DNA of 64,000 nt from Sutcliffiella horikoshii DSM 8719. Lineage in GTDB: Bacteria; Bacillota; Bacilli; Bacillales; Bacillaceae_I. This document shows positions 1 to 64,000 of the stretch, piece by piece. The notes below the pieces were generated by a model. The model was not told where the DNA came from and did no database searches. It saw nothing but the letters and a program-made list of their open reading frames with translations. The stretch lies in contig LQXN01000067.1 of NCBI GenBank assembly GCA_001648575.1, forward strand, positions 310,001 to 374,000. Direction: 5' to 3'. Made by a program: the position numbers and the translations under genes. The first letter of the stretch is position 1; each line of letters opens with the position of its first letter.

Positions 1-785
1 GTTTTCCCTTCATCACGACGATGGGAAAAGAACAGGGAACCTTCCTCACTTGTACAAAGAGAACTGCATAGGATGTTCTCCTCTTTGACTCCTGCTTGAA
101 GAAGAAGTTCATAATTCACTCTCTTAAGATCAAGTTCATATTCTCCCTCAGAAACTTCTTTCATAAACAAGTTTTCATTAACAAAGGGGAGCGCTTCCCT
201 CACTTTATTCACAACATGATCATCTACCACATACGCTTTTGCGGAAATGGAAGGACCTACTGCCGCAAGTATAGAAGCAACATCGATTCCTTGCGATTTC
301 CACTCGTTAATCATCTTGCCGGCGATATTTTTCACTGTCCCTTTCCAGCCGGCGTGTGCAATACCAACGAAGGATTCATCAGGAGCATAAAAATACAATG
401 GTACACAGTCTGCAAAGCAGAGAGTCAGCAATATATCTGATTTATCTGTGTAAATACCATCCGTTGCTGACAAAGCTGAATTGTAAGAATAAACTCCTTT
501 TCCGATATGGGACTTGTCTACTTTTACGATGTTATCTTCATGAGTTTGGTCGCAGCCCACCCACTTTTCGGTGGGCATGCCCAATTGTTCGGCCACGATT
601 TCTTTATTTTTACAAACGGCTTCTAATTTATCATGGACATGGAGGCCCATATTCAATGTATTAAAATGTCCTTCACTGACTCCTCCATTTTTGGTGGTGA
701 AGCCGACAACCATATTTGGTGCATGCTTCTTCCAGTTTTGGAGGGACAATGTTTGTTCTTTTTCCAGAACAAATGGCTCGGTCAT
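1..785 (-). CDS. ylmD: YlmD/PgeF-type purine nucleoside phosphorylase (laccase-domain, DUF152), 3' end cut off
   Basis: The minus-strand frame opens at ATG 785-783, preceded by AGGTG at suitable spacing, and stays open to the window edge (261 codons). The family is about 275-280 residues, so only a short C-terminal piece is missing. Family motifs visible are GFTTKNGGVS near the N-terminus, FADCVPLYF and HAGWKGTV, which carry the Cys and His metal/catalytic positions. Members were once called laccase-like or polyphenol oxidases and are now known to act on purine nucleosides; that activity is inferred from family. It follows ylmC in the same direction, as in the B. subtilis ylm cluster. Confidence 0.9.
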   Translation of the reverse strand, partial: MTEPFVLEKEQTLSLQNWKKHAPNMVVGFTTKNGGVSEGHFNTLNMGLHVHDKLEAVCKNKEIVAEQLGMPTEKWVGCDQTHEDNIVKVDKSHIGKGVYSYNSALSATDGIYTDKSDILLTLCFADCVPLYFYAPDESFVGIAHAGWKGTVKNIAGKMINEWKSQGIDVASILAAVGPSISAKAYVVDDHVVNKVREALPFVNENLFMKEVSEGEYELDLKRVNYELLLQAGVKEENILCSSLCTSEEGSLFFSHRRDEGK

Positions 786-890
786 AGTTGACACCTACTT
801 TATTGATTACGGTGATATTCCCTCATATTGTACCACATTTTACTACTAACATTGAATTATATTGTATGATTCGACAGCTTTTTTCGCGTA

Positions 891-1151
891 TTACTCCTCA
901 TAGGCAGTTTCCACCTTCGTTTGATAACGAACAAGTATCACATCTGCACCAATTTTAACGATATTACGCCATGGGATGACTACTTCCTCGTCCTTTCCAA
1001 AAAAGCCGAGCATCTTTCCTCCTCCTGTGATGATGATGGCTTCGATTTTTCCATTGGTTAAGTTAATGTCGATATCACCGATATTCCCTAGTTTTTTTCC
1101 ATCTGACACACTTACAACATCTTTCATTTGGAAGTCCGATATTTTCACCAT
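891..1151 (-). CDS. ylmC: YlmC/YmxH family PRC-barrel sporulation protein
   Basis: An 86-residue single PRC-barrel protein beginning MVKISDFQMKDVV and containing the conserved stretches GKKLGNIGDIDIN and VIPWRNIVKIGADVILV. The third Met of the longest frame is chosen because GGGGGA lies 6 nt before it, whereas the upstream ATG directly abuts that ribosome binding site. Small PRC-barrel proteins of this group are sporulation-associated, but their biochemical role is not established. It lies between sigG and ylmD, matching Bacillus synteny. Confidence 0.88.
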   Translation of the reverse strand: MVKISDFQMKDVVSVSDGKKLGNIGDIDINLTNGKIEAIIITGGGKMLGFFGKDEEVVIPWRNIVKIGADVILVRYQTKVETAYEE

Positions 1152-1264
1152 TGCCATTCCCCCATTTTTTACATCATATTAATCTATATGATGGTTGACT
1201 GACTTTTAATGAGGGGAAAGTGAATTTTAAAGAGGAAAATTCACTTATTGATCGGGTTCAGTGA

Positions 1265-1315
1265 TGCTGTGCGGACAGTCCGGAAGCCTTCTTTACTAGC
1301 TTGCAGGTTCCAATA
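1265..1315. repeat. Decayed fragment of the terminator-associated repeat family A
   Basis: The segment around GTCCGGAAGCCTTCTT and GCTTGCAGGTTCC resembles the core of the intact family A repeats (GTCCGGAAGCCTCCTC followed by CTGCGGGGTCTTCC, as at 44028-44066). Ends and flanks are no longer recognisable. It lies downstream of sigG, the same gene-end context as the intact copies. The assignment is by eye over roughly 45 bases. Confidence 0.45.
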
Positions 1316-1322
1316 TAATTGT

Positions 1323-1365
1323 AAATCTTCCACTCCAATAAATTTGAGTATCATTTGGAAGATTT
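1323..1365 (-). other. 10-bp perfect inverted repeat downstream of sigG
   Basis: AAATCTTCCA at 1323-1332 is exactly complementary to TGGAAGATTT at 1356-1365, with a 23-nt loop. It follows the sigG terminator and precedes ylmC, with no T-run on either strand. It may be a second stop signal or leader structure for ylmC; the function is unknown. Confidence 0.45.
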
Positions 1366-1383
1366 TAAGCTTGTCCCAAAAAA

Positions 1384-1418
1384 AGAACCAGTGTCCTTTT
1401 TAGTAGGACGCTGATTCT
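1384..1418 (-). terminator. Rho-independent terminator of sigG
   Basis: On the minus strand AGAATCAG pairs with CTGGTTCT (one G-U), extended by a GTCC/GGAC stem after a mismatch, and is followed by a run of seven T. It lies about 80 bp after the sigG stop codon. Confidence 0.85.
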
Positions 1419-1429
1419 TTTCTTATGTA

Positions 1430-1490
1430 TTGGCTGTTTTCGTATACTATTCTGCTTTTTTGTATTTTCCAATCAACCCGTTTTATATTA
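1430..1490 (-). repeat. Truncated copy of repeat family C
   Basis: GGCTGTTTTCGTATAC, TGTATTTTCCAATCA and ACCCGTT in this order match the right-hand 55-60 bases of the 185-bp family C repeat in inverted orientation (compare 50342-50396 and the reverse complement of 46020-46075). The remaining two thirds are missing. It is wedged between the sigG stop codon and the sigG terminator hairpin. Confidence 0.7.
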
Positions 1491-1497
1491 TACTGGT

Positions 1498-2277
1498 TCA
1501 GCTTTGGATGTTTTTATTCATTTGCTTGATTGCTGCCTTTTCGAGGCGGGAAACTTGAGCTTGCGAAATACCGATTTCATCAGCAACTTCCATTTGTGTT
1601 TTACCTTGGAAAAACCTTTTTCGTAAAATGAGTTTTTCCCTGTCATTCAATCTTCTCATGCCTTCTTTTAGGGCAATTTCTTCTATCCATTGGATGTCCT
1701 TATTCTTTTCATCACTTATTTGATCCAACACATAGATGGGATCTCCACCGTCATTATAGATCGGTTCGAAAAGAGAGACAGGATCTTGAATGGCGTCAAG
1801 CGCGAAAACAATCTCTTCATGAGGTACTTCCAATACCTTTGAAATTTCCTCGGCTGTCGGCTCCCGTGATGTTTCACTCATCAATCTTTCTCTCACTTGC
1901 AGCGCTTTGTAGGCAATATCACGTAACGATCTCGACACTCGGATCGGGTTATTGTCGCGTAAATATCGTCTGATTTCCCCGATGATCATCGGCACTGCAT
2001 ATGTAGAAAACTTTACATTCTGACCCAAGTCAAAGTTATCGATGGATTTCATCAGACCGATACATCCTACTTGAAATAAGTCATCAACAAATTCTCCACG
2101 GTTATTAAACCGTTGAATAACACTTAATACTAGCCTTAGATTCCCATTTACAAGCTTCTCACGAGCAGATAGTTCACCACTTTGCATTTCTCGAAATAAC
2201 TTTCTCATTTCCTCATTTTTGAGTACAGGAAGTTTTGAAGTATCCACTCCGCAAATTTCAACCTTATTACGTGTCAT
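1498..2277 (-). CDS. sigG: Forespore sigma factor SigG
   Basis: A 259-residue sigma-70 family protein, the usual SigG length. Region 2 is seen around residues 60-115 (DDLFQVGCIGLMKSIDNFD, then VKFSTYAVPMIIGEIRRYLRD), followed by region 3 and a region 4 helix-turn-helix ending GISQAQVSRLEKAAIKQM. SigG drives late forespore gene expression after engulfment. ATG 2277 has AGGAGGGGAAAG directly upstream. It follows sigE by 140 bp with a candidate forespore promoter in the gap, which allows transcription apart from the spoIIG operon. Confidence 0.97.
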   Translation of the reverse strand: MTRNKVEICGVDTSKLPVLKNEEMRKLFREMQSGELSAREKLVNGNLRLVLSVIQRFNNRGEFVDDLFQVGCIGLMKSIDNFDLGQNVKFSTYAVPMIIGEIRRYLRDNNPIRVSRSLRDIAYKALQVRERLMSETSREPTAEEISKVLEVPHEEIVFALDAIQDPVSLFEPIYNDGGDPIYVLDQISDEKNKDIQWIEEIALKEGMRRLNDREKLILRKRFFQGKTQMEVADEIGISQAQVSRLEKAAIKQMNKNIQS

Positions 2278-2312
2278 TCTTTCCCCTCCTAACAGGAGTT
2301 GCTGTTCAGAGT

Positions 2313-2343
2313 TAAGTATCTCCTCAGGAGGGAAAAATATGCA
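2313..2343 (-). promoter_or_regulatory. Candidate sigma-F/sigma-G promoter of sigG
   Basis: On the minus strand TGCATA (2343-2338) is separated by 17 bp from GATACTTA (2320-2313), resembling the forespore consensus GCATR and CATWHTA. It lies 35-65 bp before the sigG start. B. subtilis sigG is known to be transcribed in the forespore by SigF and then SigG; the match here is by eye. Confidence 0.45.
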
Positions 2344-2417
2344 TATCCAGAAATCTATCTATTCTGACAAATATTAACAAACCTTGTCAATGCTGAAAAA
2401 AATGTCTTAAAATTTTT

Positions 2418-3137
2418 TTATACCATTTTGTTAAATTCTTTTCTTAATCTTTTAATAATGCGTTTTTCCAATCTAGAAATGTATGATTGCGAAATCCCCA
2501 GCATATCCGCTACATCTTTTTGGGTCTTTTCTTCCCCACCGACCAAGCCAAAGCGTAATTCCATGATTTGTTTCTCTCTATCATTCAGTTGTTCTAAAGC
2601 TTTTAGTAGAAGCTTTCGATCCACATTTGCCTCCAAATCTTTCGTGATGATATCCTCTTCCGTCCCGAGGACATCCGATAGAAGCAACTCATTGCCGTCC
2701 CAGTCAATATTCAATGGTTCGTCAAAAGAAACCTCCGAGCGCACCTTATTGTTTCTACGAAGGTACATCAGTATTTCATTTTCAATACATCTTGAGGCAT
2801 ACGTAGCAAGTTTAATCTTTTTTTCTGGGTTGAAGGTATTAACAGCTTTTATGAGCCCGATTGTCCCTATACTTATTAGATCCTCAATATTGATGCCAGT
2901 GTTCTCAAATTTCCTTGCAATATAAACGACAAGTCTGAGGTTTCTTTCAATAAGGATGGATCTTGCTGCTTGGTCTCCATTTGGTAGTTTTATCAATAAG
3001 TGTGCTTCTTCTTCTTTGGACAATGGTGGAGGAAGGGCTTCACTTCCACCGATATAATAGATCTCATCTGTCTTTAAACCAAGTTTAATTAATAATTTAT
3101 ACCATAAGTAGGTGATTTTTATTTTTAGCTTTCCCAT
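2418..3137 (-). CDS. sigE: Mother-cell sigma factor SigE (pro-SigE)
   Basis: A 239-residue sigma factor almost identical in layout to B. subtilis SigE. The first 27 or so residues ([20 protein letters not shown]...) form the amphipathic, membrane-associated pro-sequence that SpoIIGA removes. Region 2 ([19 protein letters not shown]) and region 4 ([20 protein letters not shown]) follow. SigE directs early mother-cell sporulation genes. The ATG has AAAAGGAGG upstream. It is 23 bp downstream of spoIIGA, forming the spoIIG operon of protease and substrate. Confidence 0.98.
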
Positions 3138-3160
3138 AATGTTTCCTCCTTTTATTTGCT

Positions 3161-4090
3161 TTATGAAACCTGTTCCACAACTTCTCCTTGTAACATTTTA
3201 GGATGAAGGATACACACATAGTCTCCCTCAGAAGATAGCTGTGTTTTGGTGAGTCCCAAAAGGAACTTACTTGTTTCATATTGCTTACTATCATGGTGAA
3301 TGACTGCCTTATCCGGTTTAATTGCCAGCATTAAAGTTGTTTCTTTTCCAACTGCCCGATAAGGGATGATCCTGATTCTCTCCACCCATATGGTTTCGTC
3401 TGAAAAAGTTGGCCAACCTTGTGTCTGTTCAATGGAGTCCATAGCTTGTATGATTTCTTCTGGGATGAAGGTTTGAAGAGCTGCCACTTCCACAATCATG
3501 ACAGGAGTTTTGGTAATGGGGTCCAGAAGCTGATTCCCACTATCCAGTAAGCCTGGTAACGTGATCACATCCTTTTCGATCGTAATGGTGATGGTGGCCA
3601 ATTGATCATATTTGAATTTTCTGGTCTCCACTGCACTGAATTGTTTTTTGGAAAGATATAAAAGAGCCGGGAAACCAATGAGAACGAATACCCATGAAAC
3701 GGGATCTCCAAGTCCACTTGTAAGGCTTTGGATGGTTTCATTTGCGAAACGCTGATCCACTTGCAGGGCATAGTGAACTGCAAGCATGCCTCCTCCGACT
3801 GCAAAGGTGGTTACATAAAAAACAGTCAGGTTTTCTAAAAAGGTCCTTAATCTGTGAAAGCCGAACGCTGCAAGTATTATGGTGAAGGAGATTAGCATCT
3901 TCACAAAAGGATTAGCAACAAGGCCCTGTGCCGGGGTGAACATGAGGACCACGATCAAGGATCCTATGAACGCCCCAAGAATTAACCTCCATGTTACGAT
4001 TTGCCGCTTTAAAATGAGACCTGTAATCTTTAAAAGCAGAAAATCAAAGCCGAAATTCAGTAGCCAGATCGCGTCTAAATATACGGTCAC
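3161..4090 (-). CDS. spoIIGA: Sporulation sigma-E factor processing peptidase SpoIIGA
   Basis: A 309-residue protein with about five N-terminal membrane segments (residues 1-150) and a soluble C-terminal domain. The aspartic-protease motif [10 protein letters not shown] places the predicted catalytic Asp at residue 183, as in B. subtilis. The protein sits in the sporulation septum, is activated by the forespore signal protein SpoIIR and cleaves pro-SigE. The start is GTG 4090 with GAGGGACG upstream. A candidate Spo0A box lies about 115 bp before the start. Confidence 0.97.
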
Positions 4091-4205
4091 AGTACGTCCC
4101 TCATTTATACCTTATAGATTTGAAACTAGTATAAATCACCGCTAGTAGAAAGTCTGTCAGTTCCTGCCGATAGTAGAATACAATTTTTGAAGGTTTTTTT
4201 GCTTA

Positions 4206-4214
4206 TTTGTCGGA
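4206..4214 (+). promoter_or_regulatory. Candidate Spo0A box upstream of spoIIGA
   Basis: TTTGTCGGA differs from the 0A box TTTGTCGAA at one position and lies about 115 bp before the spoIIGA start. In B. subtilis the spoIIG promoter is activated by phosphorylated Spo0A. Only this one box is convincing; the second expected site was not identified. Confidence 0.35.
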
Positions 4215-4314
4215 GAATTAATTGGGGATATTCTTGTAGGTATGGCCAAATGAATATTCAATAATAAAACAGGACAAAATTGCCCGATCCATTGTATCAA
4301 AATATCATTAGATG

Positions 4315-4450
4315 TTTGTTTATAAGCAGCTGTTTCTTTCAGCAAATGACTCACTTTCCGAGGGCGGCCTTGAGATTCCTCACTTATTTTCGGAGATTCA
4401 AGATTGTCACTCCCCAATGGATCCTCTCCATTTGCTCACATCACAGCAGC
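4315..4450. repeat. Decayed copy of the terminator-associated repeat (subtype B)
   Basis: The order CTGTTTCTTTCAGCAAATG, CTTTCCGAGGGCGGCCTTGA, TTCAAGATTGTC and CAGCAGCTAGAA parallels the copy at 31680-31820 (CTGTTGATTTCCGCAAACGG, CTTTCCGCGGGGCGACCTTG, TCTCAAGATTGTCGC, AACAGCTAGAA). Many point differences show that it is old. It lies downstream of the ftsZ terminator, where B. subtilis carries other genes, and occupies much of the 510-bp gap before spoIIGA. Confidence 0.7.
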
Positions 4451-4540
4451 TAGAATACTGAAATTAGATAGGTTACGCCTTATCTAAGCCTCTTTGAATA
4501 GGGGTGTTTTCTTGATTATACTTTCTTATCTTTTAAAAAA

Positions 4541-4572
4541 AGCACCAAAGCCTTTGAAGATGGCTTGGTGCT
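4541..4572 (-). terminator. Rho-independent terminator of ftsZ
   Basis: On the minus strand AGCACCAAGCC pairs with GGCTTTGGTGCT around a short loop and is followed by seven T. It ends the ftsAZ transcript 30 bp after the ftsZ stop codon. Confidence 0.9.
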
Positions 4573-4602
4573 TTACTTATTTAGGAACCTCACTGCTAAA
4601 AT

Positions 4603-5766
4603 TTAACGACGGCGGTTTCTATTACGAAGGAAAGTTGGAATATCCAACGTTTCTTCCTGTTGTTGTGGTTGTTGCTGACGACGTGGTTCCTGTTGTTGTT
4701 CCTGGTGGACAGGCTCCTCGCGTCTAACTTCACGTTGCTGCTGTGGTTTTTGTGCAGGCGCTTTTTGTGCTCCGAAAACCGGACGTGCGCCTTGCTTTGT
4801 GTGATTGATTTCGGCTTCACTGAAACCAGTAGCAATAACTGTAACGACAATTTCATCTTTAAGGTTCTCATTGATTACAGAACCGAAGATCATGTTTACT
4901 TCTTGATCGGATGCGGATGCTACGATATCTGCAGCCTCTTGTACTTCATATAAGCTCAAGTTCGTACCACCGGTAATGTTCATCAGAACTCCTTGAGCTC
5001 CATCAATGGATGTTTCAAGAAGTGGAGAAGATACCGCTTTTTTCGCTGCTTCTGCCGCACGGTTTTCACCAGTTGCAACACCGATACCCATTAACGCGGA
5101 ACCTTTGTTGGACATGATTGTTTTAACATCGGCAAAGTCAAGATTGATTAATCCTGGAGTAGCGATCAAATCAGAAATGCCTTGTACACCTTGACGTAAA
5201 ACGTTATCCGCTTCGCGGAATGCTTCAAGCATCGGTGTATTTTTATCTACGATCTCAAGTAGACGATCATTCGGGATCACGATTAAGGTATCAACAGCTT
5301 CTTTCATGGAAGCAATACCGCCAGCTGCTTGTGTCGCACGCTTACGGCCTTCGAATGTAAATGGACGAGTTACAACACCGACCGTCAATGCTCCAAGGTC
5401 ACGGGCTATTTGAGCGATGACTGGTGCAGCACCTGTACCGGTTCCCCCACCCATACCGGCAGTTACGAAAACCATGTCTGCACCTTTAAGTACTTCTTCC
5501 AACTGCTCTTTGCTTTCTTCAGCAGCCTTCTTACCGACTTCAGGGTTTGCCCCTGCACCAAGTCCACGAGTCAGCTTTCCGCCGATTTGCATTTTCACTT
5601 CTGCTTTTGATAGGTTAAGAGCTTGAGCGTCCGTATTAACAGCGATAAACTCCACACCTTGAACACCATGCTCTATCATGCGGTTTACAGCGTTGTTTCC
5701 GCCTCCACCTACTCCGATTACTTTTATGGTAGCTAATTGATCGATACTGTTATCAAAATCTAACAT
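4603..5766 (-). CDS. ftsZ: Cell division GTPase FtsZ
   Basis: A 387-residue tubulin homologue. The GTP-binding motif GGGTGTG lies at residues 106-112, with [15 protein letters not shown] at 15-30 and NTDAQAL at 44-50. A disordered linker rich in Gln, Arg and Glu (about 317-370) precedes the conserved C-terminal peptide [14 protein letters not shown] that binds FtsA and SepF. FtsZ polymerises into the Z-ring at mid-cell and at the sporulation septum. The ATG has AGGAGG upstream. A 221-bp spacer containing a decayed repeat separates it from ftsA. Confidence 0.99.
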
Positions 5767-5851
5767 GACTGTTCCTCCTATTTCTCGAAAGTACTTGCAA
5801 GCATAAGCTATTTTTCGTTAAAGACCACAACTAATTTCAACACTGGGCTAT

Positions 5852-5955
5852 GTTTTCCTAGTGGTTGACGAGGACTACCTCGGCAAGCCAGCGAGGGTTC
5901 CACCTAGCGGCATCTCTCTCAGGAGTCTTAACCCTGTGCTACAATCAATCGTTAA
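5852..5955. repeat. Decayed repeat between ftsA and ftsZ
   Basis: CAGGAGTCTTAACCCTGTGCTACAATCAAT resembles the conserved arm CAGGAGTCTACACTCCTTCCACTACAATCAAC of the intact copy at 43848, and CTAGTGG/CCACCTAG form an imperfect hairpin around it. The sequence lies in the spacer downstream of ftsA. The assignment rests on about 60 recognisable bases. Confidence 0.5.
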
Positions 5956-5987
5956 GTTATCCCTTAACTACCTTTCCTTTGAAATTC

Positions 5988-7283
5988 TCATTCAAAGAAT
6001 AGTCCGAAGAATTTTTTTACTTTGTTGCCTACTTTTTCTTCTTCGTTTACAGGCTTTGCTTGTTTTCCTTTTTGCTGAGTTTGTTTTCCACTACGTTGTT
6101 GTTTTTCAGGGTACTCACTTGGTGCTGTTGTGGTTTCGATCTTTCTTCCTTGCAACTTTGCGTTCTTATACGCAAATTGGATAAGGCCCACTCCTGTAGT
6201 ATATTGAGGCTCTCTAACACCAATATAGTCCGGAACAGCTTTCCGTACATTGTTATTGAGTATCAACTGTGCCAATTCCAGTACACCAGGCATTGATACG
6301 ACTCCACCTGTTAATACGTATCCCCCAGGAATCTCACGGACACCCAATCTCTTAATCTCATGCTGTACAAGCTCGAATATCTCTTCCATTCTTGCTTCAA
6401 TGATATCAGAAATTTCAAGTTGGCTAAACTGTTGATGCTGATCGCTTCCAATGATAGGAACGCTGAATACCTCTTCATCAGATGCATGGTCATAAAATGC
6501 ATGTCCATGTTTTTGTTTGATTTTTTCTGCGTCTTCCGTAGATGTACGCAAACCAATTGAAATGTCCTTCGTGATGTATTCACCGCCGACTGGCAGGACA
6601 CTTGTCGCTTGTAAAAATCCGTCTTCGAAAACGGCAATGGTAGTAGATCCACCACCAATATCCACTAAGGCCACGCCAAGATTACGCTCATCCTTCGACA
6701 AAGCGATGGATCCTGAAGCAAGCGGCTGTAAGCAGATATCCGTAATTTCCAAGCCGGCTTTCTCTACACAACGCAGTAAGTTATGTAAGACTGTTTTTGA
6801 ACCTGTAATTATAGTCCCTTCCATTTCAAGGCGAACTCCAAGCATCCCTCTCGGATCATTGATTTCATCCAATCCGTCTACGATGAATTGTTTGGGAATA
6901 CAGTCTATTATTTCTCTTTCAGGAGGAATGGAGAAGACCTGGGCTGCATCAATGACGCGTGCTATATCTTCATCCCCTATTTCCCTGTTCTCACTTGAAA
7001 CGGCAACCACTCCATGACAATCCTGCAGTTGTACATGGTTTCCGGTGACGCCCACCACCACTCTATTGATCGGCATCCCTACCATTCTCTCCGCTTGTTC
7101 GATTGCCTTGTTGATGGAATGAACAGTTTCATCTATGTCTACTATAGACCCTTTTCTTAATCCTGTTGATTTAACATTACCGACTCCAATAATATTTAAA
7201 GTATCATTCACCATTTCTCCAATGATTACTTTAACACTGGATGTACCGATGTCCAAACTGACGTATATTTCATTGCTGTTCAT
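5988..7283 (-). CDS. ftsA: Cell division protein FtsA
   Basis: A 431-residue actin-fold ATPase. The nucleotide-binding motifs are YVSLDIGTSSVKVIIGE at the N-terminus, ALVDIGGGSTTIAVF in the middle and GGYVLTGGVVSMPGV near residue 320. The last ten residues (KVKKFFGLFF) form the amphipathic helix that tethers FtsZ polymers to the membrane. The poorly conserved stretch at about 375-420, rich in Lys and Gln, is typical of Bacillus FtsA. AGGAGG precedes the ATG. It is cotranscribed upstream of ftsZ. Confidence 0.98.
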   Translation of the reverse strand: MNSNEIYVSLDIGTSSVKVIIGEMVNDTLNIIGVGNVKSTGLRKGSIVDIDETVHSINKAIEQAERMVGMPINRVVVGVTGNHVQLQDCHGVVAVSSENREIGDEDIARVIDAAQVFSIPPEREIIDCIPKQFIVDGLDEINDPRGMLGVRLEMEGTIITGSKTVLHNLLRCVEKAGLEITDICLQPLASGSIALSKDERNLGVALVDIGGGSTTIAVFEDGFLQATSVLPVGGEYITKDISIGLRTSTEDAEKIKQKHGHAFYDHASDEEVFSVPIIGSDQHQQFSQLEISDIIEARMEEIFELVQHEIKRLGVREIPGGYVLTGGVVSMPGVLELAQLILNNNVRKAVPDYIGVREPQYTTGVGLIQFAYKNAKLQGRKIETTTAPSEYPEKQQRSGKQTQQKGKQAKPVNEEEKVGNKVKKFFGLFFE

Positions 7284-7395
7284 TCTATGGCACCTCCTTC
7301 TACTCCTAAAAAAACCTATTATTTAAGAACAACATTTGAAAAACATATTATATTAGAAAGTATTCCACACATATGATGTTTTCCCTTTTTTAAAA

Positions 7396-7758
7396 TCATT
7401 TTTTTTCGTTTTTTTCTTTAGAAAGTGACCATTTGGATAATAATATCCTTCTTATCACTGCAATGTTTTGGAAAAGCCTTACTCCGAAGGCAAAAACAGC
7501 AGCTAAATATAAGTCTACACCAAGATGTACGCCTAGAAAAGCTAAACTTGCTGCAAGGAGGATATTAAAGAAAAACCCAGAAACAAATACTTTATCATCA
7601 TAATTGTTTTGCAAGTGGGCACGTATTCCGCCAAACAATGTATCCAATGCAGCGAGAACTGCTATCGATAAATAATTGGAATATTCGTCAGGTACCCGTA
7701 TTTCTGAATAGAGCCCTAATACTATTCCTATGATTAACCCCAGGAGAGGAAGCCACAT
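7396..7758 (-). CDS. sbp: Small basic protein Sbp (DUF1290)
   Basis: A 120-residue membrane protein with about four hydrophobic segments and a basic C-terminus (RRILLSKWSLSKEKNEKK). Length, composition and position between ylxX and ftsA match sbp of B. subtilis. Its role is unknown. The ATG has AAGGAGGGG upstream and starts 3 bp after the ylxX stop, suggesting translational coupling. Confidence 0.92.
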   Translation of the reverse strand: MWLPLLGLIIGIVLGLYSEIRVPDEYSNYLSIAVLAALDTLFGGIRAHLQNNYDDKVFVSGFFFNILLAASLAFLGVHLGVDLYLAAVFAFGVRLFQNIAVIRRILLSKWSLSKEKNEKK

Positions 7759-7760
7759 AG

Positions 7761-8486
7761 TCAGTTCCCCTCCTTCCCAGCTTTAACTGGTTCCATATGT
7801 TTCACCCGTATCTGCTCATCATATGCTGGTACGGTTACTTGATTTATGGGCGTTGAAACTTCCAATAATAGGTTCTCAATTGCAAATTCATCCATTGCCC
7901 TTGATACTTGCAACCTGTTATATAGCTTGGTGGGATCGCTAGTTATAACAATGATTTCGAAATTCGCATTTGGTATCCAGGCATTGTTCACTTTCGTACG
8001 ACCGTTGATTTCCCGTATGATGGTATTACTGACAATACGCTGATTTGCAATGCTAATCTCCTCGACACCATAGGAATTCAGTTCATTGATAAATCTTCTT
8101 AAAAGATCAGCTGATATATTTTCTTGGACATTTCCAAGTATTTCTTCGCCAAACAAAGGTTTGACTGTCATCTTTATGCCCGCTCCAGTCATTTCCGTTA
8201 ACCCTGCTTCTTTTTTTAGTTCCTCCAAGGTTTCCCGAACGATGTTTTCCTTGGACTCTTCCCGTTCTTTAGAATACTCTTGCAGCATTTTATCGTACTT
8301 CCTGATTTCCTGGATTATTTGGGACTGAATTTCCTGCTCACGATTTAAATCACTTCGAAGCTGCCAGGTATCACGGGTGTCCCGTATAATCGGCTGCTTC
8401 ACCGTTTGAAATTGGATCGCAATCATCAATCCTACAATTACTGTTATGATAGTAAAACTAAATTTACGTTTATCCAACTTGTACAC
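7761..8486 (-). CDS. ylxX: YlxX family protein (DUF881)
   Basis: A 241-residue protein with one N-terminal membrane segment (about 10-28), a coiled-coil stretch (48-95) and a DUF881 domain (NELNSYGVEEISIANQRI...). It is paralogous to the preceding ylxW. The start is uncertain: GTG 8486 gives the full frame, but a TTG three codons later has an AGGTTAGGTG sequence before it. It belongs to the divIB-ylxW-ylxX-sbp-ftsA-ftsZ run. Its function is not established. Confidence 0.88.
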   Translation of the reverse strand: MYKLDKRKFSFTIITVIVGLMIAIQFQTVKQPIIRDTRDTWQLRSDLNREQEIQSQIIQEIRKYDKMLQEYSKEREESKENIVRETLEELKKEAGLTEMTGAGIKMTVKPLFGEEILGNVQENISADLLRRFINELNSYGVEEISIANQRIVSNTIIREINGRTKVNNAWIPNANFEIIVITSDPTKLYNRLQVSRAMDEFAIENLLLEVSTPINQVTVPAYDEQIRVKHMEPVKAGKEGN

Positions 8487-8548
8487 CTAACCTTACAATG
8501 CAAGGGTGAGCCAATATTGCACTGCTATTGAATTCCTTTCAACAGAGA

Positions 8549-9235
8549 TCATCGTATAACAGGGTCAAGCACAACCATATCCTTATTCTGGATTTTCACA
8601 GTAATATTATCAGCAAGCAACTGTTCCTTCACACCGCCTAAAATGTTCAATGCAGGAATGAGAACTTCTGAATCCCCGATTGCGGATATGACGAAAGGGG
8701 CAGGGTATTGGTTCCCGTCTATCGTTATGACAGGCCCGTTGCAGATCACATAGGAATCTTTGGTGATCCTTTGCCCATTGATGGCTATTGCAGAAGCACC
8801 TGATATGAACAGTTCATTCATCACTTTGAAAACATGGCTTTCATGCACAATATAATTGTTGATATTCTCCTCGGAAGGGACGTAGGATGCATCAGCCAAT
8901 GTCACTTCCACCCCTTCTCCCTGAACCTTCACGTTTCCGTTGTACATCCTTAGCTTGTCCACATCTTCCACCAGGTTAAATAACAGCTGTTCTCCTGTGG
9001 CAAGCTCTTCTTCTATGTTTTGCACTGCTTCTTGCTTTCTTTGAAGCTCTGATTGCAGCTCCAGGTTTCTCTCTTCCGTTCTGATCAGGGTTTCCCTTAT
9101 CGCTCGATCACGTTGCCATTGTCTGTCTGTCCCCTTGACTTCTTCTTCCTGTGTAAGTTGATACGAATAGGAGACGATAAATCCAAGGACAAGACAAACG
9201 AAAGATAAGACAACATGTTTACCTGTCACTTTCAT
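8549..9235 (-). CDS. ylxW: YlxW family protein (DUF881)
   Basis: The first strongly supported start is ATG 9235, with AGGAAGAGGAAG upstream; the longer frame to 9268 would overlap divIB further. The product (228 residues) has an N-terminal membrane segment (VVLSFVCLVLGFIVSYSY), a coiled coil (around 40-80) and a DUF881 domain. Its first codons overlap the 3' end of divIB by 17 bp. The role is unknown; the location suggests a link to division or cell-wall synthesis. Confidence 0.88.
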   Translation of the reverse strand: MKVTGKHVVLSFVCLVLGFIVSYSYQLTQEEEVKGTDRQWQRDRAIRETLIRTEERNLELQSELQRKQEAVQNIEEELATGEQLLFNLVEDVDKLRMYNGNVKVQGEGVEVTLADASYVPSEENINNYIVHESHVFKVMNELFISGASAIAINGQRITKDSYVICNGPVITIDGNQYPAPFVISAIGDSEVLIPALNILGGVKEQLLADNITVKIQNKDMVVLDPVIR

Positions 9236-10010
9236 CTGTTTCTTCCTCTTCCTCTCCAGTTGTTTCATAAGGCTTGAAAAAAGTCCCTACCTCTAAATTG
9301 ATGACCCCTTTTACAGAAGGATCCAATTGTTCCACGATTGAAGGGTATGATGCCATCTTATTCGAAAAATCCCTGACAGTTGCACTGACCTCAAAACCAT
9401 CATTCATAAACATGGTGATATGATATTGGTCGATGTCAGTAGGTGTATGATGGATCTCCGAGATGGAATAGATGATGGATTCAGGTAATTTGATCAGTTC
9501 ACCAATGAAACTTTCTACCATCTCTCCGTTTTTCCAATTCATCATAAGGGGGGCATCATCCGGTAGTGAATCTTCATCATCCAAAACAGATAACATTTTA
9601 CCGTTTTCCATGACAGGGTAATAATTCCCACTTTCATATATATATGCGACTCGATTGTACTCCTCGATGCGGATCTCTACGCCATTTGGAAATTTCCGTT
9701 GAACTTCAGCTGCTGAAACTTCCTTATGTAGCTGTATCATTTCAGCAACCTTTTCTTCATCCACACGCCAGATGCTTGTCTCTTTTGTAATTTCACTCAA
9801 TTCAATAATTTCTTCTTCCGGCACATGGACATTTCCATCTACCGAAATACCGGAAACCTTACTCAATGAAGATTGCGAGTAAATAATCAAAAACAATAAA
9901 ATGAAAAATAAGGACAAATATACAACCAGTCTTCTGTTTGCCTTTTGCTTTCTATGCTGTTTGATTTTAGGTACACGGTCTTCTAGCGTCACTACTTTCC
10001 CTTTTTCCAT
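9219..10010 (-). CDS. divIB: Cell division protein DivIB (FtsQ)
   Basis: A 263-residue bitopic membrane protein: basic cytoplasmic N-terminus (VPKIKQHRKQKANRR), membrane segment at about 29-46, POTRA domain beginning SKVSGISVDGNVHVPEEEI, then the FtsQ beta domain and an acidic tail (EEEEETDESD). DivIB forms the division subcomplex with FtsL and DivIC. An inverted repeat in the leader overlaps its ribosome binding region (10019-10102). Confidence 0.96.
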   Translation of the reverse strand: MEKGKVVTLEDRVPKIKQHRKQKANRRLVVYLSLFFILLFLIIYSQSSLSKVSGISVDGNVHVPEEEIIELSEITKETSIWRVDEEKVAEMIQLHKEVSAAEVQRKFPNGVEIRIEEYNRVAYIYESGNYYPVMENGKMLSVLDDEDSLPDDAPLMMNWKNGEMVESFIGELIKLPESIIYSISEIHHTPTDIDQYHITMFMNDGFEVSATVRDFSNKMASYPSIVEQLDPSVKGVINLEVGTFFKPYETTGEEEEETDESDR

Positions 10011-10018
10011 TTAAGACA

Positions 10019-10102
10019 TTTTCACCCCACCGCGAGCCGCTTGGCATCGCTGTTATTATACATTGATTTTCTAGCATAATTATATCATATATGGGGTGAA
10101 AA
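10019..10102 (-). promoter_or_regulatory. Inverted repeat in the divIB leader that includes the GGGGTG ribosome-binding sequence
   Basis: TTTTCACCCC (10019-10028) and GGGGTGAAAA (10093-10102) are a perfect 10-bp inverted repeat enclosing 64 bp. On the minus-strand transcript the promoter-proximal arm is TTTTCACCCC and the distal arm GGGGTGAAAA holds the only Shine-Dalgarno-like sequence before the divIB ATG at 10010. Pairing would hide it. A TATAAT hexamer also lies inside the loop, so the arm might instead lie upstream of a local promoter. Confidence 0.45.
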
Positions 10103-10118
10103 AAACGGAAAAAATCTA

Positions 10119-11027
10119 CTATTTTCTTCCTATAATCTCAACCTCGGTTTCAAGTCGGACTTCACTTTCCTCTAAAACCGTCTTCTTGATGAAACCAATC
10201 AAGTCCAATACATCCTGTGCTTTTGCTCCACCGTCGTTCACAATGAAATTGGCATGCATATCCGACACTTTTGCACCGCCTATTTTATAGCCCTTCAGCC
10301 CAGCTTTTTCAATTAGCTGACCAGCATAATCAGGAAGTGGATTTCTAAAAATGCTTCCCGCACATGGATAATTGAAGGGTTGTGTATCTCTACGGTAGTC
10401 TTTATTCTTTTGAAGTAAGGTGACAATTTCTTCCCTGTTACCTTCTGTTACATTCAAAACTGCTTCAAGGCAGATGCCCGGTCTTTCTTTTTGAAGCAGC
10501 GAAGTGCGGTATGAGAAGTTTAATTCTTCGGCTGTCAGCCATTCCATTTTTCCGTCTTCAAAAAGTATATGTGCTTTCTTAAGAACTTTGGAGATATCCG
10601 AGCCGTGTGCCCCTGCATTCATATATACTGCGCCTCCGACGGTTCCAGGAATCCCTGCAGCGAATTCCAAATTGGAAAGCCCCTTCTTACTGATGATGGT
10701 GACAAGCTTAATTAAAGAATAACCACCACCTACATGTACTTCATTCCCTTTGATCTCCATATGGTCCATACCGGCACCAAGCTTGATGACGGCTCCTTCT
10801 ATACCAAGATCTGATACAAGGAGATTGGACCCGCGTCCGATAGCTGTCCATTTAACAGCATGTCGATTAATGATTTTCATCGTCTCCTGCAATTTCTCCA
10901 AGCTTTGAGGTTCAACGAGAATATCAGCAGGCCCACCTATTTTCATGGTCGTATGATTCGCCAATGGTTCATTGGGGAGAACTTTACCGACTTCCTTATC
11001 TTTCAATTCATTCACTAACTGTTCCAA
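10119..11027 (-). CDS. murB: UDP-N-acetylenolpyruvoylglucosamine reductase MurB
   Basis: A FAD-dependent enzyme that reduces UDP-GlcNAc-enolpyruvate to UDP-MurNAc. Visible are the FAD-binding stretches [13 protein letters not shown] and [10 protein letters not shown], the catalytic-serine motif CAGSIFRNP typical of type II MurB, and the C-terminal [12 protein letters not shown]. The start is TTG 11027 because TAGGAGGA lies 6 nt upstream; the longer ATG frame at 11054 runs through that ribosome binding site. The product is 302 residues. murG, which normally precedes murB, is missing here. Confidence 0.96.
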
Positions 11028-11436
11028 TACAAATCCTCCTAAATCCACGTTCATATTACAATTTTCATAACTTTATAATTGAGGAAAATAAAGACTTCGT
11101 TTTATTGTGAATTGAGTCCGCCACTATTACTACCCATACTATGCATATGGGATGGTAACGGTACATCAGCCTACAACATTCTTATAATTTAATGACAAAT
11201 ATGTAATCAGTATAAAAAGGACTATATTTATGTACCCTATTGTACCTAGACCCTAAACCTATTTTGTCATTTTAGATAATTTTATTAAGCTGTATTTCCT
11301 GTTATGAAAAACATTGTGCAGATATTTATAGCACAATACCTTAATAGTATATCCCTTGTTAAAGATGTGCAACGAATATTAGTTATTGTAATGAAATTTT
11401 TATTTTTTGTCATATTATGTCCAGTCCTGTAACAGA
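11028..11436. other. Gap between spoVE terminator and murB; no gene, murG absent
   Basis: About 410 bp of AT-rich sequence. No reading frame of useful length shows MurG similarity in any frame, and no repeat copy was recognised. It must contain the murB promoter, since a terminator ends spoVE, but no convincing -35/-10 pair could be picked. Confidence 0.6.
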
Positions 11437-11464
11437 AAAGCCGACCTTTTATAGGGTCGGCTTT
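11437..11464 (-). terminator. Rho-independent terminator of spoVE
   Basis: AAAGCCGACC and GGTCGGCTTT pair perfectly over 10 bp with an 8-nt loop, followed on the minus strand by TTCTGTT. It lies 4 bp after the spoVE stop codon. Confidence 0.85.
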
Positions 11465-11468
11465 CATT

Positions 11469-12569
11469 CTAATATTTTGCGTATCTACTTATATTTAACA
11501 GAATGCCCACAGCAAGTAACATGAGTGTTAAGGAGGAACCGCCGTAGCTTAGGAAAGGAAGTGTAATTCCGGTTACAGGCATGAGTCCCGTTACAACCCC
11601 TACATTGATGATTACCTGAATGGCTATCATCGCAATGATACCCACCGCCAAAAAGCTTCCATAGAGATCTGGCGCACCTAAGGCGATCCGTACCCCTCTC
11701 CATAAAAGAAGTGCAAAAAGCAACACGACGAATGAACCACCGATAAAGCCAAGCTCCTCTGCCAAAATCGCAAAAATGAAATCAGTCTGCGGCTCCGGTA
11801 AGTAAAAGAACTTTTGCCTGCTTTGTCCTAGGCCTAGGCCTAAAAGACCCCCGGGTCCGATTGCATACAAGGATTGGATGATCTGAAAGCCGCTCCCTAA
11901 AGGATCCTCCCACGGATTTAAAAAGGAAGTGATCCGTTTAATCCGATAAGGCGCCGATAATACAAGGACAACGAATCCGGCAACCCCTACAAGTCCAAGA
12001 CCCACAAAGTGGCTTATCCTTGCCCCTGCAACATAGATCATCACAATACATGTTCCAACCATGACGGTTCCTGTTCCAAGGTCTGGTTGTAACATAATCA
12101 TCCCAAAGGCTAAAAATACTAGCGAAAGGCTTGGTACAAGTCCCTTCTTAAAGGAGGTGATTTTCTTTTGGTTTTCACTGAGATATTTGGCAAGGAAAGC
12201 GATCATCGCTATTTTCATAAATTCCGACGGTTGAACAGAGAAGGCTCCTACCCCGATCCAGCTTCGTGATCCATTACGTTCCATCCCAATACCTGGTATC
12301 AATACAACGACTAGAAGGAAGAAACAAACGAGGATGATCAGCTTTGCCCAGGTTCTCCATGTCCAATAGTCGATATTCATGATAAAGAACATTGCCACAA
12401 CACCCAATCCAGCAAAAAGCAACTGTCTTTTGGCAAAGAAGAAAGTGTCCTGGAATTTGTAATCGGCCCATACCGCACTCGCGCTATATACCATTATAAG
12501 CCCGACTGCGAGCAAGGTCAGGGTGGTCAATATCAATATTATGTCGGGAGTCGATCGCTTGTTTGCCAA
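11469..12569 (-). CDS. spoVE: SEDS-family peptidoglycan polymerase SpoVE
   Basis: A 366-residue polytopic protein with about ten membrane segments. SEDS signatures include NGSRSWIGVGAFSVQPSEFMK, QPDLGTGTVM, NPWEDPLGSGFQIIQS and LPFLSYGGSSLT. It is closest in sequence and position to B. subtilis SpoVE, which makes spore-cortex peptidoglycan with SpoVD. It starts at TTG 12569 with AGAGGTG upstream. Terminators behind murD and behind spoVE make it a separate transcription unit, consistent with mother-cell expression. Confidence 0.95.
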   Translation of the reverse strand: MANKRSTPDIILILTTLTLLAVGLIMVYSASAVWADYKFQDTFFFAKRQLLFAGLGVVAMFFIMNIDYWTWRTWAKLIILVCFFLLVVVLIPGIGMERNGSRSWIGVGAFSVQPSEFMKIAMIAFLAKYLSENQKKITSFKKGLVPSLSLVFLAFGMIMLQPDLGTGTVMVGTCIVMIYVAGARISHFVGLGLVGVAGFVVLVLSAPYRIKRITSFLNPWEDPLGSGFQIIQSLYAIGPGGLLGLGLGQSRQKFFYLPEPQTDFIFAILAEELGFIGGSFVVLLFALLLWRGVRIALGAPDLYGSFLAVGIIAMIAIQVIINVGVVTGLMPVTGITLPFLSYGGSSLTLMLLAVGILLNISRYAKY

Positions 12570-12647
12570 CGTGAAACACCTCTACTACTTATATTAGGGC
12601 AGTTAGATGTGCACGTAATCACTACATCATGTATGTCAGCCAAAAAA

Positions 12648-12703
12648 GGCTTTGTCCGTATGCTTCCTGCCTTATAGGGAGGAAGCTATCAGAACAAAGC
12701 CTC
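12648..12703 (-). terminator. Two-tier terminator of murD
   Basis: On the minus strand AGGCTTTGT pairs with ACAAAGCCT, with an inner GCTTCCT/AGGAAGC stem, followed by TTTTT. It ends the transcript arriving from murE-mraY-murD before spoVE. Confidence 0.85.
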
Positions 12704-12723
12704 TTGAACATGTGGCCAAGCCC

Positions 12724-14073
12724 TTATTTAAGCTTATGCACGGCTTCTATAAAAATGTCTCCTCGTTGCTCAAATGTTTTATATTGATCCCAGCTAGCAC
12801 ATGCAGGGGACAATAGGATAACATCTCCGCTTTCAGACATTTCATAGGCTGCCGGTACGGCTTTTTCCACATTATCGACATGTTTTATTTGTTTTATTCC
12901 AGCTTGAGAAGCTGTTTTTTTCAATTTTTCCGCAGTTTCGCCAAAGGTGACGAATACTTTGACATTTGCAAGATACGGAAGAAGATCATCGAACTCATTT
13001 CCGCGATCTAATCCTCCAGCTAGAAGGATGACATTTCCGTCAAAGGCGGAGAGCGCTTTTTGTGTTGCAAGGATGTTGGTTGCCTTTGAATCATTATAAA
13101 AGCGTCTGCCTTCCGTTTCTCCAATGAACTGAAGTCTATGTTTAACACCGGAGAAGTTTGATAATACTTTTTTGATTGCTTCATTGCTAGTCCCAAAAAG
13201 CTTTACAGCAGCAACAGCTGCTAGAATATTTTCCAGATTATGTTTTCCTGGCAGTACAATTTCCTCGATGGACATCACTTTTTCTTCTTTAAAACAAACA
13301 AACCCATCTTCCAGATATGCCCCATCCACTTTAGACTTTGTCGAGAACGGGACAAGTACAGGCTTGATATCCTGAGCAAGTTTCAGCACTTGTTCGTCAT
13401 CTGCATTGATCACAGCAAAATCTTCACTTGTTTGATTCTTGAATATCCTTGCTTTTGCTTTGGCATATTCATCCAAAGTTCCGTGATAATCAAGATGTGC
13501 TTCAAAAATATTCAGCAGGACGGATACCTTCGGCCGGAACGTCTCAATCCCCATTAATTGAAAAGAGGAAAGTTCCGTGACCATAATATTATCATCTGAT
13601 GCTTCCTGTGCCACTTCGACTGATACGTTACCAATATTGCCGGCTATCAAAGGAGATTTCTCACCCTGAGATAGCATTTCATCAATCAATGTCGTGGTGG
13701 TAGTCTTTCCATTAGATCCTGTGATTCCGATGAAGGGGGCTTCACTGATTTCATATGCCAGCTCCACCTCGGTTAAAACAGGTATCCCTTTCTTTCGAGC
13801 TAATTCTATTAATGGATTACTGTAAGGAATGCCAGGGTTTTTAAACACTACATCTATTTTTTTATCAAAAATGTTTGTAGGATGCCCACCTCCAATGACT
13901 TCCATCCCCATGGATTGAAGGGACTGAGCCTGCTCATTCCCTTCAATTGGGCTTTTATCATTAACAATTACATTGGCACCTAACTTATGTAATAAATGGG
14001 CTGTTGCCGTCCCACTTTTAGCCAAACCAAGAACAAGGACATTTTTTTGATTATAATGATTAATTGGTTTCAT
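12724..14073 (-). CDS. murD: UDP-N-acetylmuramoylalanine--D-glutamate ligase MurD
   Basis: A 449-residue Mur ligase adding D-Glu to UDP-MurNAc-L-Ala in the cytoplasm. The N-terminal Rossmann domain ([16 protein letters not shown]) is followed by the ATP-binding loop [14 protein letters not shown], the central domain with HLDYHG and the C-terminal domain ([18 protein letters not shown]). The ATG has AGAGGTG upstream and lies 2 bp after the mraY stop. Confidence 0.98.
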
Positions 14074-14074
14074 A

Positions 14075-15049
14075 TTAGATCCACACCTCTAAATAGATTC
14101 CAAGCATCGCACATAAGATACCAACCGTCCAGAAGGTTACGACCACTCGCCATTCTGACCAGCCTACAAGTTCGTAGTGATGGTGAAGCGGGCTCATTTT
14201 AAAGACCCTTCTCCCAGTCGCCTTAAAGGAAATGACTTGAATGATCACGGACAGTGTTTCCATCACGAAGACCCCACCGATTATGATCAAGACGATTTCT
14301 AATTTCAACAAAACCGCCACAGTTGCGATTGCTCCACCAAGCGCCAAGGAACCTGTATCTCCCATGAACACTTTCGCAGGATGTGCATTGAATACAAGAA
14401 ATCCTAATAGGGCACCTACAACAGCTACGGCAAAAATCGAAACCTCAAACTGGGATTGGAACCAAGCCAACACCGCGAATGCCCCAAATGCGACCGCTGC
14501 GGTTCCTGATACCAAACCATCAAGTCCGTCAGTCAAATTGACAGCATTTGAGAAACCGACCAACCAGAAAATAAGGAATAGGACATAGAAGAATCCCAGT
14601 TCAATAGAAATACTTGTTCCTGGTATAGAAACGGCAGTAGAAAACTCAAACTGCACAAATACAAAATAAAATATCACTGCAATGACAATCTGACCTATTA
14701 ACTTTTGCAAGGATGTCAAGCCTAGATTTCTTTTCAAAACAACTTTGATGAAATCATCCAAGAATCCAAGCAGTCCATAACCTACCATTACAAAAAGAAG
14801 CAGATAGGTCTCCACAGACGTTTCTGCAAACTGTCCGGTAATGACCAGTGTAGTGATTGCAACAGAAAGCAGGATATATATCCCTCCCATTGTCGGGGTG
14901 CCTGTTTTCTTTTGATGGGATTCCTGCAACTCTTCCCTGATGCTTTGCCCAAACTTCAGTCTGCGCAGGAAGGGAATAAATATTGGTGATAGTAGTACAG
15001 TAATTAAAAAAGACATAACGATAGCAAATAATACAACCTGTTGTTCCAT
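14075..15049 (-). CDS. mraY: Phospho-MurNAc-pentapeptide transferase MraY
   Basis: A 324-residue protein with ten membrane segments that makes lipid I by transferring phospho-MurNAc-pentapeptide to undecaprenyl phosphate. Motifs include [18 protein letters not shown] with catalytic Asp residues, [21 protein letters not shown] and [15 protein letters not shown] precedes the ATG. It is separated from murE by 322 bp that carries a stable hairpin rather than the short gap usual in this cluster. Confidence 0.98.
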
Positions 15050-15082
15050 CGTTATTCCCTCCTCTCTTCATTTCACGATTAT

Positions 15083-15151
15083 AGGTATTATCACACCCCT
15101 AACATGAACTCCTCCAGATCGGAGTCCTTATTAAGGAGGATGATAATACCT
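15083..15151 (-). promoter_or_regulatory. Long hairpin in the murE-mraY spacer, upstream of the mraY ribosome binding site
   Basis: AGGTATTATCA (15083-15093) and TGATAATACCT (15141-15151) are perfectly complementary over 11 bp. The 47-nt interior holds further pairing (TCCTCC with GGAGGA, and CTCC with GGAG). On the mRNA it ends about 20 nt before the AGGAGG of mraY. No T-run follows, so it is not a standard terminator. It could be a 5' leader or a processing structure. The rest of the 322-bp spacer is AT-rich with nothing recognised. Confidence 0.55.
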
Positions 15152-15371
15152 TTGATTGGAATTTGGAATTCTTTTAGGCGGGAAAAATAAAAAGATATAC
15201 CAAAAGTAAATTCTAAAGGTTTTTCCTCTACATGAAAATACTTTTTTTCATCTTTTTTAAATTTCTTTGAAAAACCGAACTATCCTATTGTTTTTCAAGC
15301 AAATATTAGGATAAATGGTGAAAATGGAAATAGTCATTTATATGGATATTGGATACACACACCTTAATAGT

Positions 15372-16844
15372 CTATGAGCTTATCTTTGCGTGTATGGCTT
15401 CCAATGCTATTTTTCTGTCGTCAAATTCATGCACTTTTTCGCCAATGACTTGATATGTTTCATGTCCCTTGCCCGCAATAAGGACCACATCCCCGGTTTT
15501 CGCCATTTCAATTGCCTTATAGATGGCCATTTTGCGATCTTCCACAATCTCATAAGGCCGGTCAGAGACGACACCTGATCTCATATCATTGAAAATCTGT
15601 AATGGATCTTCTGAACGGGGGTTATCAGAGGTGAAAATAGCTTTGTTGGCATAATTCACTGCTACCGCTGCCATTAACGGACGTTTAGTCCGGTCCCTGT
15701 CCCCTCCGCAACCGACGATACAATAGATTTGATTTTGAGAAAGCTGTTTTGTTGTCTTTAATACATTTTCCAAGCTATCAGGTGTATGAGCATAATCTAC
15801 AATGACCGTAAAGTCCTGCCCCCCTTCAATTGCCTCAAACCTCCCTGGAACTCCAGTTATCTGCTCTACCACCGGGAGGATGGTTTCCATTGGAATATCG
15901 GATACATAACTTGCCGCAATGGCAGCGAGTACATTATACACACTGAATTCACCCACCAATTTCAATTGAATGGGTATACATTTATCATCATACATCAACT
16001 CAAAGGAAGTTCCCTTTGCCGTTGTGACCACATTCTTGGCCATGATATCTGCGCTTTCTTTTATTCCATACGTAATAACTTGAGCTGCAGTTGCCCGACG
16101 GAAAAAATCACTTGAAGCGTCGTCTGCATTTAATACAGCATATTTAGGTTTGGAGAGATTATAAGTGTTTCCCAATGAAGAGAATAGCAGCGATTTGGCA
16201 AATTGGTATTCTTCCATTGTTTTATGGTAGTCCAAATGATCCTGAGAAAGATTAGTGAAGACCGCTACGTCAAAATCACAACCGAACACCCTCCCCATGT
16301 GGAGTGCGTGGGAGGAGACTTCCATCACCACGGTGTTCACCTTATTTTCAACCATTTGGTGAAAAGATTCCTGAAGGGTCAATGCATCAGGAGTTGTATT
16401 TTTAACAGGGAACGTTTCATTTCCCATTTTCATATAGATAGTTCCTATCATGCCGGTCTTTTGTTGATGGCTCTGAAAAATAGATTCAATGATATGGGTG
16501 GTTGTAGTCTTGCCATTGGTACCTGTGACACCAATCAGATGGAGCTTATGTGTAGGCTGTTCATAGAAGACATCGGCTAAAATAGCCATCGCCCTCATTG
16601 TATCCGGCACAACGATCACCGGCACGGAAAGGGCCATATGCTTTTCAGAAATGATCGCAACTGCACCGTTGGCCACTGCATCTTTCGCAAACTGATGTCC
16701 ATCTACCGTGTACCCCTTGATACAAAAAAATAAACTCCCTTCGATGACCTTACGGGAATCCATGACAATCGAAGATATTTCAGGATTATAATCTGAGGAT
16801 ACTTCATATCGGTGAAGATGTTTAATAAGATGCTGAAGTTTCAT
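15372..16844 (-). CDS. murE: UDP-MurNAc-tripeptide synthetase MurE (meso-diaminopimelate-adding)
   Basis: A 490-residue Mur ligase. The ATP loop is [14 protein letters not shown], followed by [10 protein letters not shown] and the substrate-specificity motif DNPRSEDP; the DNPR signature indicates meso-diaminopimelate as third amino acid, as in Bacillus walls. It acts in the cytoplasm between MurD and MurF. The ATG has AAAGGGG upstream. The spoVD terminator lies upstream, so it needs its own promoter in the 187 bp between; TTGGTT and TAGAAT 18 bp apart on the minus strand are a possible pair. Confidence 0.97.
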
Positions 16845-17031
16845 TGAAAATCAAACCCCTTTGGAATACTTGATGACTAAATGCCTGATGTCATTTTAGA
16901 AAAGGCTTCTTTAATTATATTTTGTGGTGCTTAAACCCTAAAAAGGGATGGATCAGGCTATCGTGGTGCCATATCTCCATTCTATCCTATTTAGGAAAAT
17001 TAAACCAAGCTTGCCAGAAGAAAAATATCTG

Positions 17032-17070
17032 ATTCCTGAGGAAGAACCGGGATGGTTCATCCTCAGGAAT
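17032..17070 (-). terminator. Terminator-like 17-bp hairpin after spoVD
   Basis: ATTCCTGAGGA and TCCTCAGGAAT pair perfectly, and GAACC/GGTTC continues the stem after a single mismatch. On the minus strand it is followed by CAGATATTTTTC. It starts 9 bp after the spoVD stop. Confidence 0.75.
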
Positions 17071-17078
17071 ACCTATAA

Positions 17079-19025
17079 TTAGTTAGATTTCTTCTCTTTA
17101 GAGCCGCTGTTCCCCGCCATGTAAACCCTGATAGTGGACCCCTCCTCCACTTTTGTGCCAGGTGCGGGCGTCTGCTGTACAACTGTATCTCCTTCTCCAC
17201 TAATATCAAGCTTAAGAGTTACAAGTTGCTGAAGAAGTTCTTTCCTTGTCATGCCTTTAAGGTCAGGAACCTCCACAAGCGGGACATCCGGCCATTTCAA
17301 TTCTTTTTCAATTTGGCCTTTTCTCTTTTCAATTCCTAATGCATTTAGGCTATCCTCCATTATATTCCCGACTATCGGGGCTGCTACAACCCCACCAAAT
17401 TGAACGGTCCCTTTGGGGTTATCTACTGCCAGATACACGACAAGCTGAGGATCGTCCGCCGGTGCGACGCCTATGAATGAAACGATATGATTATTTTCCA
17501 TGTAACGGCCGTCTTTTACTTTTTGCGCCGTTCCGGTTTTGCCACCGACTCTGTAGCCTTCCACAAAGGCATGTCTACCTGATCCTTTAGCTACAACACT
17601 CTCCAACGCATAACGGACCTGGGCAGATGTTTCTTCCGAAATCACTCTTCTTTTTTCTACAGGAGTCTTTCTCGAAACAACCTCTCCGGTTATTGGGTCT
17701 ACAAATTCTTTAGCAATATATGGAGTGTAAAGGATCCCTCCATTGACAGCGGCTGCGACCGCTGCCACCTGTTGGATCGGAGTGACAGATACCCCTTGAC
17801 CAAAAGCAGTCGTAGCCAATTCTACCGGACCGACTCGCTCTGGCTTGAATAGGATCCCTTTCCCTTCTCCAGCCAAGTCAATACCAGTCTTCTCCCCAAA
17901 GCCGAAAGATTTAATGTAATCAAAAAGTGTATCCGTCCCTAAACGTTGGCCGAGCTCGACAAAGCCCGGGTTACAAGAGTTTTGGACAACTTCAAGAAAC
18001 GTCTGATGTCCATGCCCCCCTTTTTTCCAGCAACGCAGCCTTGCACCGTCTACCATAGCTGCCCCGCTGTCATTGAACGTGTCATTTTTTAAGTTGACTT
18101 TGTTTTCCTCCAGAGCCGCAGCAAGGGTGATGATTTTAAAAGTGGAACCAGGCTCATAAGTACTCCATACAGGCAGATTCCGGTTATATATTTCTGGGGC
18201 TACATCTTGGAATTGTGCAGGATCAAAATCAGGTCTGCTCGACATCGCCAAGATTTCACCTGTTTTTGGATCCATAGCTATGGCAATGATACCATCTGGA
18301 CTGTATAATTCCTCTGCAAGATCTAACTCCCTTTCTATGATGGTCTGCACCTTTGAATCAATGGTGAGCTTGAGGTCCAAGCCATCTTGCGGAGCTTCAT
18401 AGTCATCAGGGATATCCGGCATTCTTCTTCCTTTAGCATCAGAATAAAATTGCACATAACCCTTTTCCCCTTTTAATTGTTCATCATAATAGAGTTCAAG
18501 GCCCATCAATCCTTGATTATCAATCCCGGCAAATCCGAGTACATGTGAAAGATAGCTGCCGAATGGATAGTGGCGCTTGGAATCTTCTGCAATATAAACC
18601 CCTTTCAATCCCAATGCCCTAATTTCCTTCGCTTTATCATGGGAGATTTTCCTCCCCTCGGGATTGATCCTTTCCATGGATGAACTCTTGGTAACCAGCT
18701 TGTACACTTTTTCTTTGGACATATTAAGTACCGCTGCCAATTTCTCCGATGTTTCATTTGGATCTTTTATTTGTCTTGGAACAACCAGCACAGTGGGAGC
18801 ACTCATATTAGTGGCAAGAGGAACTCCATTTCGATCAAGAATTTCACCACGTTCCGGCTCAAACGGGATGTTCCTGCTCCAAGAATCTCTAGCCCGATCT
18901 GTTAACATATTCCCAAGCGCAAATTGAACATAGCCAAGACGCAAATCTATGATGCTGAAAAGTAGAATTCCTACAAGAAGCACGATAGTCAACCTTCTCC
19001 GTACCGTCACATGAGATACCCGCAT
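17079..19025 (-). CDS. spoVD: Stage V sporulation protein D, class B penicillin-binding protein
   Basis: A transpeptidase for spore-cortex synthesis, partner of SpoVE. ATG 19025 is chosen (GGGGG upstream; the product starts MRVSHVTVRRRL), trimming 33 residues from the longest frame and giving 648 residues. There is one N-terminal membrane anchor, a PBP dimerisation domain, then the transpeptidase with STFK (active-site Ser), SCN and KTGTAQ motifs, and a single C-terminal PASTA domain (VPDLKGMTRKELLQ...). It is bounded by terminators on both sides, so it is expressed separately from pbpB and murE. Confidence 0.97.
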   Translation of the reverse strand: MRVSHVTVRRRLTIVLLVGILLFSIIDLRLGYVQFALGNMLTDRARDSWSRNIPFEPERGEILDRNGVPLATNMSAPTVLVVPRQIKDPNETSEKLAAVLNMSKEKVYKLVTKSSSMERINPEGRKISHDKAKEIRALGLKGVYIAEDSKRHYPFGSYLSHVLGFAGIDNQGLMGLELYYDEQLKGEKGYVQFYSDAKGRRMPDIPDDYEAPQDGLDLKLTIDSKVQTIIERELDLAEELYSPDGIIAIAMDPKTGEILAMSSRPDFDPAQFQDVAPEIYNRNLPVWSTYEPGSTFKIITLAAALEENKVNLKNDTFNDSGAAMVDGARLRCWKKGGHGHQTFLEVVQNSCNPGFVELGQRLGTDTLFDYIKSFGFGEKTGIDLAGEGKGILFKPERVGPVELATTAFGQGVSVTPIQQVAAVAAAVNGGILYTPYIAKEFVDPITGEVVSRKTPVEKRRVISEETSAQVRYALESVVAKGSGRHAFVEGYRVGGKTGTAQKVKDGRYMENNHIVSFIGVAPADDPQLVVYLAVDNPKGTVQFGGVVAAPIVGNIMEDSLNALGIEKRKGQIEKELKWPDVPLVEVPDLKGMTRKELLQQLVTLKLDISGEGDTVVQQTPAPGTKVEEGSTIRVYMAGNSGSKEKKSN

Positions 19026-19117
19026 ATCATATGAACCCCCTTTAATATTCGTAGTAATATATGCTTGTACGATAAAGGTTAGAACTTTGGGAGCCGGCAG
19101 ATAAAAGATACAAAAAA

Positions 19118-19160
19118 ACTGCATGGGTGAAAGGCTAAGTCAGCCTTCCAACCATGCAGT
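19118..19160 (-). terminator. Strong terminator of pbpB
   Basis: On the minus strand ACTGCATGG-TGGAAGGCT pairs with AGCCTTTCA-CCATGCAGT through about 18 bp with one mismatch, followed by seven T. It begins 10 bp after the pbpB stop codon. Confidence 0.93.
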
Positions 19161-19170
19161 TTCATTTTCA

Positions 19171-21411
19171 TCAAGTTTCGTCTTCCTCTGTTGCTTCCTC
19201 TTCTTGCTCTTCATCTGTTTGTTCTTCAGAGTCCGAATCTTCTGTTTGTGGGATGGGGCGATTGGATCCCAATTCCACAAGTAGGCTGTTTCCTTCTTCC
19301 ACAGGGGTTCCCGGCATGATATTTTGTTTTTGCACGTAACCATTGCCAGTTATTTCTGTTTCGAGACCCAGAAGATTAGCGACTTTCCTGACATCTCTTA
19401 AGCTCCATCCTGTCATGTCGGGAATCGGCGGAGAATCTTCTGTTAGAAGAACCACTTTTTCCCCAGCTATGACTTCTCTACCTGCTTTTGGAGTTTGCTT
19501 TAATACCTTTGACCCCTCTCCAATTACCACATAATCTGGAGCTTGTGTTCCAGAAGAAATATCCTGAACCGATTTTCCAACGAGATTTGGTACTTTCACT
19601 CCGATATTTTTCTTCTTTTGTGCAGTTTGTTGTGTCTCATCCGGTTGAATGCTTAAATACTGCAAGCTACGTCTCATGACAGAATTAAACACCCCTGATA
19701 CCGGTCCGGCTCCATTTTCATGCTGGGCAATTTTGGGCTTTTCAACGGCTACATACATCAATAATTCTGGATCATCAGCAGGTGCCATCCCGGTGATGGA
19801 ATATATATATTCACCATGTCCGGATAAATACCCTCCAGGACCAGGAATCTGTGCCGTTCCTGTTTTGGCTGCCACACTGTATCCTTCGATGCTGTACGGG
19901 CGCCCTGTACCGTTTTCCGAGCTCACCACTGATTCTAATACATCAAGAACTTTATTAGCTGTTTCCTCGGAGATTGGTTTTCCTTTTTGTTTCGGTTTAT
20001 TTTCGAGAACCACTTCATTTGTGTTGGGATCTACAATCTTATCAATTACATAAGGTTGCATCATCTTGCCGCCATTTGCAATCGCTGTGGCAGCCTGGAT
20101 TTGCTGAATCGGTGTGAATGCAGATCCTTGACCGAATGCTGTAGATATCCTATCACGATAGTAGTTATAGTTGATACTACTTGTTGTTTCATCAGGAAGG
20201 TCAATCCCTGTGGGTTTGTCCATCCCGAATGCCTGGATGTATTCCAATAGCGTGTCAGTCCCCATTCTATCTGCCAGTAATGCAAAAGCAACGTTTGATG
20301 ACCGCTGCACTCCTTCATTAAAACTAATCGTCCCCCAGCCGGACCTATTATGGTCATATACTGGAACAGGGTCGTTAGGCAATTTATAGGAGCCAGATTG
20401 ATACATTTCAGTTCCATTATAAACACCTTCTTCAATAGCGGCTGCCAAAGAGAATATTTTCATAGTGGAACCTGGCTCATATCTATAGGATATGGCATCG
20501 TTGTTCCAATTGTCGGTAAGACCTTCCCTTGTATTCAAATCGAAGGTCGGTCTTGATCCCATCGCCAGGATCTGCCCTGTTTTCGGGTCTGCAACAATTG
20601 CAATTATCCGTTCAGGTTGATATTCCTTAGCTACATTGTTCATCGCTTCTTCCAGAAAAGTCTGGATGGTTTTATCCAAGGTAAGATGAACATTTTTACC
20701 ATTGTTGGCTGGGACATAGGAAACATCAGAATTCATGGAAAGCTTGATACCTTTGTTGTCTGTTTTTACAGCCAAGGAACCGTCCTGCTCCTTCAATTCA
20801 TCTTCCAACATTTTTTCAAGCCCTGTGACGCCGCTGACTTCTCCAGTGTCGTTGGCCCTTGCAAACCCCACTACATGACTGGAAAATTTGCCGTTGAAGT
20901 AAAAGCGCTTCGAACCCTCAATGAACCCGATGCCGGGTAGTTTCATTTCCTCAATCTCCTGTTTTACAGATAAAGGAAGATCTCTTCCTATCGCACCAAA
21001 TTCTACTTGCTTGCTTTCTCTCATCAATCTTTCGAGAATCTCGCTTCGATCTGCCTCGAGGATTTCGGCCAATTTAGTAGCTGTTTGTTCCGGGTCGACC
21101 ACATGCCTTGGTTTCTCTTCATTGGTAGTCAACGACTCGTCCAACACGGCAACTAAATTGAAAGAAGGCGTATCTTCTGCAATTGGATCACCGCTTCTGT
21201 CGTAAATCGCCCCACGTGTTGCGCTGATTGTCTTATTAACATTATATCTTTCACTTGCCTCTTCGGAGAGATTGTGCCCATGGGCCTCCCCTGTCGCTTG
21301 AAGATAGAAAAAACGCCCGATCAATAGAAAAAAGAGCAACGCAAAAAAACCAAGTAAAATTGCTGCTCCCAAGTGAATTCTCTTTTTTTGAACAATATTT
21401 TGTGTTTTCAT
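19171..21411 (-). CDS. pbpB: Division transpeptidase penicillin-binding protein 2B
   Basis: A 746-residue class B PBP for septal peptidoglycan, working with FtsW and the FtsL-DivIB-DivIC complex. One N-terminal membrane segment is followed by the dimerisation domain, then the transpeptidase domain with STMK, SSN and KTGTAQ motifs. Two C-terminal PASTA domains follow (starting VKVPNLVGKSVQD and PPIPDMTGWSLRD), then an acidic tail rich in Glu and Asp. Its ATG overlaps the ftsL stop codon (TGATG). Confidence 0.97.
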   Translation of the reverse strand: MKTQNIVQKKRIHLGAAILLGFFALLFFLLIGRFFYLQATGEAHGHNLSEEASERYNVNKTISATRGAIYDRSGDPIAEDTPSFNLVAVLDESLTTNEEKPRHVVDPEQTATKLAEILEADRSEILERLMRESKQVEFGAIGRDLPLSVKQEIEEMKLPGIGFIEGSKRFYFNGKFSSHVVGFARANDTGEVSGVTGLEKMLEDELKEQDGSLAVKTDNKGIKLSMNSDVSYVPANNGKNVHLTLDKTIQTFLEEAMNNVAKEYQPERIIAIVADPKTGQILAMGSRPTFDLNTREGLTDNWNNDAISYRYEPGSTMKIFSLAAAIEEGVYNGTEMYQSGSYKLPNDPVPVYDHNRSGWGTISFNEGVQRSSNVAFALLADRMGTDTLLEYIQAFGMDKPTGIDLPDETTSSINYNYYRDRISTAFGQGSAFTPIQQIQAATAIANGGKMMQPYVIDKIVDPNTNEVVLENKPKQKGKPISEETANKVLDVLESVVSSENGTGRPYSIEGYSVAAKTGTAQIPGPGGYLSGHGEYIYSITGMAPADDPELLMYVAVEKPKIAQHENGAGPVSGVFNSVMRRSLQYLSIQPDETQQTAQKKKNIGVKVPNLVGKSVQDISSGTQAPDYVVIGEGSKVLKQTPKAGREVIAGEKVVLLTEDSPPIPDMTGWSLRDVRKVANLLGLETEITGNGYVQKQNIMPGTPVEEGNSLLVELGSNRPIPQTEDSDSEEQTDEEQEEEATEEDET

Positions 21412-21770
21412 CAGTTTCCTATATTCTTCACATTATTCTCGTTTAATGTAAGACCAAGGTTTTTAGCTTTTTCGAGAATGACTTCATAGCTGCTTTCTTC
21501 TGCAACCCGAAGCTCCAATTCACGGTTTTTCTTCAATTGCGATTCCACTGATCCTTCAAGCGACTGAATTTCACTGTTGACATGGTAAATATTTACATGG
21601 TTCGTAACAACATGAATGGATCCAAATGCGAGCATCCCGATAAACATACAACCAAGCATTTTTTCTCCGAGCGTAATCTTTGCACGCTTTTTAACAACTA
21701 ATTGCCTCTTAGGTGACTGTTGTATGCGCTCTTCATGTTGCCGTTGAATTTTATGAGCTAAATTACTCAT
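21411..21770 (-). CDS. ftsL: Cell division protein FtsL
   Basis: A 119-residue bitopic protein: basic cytoplasmic region rich in Gln and Arg (1-35), one membrane segment (about 37-55, LGCMFIGMLAFGSIHVV) and an extracytoplasmic coiled coil ending ILEKAKNLGLTL. It forms the divisome complex with DivIB and DivIC. AGGGGGAGAGG precedes the ATG. Translation is coupled to pbpB by a one-base overlap. Confidence 0.95.
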   Translation of the reverse strand: MSNLAHKIQRQHEERIQQSPKRQLVVKKRAKITLGEKMLGCMFIGMLAFGSIHVVTNHVNIYHVNSEIQSLEGSVESQLKKNRELELRVAEESSYEVILEKAKNLGLTLNENNVKNIGN

Positions 21771-21799
21771 TCCCTCTCCCCCTAGTCTACAATTTTTAT

Positions 21800-22738
21800 T
21801 TAATCTTTTGCTTTTTCTGCAATTCTTAATTTTGCCGATCTCGCACGATTATTTATTTCCAATTCTTCTTCACTTGGCAATATCGGCTTTCTAGTGATAA
21901 GTTTAAGTGTCGGTTCGTATTCTTTTGGAATTATCGGAAGCCCCGGTGGCAAAGGAGGCAGCTGACTCTTCTCTTTGAAGGCAACCTTGCACATTCTGTC
22001 TTCAAGTGAATGGAAGGTGATAACACAAACTCTTCCTCCAGGTCTTAAGACGTCAATGGCTTGATGGATTGCATCTTCGAAGACGCCTAATTCATCGTTT
22101 ACCGCGATTCTTATTGCTTGAAAAACCCGTTTGGCTGGATGCCCGCCTGTCCTTCTTGCAGGGGCGGGTATTCCGTCCTTAATGATTTCCACAAGTTCAA
22201 GTGTCGTTTCAATGGCCTTAGATTTGCGGTATTCTTCAATCTTTCTCGCTATCTGCTTAGAAAATTTCTCTTCACCATATTGAAAGAATATACGTACCAA
22301 CTTCTCATATGGCCACTCATTGACAACATCATAGGCACTCAATGGGCTGTCGGTATCCATTCTCATATCTAGAGGTGCTTCGTGGTGATAACTGAACCCT
22401 CTTTCCGGAGTATCCAATTGCGGGGAAGAGACACCAAGGTCAAATAACACACCATCCACTTTTGTAATTCCTTGTTCATACAATTTTTCTTTCAAATGCT
22501 TGAAATTGCTCTTAATGAAAATGACCCTGTCAAGATAGTTATGTAACACATTTTTGGCGTGCTCTAATGCATTGTCATCTTGGTCAAAAGCAATTAGTCT
22601 TCCATTGCCGGACAGCTGTTTCACAATCTCAGAACTATGTCCTGCCCCTCCTAGGGTGCAGTCCACATAAGTTCCATCTTCCTTGATCTGAAGGCCATCA
22701 ACTGCTTCGTTTAATAAAACGGTAACGTGGTGAAACAT
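21800..22738 (-). CDS. rsmH: 16S rRNA m4C1402 methyltransferase RsmH (MraW)
   Basis: A 312-residue SAM-dependent methyltransferase that N4-methylates cytosine 1402 of 16S rRNA. Motifs: [13 protein letters not shown], the SAM loop [24 protein letters not shown] and [10 protein letters not shown]. Second gene of the cluster, 30 bp upstream of ftsL, with AAAGGCGGTGG before the ATG. Confidence 0.98.
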
Positions 22739-22870
22739 TTTCCACCGCCTTTCTAGCTCTAAGCTGTTTTTCTTAGGTGCTGCATTTCTTTTTCTATCGG
22801 TAGTTATTTTCCCACCGAAAATCTTGTTTTATCCAGGCTGTTCTTAGTATTCCATGTAATGTAATCCCTT

Positions 22871-23302
22871 TTATAAGTCAAAATCCACGAGGTTTTCTGC
22901 AATCTCTGCGAAAGAGTCTTCTGAATCCTCCACAAAATCATTCCAATTATCCTTGCTCCAGATTTCAATTCTGTTAGATACTCCGATCACTACACATTCT
23001 TTTTCAAGCTGTGCATATTGTACAAGAGGTGTTGCAATATTCACACGGCCTTGTTTATCCAATTCGCACTCTGAAGCCCCTGAAAAGAAAAAACGTGTAA
23101 ATGCACGGGCATCCTTTTTAGTAAGTGGCAGTTGTTTCAGTTTATCTTCAACTGTTTTCCATTCTGAGAGAGGATAGCCAAATAGGCATTTATCTAGGCC
23201 TCTGGTAAGAACAAAGGTTTCACCTAAATGATCACGGAATTTCGCGGGCACAATCATACGCCCTTTTGCATCAATTGTATGATTATATTCCCCCATGAAC
23301 AT
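22871..23302 (-). CDS. mraZ: Transcriptional regulator MraZ
   Basis: The first Met of [16 protein letters not shown] is taken as start (ATG 23302, AGGTGGGAG upstream), giving the canonical 143 residues; the longest frame would begin inside the operator. Two SpoVT/AbrB-like domains carry the DAKGRM and DKQGRV signatures. MraZ represses its own cluster by binding tandem TGGGN-type repeats, and such repeats lie directly upstream at 23331-23356. Confidence 0.97.
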
Positions 23303-23330
23303 TTGGCTCTCCCACCTTTCTTCTACTTTC

Positions 23331-23356
23331 CCCCACAATCCCCCACTTATCTCCAC
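23331..23356 (-). promoter_or_regulatory. MraZ operator: three direct repeats at 10-bp spacing
   Basis: On the minus strand GTGGAG, GTGGGG and GTGGGG start at 23356, 23346 and 23336, each followed by a 4-base spacer (ATAA, GATT, GAAA); a weaker GTAG follows. This is the TGGGN-N5 layout recognised by MraZ. It lies between a TACAAT -10 element (23364-23369) and the mraZ ribosome binding site, ideal for autorepression. Confidence 0.8.
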
Positions 23357-23363
23357 TTACTTT

Positions 23364-23369
23364 ATTGTA
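23364..23369 (-). promoter_or_regulatory. Likely -10 element of the mraZ promoter
   Basis: TACAAT on the minus strand, 8 bp upstream of the operator repeats. No good TTGACA lies at 16-18 bp; the best is a T-rich TTTTCT-like hexamer, so the promoter may be weak or extended. Confidence 0.4.
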
Positions 23370-23573
23370 CTATTCTCTTCCCTAAAAGAAAATCCTTTAA
23401 GCCTACTTTTTTTTCGTTTTTCATCTTTTTACAACATTTTTTGACAAAAGGACGAATTGTGTTCAAACTTGGCTCTTTTTGACTCCGCTCTAACACATTT
23501 ACCTAGCATTCTTCATCGTTTGTTCCTTTACGACTTTCCTTTATCAATGTAATGTCAGAAAAAGAAATAAAAA

Positions 23574-23826
23574 AACAGTGGGACATTCCCACTGTTCAGT
23601 GTGTAGACAAAGCTCTTTTCGAGTTATAAAATCCCAGTTGATCGTAGTGGAAGGAGCGTAGACTCCTGCGGGAGGAAGGGAAAGGAAGACCCCGCAACGA
23701 AGTGAGGAGGCTTACGGACCGCCCGCTGGAAAGCGAAGCTCCTGCAACGGAGGTCAACCGTTCCAACTGATAACCGAACTAATTTTAGTTTGTCAACAGT
23801 CTGAACAGTGGGATATTCCCACTGTT
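23574..23826. repeat. Family A repeat bracketed by two copies of the bshC terminator hairpin
   Basis: The element spans 23596-23804 (209 bp). Its ends TCAGTGTGTAGACAAA and TTTGTCAACAGTCTGA are an imperfect inverted repeat. The left hairpin (23574-23596, CAGTGGG-ACATT-CCCACTG) and right hairpin (23804-23826, same stem with loop ATATT) differ by one base, in the loop. The right hairpin followed by T is 5 bp after the bshC stop. The core has strong self-complementarity and no coding potential. Confidence 0.85.
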
Positions 23827-23830
23827 TTCG

Positions 23831-25459
23831 TTAGATCCTTATTACTTTATGTTTTCCATTGTGATCTAAAGGTAGTTCGCATAGTCGTTGGACAAAATCG
23901 AGCCCGTATCTATTGAGAAAATAGCATATATTCCATACCCGCTCCTGAGGCATCCCCTTTGGAAGCAAAGCAAGCTCCACCCGTTCATATTTCTTCATCA
24001 TAATTTCATGTTTTTCATATGCAGATCGTTCCATTAACCTTTGAATGAAAGAAAACTGTTTATCAATTAATGACCAATTCTTTTCAAATGTTGGTTTCAT
24101 GTGTGGCAACACCTCATTGCCAACTTCCCGGAATTTATCATGTACATCCTTATATTCCGCTTGATAGGATGAAAGTGTACTTTCCAAAGATTCCAGCTCC
24201 TGTTTATAGAGCCATGCCTTGCGCTTTTCTTCCAACCCGTTTTCCAGAACTTCCTGGACCGTTTCATCAATTTCCTTCATCGTGCTTTCAATATGCCGTT
24301 CTAATAATGTCAATGAAATCCTTGGTACAACCGGCGGCATTTCCAATTCTACGGATTGAAAACATCGACCCAGTTCTGCCCAATAACTGATTTCACCCGG
24401 ACCACCAATAAAAGCAAGCGTAGGAAAAAGAAATTCTTGCATCAATGGCCTGGTTACTACATTGTTGGAGAAATTCCATGGTTCTTCCTCTACCTTTTTT
24501 TCAAGCTGCTCCATCGTAAAATTCCAATTAGCATCTTTTGTAAAAGCAACCTGTTTGTGTTCATCCCAAAAAAGCAGTTCCCTTTCTCCTTTATGATGAT
24601 AAAAGAGATTCATGGATTCTGTATCCACTTCTAGCATTGTAGGGAAATCCAACTCCTGTAATTCAGTCTGTGAGTGTTGAACTCCCTGGCCAATCTGTTC
24701 ATGGCAGGCTAACATTCTCTGCAGATAAGGAGTTTCCAATTTTCTTAGGTCAGGATCGGCAGCATTCACCAAAACCAGCCCTGTTCCTTTAAACAGATGA
24801 GTAATCATGTTAGCAAAAACATCCACAAATGTAGAAGAAGACTGAATATGTTGCTCGAGTACATCTTTTAGCTCTGCAGTAAAAGTAGTCTCTCCATATG
24901 AGTTAATGATTGAATGCAGCCAAGAATTCATCTTTTCTTTTTCATAATCCAAATCTGATATCATTTTTTTTCCGGCTTCCTTCATATGGAACGTTTGCTT
25001 CTCGATATCATTCCCTCTTGGAATGTTTACATGATTTATTTCTTGAAAATCATGATCTTCCCCGGCGATCCAAAAAACAGGAATGACGGGAACTCCCAAT
25101 TTAGAGGTTTGTTCTTGAGAAAGCCTGATAATACTGATTATCTTTGATATCGTATAGATCGGACCTGTTAATAATCCTGCTTGTTGACCACCAATCACTA
25201 CAAGGGAGTCTTCATCCTTCAATTTTTCAATATTATGTATTGTACTTGCATCTGCATTGTAACGTCCGTTAAATTCAATCAGGTGGGAAGCAAGCTCTTC
25301 TCTTCTGAAGATTTTATTCTCCAAATTCCTTTTTCTTTCAGTAAAAACATCCGGGGAGAATGGATTATATGTAAAAAAGGGGAGGATGCTCTCCTTTTGA
25401 GCTGAATATGCGGATGAAAATTTATTAATAGTAGGGAGCATTAATTCTACTACATTCAT
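23831..25459 (-). CDS. bshC: Bacillithiol biosynthesis cysteine-adding enzyme BshC
   Basis: A 542-residue BshC family protein (start ATG 25459, AGAAAGGAAG upstream; the longest frame adds nine residues without a ribosome binding site). Family stretches: VVIGGQQAGLLTGPIYT, PVFWIAGEDHDFQEINH, and a long C-terminal coiled coil (about 430-490). BshC is thought to add cysteine to GlcN-malate in the last step of bacillithiol synthesis. It sits upstream of mraZ, as in B. subtilis (yllA). Confidence 0.95.
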   Translation of the reverse strand: MNVVELMLPTINKFSSAYSAQKESILPFFTYNPFSPDVFTERKRNLENKIFRREELASHLIEFNGRYNADASTIHNIEKLKDEDSLVVIGGQQAGLLTGPIYTISKIISIIRLSQEQTSKLGVPVIPVFWIAGEDHDFQEINHVNIPRGNDIEKQTFHMKEAGKKMISDLDYEKEKMNSWLHSIINSYGETTFTAELKDVLEQHIQSSSTFVDVFANMITHLFKGTGLVLVNAADPDLRKLETPYLQRMLACHEQIGQGVQHSQTELQELDFPTMLEVDTESMNLFYHHKGERELLFWDEHKQVAFTKDANWNFTMEQLEKKVEEEPWNFSNNVVTRPLMQEFLFPTLAFIGGPGEISYWAELGRCFQSVELEMPPVVPRISLTLLERHIESTMKEIDETVQEVLENGLEEKRKAWLYKQELESLESTLSSYQAEYKDVHDKFREVGNEVLPHMKPTFEKNWSLIDKQFSFIQRLMERSAYEKHEIMMKKYERVELALLPKGMPQERVWNICYFLNRYGLDFVQRLCELPLDHNGKHKVIRI

Positions 25460-25543
25460 AAAGTACTTCCTTTCTGAATCGTTCATATATGATTATTCCT
25501 TCATGAGTATAGCATTGATTTGTTTTGTTTCAAAAAAACTTGC

Positions 25544-25939
25544 TTACACAAATGTTTCATAAATTCGTTTTATGACACCAAACGCAGCAAGCAAGAAATA
25601 AGCCAGGAAGAACAGTAGAAAATTCAATCGCCAAAACCCTTTAAACACTTTCCCAAAACGTATTTCTTCCCTGATTTTGTATTGCGCCAAAACCATTACT
25701 GTAGCAATTGCCAGTAACATTGTCAGAATGACCCCCAACAATGACTTCTCCCATATTATGATAATAAGGAAGTGGACAGCGATGATAAAGAAAACAGTGG
25801 AGGCATCTACAGCTACATGGAAGGACTTTTTATTACTTCCCGTAACAAATCTAGTGATAAAATATATAGCAAACATCGCAAAAATAGGAACTGTAACAAT
25901 AGTGGCAAGCGTTCCTGCTAAAAATCCGGACATCCCCAT
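25544..25939 (-). CDS. DUF3397 family membrane protein
   Basis: A 131-residue protein with about four membrane segments (residues 6-28, 42-62, 66-86, 102-125). Small proteins of this type are commonly found between panE and bshC in Bacillus. AATGAGGTAG precedes the ATG, 5 bp after panE stops, so it is probably cotranscribed with panE. The function is unknown. Confidence 0.75.
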   Translation of the reverse strand: MGMSGFLAGTLATIVTVPIFAMFAIYFITRFVTGSNKKSFHVAVDASTVFFIIAVHFLIIIIWEKSLLGVILTMLLAIATVMVLAQYKIREEIRFGKVFKGFWRLNFLLFFLAYFLLAAFGVIKRIYETFV

Positions 25940-25944
25940 CTACC

Positions 25945-26856
25945 TCATTTCATATCTTGAAGTCCTTTAACCGCTTCGTAGATAAATTCTGTAATAGGCA
26001 CTGATTCTCCTCTGCTGATTGCTAATTTTTTCAGATAGCCTAATATTGCATCCACCTCGGTCTCTCTGCCTTCTTGTATATCTCGATTCATGGAGGACCA
26101 ATTAGTCGCAGTCCTCTCACATATAGTGCATATGTGCTCCCATGTTTCCTGTCGTTTATTCTTTTCTACAAAAAGGCTAAGCTCATTATAGAGCATGGCC
26201 ATCGTCTTTTTATAATGGATATTTGTCAAGAGCTCGCCATTTCGAACGTGAAAAATTGCAGTTAAGGGATTAATGATTGCATTTACAAGCAATTTTTGCA
26301 TCATCATTTCGTTGAAATCCGGACAAATTTCTATCGGAAAGTCATTACTGATATCTTTAGTCCATTTCTCAGTGAAATCAACAGTCGATGGTTCTGGAAG
26401 TGGTTTTGGATAGTGCGCTAGCTTTGTTCGTCCTTTACCGGTCCAAGAAATAGTAAAATCATTTTCTTTTTTCACCCCATGCTCCACCACTCCCAAAAAA
26501 ATTCGGGGGTTAATTAAATCACTCAGCAAATCGATATGAGCCATTCCATTTTGGAGAAAAAAAACTGATTGCCGCTTAGAACATTCATTTAAAGAATTCA
26601 TGAGCTCAGGTAGATTGTATTGTTTTACTGCAACGATGATCACATCATCCTCAGGTACATTTACATCTCCCCACAATTTAACGGTTATTTCTCTGGTCTC
26701 TTCAGTTTGTTGATGTAAAACAGTTATGCCCCCATTATCACTAATAAGTTGGAGCTGTGCTTTACGTTTCACGTAAAGAGTGACATCAAATGCTTTTGTT
26801 AAATGAAAAGCGTATAAAAGCCCGATCGCTCCTCCTCCGACAATTCCAATTCTCAT
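25945..26856 (-). CDS. panE: 2-dehydropantoate 2-reductase
   Basis: A 303-residue NADPH-dependent ketopantoate reductase family protein. The N-terminal nucleotide-binding motif is MRIGIVGGGAIGLLYA; the C-terminal helical domain contains KLLVNAIINPLTAIF with the conserved Lys and Asn. It would make pantoate for coenzyme A; coaD, later in the same pathway, lies elsewhere in the window. Position corresponds to B. subtilis ylbQ/panE. AGAAGGGG precedes the ATG. Confidence 0.9.
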   Translation of the reverse strand: MRIGIVGGGAIGLLYAFHLTKAFDVTLYVKRKAQLQLISDNGGITVLHQQTEETREITVKLWGDVNVPEDDVIIVAVKQYNLPELMNSLNECSKRQSVFFLQNGMAHIDLLSDLINPRIFLGVVEHGVKKENDFTISWTGKGRTKLAHYPKPLPEPSTVDFTEKWTKDISNDFPIEICPDFNEMMMQKLLVNAIINPLTAIFHVRNGELLTNIHYKKTMAMLYNELSLFVEKNKRQETWEHICTICERTATNWSSMNRDIQEGRETEVDAILGYLKKLAISRGESVPITEFIYEAVKGLQDMK

Positions 26857-27098
26857 CAGGACCCCTTCTTTATACCTATTTTTTCTTATTGTACCAATAT
26901 ATGCAGTTTAATTGTACTCCTCATTTAATCTTTAACACTTATTTACCCATACATAAATCCTCAGTGTATAGAAAGGGGGATACTCATAAAAACGGGTAAC
27001 ATTAGCCAACAGTTCTATTTAAATTCAATAACACATCACTTCCAGGAGCTGTTGTCTTCGGTATAATGGATACCAACATAGGTGTTGTTGAAATAAAA

Positions 27099-27128
27099 AT
27101 GCCCAGTGCAATTTATAGCACTGAGCAT
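27099..27128 (-). terminator. Terminator of the acyl-CoA carboxylase operon
   Basis: ATGCTCAGTGC and GCACTGGGCAT (minus strand, one G-U) pair over 11 bp and are followed by TTTTTATTT. It lies 10 bp after the carboxyltransferase stop codon. Confidence 0.88.
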
Positions 27129-27137
27129 TCTGGTGTC

Positions 27138-28682
27138 TTAAACAGGATAAACTGGATGTTTTCTATGACTGAATGTCATTTGCTTGCTTGAGTAATAATG
27201 GAAACGGCTGATCAATACATCCCTCAAATCTTTTGCAGGTACGATATCATCAACAATCATTTCTGAAGCCAACTTATAAATATCGATATGCTCTTTGTAT
27301 TCCTGATGTTTCTCCTGTACAAAGGCAATTCTTTCTTTCGGATCCTCTATTTCATTGATCTTATTGGAATAAACTGCATTCACAGCAGCTTCTGGTCCCA
27401 TTACAGCAATTTGAGCGGTCGGCAGTGCAATGCAGCAATCCGGTTCAAACGCAGGACCTGCCATAGCATAAAGGCCAGCACCATATGCTTTTCTAACCAC
27501 CACCGAAATTTTCGGCACAGTTGCAGAACTCATTGCAGCAATAAGCTTAGCACCGTGACGTATGATCCCGGCACGTTCCACCTTAGTCCCGATCATAAAC
27601 CCTGGAACGTCCGCAAGGAACAGCAAAGGAATATGATAAGCGTCACAAAGCTGGATAAACTTCGCCCCCTTATCCGCTGAGTCCACAAACAGGACCCCAC
27701 CCTTTACTTTTGGCTGGTTGGCAATGATCCCTACAGCCTTTCCATCAATCCGGGCCAGCCCTGTGATAAGTTCTGGAGCGAACAGTTTCTTTATTTCGAA
27801 GAAACTGTTTGCATCAATCAGCTGATCGATTGCTTCATACATATCAAAAGGAGCATTTTGGTTCACTGGGATAATATCCGTCAAAGACCTGCCTTCTTTA
27901 GGACTGACAGGTTCCGATTCTTTTGTTTTCTCCTTGTAACTTCCAGGAAAGTATTCTAGATACTTGCGTGCATGCTGGATGGCTTCTTCTTCCGTTGCAG
28001 CCAGAACGTCCCCGCATCCACTTACAGAACAGTGCATTCTTGCCCCGCCCATTTCTTCAAGTGTTACTTTTTCTCCGATTACCTTTTCTGCCATACGAGG
28101 AGATCCCAAGTACATGGATGCATTGCCATCTACCATCACAACAATATCGCAAAAGGCCGGGATATACGCGCCACCTGCAGCAGACGGACCGAATAATAGA
28201 CAGATTTGGGGTATCATGCCGGAAAGCTTCACTTGATTGTAAAAGATCTTTCCTGCACCACGACGGTTTGGAAACATATCTAATTGATCCGTAATCCTAG
28301 CACCAGCAGAATCGACCAAGTAAAGTATCGGGACCATCAGCTTCTCCGCCGTTTCTTGAATGCGGATTATCTTTTCAACGGTTCTTGCACCCCAAGACCC
28401 TGCCTTTACGGTAGAATCATTTGCCATTACACATACTGTCTGGCCATTAATTTTCCCTACTGCCGTCACTACACCGTCAGCTGGAAGTCCTTTTGCTTTG
28501 TTGTTGGCAAAAAGACCGTCCTCTTGATATTGACCATTATCAAACAATAGCGCCAGTCGATCCCTTACAAAAAGTTTGTTTTGTTCTTTTAATTTTTCAT
28601 GATATTTTTCACTGCCGCCACTTTTTATCGTATCAACCGTCTCTTGAAATTCCAGATCAAGGTCATTGGTAGTTTTAATCAT
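27138..28682 (-). CDS. Acyl-CoA carboxylase carboxyltransferase (beta) subunit
   Basis: A 514-residue protein of the propionyl/methylcrotonyl-CoA carboxylase carboxyltransferase family. Glycine-rich acyl-CoA and carboxybiotin pocket motifs are visible: VDSAGARITDQ, GPSAAGGAYIPAFCD, GGARMHCSVSGCGD and DVPGFMIGTKVERAGI. ATG 28682 is chosen for the GGGGG upstream. It ends a three-gene operon with a biotin carboxylase and a 70-residue biotin carrier. The substrate cannot be told from sequence; B. subtilis YngE, from leucine/branched-chain catabolism, is the nearest known arrangement. Confidence 0.9.
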   Translation of the reverse strand: MIKTTNDLDLEFQETVDTIKSGGSEKYHEKLKEQNKLFVRDRLALLFDNGQYQEDGLFANNKAKGLPADGVVTAVGKINGQTVCVMANDSTVKAGSWGARTVEKIIRIQETAEKLMVPILYLVDSAGARITDQLDMFPNRRGAGKIFYNQVKLSGMIPQICLLFGPSAAGGAYIPAFCDIVVMVDGNASMYLGSPRMAEKVIGEKVTLEEMGGARMHCSVSGCGDVLAATEEEAIQHARKYLEYFPGSYKEKTKESEPVSPKEGRSLTDIIPVNQNAPFDMYEAIDQLIDANSFFEIKKLFAPELITGLARIDGKAVGIIANQPKVKGGVLFVDSADKGAKFIQLCDAYHIPLLFLADVPGFMIGTKVERAGIIRHGAKLIAAMSSATVPKISVVVRKAYGAGLYAMAGPAFEPDCCIALPTAQIAVMGPEAAVNAVYSNKINEIEDPKERIAFVQEKHQEYKEHIDIYKLASEMIVDDIVPAKDLRDVLISRFHYYSSKQMTFSHRKHPVYPV

Positions 28683-28718
28683 TCTATTCCCCCGCTTTCT
28701 CATCAACGTTGTAAAAGG

Positions 28719-28931
28719 TTATTCTAACTCCAACAACACATCTCCATCATTTACAAATTCGCCTTCTGCTGTATGAAGGGACGCTACTTTCCCATCCATC
28801 ATCACTTCTACAGGAATCTCCATTTTCATGGATTCCAAAATGATGACCGTTTGTCCAGCTTTCACTTCTTCCCCCACTTCCACTAATACTTTCCAAACTG
28901 TTCCTGCCATGGATGCTTCAATTTTTTTCAT
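28719..28931 (-). CDS. Biotin carboxyl carrier protein (stand-alone biotinyl domain)
   Basis: A 70-residue biotinyl domain with the biotin-accepting lysine in ESMKMEI, of YngHB type. The start is the second ATG of ATGATCATG, 8 nt after AGGAGG; the first would be only 2 nt away. It lies between the biotin carboxylase and carboxyltransferase genes and would carry carboxybiotin between their active sites. Confidence 0.92.
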   Translation of the reverse strand: MKKIEASMAGTVWKVLVEVGEEVKAGQTVIILESMKMEIPVEVMMDGKVASLHTAEGEFVNDGDVLLELE

Positions 28932-28966
28932 GATCATTTCCTCCTGATTTCTTGTTGTAATTATAT

Positions 28967-30310
28967 TTAGATGGTAATAGGTTTCATATTTTGGATGAAG
29001 CCTGTATGATAATTCCCCGATACAAATTCATCGGTTTCAAGTGCGTGAATTAAAAATGGTAAATTTGTCTTAATCCCTTCAACAGAAGCGTTTTTCAGAT
29101 AATCCCTTGACCTTTCTATTGCTTCTTCCCTTGTTTGTCCTGAAATAATAATTTTGGCAATCATCGGATCGTAGAACGGTGTAACTTTTAAATCTGCCCC
29201 GTAACCGCTGTCTATCCGTACCCCTTCTTGAGCAGGAAGCTGCCATTTGGTTATCAGCCCAGGTGAAGGGAAGAATTTGACCGGGTCTTCTGCATATAAA
29301 CGGAATTCAATAGCATGACCAGAGCTTGTGATTTCATCCTGATTCAACGGGAGCTTCTCGCCACTTGCAACTAATAACTGCCATTCAACAAGGTCCAAAC
29401 CAGTGATGCACTCAGTGATTGGATGTTCCACCTGCAGCCTTGTGTTCATTTCAAGGAAATAGAAATTTTCTCCTTCATCCATGATGAACTCCACTGTTCC
29501 GGCATTTTTATAATTTACTTGTTTGGCTGCCAATACTGCCGCATCACAAATCTTCCTTCTTGCTTCTTCACTCATCTCAGGACTTTGGGCTTCCTCGATC
29601 ACTTTTTGATTTCGTCTTTGAACAGAGCAGTTTCGTTCATACATATGTACGACATTTCCATGGGCGTCACCAAAAACCTGCACTTCTATATGCTTGGCAT
29701 TACCCACATACTTTTCGATAAACATGTCTTCATTATTGAAATAGTTTTTCGCGCGTTTTTTTGTCTGCTCAAAAGTGTTTTCTATATCCTGTCTGTTCTC
29801 ACAGCGGTGCATACCAATACCTCCGCCGCCACCGCTGGACTTCAGCATGACTGGAAAGCCGATTTCTTCGGCAAGTGAGCATGCTTCTTCCAACGTTTCT
29901 ACAGGCTGTTCAGATCCAGGGACGACCGGAACACCTGCCTTTATCATAGCTCTTCTTGATGATAGTTTATCCCCCATCAATTTGATGACATCTACAGAAG
30001 GACCAATAAAAGTTAAACCCGCCTCCTGGAGTGCTGTTGAAAACTCACTATTCTCTGAAAGGAATCCATATCCAGGATGGACTCCATCCACTTTCTCATC
30101 TTTGGCAATCTCAAGGATCCGTTCCACATTTAAGTAGGACTTCTGCGGAGGAGCCTCTCCAACATGTCTTGCTACAGTAGCTTGTTGCACATATGGCATA
30201 TCTTTATCCGCATCGGAATATATAGCAACTGTTTCAATGCCTAATCGCTGACATGTCCTAATGATCCGTTCTGCAATTTCCCCTCGATTAGCAATCAGTA
30301 TTTTTTGCAT
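28967..30310 (-). CDS. Biotin carboxylase subunit of an acyl-CoA carboxylase
   Basis: A 447-residue biotin carboxylase (start ATG 30310 with AAAGGGG upstream). N-terminal ILIANRGEIAERIIRTC, ATP-grasp glycine loop KSSGGGGGIGMHRC, HIEVQVFGD and catalytic EMNTRLQVEHPITE. It is homologous to the first domain of pyc in this window but heads a separate three-gene catabolic-type operon. A 13/14 match to the cre consensus lies about 90 bp upstream. Confidence 0.92.
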   Translation of the reverse strand: MQKILIANRGEIAERIIRTCQRLGIETVAIYSDADKDMPYVQQATVARHVGEAPPQKSYLNVERILEIAKDEKVDGVHPGYGFLSENSEFSTALQEAGLTFIGPSVDVIKLMGDKLSSRRAMIKAGVPVVPGSEQPVETLEEACSLAEEIGFPVMLKSSGGGGGIGMHRCENRQDIENTFEQTKKRAKNYFNNEDMFIEKYVGNAKHIEVQVFGDAHGNVVHMYERNCSVQRRNQKVIEEAQSPEMSEEARRKICDAAVLAAKQVNYKNAGTVEFIMDEGENFYFLEMNTRLQVEHPITECITGLDLVEWQLLVASGEKLPLNQDEITSSGHAIEFRLYAEDPVKFFPSPGLITKWQLPAQEGVRIDSGYGADLKVTPFYDPMIAKIIISGQTREEAIERSRDYLKNASVEGIKTNLPFLIHALETDEFVSGNYHTGFIQNMKPITI

Positions 30311-30397
30311 GAAGTAATCCCCTTTCAAAAGAACTTTCCTCAAAAAATCTCTAACAAACTACTATTTCTACATAATTCCTTGTTTTCCTTCTTCTTT

Positions 30398-30411
30398 TGC
30401 AAACGCTTTCT
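30398..30411 (-). promoter_or_regulatory. Cre-like operator (CcpA) upstream of the acyl-CoA carboxylase operon
   Basis: TGCAAACGCTTTCT matches the catabolite-responsive element TGWAARCGYTWNCW at 13 of 14 positions, on both strands because the site is nearly palindromic. It lies 88 bp before the biotin carboxylase start and 117 bp before divergent ylbP. A weaker match (GGTAAGCGCTTTAA, 30488-30501) lies closer to ylbP. Confidence 0.7.
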
Positions 30412-30527
30412 AAAATTATTGCAGAATTTTTTGTTTTTTTGTTATATAATTAATATTAAAATATACCATTATTCTTAATATGTATAGTGGTAAGCGCTTT
30501 AAAAGAGATACAAGGGGGAAATTTCAG

Positions 30528-31010
30528 ATGACCGTTAAAAAACTATCCATTAACTATAAAACTTTGGAAGAGTTCAAACAGTTCAGGGAATATGGCATGC
30601 AGGAACTCTCCATGCTCGAAGACCTTCAAGACAACATCATCGAGAATGACAGCGAGTCACCTTTCTACGGAATTTATTATGGTGAAAAATTAGTTGCCCG
30701 GATGAGCCTTTACCGTGTGCCTAAAGAGCTTGATAAATATTTCGAACCACGTCAAGATTATTTGGAATTATGGAAGCTTGAGGTTATTTCAAACTACCAA
30801 CGCAAAGGCTTCGGTAAAGAGTTAGTCGATTTCGCCAAAGGATTCGGCCTACCAATTAAAACAAACCCAAGGATCAAATCTGCCGACTTTTGGACTCGAA
30901 TGGGCTTCACTTCCGTTCACTACGATGTAGAAAGAGACCTTGGAGAGAATCCTCTTGTGTGGTATCCAAAAGGCGTAACCGCTCAAGAAAGAACATCTCA
31001 ATCTAATTAG
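30528..31010 (+). CDS. ylbP: GNAT family N-acetyltransferase YlbP
   Basis: A 160-residue GNAT protein; the start at ATG 30528 is set by AAGGGGGAA upstream. The acetyl-CoA-binding region is LWKLEVISNYQRKGFGKELVDFAKG. Position and sequence correspond to B. subtilis YlbP; the acetylated substrate is unknown. It is divergent from the carboxylase operon. Confidence 0.88.
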   Translation: MTVKKLSINYKTLEEFKQFREYGMQELSMLEDLQDNIIENDSESPFYGIYYGEKLVARMSLYRVPKELDKYFEPRQDYLELWKLEVISNYQRKGFGKELVDFAKGFGLPIKTNPRIKSADFWTRMGFTSVHYDVERDLGENPLVWYPKGVTAQERTSQSN

Positions 31011-31089
31011 GCTAAATTAGTAAAAGCTGCAAAGTATATAATAACAGCCAATTATTATGACGATTTTATAACTCCAGAATAATAACAAA

Positions 31090-31123
31090 AAGGGTAATTG
31101 CGATTTTTATATGCAATTACCCT
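31090..31123. terminator. Bidirectional terminator between ylbP and the DCC gene
   Basis: AAGGGTAATTGC and GCAATTACCCTT pair over 12 bp with an A-run before and T-run after, so it can serve the two convergent genes. Confidence 0.9.
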
Positions 31124-31141
31124 TTTATTTACGGATTTTCT

Positions 31142-31552
31142 TTATAGAAATCTCTTTTTCATCTCAGGGTTCGGCAACATGCATTCATTTCTTTTGCCAA
31201 ACCATCTATAACGGTTCTTCGCAACAAAGGAGTATATGATATCCCTTAAAGGCTTAGGGATGATGATGAGGGGATACAAAAGCTTCCATGCGCCATCAAG
31301 ATTTTTTGCAAGCTTCAATGCTGCAGTCGATTTAGTAAAAGCCTTGTTTCCATCAATATAATAAAAGCTATCAAAATGATCTGTACGCAGAGAATGTTCT
31401 TTTAGTATATGTTGTCCAATTTCAGATTGTAGAGAAGCAAATTTAAATTTAGCTTTTGGATCATGTTTTATCACAAACGTCACCATTGAATTACATAAAT
31501 TACAAACTCCATCAAAAAGCAGGATGGGATTTTTTTTTATAGATTCAGGCAT
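31142..31552 (-). CDS. DCC family thiol-disulfide oxidoreductase (DUF393)
   Basis: A 136-residue protein with the family signature DGVCNLCN at residues 14-21, carrying a CxxC pair on a thioredoxin-like fold, and the C-terminal RYRWFGKRNECMLP. Related to B. subtilis YuxK. A redox role is inferred from the family; partner unknown. AAGGATGAGG precedes the ATG. Confidence 0.88.
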   Translation of the reverse strand: MPESIKKNPILLFDGVCNLCNSMVTFVIKHDPKAKFKFASLQSEIGQHILKEHSLRTDHFDSFYYIDGNKAFTKSTAALKLAKNLDGAWKLLYPLIIIPKPLRDIIYSFVAKNRYRWFGKRNECMLPNPEMKKRFL

Positions 31553-31621
31553 GATACCTCATCCTTTCTCTTACCACACCTTCATTATAATATAAGTAGA
31601 TGTTTTATGGCCATGAAAATA

Positions 31622-31871
31622 CCACCCTTTGGAAAGGTGGCCACTGAAAAAGTAAATATTTTAGTTATCTGTTTCATACCGCTGTTGATTTCCGCAAACG
31701 GCTGCGCTTTCCGCGGGGCGACCTTGAGCCTCCTCGGGCTGCGCCCTGCGGGGTCTCAAGATTGTCGCTACCCCCCCCGCAGGAGTCTTCGCCTATTGCT
31801 CCAATCAACAGCTAGAAATTCAAAATAAGATTAGTTTTTTTGTTTTTCAGAGGCCTCTTGGAAGGGTGGCC
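31622..31871. repeat. Divergent terminator-bracketed repeat (subtype B) downstream of ylbO
   Basis: The element spans about 31644-31850, beginning CTGAAAAAG and ending TTTTTCAG. Its core (CGCTTTCCGCGGGGCGACC, TCTCAAGATTGTCGC) resembles family A in composition and plan but not base for base. It is flanked by CCACCCTTTGGAAAGGTGG on the left and a related GGAAGGGTGGCC sequence on the right; the left copy followed by T on the minus strand is a good ylbO terminator, the right copy is eroded. Confidence 0.7.
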
Positions 31872-31877
31872 GGATTT

Positions 31878-32495
31878 TTATTTCTCGACTCTTTCCAGAT
31901 TCCCATTACGGTCCATCTGGAATTTGACTTTTTTGTTTTTTTCATCATCCTGCAGAACTACCATTTTTCGTGCGCGTTCCATTATTTCAATAAGGGCCCG
32001 GTAATCATCTTCTACCAGATTCATGGAGGATTCTAATTCCAACTTAGCCTCAGCTAAATGCTTGAGGTCACTTTCCAGCTGTTCCACCTTCTTTTTCAGA
32101 CTAAGGTTTTCCTCTTTAATCTTTGTATATTCATTCTCTAATTGCTCCAGATGGTTTAAATAACTGATTACAGCCGAAATGGTCAAATTATCGCCAGCGT
32201 ACAATTTGTTATTGATTGCGTTATAACTATTTTCCACAGTTGCATGCTGAGGTGCTGCCTGTTCTTTTTTCAACTCTTTCCTCTGTTTTTTTGCCAGTTC
32301 AATCCCTGTAGCATACTGTTTCCTTACATATGAATTCCACCTGAATCCACATGCTGCTGATGTACGAGAAAGTTTTTTTCCCACTTCCTCAAATGCAGTC
32401 AGTTGCGTCCCTCCATCTCTTATATATTGTAAAACCACTTCCGCCAACAATAGATCTTCATCTTGTGTCCAAGCATCTTGACGAACAGTAGACAT
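31878..32495 (-). CDS. ylbO: RsfA family transcriptional regulator YlbO
   Basis: A 205-residue protein (ATG 32495, GAGGGGGA upstream) with an N-terminal Myb/SANT-like DNA-binding domain (DAWTQDEDLLLAEVVLQYIRDG, then FRWNSYVRKQY) and a central coiled coil (about 110-165). It belongs with B. subtilis RsfA and YlbO; RsfA is a forespore regulator. Position between rpmF and ylbP matches ylbO. Confidence 0.88.
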   Translation of the reverse strand: MSTVRQDAWTQDEDLLLAEVVLQYIRDGGTQLTAFEEVGKKLSRTSAACGFRWNSYVRKQYATGIELAKKQRKELKKEQAAPQHATVENSYNAINNKLYAGDNLTISAVISYLNHLEQLENEYTKIKEENLSLKKKVEQLESDLKHLAEAKLELESSMNLVEDDYRALIEIMERARKMVVLQDDEKNKKVKFQMDRNGNLERVEK

Positions 32496-32587
32496 AATGC
32501 TATCCCCCTCACACACTTTTTTACCCTATACATATGCGTGTAATAGAATAGATAGACTATGTGTTGAGTAAAATGCCCTGCTTTCTC

Positions 32588-33349
32588 TTATTTTTTCTTT
32601 CTTTCGAGGAAAGCAGAAACTGCTTCATGATGCTCATCCTGCTCCCAAAGAAAAGAACATTGCTCTATTTCGGCTATCATTCTTTCTTTTAATGCTGTTT
32701 GTTCCCACTTGGAGATGAATGATTTTTTATAGCTTCTTAATACCGATGAAGAAACGGAGAGTTCTTCTTCTATATATTCAGAAATGAAGGATGGTACCAC
32801 TTTTTGTATAAAACCAAGCTCCAGTGCTTCACTGGCTGTATATATTTTGGCCGAAGACAGCATTTTAATGGAGTTGGCATGAGTTACCTTTTCCATTAAC
32901 ATGCTTGCACCACCCCACCCTGTCGTAATTCCCAACTTCCCTTGTACAAATCCAAGTTTTGCATTTGGGACTGACCAGCGCTGATCGCAGGCAGCTGCAA
33001 TTTCACAGCCGCCACCTATGGCAGTTCCATTAATCCAGGCAAAGGTTGGCACAGGCAACGTCATGAGATCATAAAGAACCTTGCCCATTTTTGAGAGCAT
33101 GGCATATGCATCCTCTTTTGTATGTAACGCATGGAATACAAATAGGTCACCCCCAGAACAGAAGGAATTCTCCCCGCTGCCAGTAATGACAAATCCCCGA
33201 ATGCTATGGTTTTCTCTTACATCTTTTAATGCTGTCTTTAATTCGTTCATCACATCATAATCGATGGCATTTCGTTTTTCAGGCCGGTTAATGGTAAACC
33301 GGTAGATCTGATTATGATCAATATGTGTATGCACTTTAGGTTCGTTCAT
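32588..33349 (-). CDS. Enoyl-CoA hydratase/isomerase family protein
   Basis: A 253-residue crotonase-fold protein. The oxyanion-hole segments are FVITGSGENSFCSGGDL and WINGTAIGGGCEIAAACD; the second retains an acidic residue at the catalytic position. ATG 33349 is favoured because AAGGTGG lies upstream; the longest frame begins at a GTG inside that sequence. It is not in the B. subtilis ylb cluster. Together with the nearby acyl-CoA carboxylase it suggests acyl-CoA breakdown, which is inference. Confidence 0.85.
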   Translation of the reverse strand: MNEPKVHTHIDHNQIYRFTINRPEKRNAIDYDVMNELKTALKDVRENHSIRGFVITGSGENSFCSGGDLFVFHALHTKEDAYAMLSKMGKVLYDLMTLPVPTFAWINGTAIGGGCEIAAACDQRWSVPNAKLGFVQGKLGITTGWGGASMLMEKVTHANSIKMLSSAKIYTASEALELGFIQKVVPSFISEYIEEELSVSSSVLRSYKKSFISKWEQTALKERMIAEIEQCSFLWEQDEHHEAVSAFLERKKK

Positions 33350-33512
33350 TGTTTGATTGGCCACCTTTTTTGGAGTATTGTGTCTATTTTATCTTATTTT
33401 TTTGATGGTGTGGGGGGTTTTTATTGTGGGCGAATGGGTTTCTCTGTTATTTATAGGGGCTTCGCTGATGGGCTTTTGGCGCTGACTCTAAAACTACTGC
33501 AGAAAATAAAAA

Positions 33513-33538
33513 AAGCACAAGGCATACGGCCTTATGCT
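33513..33538 (-). terminator. Terminator of the ylbN-rpmF operon
   Basis: On the minus strand AAGCATAAGGC pairs with GCCTTGTGCTT (one G-U) around CGTAT and is followed by seven T. It lies 12 bp after the rpmF stop. Confidence 0.92.
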
Positions 33539-33549
33539 TTCCCTATTAT

Positions 33550-33723
33550 TTATTTGCTTACTACTTCTTTCCCTTTGTAAGTACCGCATGCCGGGCATAC
33601 ACGGTGTGATAATTTCTGTTCACCGCAGCTTGGGCATTCTACCATACCAGGAACTTGTAGTTTAAAGTGTGTACGACGCTTTCTTTTTACAGTTTTAGAC
33701 GTTCTTCTGAAAGGTACAGCCAT
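33550..33723 (-). CDS. rpmF: 50S ribosomal protein L32
   Basis: A 57-residue protein starting [17 protein letters not shown]. It has a zinc-ribbon pair CPSCG and CPACG, so this is the zinc-binding form. AGGAGGTGGG precedes ATG 33723. It follows ylbN by 47 bp, a pairing conserved across bacteria (yceD-rpmF). Confidence 0.98.
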
Positions 33724-33770
33724 TCTTCCCACCTCCTTAAAAAATGAGCATCTACTACATCATGTAATTT

Positions 33771-34286
33771 CTACTCTTTGTCTTTCTCAAAAAACTTAGC
33801 CAGTCCTGCAAGTCTTGGATCCACTTTTTCCTGTGTTTCCTCTTCTGAAATGACGCCCCAGTCATTTCCTGATTGGGGAGCAGCCTCTTCCTTGTCAGGA
33901 GATTCGCTGAACACTTGCATCGGAACTTCCAGGATGATCGCTTCTCGGATGACCGGAAGTAAATCGACCAGATCCCCTTCGACCGTATGCAGTTCTTCTT
34001 CGTCTGTTTCATACTCGCTCGGCTGAAAAAGATAAGTTTCAGTTGTTTTTATCGTAAAAGGATAGTCCACATCAACCAACGTCCGTGAACATGGTAAAAC
34101 CATACTACCTTCCACAGTTAGATGAAACGTAGCTTTTTTTGAACTTAAATCAGCTCTTCCAGTTACATGAACTGGTTTGACAGATCGAATTTCACTATGT
34201 GCCGTAATTTCACTTACATCAACTGTTTCATCGATTTCTAAACCTTTATGTTGTAACTGATTTAACTGGAATAATGTCCATTTCAA
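33771..34286 (-). CDS. ylbN: YceD/DUF177 family protein YlbN
   Basis: A 171-residue YceD-type protein with the conserved central stretch PCSRTLVDVDYPF. The start is a TTG: the MKWTLFQLNQL reading at 34286 is spaced well from GAGGTG and resembles the family N-terminus, but a TTG one codon earlier or GTG 34298 are possible. Homologues are implicated in 23S rRNA maturation in plants and E. coli, inferred only. Divergent from tmcAL. Confidence 0.88.
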   Translation of the reverse strand: MKWTLFQLNQLQHKGLEIDETVDVSEITAHSEIRSVKPVHVTGRADLSSKKATFHLTVEGSMVLPCSRTLVDVDYPFTIKTTETYLFQPSEYETDEEELHTVEGDLVDLLPVIREAIILEVPMQVFSESPDKEEAAPQSGNDWGVISEEETQEKVDPRLAGLAKFFEKDKE

Positions 34287-34446
34287 CAAGATATTCACCT
34301 CAAGGCAACAAAAGTAATTATAGCTTTCGTAAGTTTATTTGTCAATATTTTTTCTTTACAGTACAATTATAGACATAATATCGTAAATTGAACAAGTATC
34401 CAAGTAAAAATGGCCGTAATCTGAAAAAAGATTGGATGGGTGAACG

Positions 34447-35691
34447 ATGAAATCGCTAGGTGTGATAGTTGAATATAATCCTTTTCATAATGGGCATTTG
34501 TTTCATTTGACAGAATCCAAAAGGCAAACAGGTGCTGAGTTGGTCATAGCCGTAATGAGCGGACAATTCCTTCAGCGCGGTGAGCCAGCTCTTGTCTCTA
34601 AATGGACACGTACAAAAATGGCTCTGAAAAATGGAATAGATATTGTCGTGGAATTGCCTTACGCTTTTGCCACCCAGAAAGCTGAATTGTTCGCCAGCGG
34701 TTCAATTTCTATCCTCTCAGGTTTAAAGTGTGATTCCGTTTGTTTCGGCAGTGAACAAGGTAATATGGAGGATTTTCAAAAAACAATATCCTTGATGGAT
34801 AACGAAAAGGAAAAACATGATTTTCTTGTACAAACATTCATTGGACAAGGTTACAGTTTTCCAAAAGCATCCTCTCTTGCTTTTTTGAAAGTGACGGAAG
34901 ACATGAATGATATCCTGGATTTAACCAAACCAAACAATATTCTTGGATATCATTATGTAAAGGCAATCCAAGAACAAGAAAGCACTATGCAGCCCTTTAC
35001 TATTGAGCGGACAGGTGCTGGTTACCATGATCCTGAGTTTAATGATACTCCCATTGCTAGTGCCACCAGCATCAGAAAACATCTTTTTGATAACAATGGG
35101 AATATTGAAAAGGTGCAGCGCTTTGTACCTGAAAAAACATATGAACTTTTAAATCACTATTTGTACAAGGTCGGCAGCTTTCATCAGTGGGAGGACTATT
35201 TCACCCTTTTGAAATATCGTATACTTTGCAGTACCCCAAATGAACTCGCTGAAATCTATGAAGTAGAAGAAGGACTTGAACACCGGGTAATTCATACTAT
35301 GAAAGAAAGTATGAATTTCAATGAATTCATGACAAAGCTGAAAACCAAGAGATACACCTGGACTAGGCTTCAGCGGATGTGTACACATCTTCTTACCAAC
35401 ACAAGAAAAGAAAACATGCTGGATGTTTCTTCATCCAAGAGAAGCGAATATATCAGGCTGCTCGGTATGAGCAGAAAAGGGCAACAATACTTGAAACAGA
35501 TAAAGAAAGATGTAGAGATTCCTATTTTATCAAAGGTTTCTGGAGTGGATAGCCATATGCTTGACATGGATATCCGTGCTACCAGTACATATGCAATGAA
35601 ATTCAATGAGCCCGCACGAAGTGAATGGATGCAGCAAGAATTCTCCAAACCTCCTATCAGATACGATGAAGAAAAGGAATGCTTTCTTTAA
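34447..35691 (+). CDS. tmcAL: tRNA(Met) cytidine acetate ligase TmcAL (YlbM)
   Basis: A 414-residue nucleotidyltransferase-fold protein. The adenylation motif HNGH occurs in VEYNPFHNGHLFHL at the N-terminus. The B. subtilis homologue (YlbM) activates acetate with ATP to make N4-acetylcytidine at the wobble base of elongator tRNA-Met. Length and N-terminus agree with the family. It is divergent from ylbN and convergent with ylbL. Confidence 0.95.
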   Translation: MKSLGVIVEYNPFHNGHLFHLTESKRQTGAELVIAVMSGQFLQRGEPALVSKWTRTKMALKNGIDIVVELPYAFATQKAELFASGSISILSGLKCDSVCFGSEQGNMEDFQKTISLMDNEKEKHDFLVQTFIGQGYSFPKASSLAFLKVTEDMNDILDLTKPNNILGYHYVKAIQEQESTMQPFTIERTGAGYHDPEFNDTPIASATSIRKHLFDNNGNIEKVQRFVPEKTYELLNHYLYKVGSFHQWEDYFTLLKYRILCSTPNELAEIYEVEEGLEHRVIHTMKESMNFNEFMTKLKTKRYTWTRLQRMCTHLLTNTRKENMLDVSSSKRSEYIRLLGMSRKGQQYLKQIKKDVEIPILSKVSGVDSHMLDMDIRATSTYAMKFNEPARSEWMQQEFSKPPIRYDEEKECFL

Positions 35692-35712
35692 AACAGGAGA
35701 TTCATACTAAAA

Positions 35713-35981
35713 AACGCCTCACAATCTTATGTGAGGCGTTTCAGTGTGTAGACAAAGTTATTTTCTAGTTATAAATCCCCTGTTGATTGTAGTGGAAGGA
35801 GCGTAGACTCCCGCGGGAGGAAGGGACATGGGAGACCCCGCAGGCGAAGCCGAGGAGGCTCCCGGACCGCCCGCAGGAAAGCGAAGCTCCTGGAACGAAG
35901 ATCAACAAGAAAATGCAATTTCTAAAGATAATTAGGGTTTGTCATCAGTCTGAAACGCCTCACAATCTAATGTGAGGCGTT
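35713..35981. repeat. Family A repeat bracketed by two copies of the tmcAL/ylbL terminator hairpin
   Basis: The element is 35741-35953 (213 bp) with ends TCAGTGTGTAGACAAA and CATCAGTCTGA. It is bordered exactly by two 28-bp copies of the hairpin AACGCCTCACA...TGTGAGGCGTT (35713-35740 and 35954-35981) that differ at one loop base (CTTA versus CTAA). Because the stem is symmetric with A and T runs, each copy can end transcripts from both convergent genes. Confidence 0.9.
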
Positions 35982-35991
35982 TTCCTGTTAA

Positions 35992-37014
35992 TTATGATTT
36001 CGGATCCAATTGCTCCAAATATTCGACTGCTTCATCAAACGTGTCAACAGGGACAATTTTCATTGTTGTTTTTATATCTTCTGCAGCAACTATGGCCTCT
36101 TGATAATTAGATCCCTCAGCTCCCTTTTCGTTTGGAGCGAAGAATATATCCACGCCAGATTTATCAGCTGCTACTATCTTTTGTGCGATACCACCAATTC
36201 TCTGCACTTCTCCATTCTCATTGACGGCTCCTGTACCGGCTATTTGATATCCTTTTGCTATATCTTCTTCTAATAGCTGATTATAGATTTCCAGTGAGAA
36301 CATCAACCCTGCAGAAGGTCCTCCAATTTGAGCTGTGTTGATTGTAATGGGCGGATTCATTGTTATTTCATAATCGGTCAACAAACTTATACCAAGTCCA
36401 GCACGATTCGGGTCTTCCGGATGTTCCCCAAGGGTGATGGCTGTTGTTTCTTCTTTTTCATCCCGATCAAATGTAAGGACAATTTCATCACCTATCGACT
36501 TTTCCCCTACAAATTCCATCAGATTCTCTGCAGTGGCAGTAGCTTTTCCGTCAATGTGAGTAATTCGATCACCTATCTTGAGCTTTCCTTCGGCTGCCAA
36601 GCCTTCTTTTACGCTAAATACGTAGACGCCCTTGGAGAGCATTTCCACTTCTTTCCCGGCTTTTTCATAGGCAATTTTAATGGCCGTTTCTTTAGAACTT
36701 TCCATCATATGTAGCTGCCGATAGGAGTATTCTTCATCAGATTCATCTTCTGAGCGAATTTGGTTAATAGGGAATATATTCTGATATTCACTTACCTTGG
36801 CAATGGCATAGGTGAATATGTTCGCCTTCCCCATCTTGACGGTCGTCAGCATGAAGCTTCCTTCGTCTTCAAAACCACCTTCAACAGTTACAAGGGGTCT
36901 TAGTACTTGTGCATCACCAGGACGAGTCACATAATAGGGCAAAGTCACAAAATTCAGGATGACTGCAAGTACTATCCCTATTAGCAGGGATCTCATTATA
37001 TATTTACTTTTCAT
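35992..37014 (-). CDS. ylbL: YlbL family membrane serine protease (PDZ and Lon-like S16 domains)
   Basis: A 340-residue protein: N-terminal membrane anchor (8-26), PDZ domain (about 125-190) and a Lon-like protease domain. The catalytic Ser234 is in GGPSAGL and Lys279 in GGIAQKI, the same numbers as in B. subtilis YlbL. YlbL with CtpA degrades the DNA-damage cell-division inhibitor YneA in B. subtilis. It overlaps ylbK by 11 bp. Confidence 0.96.
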   Translation of the reverse strand: MKSKYIMRSLLIGIVLAVILNFVTLPYYVTRPGDAQVLRPLVTVEGGFEDEGSFMLTTVKMGKANIFTYAIAKVSEYQNIFPINQIRSEDESDEEYSYRQLHMMESSKETAIKIAYEKAGKEVEMLSKGVYVFSVKEGLAAEGKLKIGDRITHIDGKATATAENLMEFVGEKSIGDEIVLTFDRDEKEETTAITLGEHPEDPNRAGLGISLLTDYEITMNPPITINTAQIGGPSAGLMFSLEIYNQLLEEDIAKGYQIAGTGAVNENGEVQRIGGIAQKIVAADKSGVDIFFAPNEKGAEGSNYQEAIVAAEDIKTTMKIVPVDTFDEAVEYLEQLDPKS

Positions 37015-37801
37015 GTTGATGTTTCTCCTTCCACTCCTCTAGCAACTTTCTGATATAAGGGATTTGTAATCTTGTTGCTTCTTCACCGATTCGAATTATT
37101 TCATCGATGTTGGTAAATGCCCTTGAGCTGTAATGTGCCACAGATGGCCTGATCATGATATCCGCTTCAAGTTCACTTCGCTTCACCAGTTCATTTTGCA
37201 TGATATCAATTGTCTGCATAATCACATCAAATATCGAATCAACCGGTTCATTTGTTTTTACTTGGGATACATCAATGGCAATGACAATATCCGCTCCCAT
37301 TTCCTTTGCCACGCTGACAGGAACACGATCAACGACCCCGCCATCCACCAACAGGCGTCCATTTACCTTTTCCGGTACAAATATTCCCGGAATGGAGATG
37401 CTCGCCCTTACAGCATCAGAAATTGGCCCAGTTGTAAAAACCACTTTTTCCGCTCTTTCCAAATCTGTCGTGACAATGGAAAGTGGGATGTCCAAATCTT
37501 CAATGTTTTTATTTTGTGTAAACATGCGGATCAGTTCCTTTACCCTGTTACCGCTAACAAACCCCATTTTGGGAACAGTAAAATCCAAGTAATATTTCCG
37601 TTTGAAAGCAGTGGCAATTTTATAAAGGCGGTCCATGTCATGACGCATGGCATAAAAACTGCCTACTAGAGCTCCCATGCTGCTTCCTGCAATCAGATCA
37701 ATGGGAATATTCTCTTCCTCCAATACTTTTAATGCACCTAAATGTGCAAATCCACGTGCACCACCAGATCCCAATGCAATTCCTATTCTAGGTTCCTTCA
37801 A
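37004..37801 (-). CDS. ylbK: Patatin-like phospholipase family protein YlbK
   Basis: A 265-residue patatin-fold protein (RssA type). The oxyanion loop is GSGGARG at 11-17, the nucleophile Ser41 lies in GSSMGA and Asp153 in VDGGVVD, giving a complete Ser-Asp dyad. The start is TTG 37801 with GAGGTGATG upstream. Substrate unknown. It precedes and overlaps ylbL. Confidence 0.92.
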   Translation of the reverse strand: MKEPRIGIALGSGGARGFAHLGALKVLEEENIPIDLIAGSSMGALVGSFYAMRHDMDRLYKIATAFKRKYYLDFTVPKMGFVSGNRVKELIRMFTQNKNIEDLDIPLSIVTTDLERAEKVVFTTGPISDAVRASISIPGIFVPEKVNGRLLVDGGVVDRVPVSVAKEMGADIVIAIDVSQVKTNEPVDSIFDVIMQTIDIMQNELVKRSELEADIMIRPSVAHYSSRAFTNIDEIIRIGEEATRLQIPYIRKLLEEWKEKHQHEK

Positions 37802-38139
37802 GTCATCACCTCAAGCTGTTTACAGCCACCTATTTGCTGGACAGCAACCAAAGTCTCTTACCGTTATCCTTTGATAACTTCTTTCTATTTATCATACGCT
37901 TTTCCTTTTTCTTGGTGAACAAACTATGAAGACTTGGGTCAATTTAGGTTCTAATTCACTGCCCCATCCACGTATATTGAAAGGTAAGGTAGCTGGACAA
38001 CCTAGTTGCCACTGTATGGGTAATTAATATTATTCTAACAAAAACCCAATCATTCTTGTACAAAAAGATATCCCGAAAATCTAACGCAGAGCGCGTGACG
38101 GTTTTATATCGATGTATTTTAATCAAGGGGGTTAACTGC
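37802..38139. other. Divergent intergenic region between ylbK and ylbJ
   Basis: About 340 bp, AT-rich. It must hold promoters for both genes. No confident sigma-A or sigma-E promoter, repeat or RNA gene was identified. A frame opening at TTG 38056 joins ylbJ but lacks a ribosome binding site. Confidence 0.5.
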
Positions 38140-39378
38140 TTGGATTCTTCAAAATGGAAAACACTGTTTTTTGCTATTATTATTTCCCTACTTACCCTAT
38201 CTCTTATTCTAAACCCTCAAGCTTCTTTTCAAGCCAGTGTAAGGGGTCTCAATATGTGGTGGGACATTGTATTTCCATCTCTCCTTCCATTTTTAATCAT
38301 TAGTGAGCTATTGATTGGTTTCGGTGTAGTTGCTTTTATAGGGGTCCTTCTCGAACCGTTCATGCGCCCTCTCTTCCGGGTGCCAGGTGTCGGTGGCTTT
38401 GTCTGGGCAATGGGAATGGCTTCGGGCTATCCTTCAGGGGCCAAGCTAACTGTTAGGCTCCGACAGGAAAACCAAATCACCCAAATAGAAGGGGAAAGGC
38501 TTGTTTCCTTTACCAATTCCTCCAATCCTCTATTTATTTTCGGAGCGATTGCAGTTGGTTTTTTTCATAATCCTAAAGTGGGGATAATTTTGGCTGCCGC
38601 TCATTATATCGGAAATATATGCGTCGGCTTAGTAATGCGGTTCTATGGCCCACACTACAAGGCAAGGCGGCAAGATGAGGCATCTGATTCATTTAAGAAA
38701 GTTTCCCTAAGGAAGGCTTTCTCTGAGCTTCATAAAACCCGTTTGAAAAACAATAAACCGTTGGGAAAATTGCTAGGTGATGCCGTTCTGTCTTCGGTAC
38801 AAACTTTACTTATGGTCGGTGGCTTCCTCATTTTATTTTCTGTTCTGAACAGTATGCTGTCTCTCGTTTCCGTTACAGCCATACTAGCAGGGATCATCAG
38901 TTTATTACTGACACTGCTTGATATTTCAAAAGATCTTAGCTACCCACTCATATCAGGCCTATTTGAAATTACACTTGGTGGTAAACTGACAAGTGAGGTC
39001 AAGGGTGTAAGTTTAATGGAGCAGATTATTGTAACGAGCTTCTTCCTTGCATTCAGCGGCTTCTCTGTCCAAGCACAGGTTGCAAGTATACTGGCAGAGT
39101 CCGATATTCGATTTAAACCCTTTTTCCTTGCCCGCATTTTGCACGGAACATTTGCTGCAATCATTACTTTTATCCTTTGGGGCCCATTGGAGCGAAAACT
39201 GAATGGATTTGAAAGCGTAAGTGGTGAGGTTCCCGTTTTCTCCCCAATTGTCCCAGAAGGCTTCTGGGAGGATGTGTTAAACCTATTTCAACTGTACGGG
39301 CCTATTTTTACCATTTCCATGCTCTGGATTTACCTGTACCTTCTCATTAAGAGGAACCATATAAAAAACCAGCACTGA
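38140..39378 (+). CDS. ylbJ: Sporulation integral membrane protein YlbJ
   Basis: A 412-residue polytopic protein with two nucleoside-recognition (Gate-like) halves: NMWWDIVFPSLLPFLIISELL near the N-terminus, MASGYPSGAKL and a C-terminal FSGFSVQAQVASI. TTG 38140, 8 nt after AAGGGGG, is chosen. In B. subtilis YlbJ is sigma-E controlled and needed for normal spore formation. Convergent with coaD. Confidence 0.92.
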   Translation: MDSSKWKTLFFAIIISLLTLSLILNPQASFQASVRGLNMWWDIVFPSLLPFLIISELLIGFGVVAFIGVLLEPFMRPLFRVPGVGGFVWAMGMASGYPSGAKLTVRLRQENQITQIEGERLVSFTNSSNPLFIFGAIAVGFFHNPKVGIILAAAHYIGNICVGLVMRFYGPHYKARRQDEASDSFKKVSLRKAFSELHKTRLKNNKPLGKLLGDAVLSSVQTLLMVGGFLILFSVLNSMLSLVSVTAILAGIISLLLTLLDISKDLSYPLISGLFEITLGGKLTSEVKGVSLMEQIIVTSFFLAFSGFSVQAQVASILAESDIRFKPFFLARILHGTFAAIITFILWGPLERKLNGFESVSGEVPVFSPIVPEGFWEDVLNLFQLYGPIFTISMLWIYLYLLIKRNHIKNQH

Positions 39379-39396
39379 TATCTAAATCAGTGCTGG
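39369..39396. terminator. Bidirectional terminator between ylbJ and coaD
   Basis: CCAGCACTGAT and ATCAGTGCTGG pair over 11 bp. It overlaps the ylbJ stop codon; A-rich sequence on the left provides the T-run for the minus strand. Confidence 0.82.
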
Positions 39397-39403
39397 GAAG
39401 ATT

Positions 39404-40466
<1,063 letters not shown>

Positions 40467-40615
40467 TGTATCACCATACTTTATTTCTAGAATGCCAATC
40501 ATCAATATCCTATCATATTCGACAAGAAATTCAAAAGTATTTCTCAAGCTCTTGAAAGATTGATTTAACTAATATCCATTATTTGAAGTCTTCCTGTGGA
40601 TTATTATGTTGCGAA

Positions 40616-40868
40616 GGGAGCAAGGAAACGTCGAGCGTCGCCCGGACATGCTCTCTATAAGATAAAACTAATGTGTATAGCATTCTCTAATTTTGTTCAT
40701 ACTGAGTTATAACAACATCCTTTCGTGTGATGTTGTTGCCAACCGCGGAGAAGACTTACGTTTCCCCATAAGTTCTTCCTCCGGTTTCTCCTCTCCCTTT
40801 GCCTTCTTAACCTTGATTTTTCAAGGGATGGAAGGACCCTGCCCGGACATCCGAGCAGGGTTTTTTTT
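40616..40868 (+). ncRNA. Candidate structured small RNA ending in a terminator
   Basis: Five hairpins follow one another on the plus strand: 40616-40655 (GGGAGCA/TGCTCTC), 40711-40737 (AACAACATC/GATGTTGTT), 40741-40786 (AACC-GGAG-AAGA-CTTA with TAAG-TCTT-CTCC-GGTT, small bulges), 40811-40826 (CCTTGA/TCAAGG), and 40837-40860 (CCCTGC/GCAGGG with inner CGG/CCG) followed by eight T. No annotated plus-strand gene needs this terminator. Both neighbours are on the minus strand. No promoter was identified with confidence and no known RNA family recognised. Confidence 0.5.
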
Positions 40869-40880
40869 AGATTCCAATTA

Positions 40881-41201
40881 TTAGATCGGAAGATCAAAAT
40901 CAACCAAACCGTCTAGAGGTGCTTCACATTGAATCATGCACACCTCACTCCATTCCCCTTCACTCATCAACCCTTTCTCTGAGACATACCCTTCAAGCTC
41001 TTCTAAACTGCTATTTTCCAATTGTTTTTCTTCATCCTTTGAAAGCAATCCTTCAGATACTAAGTAGTATAGAATACCGGTAACAAGCATCCCTTTGATA
41101 GGCAGTCCATTTACCTTTTCAGCAGGCTTTTTTCCAAAAAAATGATCATGGACATACAATATTATCATGCTTGCAATTAGCACCAAGGTAAACCACATCA
41201 T
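40881..41201 (-). CDS. Small membrane protein of unknown function
   Basis: A 106-residue protein with one N-terminal membrane segment (about 1-18) followed by a soluble, acidic region rich in Glu and Leu (KDEEKQLENSSLEELEGYV) and ending LDGLVDFDLPI. ATG 41201 is set by GGGAGG upstream. It has the look of a short anchored protein with a SHOCT-like helical tail, but no family was recognised. It sits between rsmD and an unknown plus-strand gene. Confidence 0.7.
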   Translation of the reverse strand: MMWFTLVLIASMIILYVHDHFFGKKPAEKVNGLPIKGMLVTGILYYLVSEGLLSKDEEKQLENSSLEELEGYVSEKGLMSEGEWSEVCMIQCEAPLDGLVDFDLPI

Positions 41202-41303
41202 CGGCAAACCTCCCTCTTTGTTTGGATTCTCTTCAATTTTCCAAGTTTACATGGTAAAGTATGTTTTGTGTAAAGTACGAGCTGCTTTGAGAGGAGAAAA
41301 AAT

Positions 41304-41693
41304 ATGATACAACGATTTATAGAACTTGGAGAAGGGTATTCTGATATATATGAGCTTTTGGAGGTGGCAAGAAGCAATAAAGACAGACTGAAACACTTGA
41401 TCATGCTGCATACCGTCAAAAACGGACGGGATGTGTCTTCGTTTGTAGCAGTAATGAATCCTACAAATCCGGGGGATTTCCAAGCCCTTTATATTTGTTT
41501 GGAAGGCATTCCTAATCATAAACTCCAACCAAATAAACGAGCTGAACTTTTTCAAGAAGTAGCAAAGGAACTAGACAAGGAAATCATTCAATTTGATGTT
41601 AAACCTTCAGATACTTTTGCTGAAAAAGAGCTTTTTTTTCAGTATTTAATCGGTATACTGCGGTTAAATCATTATATTCCCGCATTAAGATAA
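41304..41693 (+). CDS. Conserved hypothetical protein, possibly DUF7147 family
   Basis: A 129-residue soluble protein beginning MIQRFIELGEGYSDIYELLEVA. GAGAGGAG precedes the ATG. It has no membrane segment or known catalytic motif. It resembles a small Bacillus family that has been misannotated as methylthioribose kinase; from memory this is DUF7147, which I cannot verify. Located divergently from the preceding membrane gene and convergent with ylbG. Confidence 0.75.
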   Translation: MIQRFIELGEGYSDIYELLEVARSNKDRLKHLIMLHTVKNGRDVSSFVAVMNPTNPGDFQALYICLEGIPNHKLQPNKRAELFQEVAKELDKEIIQFDVKPSDTFAEKELFFQYLIGILRLNHYIPALR

Positions 41694-41707
41694 TCATGAA
41701 ACATAAA

Positions 41708-41746
41708 AAGCAGTACAAAACCTAATTCCTTAAGTTTGTACTGCTT
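41708..41746. terminator. Terminator between the DUF7147-like gene and ylbG
   Basis: AAGCAGTACAAA pairs with TTTGTACTGCTT over 12 bp, preceded by A and followed by T-rich sequence, so it can act in both directions. Confidence 0.85.
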
Positions 41747-41799
41747 CTTCTATACTTTTACAAAAGTCCATTTTCCTCCAACTTGGGAAAGGAGTCTAT

Positions 41800-42075
41800 C
41801 TATAAGCCCATTTTGTAATCATATTCCTTCGCTTTATCAGGTCTTGAATTTTCATAATGAGTTTTAATGGAGGGTTTATGGGATACCTCCACTTTCTTGA
41901 CATAGGATTGCCTGTTCAGTTTCTCCACAAGCGCATCTGTATCTTCGCTGTTACAATAGAACAGGACATATTTTAGTTTTTTGGATATATAAATGACATT
42001 TCCGTACCGTCTTAATAATTTGGCTTGTTTCAGAGAATGAAGCCATACGACAATGCCTTGTCTTTGTGATAGCAT
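41800..42075 (-). CDS. ylbG: YlbG family protein (DUF2129)
   Basis: A 91-residue protein (MLSQRQGIVVWLHSLKQAKLLRRYGNV...) matching the YlbG/DUF2129 family in length and in the conserved stretch ISKKLKYVLFYCN. AAGGGG precedes the ATG. Function unknown. Confidence 0.9.
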   Translation of the reverse strand: MLSQRQGIVVWLHSLKQAKLLRRYGNVIYISKKLKYVLFYCNSEDTDALVEKLNRQSYVKKVEVSHKPSIKTHYENSRPDKAKEYDYKMGL

Positions 42076-42267
42076 AGAATTTACCCCTTTATAATGAATC
42101 TTTCACTTTATATATGGTTGTTTTCTTATACCTAGTAGCTTTTTCGCATTAATTTATATATAAACGTATTATTTTATAGTTTAGCATGAATGGAAATATT
42201 ATGACATAGTTTAAGCAATCGAAATATGAGAATATTCCTTCACTAATTTTAGGAAAGGGTGTTTCTG

Positions 42268-42603
42268 GTGGAACTCGAGCAAATCTGGGATACGTTTCTG
42301 GAAGAACTTAATAAAAATGAACTGGTAGTAGATTGCTTTCATAAAAAAGTAGCAGGTATACCATTTTTATATGTACAAATTCAAACTGGCCATGTATTCG
42401 GCTGGGAGGAAAAGGGGCGATCTTTTATTCATGTATGCTCAAAAAAAGCAATGTTTAAAAAAAAGGTGACCGCTGAAACTCATTTTTTTCGTCGCCAGGA
42501 TAATCTCTTTGTTTACCGGCATCGGTTCTATGTACCACAAGAAAAAATGTTCTGTTGTGGAAATCTTTGTGAAGATTGTATCCGATTAAGGAAAAAAGCC
42601 TGA
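42268..42603 (+). CDS. Hypothetical protein with C-terminal Cys cluster
   Basis: A 111-residue soluble protein. GTG 42268 is taken as start because AGGAAAGGG lies 8 nt upstream. The C-terminus carries CCGNLCEDC, four cysteines that could bind a metal. No family was recognised. It is divergent from ylbG and convergent with ylbF. Confidence 0.65.
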   Translation: MELEQIWDTFLEELNKNELVVDCFHKKVAGIPFLYVQIQTGHVFGWEEKGRSFIHVCSKKAMFKKKVTAETHFFRRQDNLFVYRHRFYVPQEKMFCCGNLCEDCIRLRKKA

Positions 42604-42650
42604 AAAAAGAAGCTGCAACGTCACAGCTCCTCTAGTATTTCCATAGCTTT

Positions 42651-43103
42651 TTAGCTAGCTTTGCAGCCACATCCGCCACCAGAACCGCAACCTCCGCCGC
42701 AGCTTGTCATGGAATCGAAAAACGGATTTCCTGTAGGGACTTTTACGTTATCCGACACTGCCTTCCCAATCATTACACTTATTTCATCCAAGGTTTTTTG
42801 GATGGCATCCTCCGCTTCCTTGAAAGCGTGAATGGTTTCGTGAAGATCCACCTTCCGCTTCAATTCACGTGTTTCGAGGGTTACTTTACGATAATCAGGA
42901 TGATACTTCCCGAATCTCTGCACTTCCTCATATCTTTCTTTTATAGAATCAAAAGCACGTATAAGCTCCTGTGCTTCTTGGTCATGTTGTAAATTATATA
43001 GACAGCGATGATAGTCTTCAGCAAGCTCGGACTGCCAAATCATCTTCGCCAATTCTTCTGCTTTTTCGACCATTTGAACATGCTCAAAAGTAGCAATCAT
43101 CAT
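42651..43103 (-). CDS. ricF: RicF/YlbF, subunit of the RicAFT (Y-complex) RNase Y regulator
   Basis: A 150-residue YlbF family helical protein (start ATG 43103, GGAGGTG upstream). Conserved stretches RFGKYHPDYRKV and VKVPTGNPFFDSM are followed by a C-terminal cysteine cluster CGGGCGSGGGCGC that in B. subtilis helps hold a [4Fe-4S] cluster. With YmcA (RicA) and YaaT (RicT) it steers RNase Y mRNA cleavage and affects sporulation, competence and biofilm entry. Confidence 0.94.
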   Translation of the reverse strand: MMIATFEHVQMVEKAEELAKMIWQSELAEDYHRCLYNLQHDQEAQELIRAFDSIKERYEEVQRFGKYHPDYRKVTLETRELKRKVDLHETIHAFKEAEDAIQKTLDEISVMIGKAVSDNVKVPTGNPFFDSMTSCGGGCGSGGGCGCKAS

Positions 43104-43169
43104 GGAATACACCTCCAACACCATCATACCATGTTTTAGCAAAGAAGTGTAATAGCCTTATTTAAGGAA

Positions 43170-43598
43170 TCAAATCTCCACACGGAAGATTTCTTCAATA
43201 CCATACTCTGACTCGTCATTATGCAGCAACAAAACTTTGATTTCATGCATGCCTTCTGGGATGCCCTTTAAGATGAATGCACCACTTGTAAAAGTATCAA
43301 ATCGTTTTCCATCAAGAAAGACCGCTACCTGTCCCTCTCCATGTTTTTTCTTGTTTTCCTCAGATTGAAAATGAAAATCAGGAGTAACAATACACTCCAT
43401 ATAAATATTGGAGCCTTTTACTCGATGATGAACAGCCATGGAAAGTCCCTTTTGCTTGCTTCCGGATTGGTGTGAGAGCACCTCCATTACTTCCCCTGGT
43501 GAACTCACTTCACTTTCGGGTTTCTGCTGATCTTCCTTACATCCACCAAGGGTGATGGTGAATAGACAAATAAGGATTAGAATTAAGTTTTTCTTCAC
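43170..43598 (-). CDS. Putative lipoprotein, unknown function
   Basis: A 142-residue protein with a signal peptide and lipobox ITLGGC (Cys at about 20). The mature part has an Ig-like beta pattern ending FILKGIPEGMHEIKVLLLHND, reminiscent of domains that present a small beta sandwich outside the membrane. The start is GTG 43598 with AAAGGAGAG upstream. It has no counterpart in the B. subtilis ylb cluster and was not assigned to a family. Confidence 0.75.
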   Translation of the reverse strand: MKKNLILILICLFTITLGGCKEDQQKPESEVSSPGEVMEVLSHQSGSKQKGLSMAVHHRVKGSNIYMECIVTPDFHFQSEENKKKHGEGQVAVFLDGKRFDTFTSGAFILKGIPEGMHEIKVLLLHNDESEYGIEEIFRVEI

Positions 43599-43681
43599 AA
43601 TTTACTCTCCTTTCTTAAACTGTATTAGCGTTAGTTTGGGAAAGGAGAAACCATTCTATGCGAATAAGCATCAATTAAAAA

Positions 43682-44188
43682 AGCTCCCATAGTTATATGG
43701 GAAATTCAGATTGTTGACAAACCATAAAATTGTAAGGTTATCTGTTGGAACAAGTTGATTTCCGTTGCAGGAGTTTCGCTTTCCAGCGGGCGGTCCGTAA
43801 GCCTCCTCACAACGTTTCAGGGGTCTTACCAGTCCCTTCCTCCCGCAGGAGTCTACACTCCTTCCACTACAATCAACAGGGAATTTCTATCTCGAAAATA
43901 ACTTTGTCTACACACTGAAGCTCCCATAGTTATTTGGGAGCTTCAGACTGTTGACAAAGCCCTAAATATTTTTAAATTTGCATTCTGCTGTTGATCTTCG
44001 TTCCAGGCGCTTCGCTTTTCGCGGGCGGTCCGGAAGCCTCCTCGGGCTTACGCCCTGCGGGGTCTTCCCTGTCCCTTCCTCCCGCAGAAGTCTGCGCGCC
44101 TTCCACTACGATCAACACAGGTTTTGCATATCTCAAAGATAAAATAACTTTGTCTACACACTGAAGCTCCCATTATTATGTGGGAGCT
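43682..44188. repeat. Two family A repeats in tandem separated and flanked by three ylbE terminator hairpins
   Basis: The elements are 43706-43918 (213 bp) and 43943-44164 (222 bp), both in inverted orientation (TCAGATTGTTGACAAA or TCAGACTGTTGACAAA at left, TTTGTCTACACACTGA at right). Three 24-bp hairpins of type AGCTCCCATAGTTAT...GGGAGCT lie at 43682-43705, 43919-43942 and 44165-44188. The outer left copy has lost its GCT end. The right one is the terminator directly after ylbE. No coding potential. Confidence 0.9.
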
Positions 44189-44198
44189 TGTTAAGGTG

Positions 44199-44438
44199 TC
44201 AATCCATGTTTTTCATTGTTTGGAACATATGGACCATCATGGAAGCCATTTGAACGGAGTTTTGAAACTTCTCCACTTTATGTGGGATTGTCTGTTTGTA
44301 ATAATGCATGGAGGATAATTCAAAGTCATTTAGCTTCTCGGGATTTCTTGTCAAGGTCCTATACCATAAAGGTTGTTCCCTTAAGTAGCTTTTTAACGTT
44401 TTCTTTTTTTGAATGTACTCATAGAGGTCTTTTCTCAT
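44199..44438 (-). CDS. ylbE: YlbE-like protein
   Basis: A 79-residue protein starting MRKDLYEYIQKKK (ATG 44438, GGATGAG upstream), containing REQPLWYRTLTRNP and ending with a Met-rich helix (SVQMASMMVHMFQTMKN). It matches YlbE in length and position next to ylbD. Function unknown; probably cotranscribed with ylbD, 15 bp upstream. Confidence 0.9.
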   Translation of the reverse strand: MRKDLYEYIQKKKTLKSYLREQPLWYRTLTRNPEKLNDFELSSMHYYKQTIPHKVEKFQNSVQMASMMVHMFQTMKNMD

Positions 44439-44453
44439 GTATCTCATCCATTC

Positions 44454-44855
44454 CTAGTCTTTTCGAAATGAAAACGGATTTTTTGCACCTTGTGCAGTAG
44501 AACTTCCTTTCCCTGTGGTCGGGATGAACTGCTGGATCAGTTGCTGGATATTGCCGATAGCCGAATTGACATTCGTTAAATGATACTGCATTTGATTCAT
44601 ATCCATTTTCTTCAACGATTGCAGCAATTGAGGAATAACATCAGATTTTGCTCCCTTGTCAGATGTTTTATCCTCTCCAGCACCATCTTCGCGGAAGCTC
44701 TTCCAACTTTCATCCTCCTCCCCGATCAGGTACCATTCCTCAAATAATTCCTGCCATGTTTTCTTTTTGCTTTTTACTTCCTCTGACAGCTTCGGGTGCT
44801 TTTTTACAAACTCCTTGAACTTTTCTATGCTAGGATGTTTTTGTTTAGTTGCCAT
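44454..44855 (-). CDS. ylbD: Spore coat protein YlbD
   Basis: A 133-residue YlbD family protein (KEFVKKHPKLSEEVKSKKKTWQ, then VIPQLLQSLKKMDM and a C-terminal FIPTTGKGSS). B. subtilis YlbD is a coat protein made under mother-cell control. GAGAGGTGAG precedes the ATG. Confidence 0.9.
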   Translation of the reverse strand: MATKQKHPSIEKFKEFVKKHPKLSEEVKSKKKTWQELFEEWYLIGEEDESWKSFREDGAGEDKTSDKGAKSDVIPQLLQSLKKMDMNQMQYHLTNVNSAIGNIQQLIQQFIPTTGKGSSTAQGAKNPFSFRKD

Positions 44856-44992
44856 TCTCTCACCTCTCTTCTACATATATGCCTAGTTTATTTTATTGTA
44901 AGAAGGAAAAAAGCGTTCGCCTATTTTTCTTTTCTTCCGTCCCTTCCATTGTTAAGATGTAAATAGACTTTTGAGAAGAAAGAAGGACTAAA

Positions 44993-45481
44993 ATGATGGA
45001 TATCAGTCAGCAATGGGACAATTTTTTAAATGATGCAACAGAAGAAGAGATAGAGGCGGCTTCCTTATTCCTTGCCAGTATGGAAAGAAAAAGAGCTGGG
45101 TTAAATGGCACTCATATAGGGGCATTGATGGGAATAACGAGCGAATATCAGGAACCTGATACATTGACAATGGAGATCCCCAACACAGTACTTTTACAAA
45201 ACTCCCTTGATATCTTACATGGGGGCTTAACTGCTACTTTGCTTGATTCGGCAATGGGGACCCTTGCATTCAAATTGATACCAGAAGATAAAGCGGCCGT
45301 TACAACAGAAATGAAGGTTAATTACGTAGCAAAAGGAGTGGGCAAACATTTCAAATGTGTGGCTTCTGTCATACACAAAGGGTCCAAGCTACTTGTAATG
45401 GAAGGGAAAGTTTATCGCAGTGATGGTGCTCTAATTGCACATGCGACCGGAAGCTTTTTTGTGATTTCAAAGAAAAGCTAG
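44993..45481 (+). CDS. PaaI/hotdog-fold thioesterase
   Basis: A 162-residue hotdog protein with the helix motif ILHGGLTATLLDSAMGTLA, whose His-Gly-Gly and following Asp form the typical active site, and KVNYVAKGVGKHFKC. It probably hydrolyses acyl- or aroyl-CoA; the substrate is not clear. It is the first of a two-gene plus-strand operon divergent from ylbD. Confidence 0.88.
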   Translation: MMDISQQWDNFLNDATEEEIEAASLFLASMERKRAGLNGTHIGALMGITSEYQEPDTLTMEIPNTVLLQNSLDILHGGLTATLLDSAMGTLAFKLIPEDKAAVTTEMKVNYVAKGVGKHFKCVASVIHKGSKLLVMEGKVYRSDGALIAHATGSFFVISKKS

Positions 45482-45496
45482 GAAGGGAGAAGGATA

Positions 45497-45871
45497 ATGG
45501 TTACTGCTGTAGTCATTCCTATTCTGATTATTTACTTTTATTGGATAACAAGAAAAGAGGCAGGTAAACAGAAGGAACGATGGGAAAACCTTTGTAAGTT
45601 CCCCCTGGAATCAAGGGTGGAAGGAAAAGTAATTCAACTAAATACGGAACGGAAACGTTTCTACCATCAATTATATACGCTGGATACTACCATTCGGATA
45701 CAAGGTAGTGATAAAACCATAACTGTTGTACATAAGCAACCGTTCATGTCTTCAACCCAGTCCCCTTCCATTTCGCTTGGTGAGCACATAATAGTAAATG
45801 GACGTTGGGAAAACGACCTATTCCTTGTGGGAGAAATCATTACAAAAAACAAAGAAGGACAGCCCAAGTAG
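45497..45871 (+). CDS. Hypothetical membrane-anchored protein
   Basis: A 124-residue protein with one N-terminal membrane segment (residues 2-17) and a soluble beta-rich domain, perhaps OB-like (GKVIQLNTER... then GEHIIVNGRWENDLFLVGEI). AAGGGAGAAGG precedes the ATG, 15 bp after the thioesterase, so they are likely cotranscribed. No family recognised. Confidence 0.7.
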   Translation: MVTAVVIPILIIYFYWITRKEAGKQKERWENLCKFPLESRVEGKVIQLNTERKRFYHQLYTLDTTIRIQGSDKTITVVHKQPFMSSTQSPSISLGEHIIVNGRWENDLFLVGEIITKNKEGQPK

Positions 45872-45886
45872 AGTGGCTGTCTTCTT
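45853..45886 (+). terminator. Terminator of the thioesterase operon
   Basis: AGAAGGACAGCC pairs with GGCTGTCTTCT (one bulge), followed by TTTT. The stem overlaps the last codons of the preceding gene. Confidence 0.75.
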
Positions 45887-45891
45887 TTAAT

Positions 45892-46075
45892 AAGGCTCTT
45901 TTCTCAAAGATTGTTGCTAATTATGGATGAAAAGTCGGCAATTGGACTTTTGCTTTCATAGTCTTGAATTTGCAAGAAGTATTCATAGCATAACAGGGTA
46001 AAGAGCACGATAGTAAGTAATATAACGGGCTGATTGGAAAATACGAAAAGCAACAAAGTATAAGAAAACAGCCTT
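45892..46075 (+). repeat. Family C repeat, intact copy 1
   Basis: A 184-bp element starting AAGGCTCTTTTCTCAAAG and ending AAGAAAACAGCCTT; the ends are inverted repeats (AAGGCT[C/G]TTTTCT). It aligns along its whole length with the reverse complement of 50340-50524, sharing GAAAAGTCGGCAATTGGACTT, ATAGTCTTGAATTTGCAAG and TAACGGGCTGATTGGAAAAT. It starts 6 bp after a terminator. Confidence 0.88.
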
Positions 46076-46121
46076 CAATAATGTTCTTTTCTCATATATT
46101 GGTGAGTGGAAAGTCGCGGTA

Positions 46122-47183
46122 CTACCAAGTTTCGATGAAATTCTGAGTATAATACTTCTCATTTACACCAACACCCAAATGCGTAAATCTTGGATTAAGC
46201 AACGTGTTCCTGTGCCCCTCACTATTTAACCAACCTTCAACAGCAGCAACCCCATCAACATACTTTGCAGCGATATTCTCACCTGCAAGGCGAAACGCTA
46301 CATCCCCTTCCATTAACCTGTCTGTCAAAGTTCCTCTTGTGGGAGAGGTATGGGAAAAGTAGTTGCCCTGCCTCATATCCTTGCTATGTGAGTAGGCTAC
46401 TTCAGCAGTATCTCCATCCCATTTTACTGGATCAAGGTCAAAACGGGCTCTTATTATGTTTGTAAAATCGATGATCTGCTTTGCATTGCCTTCCTCCACC
46501 ATTGTCCATTCCTCTACTGTCAGCTCCCTTGCATCAAGCAAAGGACCTCTATAAACAAGCTCATATGGTCGCTGTTTTATTAATGTTTCATCATTCATAT
46601 ACCGTACACTCGACAACTCTTGTTCAAAGTCATCAAAATATAGTTGTACATACATATCCTCCACCTTGATTAAGGGGCGGGTCTTCATTTCTTCAGGCTT
46701 TATCTGAAATTGATAGGATCCATCCTTATGATCCACTGTAACGCTCTCAGAAAATCCATATTTTTCATTCAATGATTCATAGGATTGTCCTATTTCAAAC
46801 AATTCATGTTTGTTCTCATTTCCTGTCCCGAAAACGGTCACTACTTTTCCGTCACTTACTCCAAATTGCATATAATTTGCTAGGTTCTGGTTGTATATCC
46901 ACCATTCATAATCATAGGAAGATAAGTCTTTTCGGTCAGGTTCACCAAAATCGTCCACCAAATCACCTGCATTTTTTCCCATATAAGAAGCCAAACCATC
47001 TATATTTTCATTCATCTGAATTTCTGATTGAACAAATGCTTTTTCCTCTGATTCTCTTTTTTCGGGGGTAATCTGACCACTAAGAGGTTGTTCCTTTATG
47101 AAACTTTCTAATTCATGAGGTTCAACATTTACAAATAGATACAAACAGAATGCTATAAACAATAAGAAGAATAAACCTCTCAT
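46122..47183 (-). CDS. ylbC: CAP-domain protein YlbC
   Basis: A 353-residue protein with an N-terminal membrane segment or signal (1-18), a CAP-associated middle domain (about 60-210) and a C-terminal CAP/SCP domain with the signatures YSHSKDMRQGNYFSHTSP, RLAGENIAAKY and WLNSEGHRNTLLNPRFTHLGVG. These are extracytoplasmic domains of unclear activity in Bacillus. Position corresponds to ylbC. Confidence 0.92.
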   Translation of the reverse strand: MRGLFFLLFIAFCLYLFVNVEPHELESFIKEQPLSGQITPEKRESEEKAFVQSEIQMNENIDGLASYMGKNAGDLVDDFGEPDRKDLSSYDYEWWIYNQNLANYMQFGVSDGKVVTVFGTGNENKHELFEIGQSYESLNEKYGFSESVTVDHKDGSYQFQIKPEEMKTRPLIKVEDMYVQLYFDDFEQELSSVRYMNDETLIKQRPYELVYRGPLLDARELTVEEWTMVEEGNAKQIIDFTNIIRARFDLDPVKWDGDTAEVAYSHSKDMRQGNYFSHTSPTRGTLTDRLMEGDVAFRLAGENIAAKYVDGVAAVEGWLNSEGHRNTLLNPRFTHLGVGVNEKYYTQNFIETW

Positions 47184-47330
47184 TCACTATTTCCCTCCCT
47201 TTTCTTTCATTATATTTAATAGTAGGCTTTTCATTCCACTTTTAAGTTTTAGTAGATACTGGTAGAGTTATCCTATATATACCCTTATTGAAAAAAAAGA
47301 ATACTTTTTTCAATTTGTACAAATAAAAAA

Positions 47331-47594
47331 ACTGGATTCTCTTGGAATCCAGTCAGTGTGTAGACAAAATTATTTTATTTTGAGATATGCAATACCTATG
47401 TTGATCGTAGTGGAAGGCGCGCAGACTTCTGCGGGAGGAAGGGACAGGGAAGACCCCGCAGGGCGAAAGCCCGAGGAGGCTTCCGGACCGCCCGCGAAAA
47501 GCGAAGCGCCTGGAACGAAGATCAACAGCAGGATGCAAATTTAAAAATTTTTAGGGCTTTGTCAACAGTCTGACTGGATTCTCTTGAATCCAGT
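47331..47594. repeat. Family A repeat bracketed by two copies of the ylbB terminator hairpin
   Basis: The element is 47353-47573 (221 bp) with ends TCAGTGTGTAGACAAA and TTTGTCAACAGTCTGA. The left flank CTGGATTCTCTTGGAATCCAG and right flank CTGGATTCTCTTGAATCCAG are the same hairpin less one loop base. The right hairpin lies 14 bp after the ylbB stop. The core ends GTTGATC and GATCAAC are complementary. Confidence 0.9.
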
Positions 47595-47607
47595 CAGACA
47601 TTAGATG

Positions 47608-48021
47608 TTATTCTTCTGAGATTTCACTTAGCGCTTCTCCTGCTTGATCATCGGAATAGTCGCGGATTGCTAAATCTCCGAGCGAAACAATACCGATAAG
47701 GCCGCCATTCTCGACTACGGGCAACCTTCTTATTTGGTGTTCAGCCATCGTATGAGCTGCTTCTTCAATTGACGCATCTGGTCCGATGGTAATCAAGTGG
47801 TCACTCATTACATTGGTTACAGAATTTGAGCCAGGATGCTTTTCTGCAATTCCTCTTACGACAAGATCTCTATCCGTTATCATTCCAAGCAGCTGACCAT
47901 TTTCTACAATTGGGATTGCTCCAACATCCAAGTCCTTCATTTTGGTTGCCACTTCAAAGACATTATCAAGTGGTGTGCAAAAATCAACATTTGTTGTCAT
48001 GACCTCACGTACAGTTTGCAT
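47608..48021 (-). CDS. ylbB: CBS-domain protein YlbB
   Basis: A 137-residue protein made of two CBS domains (VGAIPIVENGQLLGMITDRDLVVRG and IRRLPVVENGGLIGIVSLGDLAIR). Such pairs usually bind adenine nucleotides and act as energy sensors; the partner is unknown. GGAGG precedes the ATG. Confidence 0.92.
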   Translation of the reverse strand: MQTVREVMTTNVDFCTPLDNVFEVATKMKDLDVGAIPIVENGQLLGMITDRDLVVRGIAEKHPGSNSVTNVMSDHLITIGPDASIEEAAHTMAEHQIRRLPVVENGGLIGIVSLGDLAIRDYSDDQAGEALSEISEE

Positions 48022-48259
48022 ATTACGACCTCCAATAAATTTCTTACATACCTGTGCATATATTAGAGGAGGATAAGAGTAACCCTTCTCTCATCCTTAG
48101 GTTCACCATTTTCTACAAAATCATGACTTTTTCCAAAAAACTTTCTATGACAAGGATAGTTATTCTATTCCTTATTGAAAGTTATCCGCTTTCGTACTAT
48201 TATTAACAGGGAGCATACTTATTTTCGAGATGTAGAGATAGAAAAAGGAGTGTACATAC

Positions 48260-48616
48260 ATGAAGATTGAAAATACAGGATTTGAAAATGAAAGAGTAGA
48301 TTTAGCCCGTTTAACGGACATTTTTGAGGATTTAGGTTTTGACCTTGCTGGTCAATGGGATTATGAAAGAGTAACTTTCGACCGGAAATTTGAAACGAAA
48401 GAAGGCGTGTTCTACCTTCGCGTTCAAGGGTATGCGGTAGAAGGAGATGTTGGTGGTTCCAATGCGATGATCAATTTGTTAACACCACTTTTAGGCAAGC
48501 ATTACTACCCGCATGGTGTAGAATACGGTGAAGGTGAAACATTCCCGTCCAATGTTGTTTCCACTTCAAAATCTTTGTTAAAACAAGCAAAAGAACGCAT
48601 GGATGCAATTAAATAA
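48260..48616 (+). CDS. ylbA: YugN-like family protein YlbA
   Basis: A 118-residue protein of the YugN-like family (LAGQWDYERVTFDRKFE, then YLRVQGYAVEGDV and LLGKHYYPHGVEYGEGE). It matches YlbA in length and position. Function unknown. AAAAAGGAG precedes the ATG. Confidence 0.85.
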   Translation: MKIENTGFENERVDLARLTDIFEDLGFDLAGQWDYERVTFDRKFETKEGVFYLRVQGYAVEGDVGGSNAMINLLTPLLGKHYYPHGVEYGEGETFPSNVVSTSKSLLKQAKERMDAIK

Positions 48617-48630
48617 TATTAGCGGCTATA

Positions 48631-48671
48631 AAAGGTGATTCGCTGGTGTAAAAACCAGTCTTCACCTTTTT
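48631..48671. terminator. Bidirectional terminator between ylbA and the Asp23-like gene
   Basis: AAAAGGTGA pairs with TCACCTTTT and an inner GCTGGT/ACCAG stem continues it; flanked by T-rich sequence on the right and A-rich on the left. Confidence 0.85.
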
Positions 48672-49021
48672 TAATTTGTCTTAATCGGCATGGATAATCG
48701 ATCGACATAAACATTCACTGCTTTTACCGTGTTACCTGTAATTATTTCAATTTCATTTTTTATCAGCTTCTGGAGATCCTGAGCCTTAAGAAGTATGCAT
48801 TGATCGTAATCGACTTCAATAAAGATATCAACCAAGATGTTATCATCACTATCATATTGTATAATTGCATTATTAAGGTGATCTTTTCTGATTATGGAAT
48901 AAAATTTACCAAGCAGTCTGGGTGGCAGAGTTCTTATTCCACCGATATCAGAAACACATATTGAAATAACTGTTTGAAGCAGCATAGTACTCACATCAGC
49001 ATTTTTTTTGAGCTCCAACAT
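48671..49021 (-). CDS. Asp23/Gls24 family-like protein
   Basis: A 116-residue protein with the family pattern in its second half: ILVDIFIEVDYDQCILLKAQDLQKLIKN followed by TGNTVKAVNVYVDRL. Family members are envelope-stress or membrane-associated scaffold proteins. AGGAGG precedes the ATG. It is not part of the B. subtilis ylb cluster. Confidence 0.75.
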   Translation of the reverse strand: MLELKKNADVSTMLLQTVISICVSDIGGIRTLPPRLLGKFYSIIRKDHLNNAIIQYDSDDNILVDIFIEVDYDQCILLKAQDLQKLIKNEIEIITGNTVKAVNVYVDRLSMPIKTN

Positions 49022-49235
49022 AAGATTGACCTCCTAAAAAAGTATAGGGCTTTTGTTATTTTATGTGTTTGCACGGTAAATGGTGCATGGATGACTTTAA
49101 ATATCAATCCCCTATGTTTTACATTTAAATCATATTTCTTATTAGAGCACATATTTATTTTCTTACATACTGTTATTTAACGAAAATACATACTATAATT
49201 AATATAGGAATTTGGAATTAGAAAGGAGACATCCA

Positions 49236-50294
49236 TTGTCAACGCTGTTTAGTATTCGAACACTTTTTATTCTGCTTGTTATTGCGGCGATAGCTTTAAT
49301 TGCTTTTTTTATATTGCCTGTTTCCATACCGATCATCATTGCGTTAATAACGGCCCTGTTTCTTGAACCTCTTGTAAGAATGATTCAAGGACGTGCCAAA
49401 CTAAAAAGGAATCTTTCCGTATTCATCGTATTTTTAATGTTCGTCACGAGCATTGGAATAATGGGCTACTTTTTGACAACTAAAGTTATAACAGAAGCAA
49501 TAAGCCTGGTAGAAAACGCACCTTCCTACATAAATGAAGTGAATCGGGTATGGCGAGATTTCCAGGTTGATTTGAATAACGCCTCCGAGGATCTTCCACC
49601 TGAATTTGTCAGTGAAATAAGTCTACAGGTAGACAAAATACTTTATGACTTAAGGATTTATTTAACAGACTTATTCAATATCCAGAACGTAAAGAGCCTT
49701 TTTACCAACATACCTAATTATCTGGTCAGTTTTATTGTCTACTTGATTGCATTGTTTCTGTTTCTACTTGATTTGCCTCGGTTGAAGGCAGGTATTTACT
49801 CCCACCTGAAGGAAGAAACGGCAGACAAAGTCAATTTTATGAGTTCCAGATTATCATATGTAATTTTCGGATTTTTTAAAGCACAGTTTTTAGTTAGTAT
49901 AATCATTTTCTTTGTTACATTAATTGGATTACTATTCATCGCACCTGAAGTTGCATTAATAATGGCCTTTATCATTTGGGTCATCGACTTCATCCCTATA
50001 ATCGGATCCATTGTCATATTGGGGCCATGGGCTCTGTTTCACCTTATTACAGGTGATATTGGCCTTGGAACGCAACTCGCTATCTTGGCTGTTGTGCTGT
50101 TAATAATACGACGGACCGTAGAACCTAAAGTAATGGGTAGCCATATAGGACTTTCCCCATTAGCTACACTAATCGCCATGTATTTAGGATTGAAACTGAT
50201 TGGTATACTAGGATTCATTGTCGGTCCACTCTTACTGATTGCGTTCAATTCCGCACGTGAAGCAGGAATAATCAAGATGAATTTTAGAATATAA
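49236..50294 (+). CDS. AI-2E/PerM-type membrane protein, YtvI-like
   Basis: A 352-residue protein with about eight membrane segments and a soluble stretch at about 85-150. TTG 49236 is the start, 6 nt after AAAGGAGA. The C-terminal half has the family motifs IDFIPIIGSIVILGPW and GSHIGLSPLATLIAMYLGLKLIGILGFIVGP. It resembles the sporulation protein YtvI but could be another family paralogue. Convergent with the DUF420 gene. Confidence 0.85.
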   Translation: MSTLFSIRTLFILLVIAAIALIAFFILPVSIPIIIALITALFLEPLVRMIQGRAKLKRNLSVFIVFLMFVTSIGIMGYFLTTKVITEAISLVENAPSYINEVNRVWRDFQVDLNNASEDLPPEFVSEISLQVDKILYDLRIYLTDLFNIQNVKSLFTNIPNYLVSFIVYLIALFLFLLDLPRLKAGIYSHLKEETADKVNFMSSRLSYVIFGFFKAQFLVSIIIFFVTLIGLLFIAPEVALIMAFIIWVIDFIPIIGSIVILGPWALFHLITGDIGLGTQLAILAVVLLIIRRTVEPKVMGSHIGLSPLATLIAMYLGLKLIGILGFIVGPLLLIAFNSAREAGIIKMNFRI

Positions 50295-50301
50295 CGTTAA
50301 A

Positions 50302-50332
50302 AAAGGTGCTTGGACAAATGTCCAAACACCTT
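50302..50332 (+). terminator. Terminator of the YtvI-like gene
   Basis: AAGGTG-TTGGACA pairs with TGTCCAA-CACCTT with a one-base mismatch, preceded by A-run and followed by a run of eight T. Confidence 0.9.
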
Positions 50333-50339
50333 TTTTTAT

Positions 50340-50524
50340 AAGGCTGCTTTCGTATACTTTGTACTTTTCGTATTTTCCAATCAGCCCGTTATATTACTTA
50401 CTATCGTGCATTTTCCCTGATGTGCTATGAATACTGCTTGCAAATTCAAGACTATATTAGTAACGAAAAGTCCAATTGCCGACTTTTCACCTATAAATAA
50501 CAACAACTTTTGAGAAAGAGCCTT
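50340..50524 (-). repeat. Family C repeat, intact copy 2
   Basis: A 185-bp element in inverted orientation to copy 1, with ends AAGGCTGCTTTCG and CTTTTGAGAAAGAGCCTT. It fills the whole gap from the T-run of the preceding terminator to the stop codon of the DUF420 gene. The two intact copies look roughly 80-85 percent alike by eye. Confidence 0.88.
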
Positions 50525-50992
50525 TTATAATCCCAGTATCGCTTTGAAAACGGAAGTGGTCTCCCCGCCCTGATAGATTACATACAACAGAAGGTAAACC
50601 GCTACACCAGTTATTGCAGTAGAAAACCAAATAATGCTAGTAATCGGACCAAGCCTTCTGTGCTTATCTAATCGATTTTTATACCCTGTCCATAATGTAA
50701 TGATTCCCATTACAGCCCCTATAGTAGCAAGGGTTATGTGGAACAAAAGAAAAATTGTATAGTACAATTTGATATCATCTGGTCCGCCAAAACTCGTGTT
50801 ACCGACAAAAATTGTTCTTGAAGCATAAATGATAAAGAAAATGATAGCGAATATTGCAGCGAAAAACATCACTTTTTTATGCGCTTCGATTTTCCTTTTA
50901 ACTATTAGGTACCATCCGATTGCCACAAAAATGGCACTCAATACAATGAAAAATGTACTGATGGTCGGCATTATTGGTATTGAATAATCCAT
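50525..50992 (-). CDS. DUF420 family membrane protein (YozB-like)
   Basis: A 155-residue protein with about five membrane segments. DUF420 proteins are often linked to cytochrome oxidase genes and share a plan with haem-copper assembly proteins. Conserved His residues are visible in LLFHITLATIG and KHRRLGPI. GGGGAGAAAG precedes the ATG, 41 bp after ctaG. Exact function unknown. Confidence 0.85.
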   Translation of the reverse strand: MDYSIPIMPTISTFFIVLSAIFVAIGWYLIVKRKIEAHKKVMFFAAIFAIIFFIIYASRTIFVGNTSFGGPDDIKLYYTIFLLFHITLATIGAVMGIITLWTGYKNRLDKHRRLGPITSIIWFSTAITGVAVYLLLYVIYQGGETTSVFKAILGL

Positions 50993-51032
50993 TTCTTTCT
51001 CCCCTCAAACTAGCTTGATGCTATCTTTCCAA

Positions 51033-51941
51033 TCACTCTGCTACTTTTGGATGCATTGCCTTATTCAGGTCCAATTCGTCCTTCTCACGCTCACGTCTGG
51101 CCCATCCGAAGAATACATAAGCAAGTATGCTTCCATACATGATTTCTTGAATGATTTTCATGATAACCCCGCCTAACTGCTGATCTTCTACCAGCGGCAA
51201 CGCATTAAATATCTCAGGTCCACCAAGATCAAGTCCTGCTAATGTTCCTGCAGGTACACATAATTCAAGAGCTGCAAGCCACGCCGTCATTTCTGAGTAG
51301 GTCGCATATAGTGGCTGTTCGGCGAAAATGATCAGGGCACACGCAGGTGTAAGCAACATCCCATCAGCCATGATATAACCGATTTTCTTGATACCAGATA
51401 AACGTTGCTCCTCAGGAAGTGGATTAACAAGAGGCCACCACATGATGAATGCCCCGACAAACATAACTGTCATATAAGTTGTGTGATAGAGCATATCAAC
51501 TTTTATCGTGTCAAATACTACAGGGATATGATAAAGGGAAAATAAAACATTGAAAAACAATAATGCAATCAATGGTTTAGATATAAATCTGAACAGCGGT
51601 TTGACGACCGGAAGATTAATAATTTTTCTAAGGACCCAAGCCGGCATACCCATCAATAGGATCGGCGGGATAACTAGATACAAGATAGCCATTTGGGTCA
51701 TATGCGCACTAAGCATCAAGTGACTTAGTAAATCGACCGGTGAGCCTTTTACCAAATAGAACAAGATCATACTGACTAGAAAAAATGTCCTTTGTTTATT
51801 TGATATCTGTTCAGAATCCTTGAAGCGGTGACGCCCTTTTCCAGTAATATAGAAATAAGTAACAGTTATAAGTATGGTGGTAACTAATAAATATGGACTC
51901 CATAAAGCTTGAAATCCAAACATGTCCAAGTTGCCAATCAT
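51033..51941 (-). CDS. ctaG: Cytochrome c oxidase assembly factor CtaG
   Basis: A 302-residue polytopic protein of the caa3_CtaG family with about seven membrane segments (HLMLSAHMTQMAILYLVIPPILLMG, YHTTYMTVMFVGAFIMWWPL). B. subtilis CtaG is needed for active caa3 oxidase, probably in copper insertion. TGAGGTG precedes the ATG. A terminator after ctaF separates it from the structural genes. Confidence 0.95.
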   Translation of the reverse strand: MIGNLDMFGFQALWSPYLLVTTILITVTYFYITGKGRHRFKDSEQISNKQRTFFLVSMILFYLVKGSPVDLLSHLMLSAHMTQMAILYLVIPPILLMGMPAWVLRKIINLPVVKPLFRFISKPLIALLFFNVLFSLYHIPVVFDTIKVDMLYHTTYMTVMFVGAFIMWWPLVNPLPEEQRLSGIKKIGYIMADGMLLTPACALIIFAEQPLYATYSEMTAWLAALELCVPAGTLAGLDLGGPEIFNALPLVEDQQLGGVIMKIIQEIMYGSILAYVFFGWARREREKDELDLNKAMHPKVAE

Positions 51942-52115
51942 TCTGAAATCACCTCAATTTTATGAAAGCTAATTAACTTCCACTTTACATATAAACATTA
52001 TACTATACAAAGTTGACCCCATTCAATGTGGTGGGGATAAGCTTCGTTCCATTAATAGCAAGTGTCATTATTTAGACAAGGTTCGGAAACTGAATTCAGC
52101 TCGGAAGGAACAAGC

Positions 52116-52146
52116 AAAAAGGCAGCCTACTAGAGGCTGCCTTTTT
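52116..52146 (-). terminator. Terminator of the ctaCDEF operon
   Basis: AAAAAGGCAGCC and GGCTGCCTTTTT pair over 12 bp with a 7-nt loop, lying 7 bp after the ctaF stop. On the minus strand the T-run follows directly. Confidence 0.93.
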
Positions 52147-52152
52147 ATTATT

Positions 52153-52485
52153 TCACCACCAAACGATAGTAGTGAATGCCAATACTGTGATTAACCCAAC
52201 TGCAAGACCAGAGTATAAGAATAACGCTGGTGTTTCATGCCCTTTGTGGTTCATGTGCATGAAATAGTAAAGTTGGAAGATACATTGTACAACTGCAAGC
52301 AGAATGATGAACGGTACGATGAAGTACTTGGACATTTCTGCACCAACAGCCAAGAAAGCAATGAGTGTAAGGAATATCATCAATACAAACGATACAACCT
52401 GGTATTTCATTTCTTCCTTATTTTTTTTACGACGGAATTCTAAATCTACTTTTGGGTTACCTGTATTTGATTGAGTATTTGCCAT
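52153..52485 (-). CDS. ctaF: Cytochrome caa3 oxidase subunit IV (CtaF)
   Basis: A 110-residue protein with three membrane segments and the subunit IV pattern VQCIFQLYYFMHMNHKGHETPALFLYSG. Last structural gene of the operon, 6 bp after ctaE. Confidence 0.95.
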   Translation of the reverse strand: MANTQSNTGNPKVDLEFRRKKNKEEMKYQVVSFVLMIFLTLIAFLAVGAEMSKYFIVPFIILLAVVQCIFQLYYFMHMNHKGHETPALFLYSGLAVGLITVLAFTTIVWW

Positions 52486-52491
52486 CAGTCA

Positions 52492-53115
52492 TCACACCAA
52501 TCCCATTAAATATACTACAGTAAAGATGAATAACCATACAACGTCGATAAAGTGCCAGTATAATGATGCAACATAGAACTTAGGAGCGTTGTACAGATCC
52601 AAACCACGTCTCATATTACGAATCAATAATGTTCCGATCCATAATAATCCGAAGAATACGTGGGCACCGTGAGTACCAACTAGAACATAGAATGCAGAAC
52701 CAAATGCGCTACTAGTAATCGTATGGCCCAAATGGATATAATGAACGAACTCATAAATCTCCAAGATCAAGAAAGATAATCCCAGAAGCCATGTAATTCC
52801 CATCCATAATTGCATCTTTTTGAAGTTGAAGTTTTTCATATGGTACATTGCGTACACACTTGTTAAAGAACTTGTCAAAAGAATCATCGTTGCCGCGAAT
52901 ACAAGCCCTAATTCAAATAATTCTTTTTGGTCTGGTCCAGCTACAATGGAATCAGGTCCGCTAAGAGCTAAATATGTGGCAAACAATGAAGCAAATAGAA
53001 CAGTCTCCCCGCCTAGGAATAGCCAGAAGCCTAAAAACTTATTTTTACCTTCAAGGGTCGCCTTTTCAGGCGAAGCTGGGAATGTTTCTGCTGTTAATTT
53101 CTCTTCTGTATGCAT
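52492..53115 (-). CDS. ctaE: Cytochrome caa3 oxidase subunit III (CtaE)
   Basis: A 207-residue protein with five membrane segments. Subunit III motifs: KFLGFWLFLGGETVLFASLFATYL, GTHGAHVFFGLLWI and YWHFIDVVWLFIF. Its ATG overlaps the ctaD stop codon by one base (TAATG); GGGGGCG lies upstream. Confidence 0.97.
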   Translation of the reverse strand: MHTEEKLTAETFPASPEKATLEGKNKFLGFWLFLGGETVLFASLFATYLALSGPDSIVAGPDQKELFELGLVFAATMILLTSSLTSVYAMYHMKNFNFKKMQLWMGITWLLGLSFLILEIYEFVHYIHLGHTITSSAFGSAFYVLVGTHGAHVFFGLLWIGTLLIRNMRRGLDLYNAPKFYVASLYWHFIDVVWLFIFTVVYLMGLV

Positions 53116-54986
53116 TATAGCTTCGCCCCCTTGTCATCATCTTCAGCAAGAAGATCTTCTTTATGAATATGATATCCATGATCATCAAGAATAGAACGGA
53201 AGAACATGGCACCAAAAGTTACTAATAATCCAATGATCATTACCGGGATACCCCAAGCGTAATCATTTTTGAATAGCACACCAAATGCTGCAATGAACAG
53301 ACCAAATGAAATGATAAACGGAAGTATGGAACCGTTTGGCATATGAATGTCACCAATTGGCTCTGCAGGGGTCATGCCCTTCTTGCCTTCCATTTTTTCA
53401 ACCCATAAAGGATCAAGTCCACGGACAAGTGGTGTTTGAGTAAAGTTGTGCTCTGGTGGTGGTGAAGGAATGGACCATTCTAATGTACGGCCATAGCCCC
53501 AAGCATCGCCAGCAACTGTTTGCTTGCTTAAAGAAGTCTTAACGATATTAATGAATAATACAATTGTTGCAAGTGCCATGAAGATAGCTCCAATGGAACT
53601 GATCAGGTTGGCAAGATCCCATCCTAAATCCTTACCGAATGTGAATACACGACGTGGCATACCCATTAAGCCAAGGAAATGCTGGATGAAGAAAGTTAAA
53701 TGGAAACCGATGAAGAATAACCAGAAAGTGATTTTTCCAAGGGTCTCATCCAAGATTTTACCGAAGATCTTCGGCCACCAGTAGTGTAGACCAGCAAATA
53801 GACCAAACACTACCCCACCTACGATTACGTAGTGGAAGTGAGCAACAACGAAATAAGAATCATGGTACTGATAATCAGCTGCTGCGGAAGCTAGCATTAC
53901 ACCTGTTACCCCACCAAGAACGAAACTTGGGATAAAAGCGATAGACCATAGCATTGCTGTATTGATTTGCAACTGTCCGCCCCACATCGTGAACATCCAG
54001 TTAAATATTTTGATACCTGTTGGAACGGCGATTGCCATTGTAGCTACCGCAAAGATAGCATTCGCAATCGGTCCAAGGCCTGTTGTGAACATGTGGTGGG
54101 CCCATACCATGAATCCTAAGAAACCGATTAGAACTGTCGCGAATACCATGGAAGAATATCCGAATAGGCGTTTCTTAGAGAAGGTTGAGAATACATCAGA
54201 GAAAATACCGAATGCAGGTAAGATCAATATGTATACCTCAGGGTGTCCGAAAATCCAGAACAAGTGTTCCCAAATCACAGTGTTACCACCAAGGTTTGGA
54301 TCAAAGAATGCTGTACCGAACAAACGGTCGAACATTAATAGTGCCAACCCTACAGTTAATGGAGGGAAAGCGAAAAGAATCAGTGCAGATGCTACAAACG
54401 TGGACCAAGTGAATAATGGCATACGCATGTATGTCATACCAGGTGCACGCATATTGATGATTGTAACAAGGAAGTTGATTCCCCCGATTAGTGTACCAAT
54501 ACCCGAAATCTGGAGTCCTAATGCGTAAAAGTCAATCCCATGACCATCAGATGCCAATGATAGAGATGCATAAGAAGTCCAACCAGCATCAGGTGCCCCA
54601 CCTAAAAACCAACTAAGGTTAAGGAAGACTCCTCCAAAGAAGAATAACCAGAAGCCCAAGGCGTTGATAAAAGGAAACGCAACATCACGTGCTCCAATTT
54701 GTAAAGGAACAGCAGCGTTCATGAACGCAAACAATAATGGCATCGCTGCCAGGAATATCATTGTTGTTCCATGCATAGTAAGTATTTCATTATAAAGACC
54801 AGCAGCTAAAAAATCGTTATTTGGAATAGCAAGCTGGATACGAATGAACATCGCTTCCAGGCCACCAACGATAAAGAAGAATCCGCCGGCAATAAGGTAA
54901 AGGATGGCGATTTTTTTATGGTCAACCGTTGTCAGGTAGTCCCAGACTGTTGCGCCAAACCCTTTTTTCTGTGCTAACGTACTCAC
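53115..54986 (-). CDS. ctaD: Cytochrome caa3 oxidase subunit I (CtaD)
   Basis: A 623-residue haem-copper oxidase core subunit. Ligands are all present: His72 (haem a, MHGTTM), His248 and Tyr252 (GHPEVY, CuB and crosslinked Tyr), His297-298 (CuB, WAHHMF), His383 (haem a3) and His385 (haem a) in VAHFHYVIVG. K-channel Lys326 is seen in TGIKIF. Reduces oxygen to water and pumps protons. Starts at GTG 54986 with AAGGGAGG upstream. Confidence 0.99.
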   Translation of the reverse strand: MSTLAQKKGFGATVWDYLTTVDHKKIAILYLIAGGFFFIVGGLEAMFIRIQLAIPNNDFLAAGLYNEILTMHGTTMIFLAAMPLLFAFMNAAVPLQIGARDVAFPFINALGFWLFFFGGVFLNLSWFLGGAPDAGWTSYASLSLASDGHGIDFYALGLQISGIGTLIGGINFLVTIINMRAPGMTYMRMPLFTWSTFVASALILFAFPPLTVGLALLMFDRLFGTAFFDPNLGGNTVIWEHLFWIFGHPEVYILILPAFGIFSDVFSTFSKKRLFGYSSMVFATVLIGFLGFMVWAHHMFTTGLGPIANAIFAVATMAIAVPTGIKIFNWMFTMWGGQLQINTAMLWSIAFIPSFVLGGVTGVMLASAAADYQYHDSYFVVAHFHYVIVGGVVFGLFAGLHYWWPKIFGKILDETLGKITFWLFFIGFHLTFFIQHFLGLMGMPRRVFTFGKDLGWDLANLISSIGAIFMALATIVLFINIVKTSLSKQTVAGDAWGYGRTLEWSIPSPPPEHNFTQTPLVRGLDPLWVEKMEGKKGMTPAEPIGDIHMPNGSILPFIISFGLFIAAFGVLFKNDYAWGIPVMIIGLLVTFGAMFFRSILDDHGYHIHKEDLLAEDDDKGAKL

Positions 54987-55011
54987 AATGTAACCTCCCT
55001 TTCTTAAAAAT

Positions 55012-56076
55012 CTATTCTTCGTCTACTTTTAAAGACATTAAGTATTCTACTAGTGCGTCGACTTCTTCTTGATCTAAGTCGCCGTATTTACCTGTCATCA
55101 AGTTACCAGGTTTGATCTCTTCAGGATCTTTAATCCATCTTTCCAATTGTTCAGGAGTATGATCCAAAATACCAGCAATCTTAGTTCTATCTCCAAAGTT
55201 CGTTAAGTTTGGACCTACGTTTGCATCGGCTTGTGGATCTGCTCCGATTGCGTGACATGCGATACAGCTTTGAGCAAAGATTTCTTCCCCTGCTTGAGCA
55301 AGTTCTGTATCCTCGGCAGCATGCTCTGTTCCTTGCATGTCTTCGATCCATTGATCAAACTCATCACGGTCCATTGTTCTTACTTTGAAGTCCATCAATG
55401 CATGTGAAGGTCCGCATAACTCTGCGCACTTTCCGTGGAAAAGGTTTTCTGCCTGACCCACTCGTTCAGAATCAAAGTTCAGCCAGAAACGGTTGGTATT
55501 TTCCGTGTTAGTATCCATTTTCCCTCCAGCAGAAGGAATCCAGAAAGAGTGTTTTACCTGACTTGCTTCCAAGTTGAAGTAAATATCCTCATCTGTTGGA
55601 ACGTAAAGATCTTGACTTGTCACTACGCCATACTCTGGGTATTCAAACTCCCACCAGTAAAGATGTGCAGTAACATTTACTACAAGTGCATCAGAATCGT
55701 CTTTATCCATTTCGGTTACATCAGCGAAATAGAATGTGTATGATACAGTTGGAACTGCCAGGATTAAAAGTAATAAAATCGGAATAACAGTCCAGGTGAT
55801 TTCAAGCTTGTGGCTTCCTTCCACTTGTTTTGGAATAATTTCTTCATCGCCTTTACGTTGGCGGAATTTCACTACAACGTAAACGAAGATGATAGTAACC
55901 ACAAGTACTACAAGAATCATAATTGCTGAGCTTAACAAAATCAGTGATTTTTGCATATCTGCCACTTCACCTACTGGCTGAAGTACAGATAAGAATGGTT
56001 TACCACAGCCTGTTAAGAATAGCGTCATTACACTGAAAAGTGATACTATACGCCAATTAGGTAGCCATTTCTTCAT
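55012..56076 (-). CDS. ctaC: Cytochrome caa3 oxidase subunit II with fused cytochrome c domain (CtaC)
   Basis: A 354-residue lipoprotein (lipobox LTGC, Cys24) with two membrane segments (about 44-68 and 97-115). CuA ligands His176, Cys217, Cys221, His225 and Met228 lie in SFWIP and HGKCAELCGPSHALM. A C-terminal cytochrome c domain has CIACH (271-275) and the axial Met327, which defines the caa3 type. First gene of ctaCDEF. Confidence 0.98.
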   Translation of the reverse strand: MKKWLPNWRIVSLFSVMTLFLTGCGKPFLSVLQPVGEVADMQKSLILLSSAIMILVVLVVTIIFVYVVVKFRQRKGDEEIIPKQVEGSHKLEITWTVIPILLLLILAVPTVSYTFYFADVTEMDKDDSDALVVNVTAHLYWWEFEYPEYGVVTSQDLYVPTDEDIYFNLEASQVKHSFWIPSAGGKMDTNTENTNRFWLNFDSERVGQAENLFHGKCAELCGPSHALMDFKVRTMDRDEFDQWIEDMQGTEHAAEDTELAQAGEEIFAQSCIACHAIGADPQADANVGPNLTNFGDRTKIAGILDHTPEQLERWIKDPEEIKPGNLMTGKYGDLDQEEVDALVEYLMSLKVDEE

Positions 56077-56305
56077 AGCCTAATCAAACCCCTCTTTCAT
56101 ATTTAGTGAGTGAAGTAGAATGTATTGATAAATTCCTTCAAAAGCTTTTGAGAAAGAATCTAATCACAAAGATAGTCGGCAAACCGGATTTCGATCGATT
56201 CAGCCGAACACTTTTACCTCAAAAGGACAATTTTCGCACTCATTGATTACTATACCACAGGTTGTGCCTTTTCACCCTTTAAATTTGAGGTAAATGCGTG
56301 AAACA

Positions 56306-56335
56306 GACAGCTACCCTTTACAAGCAATAGCTGTC
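56306..56335 (-). terminator. Probable weak terminator of ctaB
   Basis: GACAGCTA and TAGCTGTC pair over 8 bp with a 14-nt loop, followed on the minus strand by TGTTT. It starts 9 bp after the ctaB stop. The stem is modest and T-run short, so some read-through into ctaC is plausible. Confidence 0.5.
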
Positions 56336-56344
56336 ATTTTGAAA

Positions 56345-57286
56345 TTAAAAAATTGTCACGATGATCATGGCCACAAATAGTATGGTCAGATAGTTTAATG
56401 AGTAGATAAACATAAGAGTCGCCCATCTCATACCATCTTTCATCTTGAAACCTGCAATGCTTAACGCAAGCCATCCTACATTTAACAAGGTTGCCAACAG
56501 AATCAATCCTGCTCCGAGGTCAAATAACCAAAACGGAAGTGGCAACAGACATGCAACCCACACAAGCATCTGCCTTCTTGTAATATCAAATCCATGAACA
56601 ACAGGCAGCATCGGGATTCCTGCATTCCGATATTCCTCACATCTCCTGATTGCAATCGCAAGGAAATGCGGTATTTGCCATATAAACATGATGAAAAATA
56701 ATATCCATGCAATCAAGGAAAGACTCGGATCGACAGCAGCCCAACCGATAAGAGGCGGTACCGCTCCAGATATACTTCCAATAACCGTATTAAGTGTGTT
56801 CTTTCTTTTTGACCACATTGTATATAAAACCACATAGGTGAAAGCTCCTATAAGTCCTATGACCGCTGCTGTAATAGTGGTGAATGCTAATATTACAGTT
56901 CCTGCAGCCGTTAGGAACAATCCTAGGTAAAGTGCACCTTTGGGGTTCATTCTACCGGTTACAGTCGGCCGGTTTTTGGTCCTCGACATCAGATGATCGA
57001 TATCACGGTCTATATAGTTATTTAAACTACAGGAACCTGCAATCACAAGAGAAGATCCTATCATTGTTAGAAGGACGATATCCAAATTTGCGATAAAACC
57101 ATTTGCCTGGGTAAAATATATAGCTAACCAGAGGCCGGTAAACGTAGTGATGAAATTGGAATTTACAATCCCAATTTTAATTAGCGCTAAGAAGTCTTTC
57201 CATTTAGTGGGAGCAACTTCCATACCTTGAGGACGTTCATCTGATAATGAAGCAGGCGCTTGGTCCAAAGTCCTCAAATCTGCCAT
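56345..57286 (-). CDS. ctaB: Protohaem IX farnesyltransferase CtaB (haem O synthase)
   Basis: A 313-residue UbiA-type prenyltransferase with about nine membrane segments. Motifs [19 protein letters not shown] and the second [13 protein letters not shown] are the Asp-rich/prenyl-diphosphate sites. It makes haem O from protohaem; CtaA then makes haem A. AAAGGAGG precedes the ATG. Divergent from ctaA. Confidence 0.97.
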
Positions 57287-57957
57287 TTATATTCCTCCTT
57301 TGAACCTTAATGCAAATCTCCACTTTATAACAAGGAAGAAGTGAATGCGTTTTCACCACCGCAGCTTAAAGCAGTTCATTGCATATAATCAGCAACAGGT
57401 GGATACATAACATTCTCTCTGTATATTAAATCATATTTGCTAAATACTTTGTGAATTATATTTGAAGAAAATATGACTAATTTGTGTCACCTAGAAAGAA
57501 TACCACCCGCACTCAATAAAACGGTATATAATAGGATTTGTTGAATCAATAAACATGAATGGAAAAGCATTTCTCAAACTTCCCTTATATATTTCTAGCA
57601 AACTCCACACCATTATTCAACCTTTTTCACGATAATAATATCCTTGGTCAGATCTACTCGAGGATGTTGTCAATTATCGTCTGATTGTGTAGTATTGGGA
57701 GGACGTTTATTATTTTACCATTTTTGCTTCTTTTTTAATATGGCTCTTTCTCATAAAATGTTGCTATTCGTTTGCGAAAAATATCCGAATGGCCTATTTT
57801 TACCGCTTTTCGTCTCTTTATTTCTGCATGAAGTTCACCTAAGATACAACGGAATTCTCTACACACTATTGAGATTAAAGAGTAGAAGCAACTACAGCAC
57901 ATGAAAAAAGCTATTAATATATGGGAGATACAAATTCTTTCTAAGAAGGTGAATCTA
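57287..57957. other. 670-bp divergent control region between ctaB and ctaA
   Basis: AT-rich, no convincing gene. Near 57741-57775 the sequence TGGCTCTTTCTCATAAAATGTTGCTA resembles the head of family C repeats and may be a remnant. In B. subtilis the ctaA and ctaB promoters are subject to ResD and CcpA control; no clear binding site for either could be called here. Confidence 0.4.
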
Positions 57958-58896
57958 GTGTACAAATTATTGAAATGGTTCGCCGTTTGCACGTCTATTG
58001 TCATGCTATTTGTTCTAATCGGGGGAGCACTTGTTACAAAAACCGGATCAGGTATGGGGTGCGGAAGATCTTGGCCGCTTTGTCACGGCGAACTCATTCC
58101 ATCCAATATCGACTTCGCTCTTATTGTAGAGTTAAGTCATCGAATAGTATCCGGGGTTGCTGCTCTTATGGTTTTAACATTGGCAATCTGGGCTTGGAGA
58201 ACTATCGGTCATAAAAGGGAAACAAAATTCTTGGCACTCCTATCATTCTTAGTCTTAATTTTGCAAGCACTTATAGGAGCCGCAGCAGTAATGTGGGGAC
58301 AATCTTCCGCAGTACTTGCCCTTCACTTTGGAATATCCCTGGTATCATTTGCTTCTGTATTCCTTCTGACGTTGCTGATATTTGAAGTGGACAAGAAGTT
58401 CGATGCCGAAACCATGATTATAGACCGCCGAATGTCCTTCCATATCATCGGAATCATTGTGTATTGTTATATGGTCGTTTATAGCGGAGCATTGGTTCGA
58501 CATGTAGGTGCAAGTTTAGCTTGCCCAAGTTGGCCAAGCTGTACACGGAACGGACTGGGTTTACCAACCCAAATGCATGAATGGATCCAAATGGGACACC
58601 GGGCTGCCGCGGGACTGATTGTTGTCTGGATCATCTATGTGACCATTCTGGCAATAAAGAAATACAAACATCAGCCTGTTATTCATATTGGCTGGGTGAT
58701 CTGCTCTATTCTTGTGCTATTACAGGCCACTACTGGAGCATTGGTTGTCGTGACCAATCTGAATATCTTTGTGGCTTTGCTTCATGCACTTATCATATCC
58801 TGTTTATTCGGAGTTCTAAGTTACTTCCTGATGCTTGTGACACGTAACAAAAGCAACCGCGTTAAATTGGGAAATGATACAACTAAATCCATTTAA
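57958..58896 (+). CDS. ctaA: Haem A synthase CtaA
   Basis: A 312-residue protein with eight membrane segments in two similar halves. Conserved features: [24 protein letters not shown], the first-half ELSHRIVSG, the second-half GHRAAAG and [16 protein letters not shown]; haem-ligand histidines and paired cysteines are present. GTG 57958 is chosen with AGAAGGTGAATC upstream. It oxidises haem O to haem A. Confidence 0.96.
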
Positions 58897-58937
58897 AAAG
58901 AAAAAGAGTGGGCTATTTATGCCCACTCTTTTTCTTT
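58897..58937. terminator. Bidirectional terminator between ctaA and phr
   Basis: AAAAAGAAAAAGAGTGGGC and GCCCACTCTTTTTCTTTT pair almost perfectly with a 7-nt loop, serving both convergent genes. Confidence 0.93.
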
Positions 58938-58941
58938 TGGT

Positions 58942-60369
58942 TTATTTTAAATCCTTGAACATTTGAATGGCTTTTTTTCTCTGGACACTGTGCTCTACGA
59001 TAGGTTCAGGATAATCTTTCCCAATAATGCATCCTGCCTCCCCTTGAACTGTATCATCCATTTTCCATGGCTCATGGATGTGCTTTACCGGTACCAGGCT
59101 CAGCTCGGGAATATATGTTTTTATATACTCTCCAACATGATCGAATCGTGTAGATTGAGTGATGGGGTTAAAGACCCGAAAATATGGTACTGCATCCGTA
59201 CCCACTGATGCTGCCCATTGCCAACCTCCGATATTGGATGATTCCTCATAATCATGCAACATCTCTTCAAAATACCTTTCCCCAAGTCTCCAGTCCATCA
59301 GCAAATCTTTTGTGAGGAAAGATGCCGTAATCATTCTGACCCGGTTATGCATCCACCCCTCTTGCTTCAATTGCCTCATGCCTGCATCAACTATCGGATA
59401 TCCCGTTTTACCCTCTTTCCACTTTTGCAAAAGTATATCATCATGATTCCATTTAAGTAGATGATATTTGGGTTCTATTTCTTTTGTTTTACAATCTGGA
59501 AAATAGTGATGGATCATCGTATAAAAGTCACGCCATGCCAACTCTTTTACGAAGGTATCCATTCCGGTGCTGTATGAGGTCTGTTGTTTTTCCAGGATAT
59601 GATATAAGACTGTTCTGACAGATATGGTGCCAGTGCTTAAATGTACGGACAATCTGGAAGTCCCTTCTGCTGCAGGCATATCCCTGAAACAATCGTAATG
59701 ATCGATGCTGTTTTCTAAAAAAAGTTCCAGTAGATCAACAGCCTTGGCCTCCTGTGCAGGCTCGACTGGTCCAGGCTCACTCTCTACCACCGCTGATAAT
59801 TTTTCCAGACCACGCTTATACAAACGTTCATTTTTAATAATGCAATTTTTAATGGTTTCATCACTTATAATCAATGGTTGCTTTTTAGGCATGGTCATCC
59901 ATTTTTTAAAATAAGGGGTGAAAACTTTGTAGATGCTATTGTTTGCCTTTTTCACCTCATTTGCATGATGGATGCTATAGTCATCAAATGAATTGACCAT
60001 GATATTTTTTTGGTTAAAATACTCCACAACTTCCATATCTCTTTTGCACCCTTCACCTACTTCGTCCTTATTGAAAAAAATAGAGCTGACTCCAGGGTGA
60101 TTTTCCAGCAGCTGAGTGAAGGCTGATCTCCATGTCCCTTGTAATACATGAATATTAATGCCTTTCTCTTCACAATCTGTAAAAAACCGTTTTAAAACGG
60201 CAAAAAAGTAACGATGATTCGGTGTATCCCTGTCGGTGAATTTTGGGTCAAGATGATAAATTAGCAATAAAGGTTCTTTTCTGTGTTGCGCTTGCTTTAC
60301 CGCGTGATATAAAGCAGTGTTATCTTGTAGCCGGAAATCCCTTCTAAACCACATCACTGATAAAGTCAT
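58942..60369 (-). CDS. phr: Deoxyribodipyrimidine photolyase
   Basis: A 475-residue cryptochrome/photolyase family enzyme. The N-terminal antenna domain starts MTLSVMWFRRDFRLQDNTALY; the FAD domain contains LSVHLSTGTISVRTV, ELAWRDFYTMI, GYPIVDAGMRQLKQEGWMHNRVRM and SNIGGWQWAASVGTDA. It repairs cyclobutane pyrimidine dimers with light. It interrupts the ctaA-pyc neighbourhood of B. subtilis. Confidence 0.95.
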   Translation of the reverse strand: MTLSVMWFRRDFRLQDNTALYHAVKQAQHRKEPLLLIYHLDPKFTDRDTPNHRYFFAVLKRFFTDCEEKGINIHVLQGTWRSAFTQLLENHPGVSSIFFNKDEVGEGCKRDMEVVEYFNQKNIMVNSFDDYSIHHANEVKKANNSIYKVFTPYFKKWMTMPKKQPLIISDETIKNCIIKNERLYKRGLEKLSAVVESEPGPVEPAQEAKAVDLLELFLENSIDHYDCFRDMPAAEGTSRLSVHLSTGTISVRTVLYHILEKQQTSYSTGMDTFVKELAWRDFYTMIHHYFPDCKTKEIEPKYHLLKWNHDDILLQKWKEGKTGYPIVDAGMRQLKQEGWMHNRVRMITASFLTKDLLMDWRLGERYFEEMLHDYEESSNIGGWQWAASVGTDAVPYFRVFNPITQSTRFDHVGEYIKTYIPELSLVPVKHIHEPWKMDDTVQGEAGCIIGKDYPEPIVEHSVQRKKAIQMFKDLK

Positions 60370-60520
60370 ATTTTTTCACCTCGTCCATTATTATAGTTTG
60401 GAAGGTTTCCCATGAAAAGTTTTGATAGGCTGGGAATAAAAAACCTCTGTTAAAATGTGTAGTTATATAAAGGGGCTCTGGACTTTGTATCCATTTAGGG
60501 GATATGATACGAAGAAAATA

Positions 60521-60552
60521 AACCCGAGAGTGCGGTTCATCACTCTCGGGTT
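60521..60552 (-). terminator. Terminator of pyc
   Basis: AACCCGAGAGTG and CACTCTCGGGTT pair perfectly over 12 bp with an 8-nt loop, followed on the minus strand by TATTTTC. It lies 15 bp after the pyc stop. Confidence 0.93.
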
Positions 60553-60567
60553 TTTCCATCTCAGCTC

Positions 60568-63500
60568 TTATACCTTATCTACCTCTATTAATAAATCACC
60601 GGTTGCAATACCTTCACCGGCAGCTGCATGAATTTCTTTAACTGTCCCGCCGAATGGGGCTTGGACCGTTGTTTCCATTTTCATAGCTTCCGTGATCATC
60701 AGGTGATCTCCTTTGGAAACTTTCTCCCCTTTTTCCACCAATACCTTTATGACGGTTCCAGGCATGGTTGCACCAATATGGGTTGGATTGGATGCATCCA
60801 TCTTCGGTTTGGTTACAACATCCGATTTCACACTTTCGTCTTTAATGTTCACTTCTCGTGGTTGTCCATTCAATTCGAAGTATACGACTCGGGTACCATC
60901 CTTTTGAGGTTGACCGATTGATACGAGTTTCACCATCAAGGTTTTCCCTTGTTCAATCTCAACCTGGATCTCTTCACCAAGCCTCATACCAAAGAAGAAG
61001 GTTGGAGTATCCAATACCGATACATTTCCATATTGTTCATACTTCTTTTGATAATCCAAGAATACTTTCGGATAAAGTGCATAAGCAATCATCTCATGAC
61101 TTGTCACTTGGCGATTCAGTGTTTCGAAAAGCTTCCCGCGAATCTCTTCAAAGTCCACATCATCCAACAATTCCCCAGGTCTGACGGTAATTGGTGATTT
61201 ACCTTTTAATATAACTCTTTGCAGATCCTCAGGAAAGCCTCCATGCGGCTGTCCCAAATAGCCTTCAAACAACTCGATGACAGAGTCAGGGAAATCGATG
61301 GAGTCACCTTTTTCTAAAACATCCTGCTCGGAAAGATTGTTTTGGACCATGAATAAAGCCATGTCGCCTACCACTTTGGAGGATGGGGTCACCTTGACAA
61401 TATCACCGAACATGTCATTTACTCGACGGTACATCAGTTTTACTTCTTCCCAACGGGCCCCAAGTCCAACTGCTTTAGCCTGTTGTTGTAAGTTACTGTA
61501 CTGTCCACCCGGCATTTCATGCATATATACCTCGGAGTGCGGACTGTTCATGCCACTTTCAAAGTCACTATAATACTTTCTGACATCTTCCCAGTAATGG
61601 GAAAGCTCTTCCAAAGCTTTGACAGAAACATCCGGCTTGCGGTCGGTTTCTTCTAAAGCATAGTATAAGGAATTGGCACTTGGCTGTGATGTTAAACCGG
61701 CCATGGAGCTAATCGCAACATCCACGATATCTACCCCGGCCTCGATGGCCTTGGCATACATGTAAATGCCATTCCCACTTGTATCATGTGTATGAAGATG
61801 TATTGGTATATCAACCGTTTCTTTTAATGTGGAAATAAGGCGATAGGCAGATTGCGGCTTCAAGAGGCCTGCCATATCTTTTATTGCAAGAATATGAGCA
61901 CCGCTTCTTTCAAGTTCCTTAGCCATTTCCGAATAATATTGCAAATCATATTTTGTTCTGCTTGGGTCATTAATATCGCCGGTGTAACAGATTGCTGCTT
62001 CTGCCAGTTTTCCTGTATCACGGACAGCATCAATGGCTAGGGTCATACCTTTAACCCAGTTCAGGCTGTCAAAGATACGGAATACATCGATACCTGCATA
62101 TGCAGATTTTTCGACGAATTCCTTTATCAAGTTATCCGGGTAATTCTTATAGCCAACTGCATTGGACGCACGAAGCAACATCTGGAAGAGTACATTTGGC
62201 GCTTTGTCACGCAGGGTCAGAAGGCGATCCCACGGATTTTCACTTAAGAATCGGTATGCAACATCAAATGTGGCCCCGCCCCACATCTCCATAGAGAAAA
62301 GGTTAGGAAGTAACTTTGCTGTTGGTTCCGCTATTAGGTTCATATCGTTGGTACGAAGGCGAGTAGCTAACAGAGATTGGTGGGCATCCCTGAATGTGGT
62401 GTCTGTTAGCAACACTTCCTTTTGGTCGTTCACCCATTTCACTAACCCATCTGCCCCACGCTCGTCCAGAATTTGTTTAGTACCACTTGGCACTTCGTCG
62501 ATTCCTGTTACATCTGGCATCCTTGGATTCGTAAATATTGGTTTTTTCCTTTTTTCAACTCCAGGAAAACCGTTGACGGTTACTGTTCCGATATAAGAAA
62601 GCATCTTCGTACCGCGGTCCTTTCTTTTCGGAAACACAAAAAGTTCAGGTGTGGTATCGATAAAGGATGTATCATATTCCCCATTCATAAAGTTTGGATG
62701 TTTCACTACGTTTTCCAAGAACGGAATGTTCGTCTTAATCCCACGGATACGGAACTCCTTCAAGTTACGCTCCATTTTAGAGGCAGCCTGTTCAAAGGTA
62801 AGGGCCCATGTGGAAAGTTTCACAAGCAATGAATCATAATAAGGAGTTATGACTGCACCTTGATAACCATTTCCAGCATCAAGACGTACTCCAAATCCAC
62901 CACCTGAACGATATGCCATGATTTTCCCGGTATCAGGCATAAACCCATTCAACGGATCCTCTGTTGTTACACGGGACTGGATGGCAAAACCATGCACATG
63001 AATATCTTCTTGCTTTGGTATACCAAGTTTGCTGCTATGTAGTTCATGTCCCTCAGCAATCATGATTTGACTCTGGACGATATCCACCCCTGTTATCATT
63101 TCCGTAATCGTGTGTTCAACCTGTACACGAGGGTTAACCTCAATGAAATAGAATTCATCATCAGCGACAAGGAACTCAACGGTTCCTGCATTAATATAAT
63201 CAACGTTTTTCATCAATTCGACAGCCGCATTACAGATCCGATCACGCAAATCGTCAGTAAGGGAAACGCTCGGAGCAATTTCCACTACCTTTTGATGTCG
63301 TCTTTGAATGGAGCAATCACGTTCGTAGAGATGAATGATTTCCCCGTACTTATCTCCTAGTATTTGAACTTCGATATGCTTCGGATTTTCAATCAACTTC
63401 TCAACATATACATCATCATTACCAAAAGCAGCCTTTGCTTCGGATTTAGCCCTGTCCAACGATTCTCTTAGCTCCGATTTACTGCGGACTATACGCATAC

Positions 63501-64000
63501 CGCGCCCTCCGCCACCCAGAGCTGCTTTAATCATTAATGGATATCCATAAGTAGAAGCGAAATCCATGACCTCGTCCAATGAATGGACAGGCCCGTCCGT
63601 CCCTGGAATCACAGGTATGTTGGCAAGTTGAGCTTGAGTTCTGGCCTTCACCTTGTCCCCAAACATATCTAGATGCTTGGAAGTCGGTCCGATAAAGATG
63701 ATTCCTTCATCTTCACACTTTTTTGCAAAATGAATGTTTTCTGAAAGGAATCCATATCCAGGATGAATGGCGTCAACATCATTCGCTTTTGCAATTTCGA
63801 TGATACCATCAATATCCAGATAGGCATCTATCGGTTTTTTCCCTTCTCCTACCAAATATGCCTCATCTGCTTTATATCGATGAAACGATCCGATATCTTC
63901 ATTTGAGTAAATAGCAACTGTGCGAATATTTAATTCAGTACAAGCTCGAAAAACACGAATTGCAATCTCGCCACGGTTTGCAACAAGGACTTTATTAATT
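60568..64000 (-). CDS. pyc: Pyruvate carboxylase, 5' end cut off by the window
   Basis: The frame is open from the window edge (reading NKVLVANRGEIAIRVFRACTELNIR...) so only about six N-terminal residues are missing. Order: biotin carboxylase with glycine loop KAALGGGGRGMR and EVNPRVQVEHTITE, then carboxyltransferase starting LLTDTTFRDAHQSLLATR with metal-binding HLHTHDTSGNG, then the biotinyl domain with EAMKMETT near the C-terminus. It makes oxaloacetate from pyruvate. Same orientation as the cta structural genes. Confidence 0.98.
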   Translation of the reverse strand, partial: INKVLVANRGEIAIRVFRACTELNIRTVAIYSNEDIGSFHRYKADEAYLVGEGKKPIDAYLDIDGIIEIAKANDVDAIHPGYGFLSENIHFAKKCEDEGIIFIGPTSKHLDMFGDKVKARTQAQLANIPVIPGTDGPVHSLDEVMDFASTYGYPLMIKAALGGGGRGMRIVRSKSELRESLDRAKSEAKAAFGNDDVYVEKLIENPKHIEVQILGDKYGEIIHLYERDCSIQRRHQKVVEIAPSVSLTDDLRDRICNAAVELMKNVDYINAGTVEFLVADDEFYFIEVNPRVQVEHTITEMITGVDIVQSQIMIAEGHELHSSKLGIPKQEDIHVHGFAIQSRVTTEDPLNGFMPDTGKIMAYRSGGGFGVRLDAGNGYQGAVITPYYDSLLVKLSTWALTFEQAASKMERNLKEFRIRGIKTNIPFLENVVKHPNFMNGEYDTSFIDTTPELFVFPKRKDRGTKMLSYIGTVTVNGFPGVEKRKKPIFTNPRMPDVTGIDEVPSGTKQILDERGADGLVKWVNDQKEVLLTDTTFRDAHQSLLATRLRTNDMNLIAEPTAKLLPNLFSMEMWGGATFDVAYRFLSENPWDRLLTLRDKAPNVLFQMLLRASNAVGYKNYPDNLIKEFVEKSAYAGIDVFRIFDSLNWVKGMTLAIDAVRDTGKLAEAAICYTGDINDPSRTKYDLQYYSEMAKELERSGAHILAIKDMAGLLKPQSAYRLISTLKETVDIPIHLHTHDTSGNGIYMYAKAIEAGVDIVDVAISSMAGLTSQPSANSLYYALEETDRKPDVSVKALEELSHYWEDVRKYYSDFESGMNSPHSEVYMHEMPGGQYSNLQQQAKAVGLGARWEEVKLMYRRVNDMFGDIVKVTPSSKVVGDMALFMVQNNLSEQDVLEKGDSIDFPDSVIELFEGYLGQPHGGFPEDLQRVILKGKSPITVRPGELLDDVDFEEIRGKLFETLNRQVTSHEMIAYALYPKVFLDYQKKYEQYGNVSVLDTPTFFFGMRLGEEIQVEIEQGKTLMVKLVSIGQPQKDGTRVVYFELNGQPREVNIKDESVKSDVVTKPKMDASNPTHIGATMPGTVIKVLVEKGEKVSKGDHLMITEAMKMETTVQAPFGGTVKEIHAAAGEGIATGDLLIEVDKV

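Follow-up and report, generated by a model that had tools for sequence, protein, structure and literature searches.

We examined a 64,000-nt stretch of Sutcliffiella horikoshii DSM 8719 DNA (assembly GCA_001648575.1, contig LQXN01000067.1, positions 310,001 to 374,000 of the forward strand), referred to here as the window. A preliminary description of this DNA had claimed five copies of a small repeat, each 3' of a gene and bordered on both sides by a copy of the local terminator hairpin. All five copies were present. Their location was given correctly; their unambiguous ends, CAG...CTG, lie 1 base further in at each side. With these limits, the features are as follows (window coordinates).

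23574..23596, hairpin 1, left copy (23 bp; a single loop difference between the two copies)
23597..23803, + strand, MITE copy 1 (207 bp, CAG..CTG; downstream of ORF 23831-25486, minus strand)
23804..23826, hairpin 1, right copy
35712..35741, hairpin 2, left copy (30 bp)
35742..35952, + strand, MITE copy 2 (211 bp; convergent ORFs 34447-35691 [+] and 35992-37014 [-] on either side)
35782..35905, + strand, structured core in MITE copy 2 (~124 nt)
35953..35982, hairpin 2, right copy (also detected by a terminator scan)
43681..43706, tandem pair, outer left hairpin (26 bp, decayed 3' arm)
43707..43917, - strand, MITE copy 3 (211 bp)
43918..43943, tandem pair, middle hairpin common to copies 3 and 4
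43944..44163, - strand, MITE copy 4 (220 bp; downstream of ORF 44199-44447, minus strand, 82 aa)
44164..44189, tandem pair, outer right hairpin
47331..47353, hairpin 5, left copy (23 bp; also detected by the terminator scan)
47354..47572, + strand, MITE copy 5 (219 bp; downstream of ORF 47608-48021, minus strand)
47573..47594, hairpin 5, right copy (22 bp, 1 base less than the left)

Each copy lies directly 3' of a predicted ORF of at least 82 aa. Hairpins border all five, with the qualification that the tandem pair has three hairpins for two elements and that the 3' arm of the outermost left one is decayed. The length of the duplicated unit does vary as described; the range of 20 to 28 bp becomes 23, 30, 26, 26, and 23/22 bp with the CAG...CTG limits. 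In a PF13751 search, none of the genome's matches fell within the window, in agreement with the claimed absence of a transposase. The terminator scan of the region gave 13 terminators versus 11.4 in shuffles, which is no excess.

Most examined MITE copies are flanked by a duplicated hairpin

How general is this arrangement? In the host draft genome, matches to the ends at up to two mismatches numbered 185 for the 5' end and 172 for the 3' end. From the fetched loci we assembled 112 distinct copies with both ends (at most three mismatches, 100 to 520 bp apart, at least 45 bp of flank), which are a large subset of the genome's copies rather than the complete set. Flanks were compared by a direct-repeat score that tolerates indels, as ungapped scoring undercounts repeats containing them. 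A flanking direct repeat of 18 to 40 bp (score of at least 12) was found in 103 of the 112 copies versus 0 of 500 mismatched flank pairs, whose maximum score was 8.5. The repeat corresponded to one hairpin, to within 2 nt of both ends, in 97 of these 103 (shuffles, 50/515). Together, these comparisons exclude chance as the source of the flanking repeats. Copies lacking a flanking duplication, which the preliminary description had named as evidence against itself, are not the general case, although nine of the 112 showed no clear duplication.

Tandem MITE copies with a middle hairpin in common were observed and support the mechanism proposed below. At some loci, substitutions or indels distinguish the left hairpin from the right, and the second hairpin is at times decayed. 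Among pairs of equal length, differences occupied 66 of 549 loop positions and 45 of 1,886 stem positions, consistent with the earlier remark that the duplicates differ mainly in their loops.

We also scored a second MITE family (ends CACTGAAAAA). A score of at least 8 was reached in 2 of its 15 pairs, and the repeat was a whole hairpin in one of these two. Hairpin duplication is not established for this family, and the result argues against simply extending the rule.

Readable empty sites in relatives carry a single hairpin

Relatives lacking the element give a view of the target before insertion. At the site of MITE copy 2 (35742), four genomes of the same genus (G002, G006, G007, and G012) lack the element and carry a single hairpin whose stem is identical or nearly so. 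The site of MITE copy 5 (47354) without the element has one hairpin of similar sequence in G012 and G015 and one hairpin of different sequence in G005, G011, and G014. Sites that are empty yet already carry two hairpins would have argued against duplication upon insertion; the readable empty sites carry one. At site 35742, genome G015 has the element reversed after the same left hairpin (only the left side was read), which is best read as an independent insertion at the same hairpin.

Full-length relatives belong to the IS1182 family

The preliminary description had suggested a search for a longer relative with the same ends and an enzyme of its own, naming Y1/RAYT-type and DDE transposases as examples. 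Such relatives were found among IS1182-family elements. At each end, the MITE agrees with three of them (L317, L325, and L331) in 14 of 15 positions, and the core is common to both. This core of ~124 nt has a covarying structure with no match in Rfam; many IS1182-family elements also carry it at their left end, and in those of 1.72 to 1.76 kb it lies between this end and the transposase gene. The repeats are MITEs, that is, transposase-less derivatives of IS1182-family insertion sequences.

The transposases of the relatives are of the DDE type, not Y1/RAYT. Against the NCBIfam IS1182 family model NF033551 (cut-off, 270 bits), three of them scored 477.4 (L105, 448 aa), 479.8 (L115), and 482.7 (L107) bits. 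Matches above cut-off to PF13751, PF01609, and PF05598 identify a DDE-type catalytic domain; those of L105 include PF13751 and PF05598. Residues D150, D277, and E404 are invariant across 13 transposase sequences and probably form the catalytic triad. A search for a solved structure related to the transposase by sequence found none; its two matches had E values of 0.18 and 0.27. Could a single-strand transposase (Y1/RAYT, HUH) mobilize the element nevertheless? Hairpins and extragenic palindromes are reminiscent of REP/RAYT systems. However, the DDE transposases encoded by the full-length relatives contradict this idea, and the element combines terminal inverted repeats with target duplications, whereas HUH systems such as REP/RAYT, to our knowledge, use a Y1 HUH transposase and have neither. 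We consider mobilization by such an enzyme extremely improbable.

We fetched 80 full-length IS1182 loci from named genomes, 66 of which were analyzable. A flanking repeat of 19 to 42 bp was present in 61 of the 66, with no clear duplication in the other five. The repeat was a whole hairpin in all 61, and the two copies were identical in 58. In Bacillus sp. OV166, a 1,738-bp element occurs in 11 copies, each on a different hairpin, and the repeats range from 19 to 33 bp; a single element thus yields duplications of variable length.

These data bear on whether the hairpins were duplicated only after insertion, by gene conversion or slippage, or were brought by the element itself. The substitutions, indels, and occasional decay seen in some MITE flanks could be taken that way. 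Yet each locus has its own hairpin, the identity of the hairpin copies around most full-length elements speaks against it, and the presence of the same local hairpin at empty sites contradicts it. We give this explanation almost no credence.

In the host draft genome, we found no intact IS1182 element with the MITE ends; the sole IS1182 element with related ends is broken (L099). Two candidates for an autonomous partner were rejected. A 1,987-bp pair of MITE ends on contig 60 (L091) is a MITE interrupted by an IS110-family element, and a transposase locus on contig 67 (L100) scored 262.8 bits, only slightly below the IS1182 cut-off, and is without MITE-type ends.

A distant lineage of the family behaves differently. 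In genome G029, target duplication was absent from 13 of 13 copies examined, a count that leaves out a fetched 14th copy (L337). A transposase tree of 38 rows (of up to 46; rows with short or unrecognized ORFs were dropped) separated duplicating and nonduplicating rows by one branch. Since its four nonduplicating rows all come from one genome and its branches are long, the tree does not date the change of outcome.

The fold of the target and a proposed mechanism

The frequency of the duplication (103/112), the single-hairpin empty sites, and the agreement of 61 of 66 relatives support the proposal of a nonautonomous element that recognizes a hairpin by its structure and duplicates it. We propose that the MITEs arose by loss of the transposase gene, with retention of the ends (CAGTGTGTAGACAAA / CAGACTGTTGACAAA) and the structured core, and that an IS1182-family DDE transposase acting in trans would place them into intrinsic terminators, the fold of the target rather than its sequence determining the choice. 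The palindrome would extrude as a cruciform in which each DNA strand forms a hairpin, and both 3' ends of the element would be transferred to symmetric points in the 5' arms of the two hairpins. Subsequent gap filling would leave an entire hairpin at each side of the element. Because the joining points would meet at the four-way junction, the length of the duplication would be that of the hairpin and not a fixed number of bases. The A-run of the terminator would stay with the left hairpin copy and the T-run with the right copy, so that the neighboring genes may each retain a usable terminator. We put the probability of this explanation as a whole at roughly three in four.

Two features of the repeats weigh against this picture, as do the copies with no clear duplication, the failure to find an intact IS1182 element with the MITE ends in the host draft genome, and the lack of a terminator excess in the region. 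Pairing extends outward past the repeat in 62 of 103 MITE cases and 29 of 37 IS cases; repeat ends thus mostly fall inside the stem, and to describe the cut as falling at its foot is an oversimplification. The IS count comes from an earlier, narrower survey in which the 5' end was sought nearer the gene (43 analyzed, 37 with repeats, all 37 whole hairpins, 34 identical) and which is otherwise superseded. The first base of the repeat is A in 90 of 103 cases and the last base is T in 93, which means that either a degree of sequence preference or the A- and T-runs that terminators carry contributes.

Alternatively, the transposase might bind a palindrome that stays linear and double stranded, guided by its twofold symmetry, and cut with a variable stagger; no cruciform would form. 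The symmetric repeat ends and their weak A...T consensus would fit. However, the stagger would have to span 18 to 42 bp (~2 to 4 helix turns), the OV166 element alone covers much of that range, and besides the terminal A and T the targets have no common sequence to read. We regard this alternative as unlikely.

Another possibility is that only one strand supplies the target hairpin, for example in lagging-strand DNA, in a transcription bubble, or in RNA at the terminator, which would tie insertion to the polarity of replication or transcription. The targets are terminator-like, which the mechanism proposed above also expects, with an A-rich or T-rich tract (at least 4 of 6) adjoining the hairpin in 90 of 103 cases, and the orientation of the MITEs relative to the T-run leans 52 to 34, leaving scope for a strand effect. 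This lean was not significant (P = 0.066), however, and the pairing offset is the same at both repeat ends, symmetric around the hairpin center, in 86 of 103 cases; moreover, a DDE element joins both DNA strands. A one-strand target is accordingly quite improbable. Where hairpin DNA or RNA had been proposed, DNA appears the likelier, as the nonsignificant orientation bias weakly disfavors RNA.

DDE target duplications usually have a length typical of the enzyme. Duplications of 18 to 42 bp that equal the hairpin argue for recognition of DNA shape, and action at a four-way junction, by a common transposase family. A broader reading, which we regard as evenly balanced between right and wrong, joins these results: the DDE lineage targets an extruded cruciform whose fold sets the duplication length, and the distant lineage takes the mirror-image option at the junction, with loss of the hairpin; the duplicated bidirectional terminator leaves each neighbor a working one, allowing more than 100 near-neutral passenger copies in 3' untranslated regions, where the covarying core, an undescribed structured RNA or DNA, aids the persistence of the element. 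The opposite outcomes in two lineages of one family, duplication versus deletion, make the question open to direct testing. If cruciform targeting holds, the insertions would also preserve a natural record of cruciform extrusion at terminator palindromes in living cells.

Comparison with known systems

In searches of open-access papers, we found no report of hairpin duplication among the matches listed, and the accessible portions of PMC9208149 and PMC10969869 do not mention it. MITEPye1 of Paracoccus is likewise a MITE with IS1182-type ends; it differs in its reported 4-bp direct repeats, and for the IS1182 member ISPse1, also of Paracoccus, a table gives the value 4, which we take as the repeat length. 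Hairpin repeats are not described for either in the excerpts available (PMC11578231, PMC3281130). The SMR-A elements of Haloquadratum are also small, transposase-less, and inserted into palindromes. According to the excerpts of that work, SMR-A and PATEs differ from the present elements in the absence of target duplication, and PATEs further in having no terminal inverted repeats and in their kinship to IS605-type transposons (PMC3119063).

A close likeness is to IS1272 and TnSha1, which share the IS1182-family transposase and the use of hairpin targets regardless of sequence. From what is accessible of the two papers, these targets have no sequence consensus and several are terminators, and both elements remove or replace the stem-loop without target duplication (Furi et al. 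2016, PMC4923244; Wan et al. 2017, PMC5678879). The distant lineage in G029 resembles IS1272, as far as these excerpts go, in its lack of duplication. A 2015 report cited by both papers possibly concerns target behavior identical to that of the present elements; according to the available text of Wan et al., it supplied no detailed data. Hairpin targeting by the IS1182 family has already been published, for IS1272; in the portions consulted, hairpin duplication was previously only a model pathway, via attack at the 5' foot (pathway b in Fig. 13 of Wan et al. 2017, PMC5678879). Where IS1272 and TnSha1 delete the hairpin, the elements described here duplicate the whole of it.

Elements in the window and their flanking hairpins

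The window carries five copies, 207 to 220 bp long, of a short transposase-less element with IS1182-type ends (MITE). The hairpin sequence flanking each copy is specific to its site, and the two members of a pair are alike. The central two copies follow the order hairpin-element-hairpin-element-hairpin, and another tandem pair, in fetched locus L092 (453-959), has three identical 25-bp hairpins. A second MITE family has other ends and a core homologous to that of the first; its window copy lies between similar, imperfect hairpin halves.

Repeat elements in the window (window positions)
23597-23803, MITE copy 1, between two similar hairpins
31641-31853 (within 31622-31869), second MITE family copy, ends CCACTGAAAAAGT / TTTTTCAGAGG
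35742-35952, MITE copy 2, between two similar hairpins
35782-35905, core of MITE copy 2, ∼124 nt, GC-rich, strong covariation
43707-43917, MITE copy 3, in tandem with copy 4
43944-44163, MITE copy 4, in tandem with copy 3
47354-47572, MITE copy 5, between two similar hairpins

An Rfam search of the window at gathering scores returned the ylbH leader as its sole match (RF00516; 40743-40870, minus strand; 110.7 bits), which points to a host within the Bacillales. A permissive Rfam search matched MITE copy 2 to RsmY with 21.7 bits (gathering score, 57), and this was taken as chance.

Hairpin duplication across the host genome

At up to two mismatches, the MITE 5′ end matches the draft host genome (4.68 Mb, 67 contigs) at 185 places and the 3′ end at 172, compared with two for each reversed control pattern. 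From fetched loci, we drew 112 distinct copies having both ends. Direct repeats with a score of at least 12 flanked 103 of the 112, whereas none of 500 mismatched flank pairs used as controls reached that score (maximum, 8.5). The repeats were 18 to 40 bp long (median, 26), and 97 of the 103 formed a single hairpin that stopped no more than 2 nt short of either end, as did 50 of 515 shuffles. Pairing offsets were alike at both repeat ends in 86 copies; the first base was A in 90 and the last base T in 93. Left and right repeats were identical in 36 copies, differed once or twice in 45, and differed more in 22. Among the nine copies without a direct repeat at this score, L005 and L140 have unrelated hairpins on either side, and L155 adjoins another element. 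In locus L091 (812-2798), an IS110-family element splits a MITE copy within its core.

The MITE 5′ end (at most one mismatch) was found in 9 of 16 same-genus genomes searched, abundantly in G000, G005, G012, and G015, and was absent from the other seven. Site 35742 was read in ten relatives. Four (G002, G006, G007, and G012) carry one hairpin with an identical or nearly identical stem, three (G001, G003, and G008) carry diverged single hairpins, and G013 has one hairpin beside other repeats. In G015, a MITE in inverted orientation follows the left hairpin and is interrupted by a second-family member; in G011, a second-family repeat lies within the hairpin. Among the twelve relatives read at site 47354, a single similar hairpin is present in G012 and G015, and a single hairpin of different sequence in G005, G011, and G014; in the remaining seven, the site is occupied by other repeats and was left uncalled.

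At 90 of the 103 MITE sites, the left hairpin was preceded by an A-rich tract or the right one was followed by a T-rich tract; 34 sites had both. Thus, the left copy retains the A-run and the right copy the T-run of the original terminator, an arrangement that would spare termination for both neighboring genes. A terminator scan of 35000-48500 showed no excess (13 sites versus 11.4 in shuffles); three of the 13 are hairpins of these MITE sites. Element orientation at single-tract sites, with MITE and IS copies pooled, was split 52 versus 34 (P = 0.066).

Full-length IS1182 relatives

The host genome contains a broken IS1182-family gene (L099) bounded by related ends and hairpin copies. An intact relative from the same genus (L105; 448 aa), assigned to IS1182 by NCBIfam (477 bits; cut-off, 270), has the same 30-nt hairpin, AAAGCACTTGTCTAAAAAGACAGGTGCTTT, on both sides. 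We sampled the best 80 of 505 relatives from a scan of named genomes; six lacked a recognizable end pair and eight had cut or N-filled flanks, leaving 66 for analysis. Within this best-80 sample, a repeat of 19 to 42 bp flanked 61 of the 66 copies; all 61 repeats comprised a whole hairpin, and 58 were identical on both sides. Hosts among the 80 include Cytobacillus, Neobacillus, Domibacillus, Lysinibacillus, Priestia, Saccharibacillus, Ureibacillus, and a Tissierellia MAG. Bacillus sp. OV166 has 11 copies at 11 different hairpins, with repeats of 19 to 33 bp. For the five of 66 copies without a repeat (L266, L267, L268, L308, and L324), miscalled ends or rearrangement appear to be part of the cause. 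In five full-length elements (L273, L298, L317, L325, and L331), the left end is a terminator-like hairpin followed by a T-run.

An IS1182 lineage with a larger transposase (L126, 564 aa) occupies 15 places in genome G029; against the IS1182 model, its member L338 reaches 410 bits. Fourteen places were fetched, and none of the 13 copies tested, which share a common 1.85-kb element, had a flanking repeat (scores of ≤5.5). Their outer flanks were complementary over at least 6 bp at 7 of the 13 copies versus 17% of mismatched pairs, in a test that permits boundary shifts and may take in element-end bases. Replacement of the inner hairpin would be expected to leave such complementarity. A transposase tree (38 rows) parts duplicating from non-duplicating elements, its four non-duplicating rows all coming from one genome and its branches being long.

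A structured core shared by MITE and IS

In IS1182 elements of 1.72 to 1.76 kb, the left end is separated from the transposase gene by a ∼124-nt module. This module also forms the middle of the MITE, whose right end is the counterpart of the IS left end. By nhmmer, the core lies directly upstream of the transposase at 34 of 80 named loci (the best 80 of 505), 11 of them from one genome. The core is found as well in the second MITE family, many of whose 15 end pairs sit within first-family cores, and in relatives without recognized ends; it had no Rfam match. Among 28 cores picked from 295 hits, 62 pair-cells were changed on both sides; shuffles gave 19.8 and slid controls no more than 17, so that double changes lie far above both controls despite the structure coming from the same alignment. 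For that same reason, the 96.8% of cells that pair is a biased figure. Further pair types were not above shuffles (22 versus 20.3). As a guess, the core might block read-through toward the transposase gene.

Possible mechanism and comparison with known elements

DDE transposases attach the two 3′ ends of an element to opposite target strands, and the distance between the joining points becomes the duplication. In OV166, a single element gives duplications of 19 to 33 bp centered on the hairpin, and a joining distance that varies in this way is hard to picture in linear DNA. An extruded cruciform would bring the joining points into proximity for arms of any length. Hairpin duplication would follow from joining within the 5′ arms, and hairpin deletion from joining within the 3′ arms. 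The repeat ends inside the stem in 62 of 103 MITE and 29 of 37 IS cases, and thus partial extrusion, or cutting some pairs away from the junction, must be allowed.

Both pathways are drawn by Wan et al. (PMC5678879) as alternatives for IS1272, a published IS1182 member. Hairpin replacement by IS1272 is described in PMC4923244 and PMC5678879, and the G029 lineage agrees with it in behavior at the target. Hairpin targeting by IS1182 members is already known. In the open-access literature searched, we found no report of a large lineage that regularly duplicates the whole hairpin, with a duplication length set by the target, and none of a MITE with over 100 copies that lives on such duplication.
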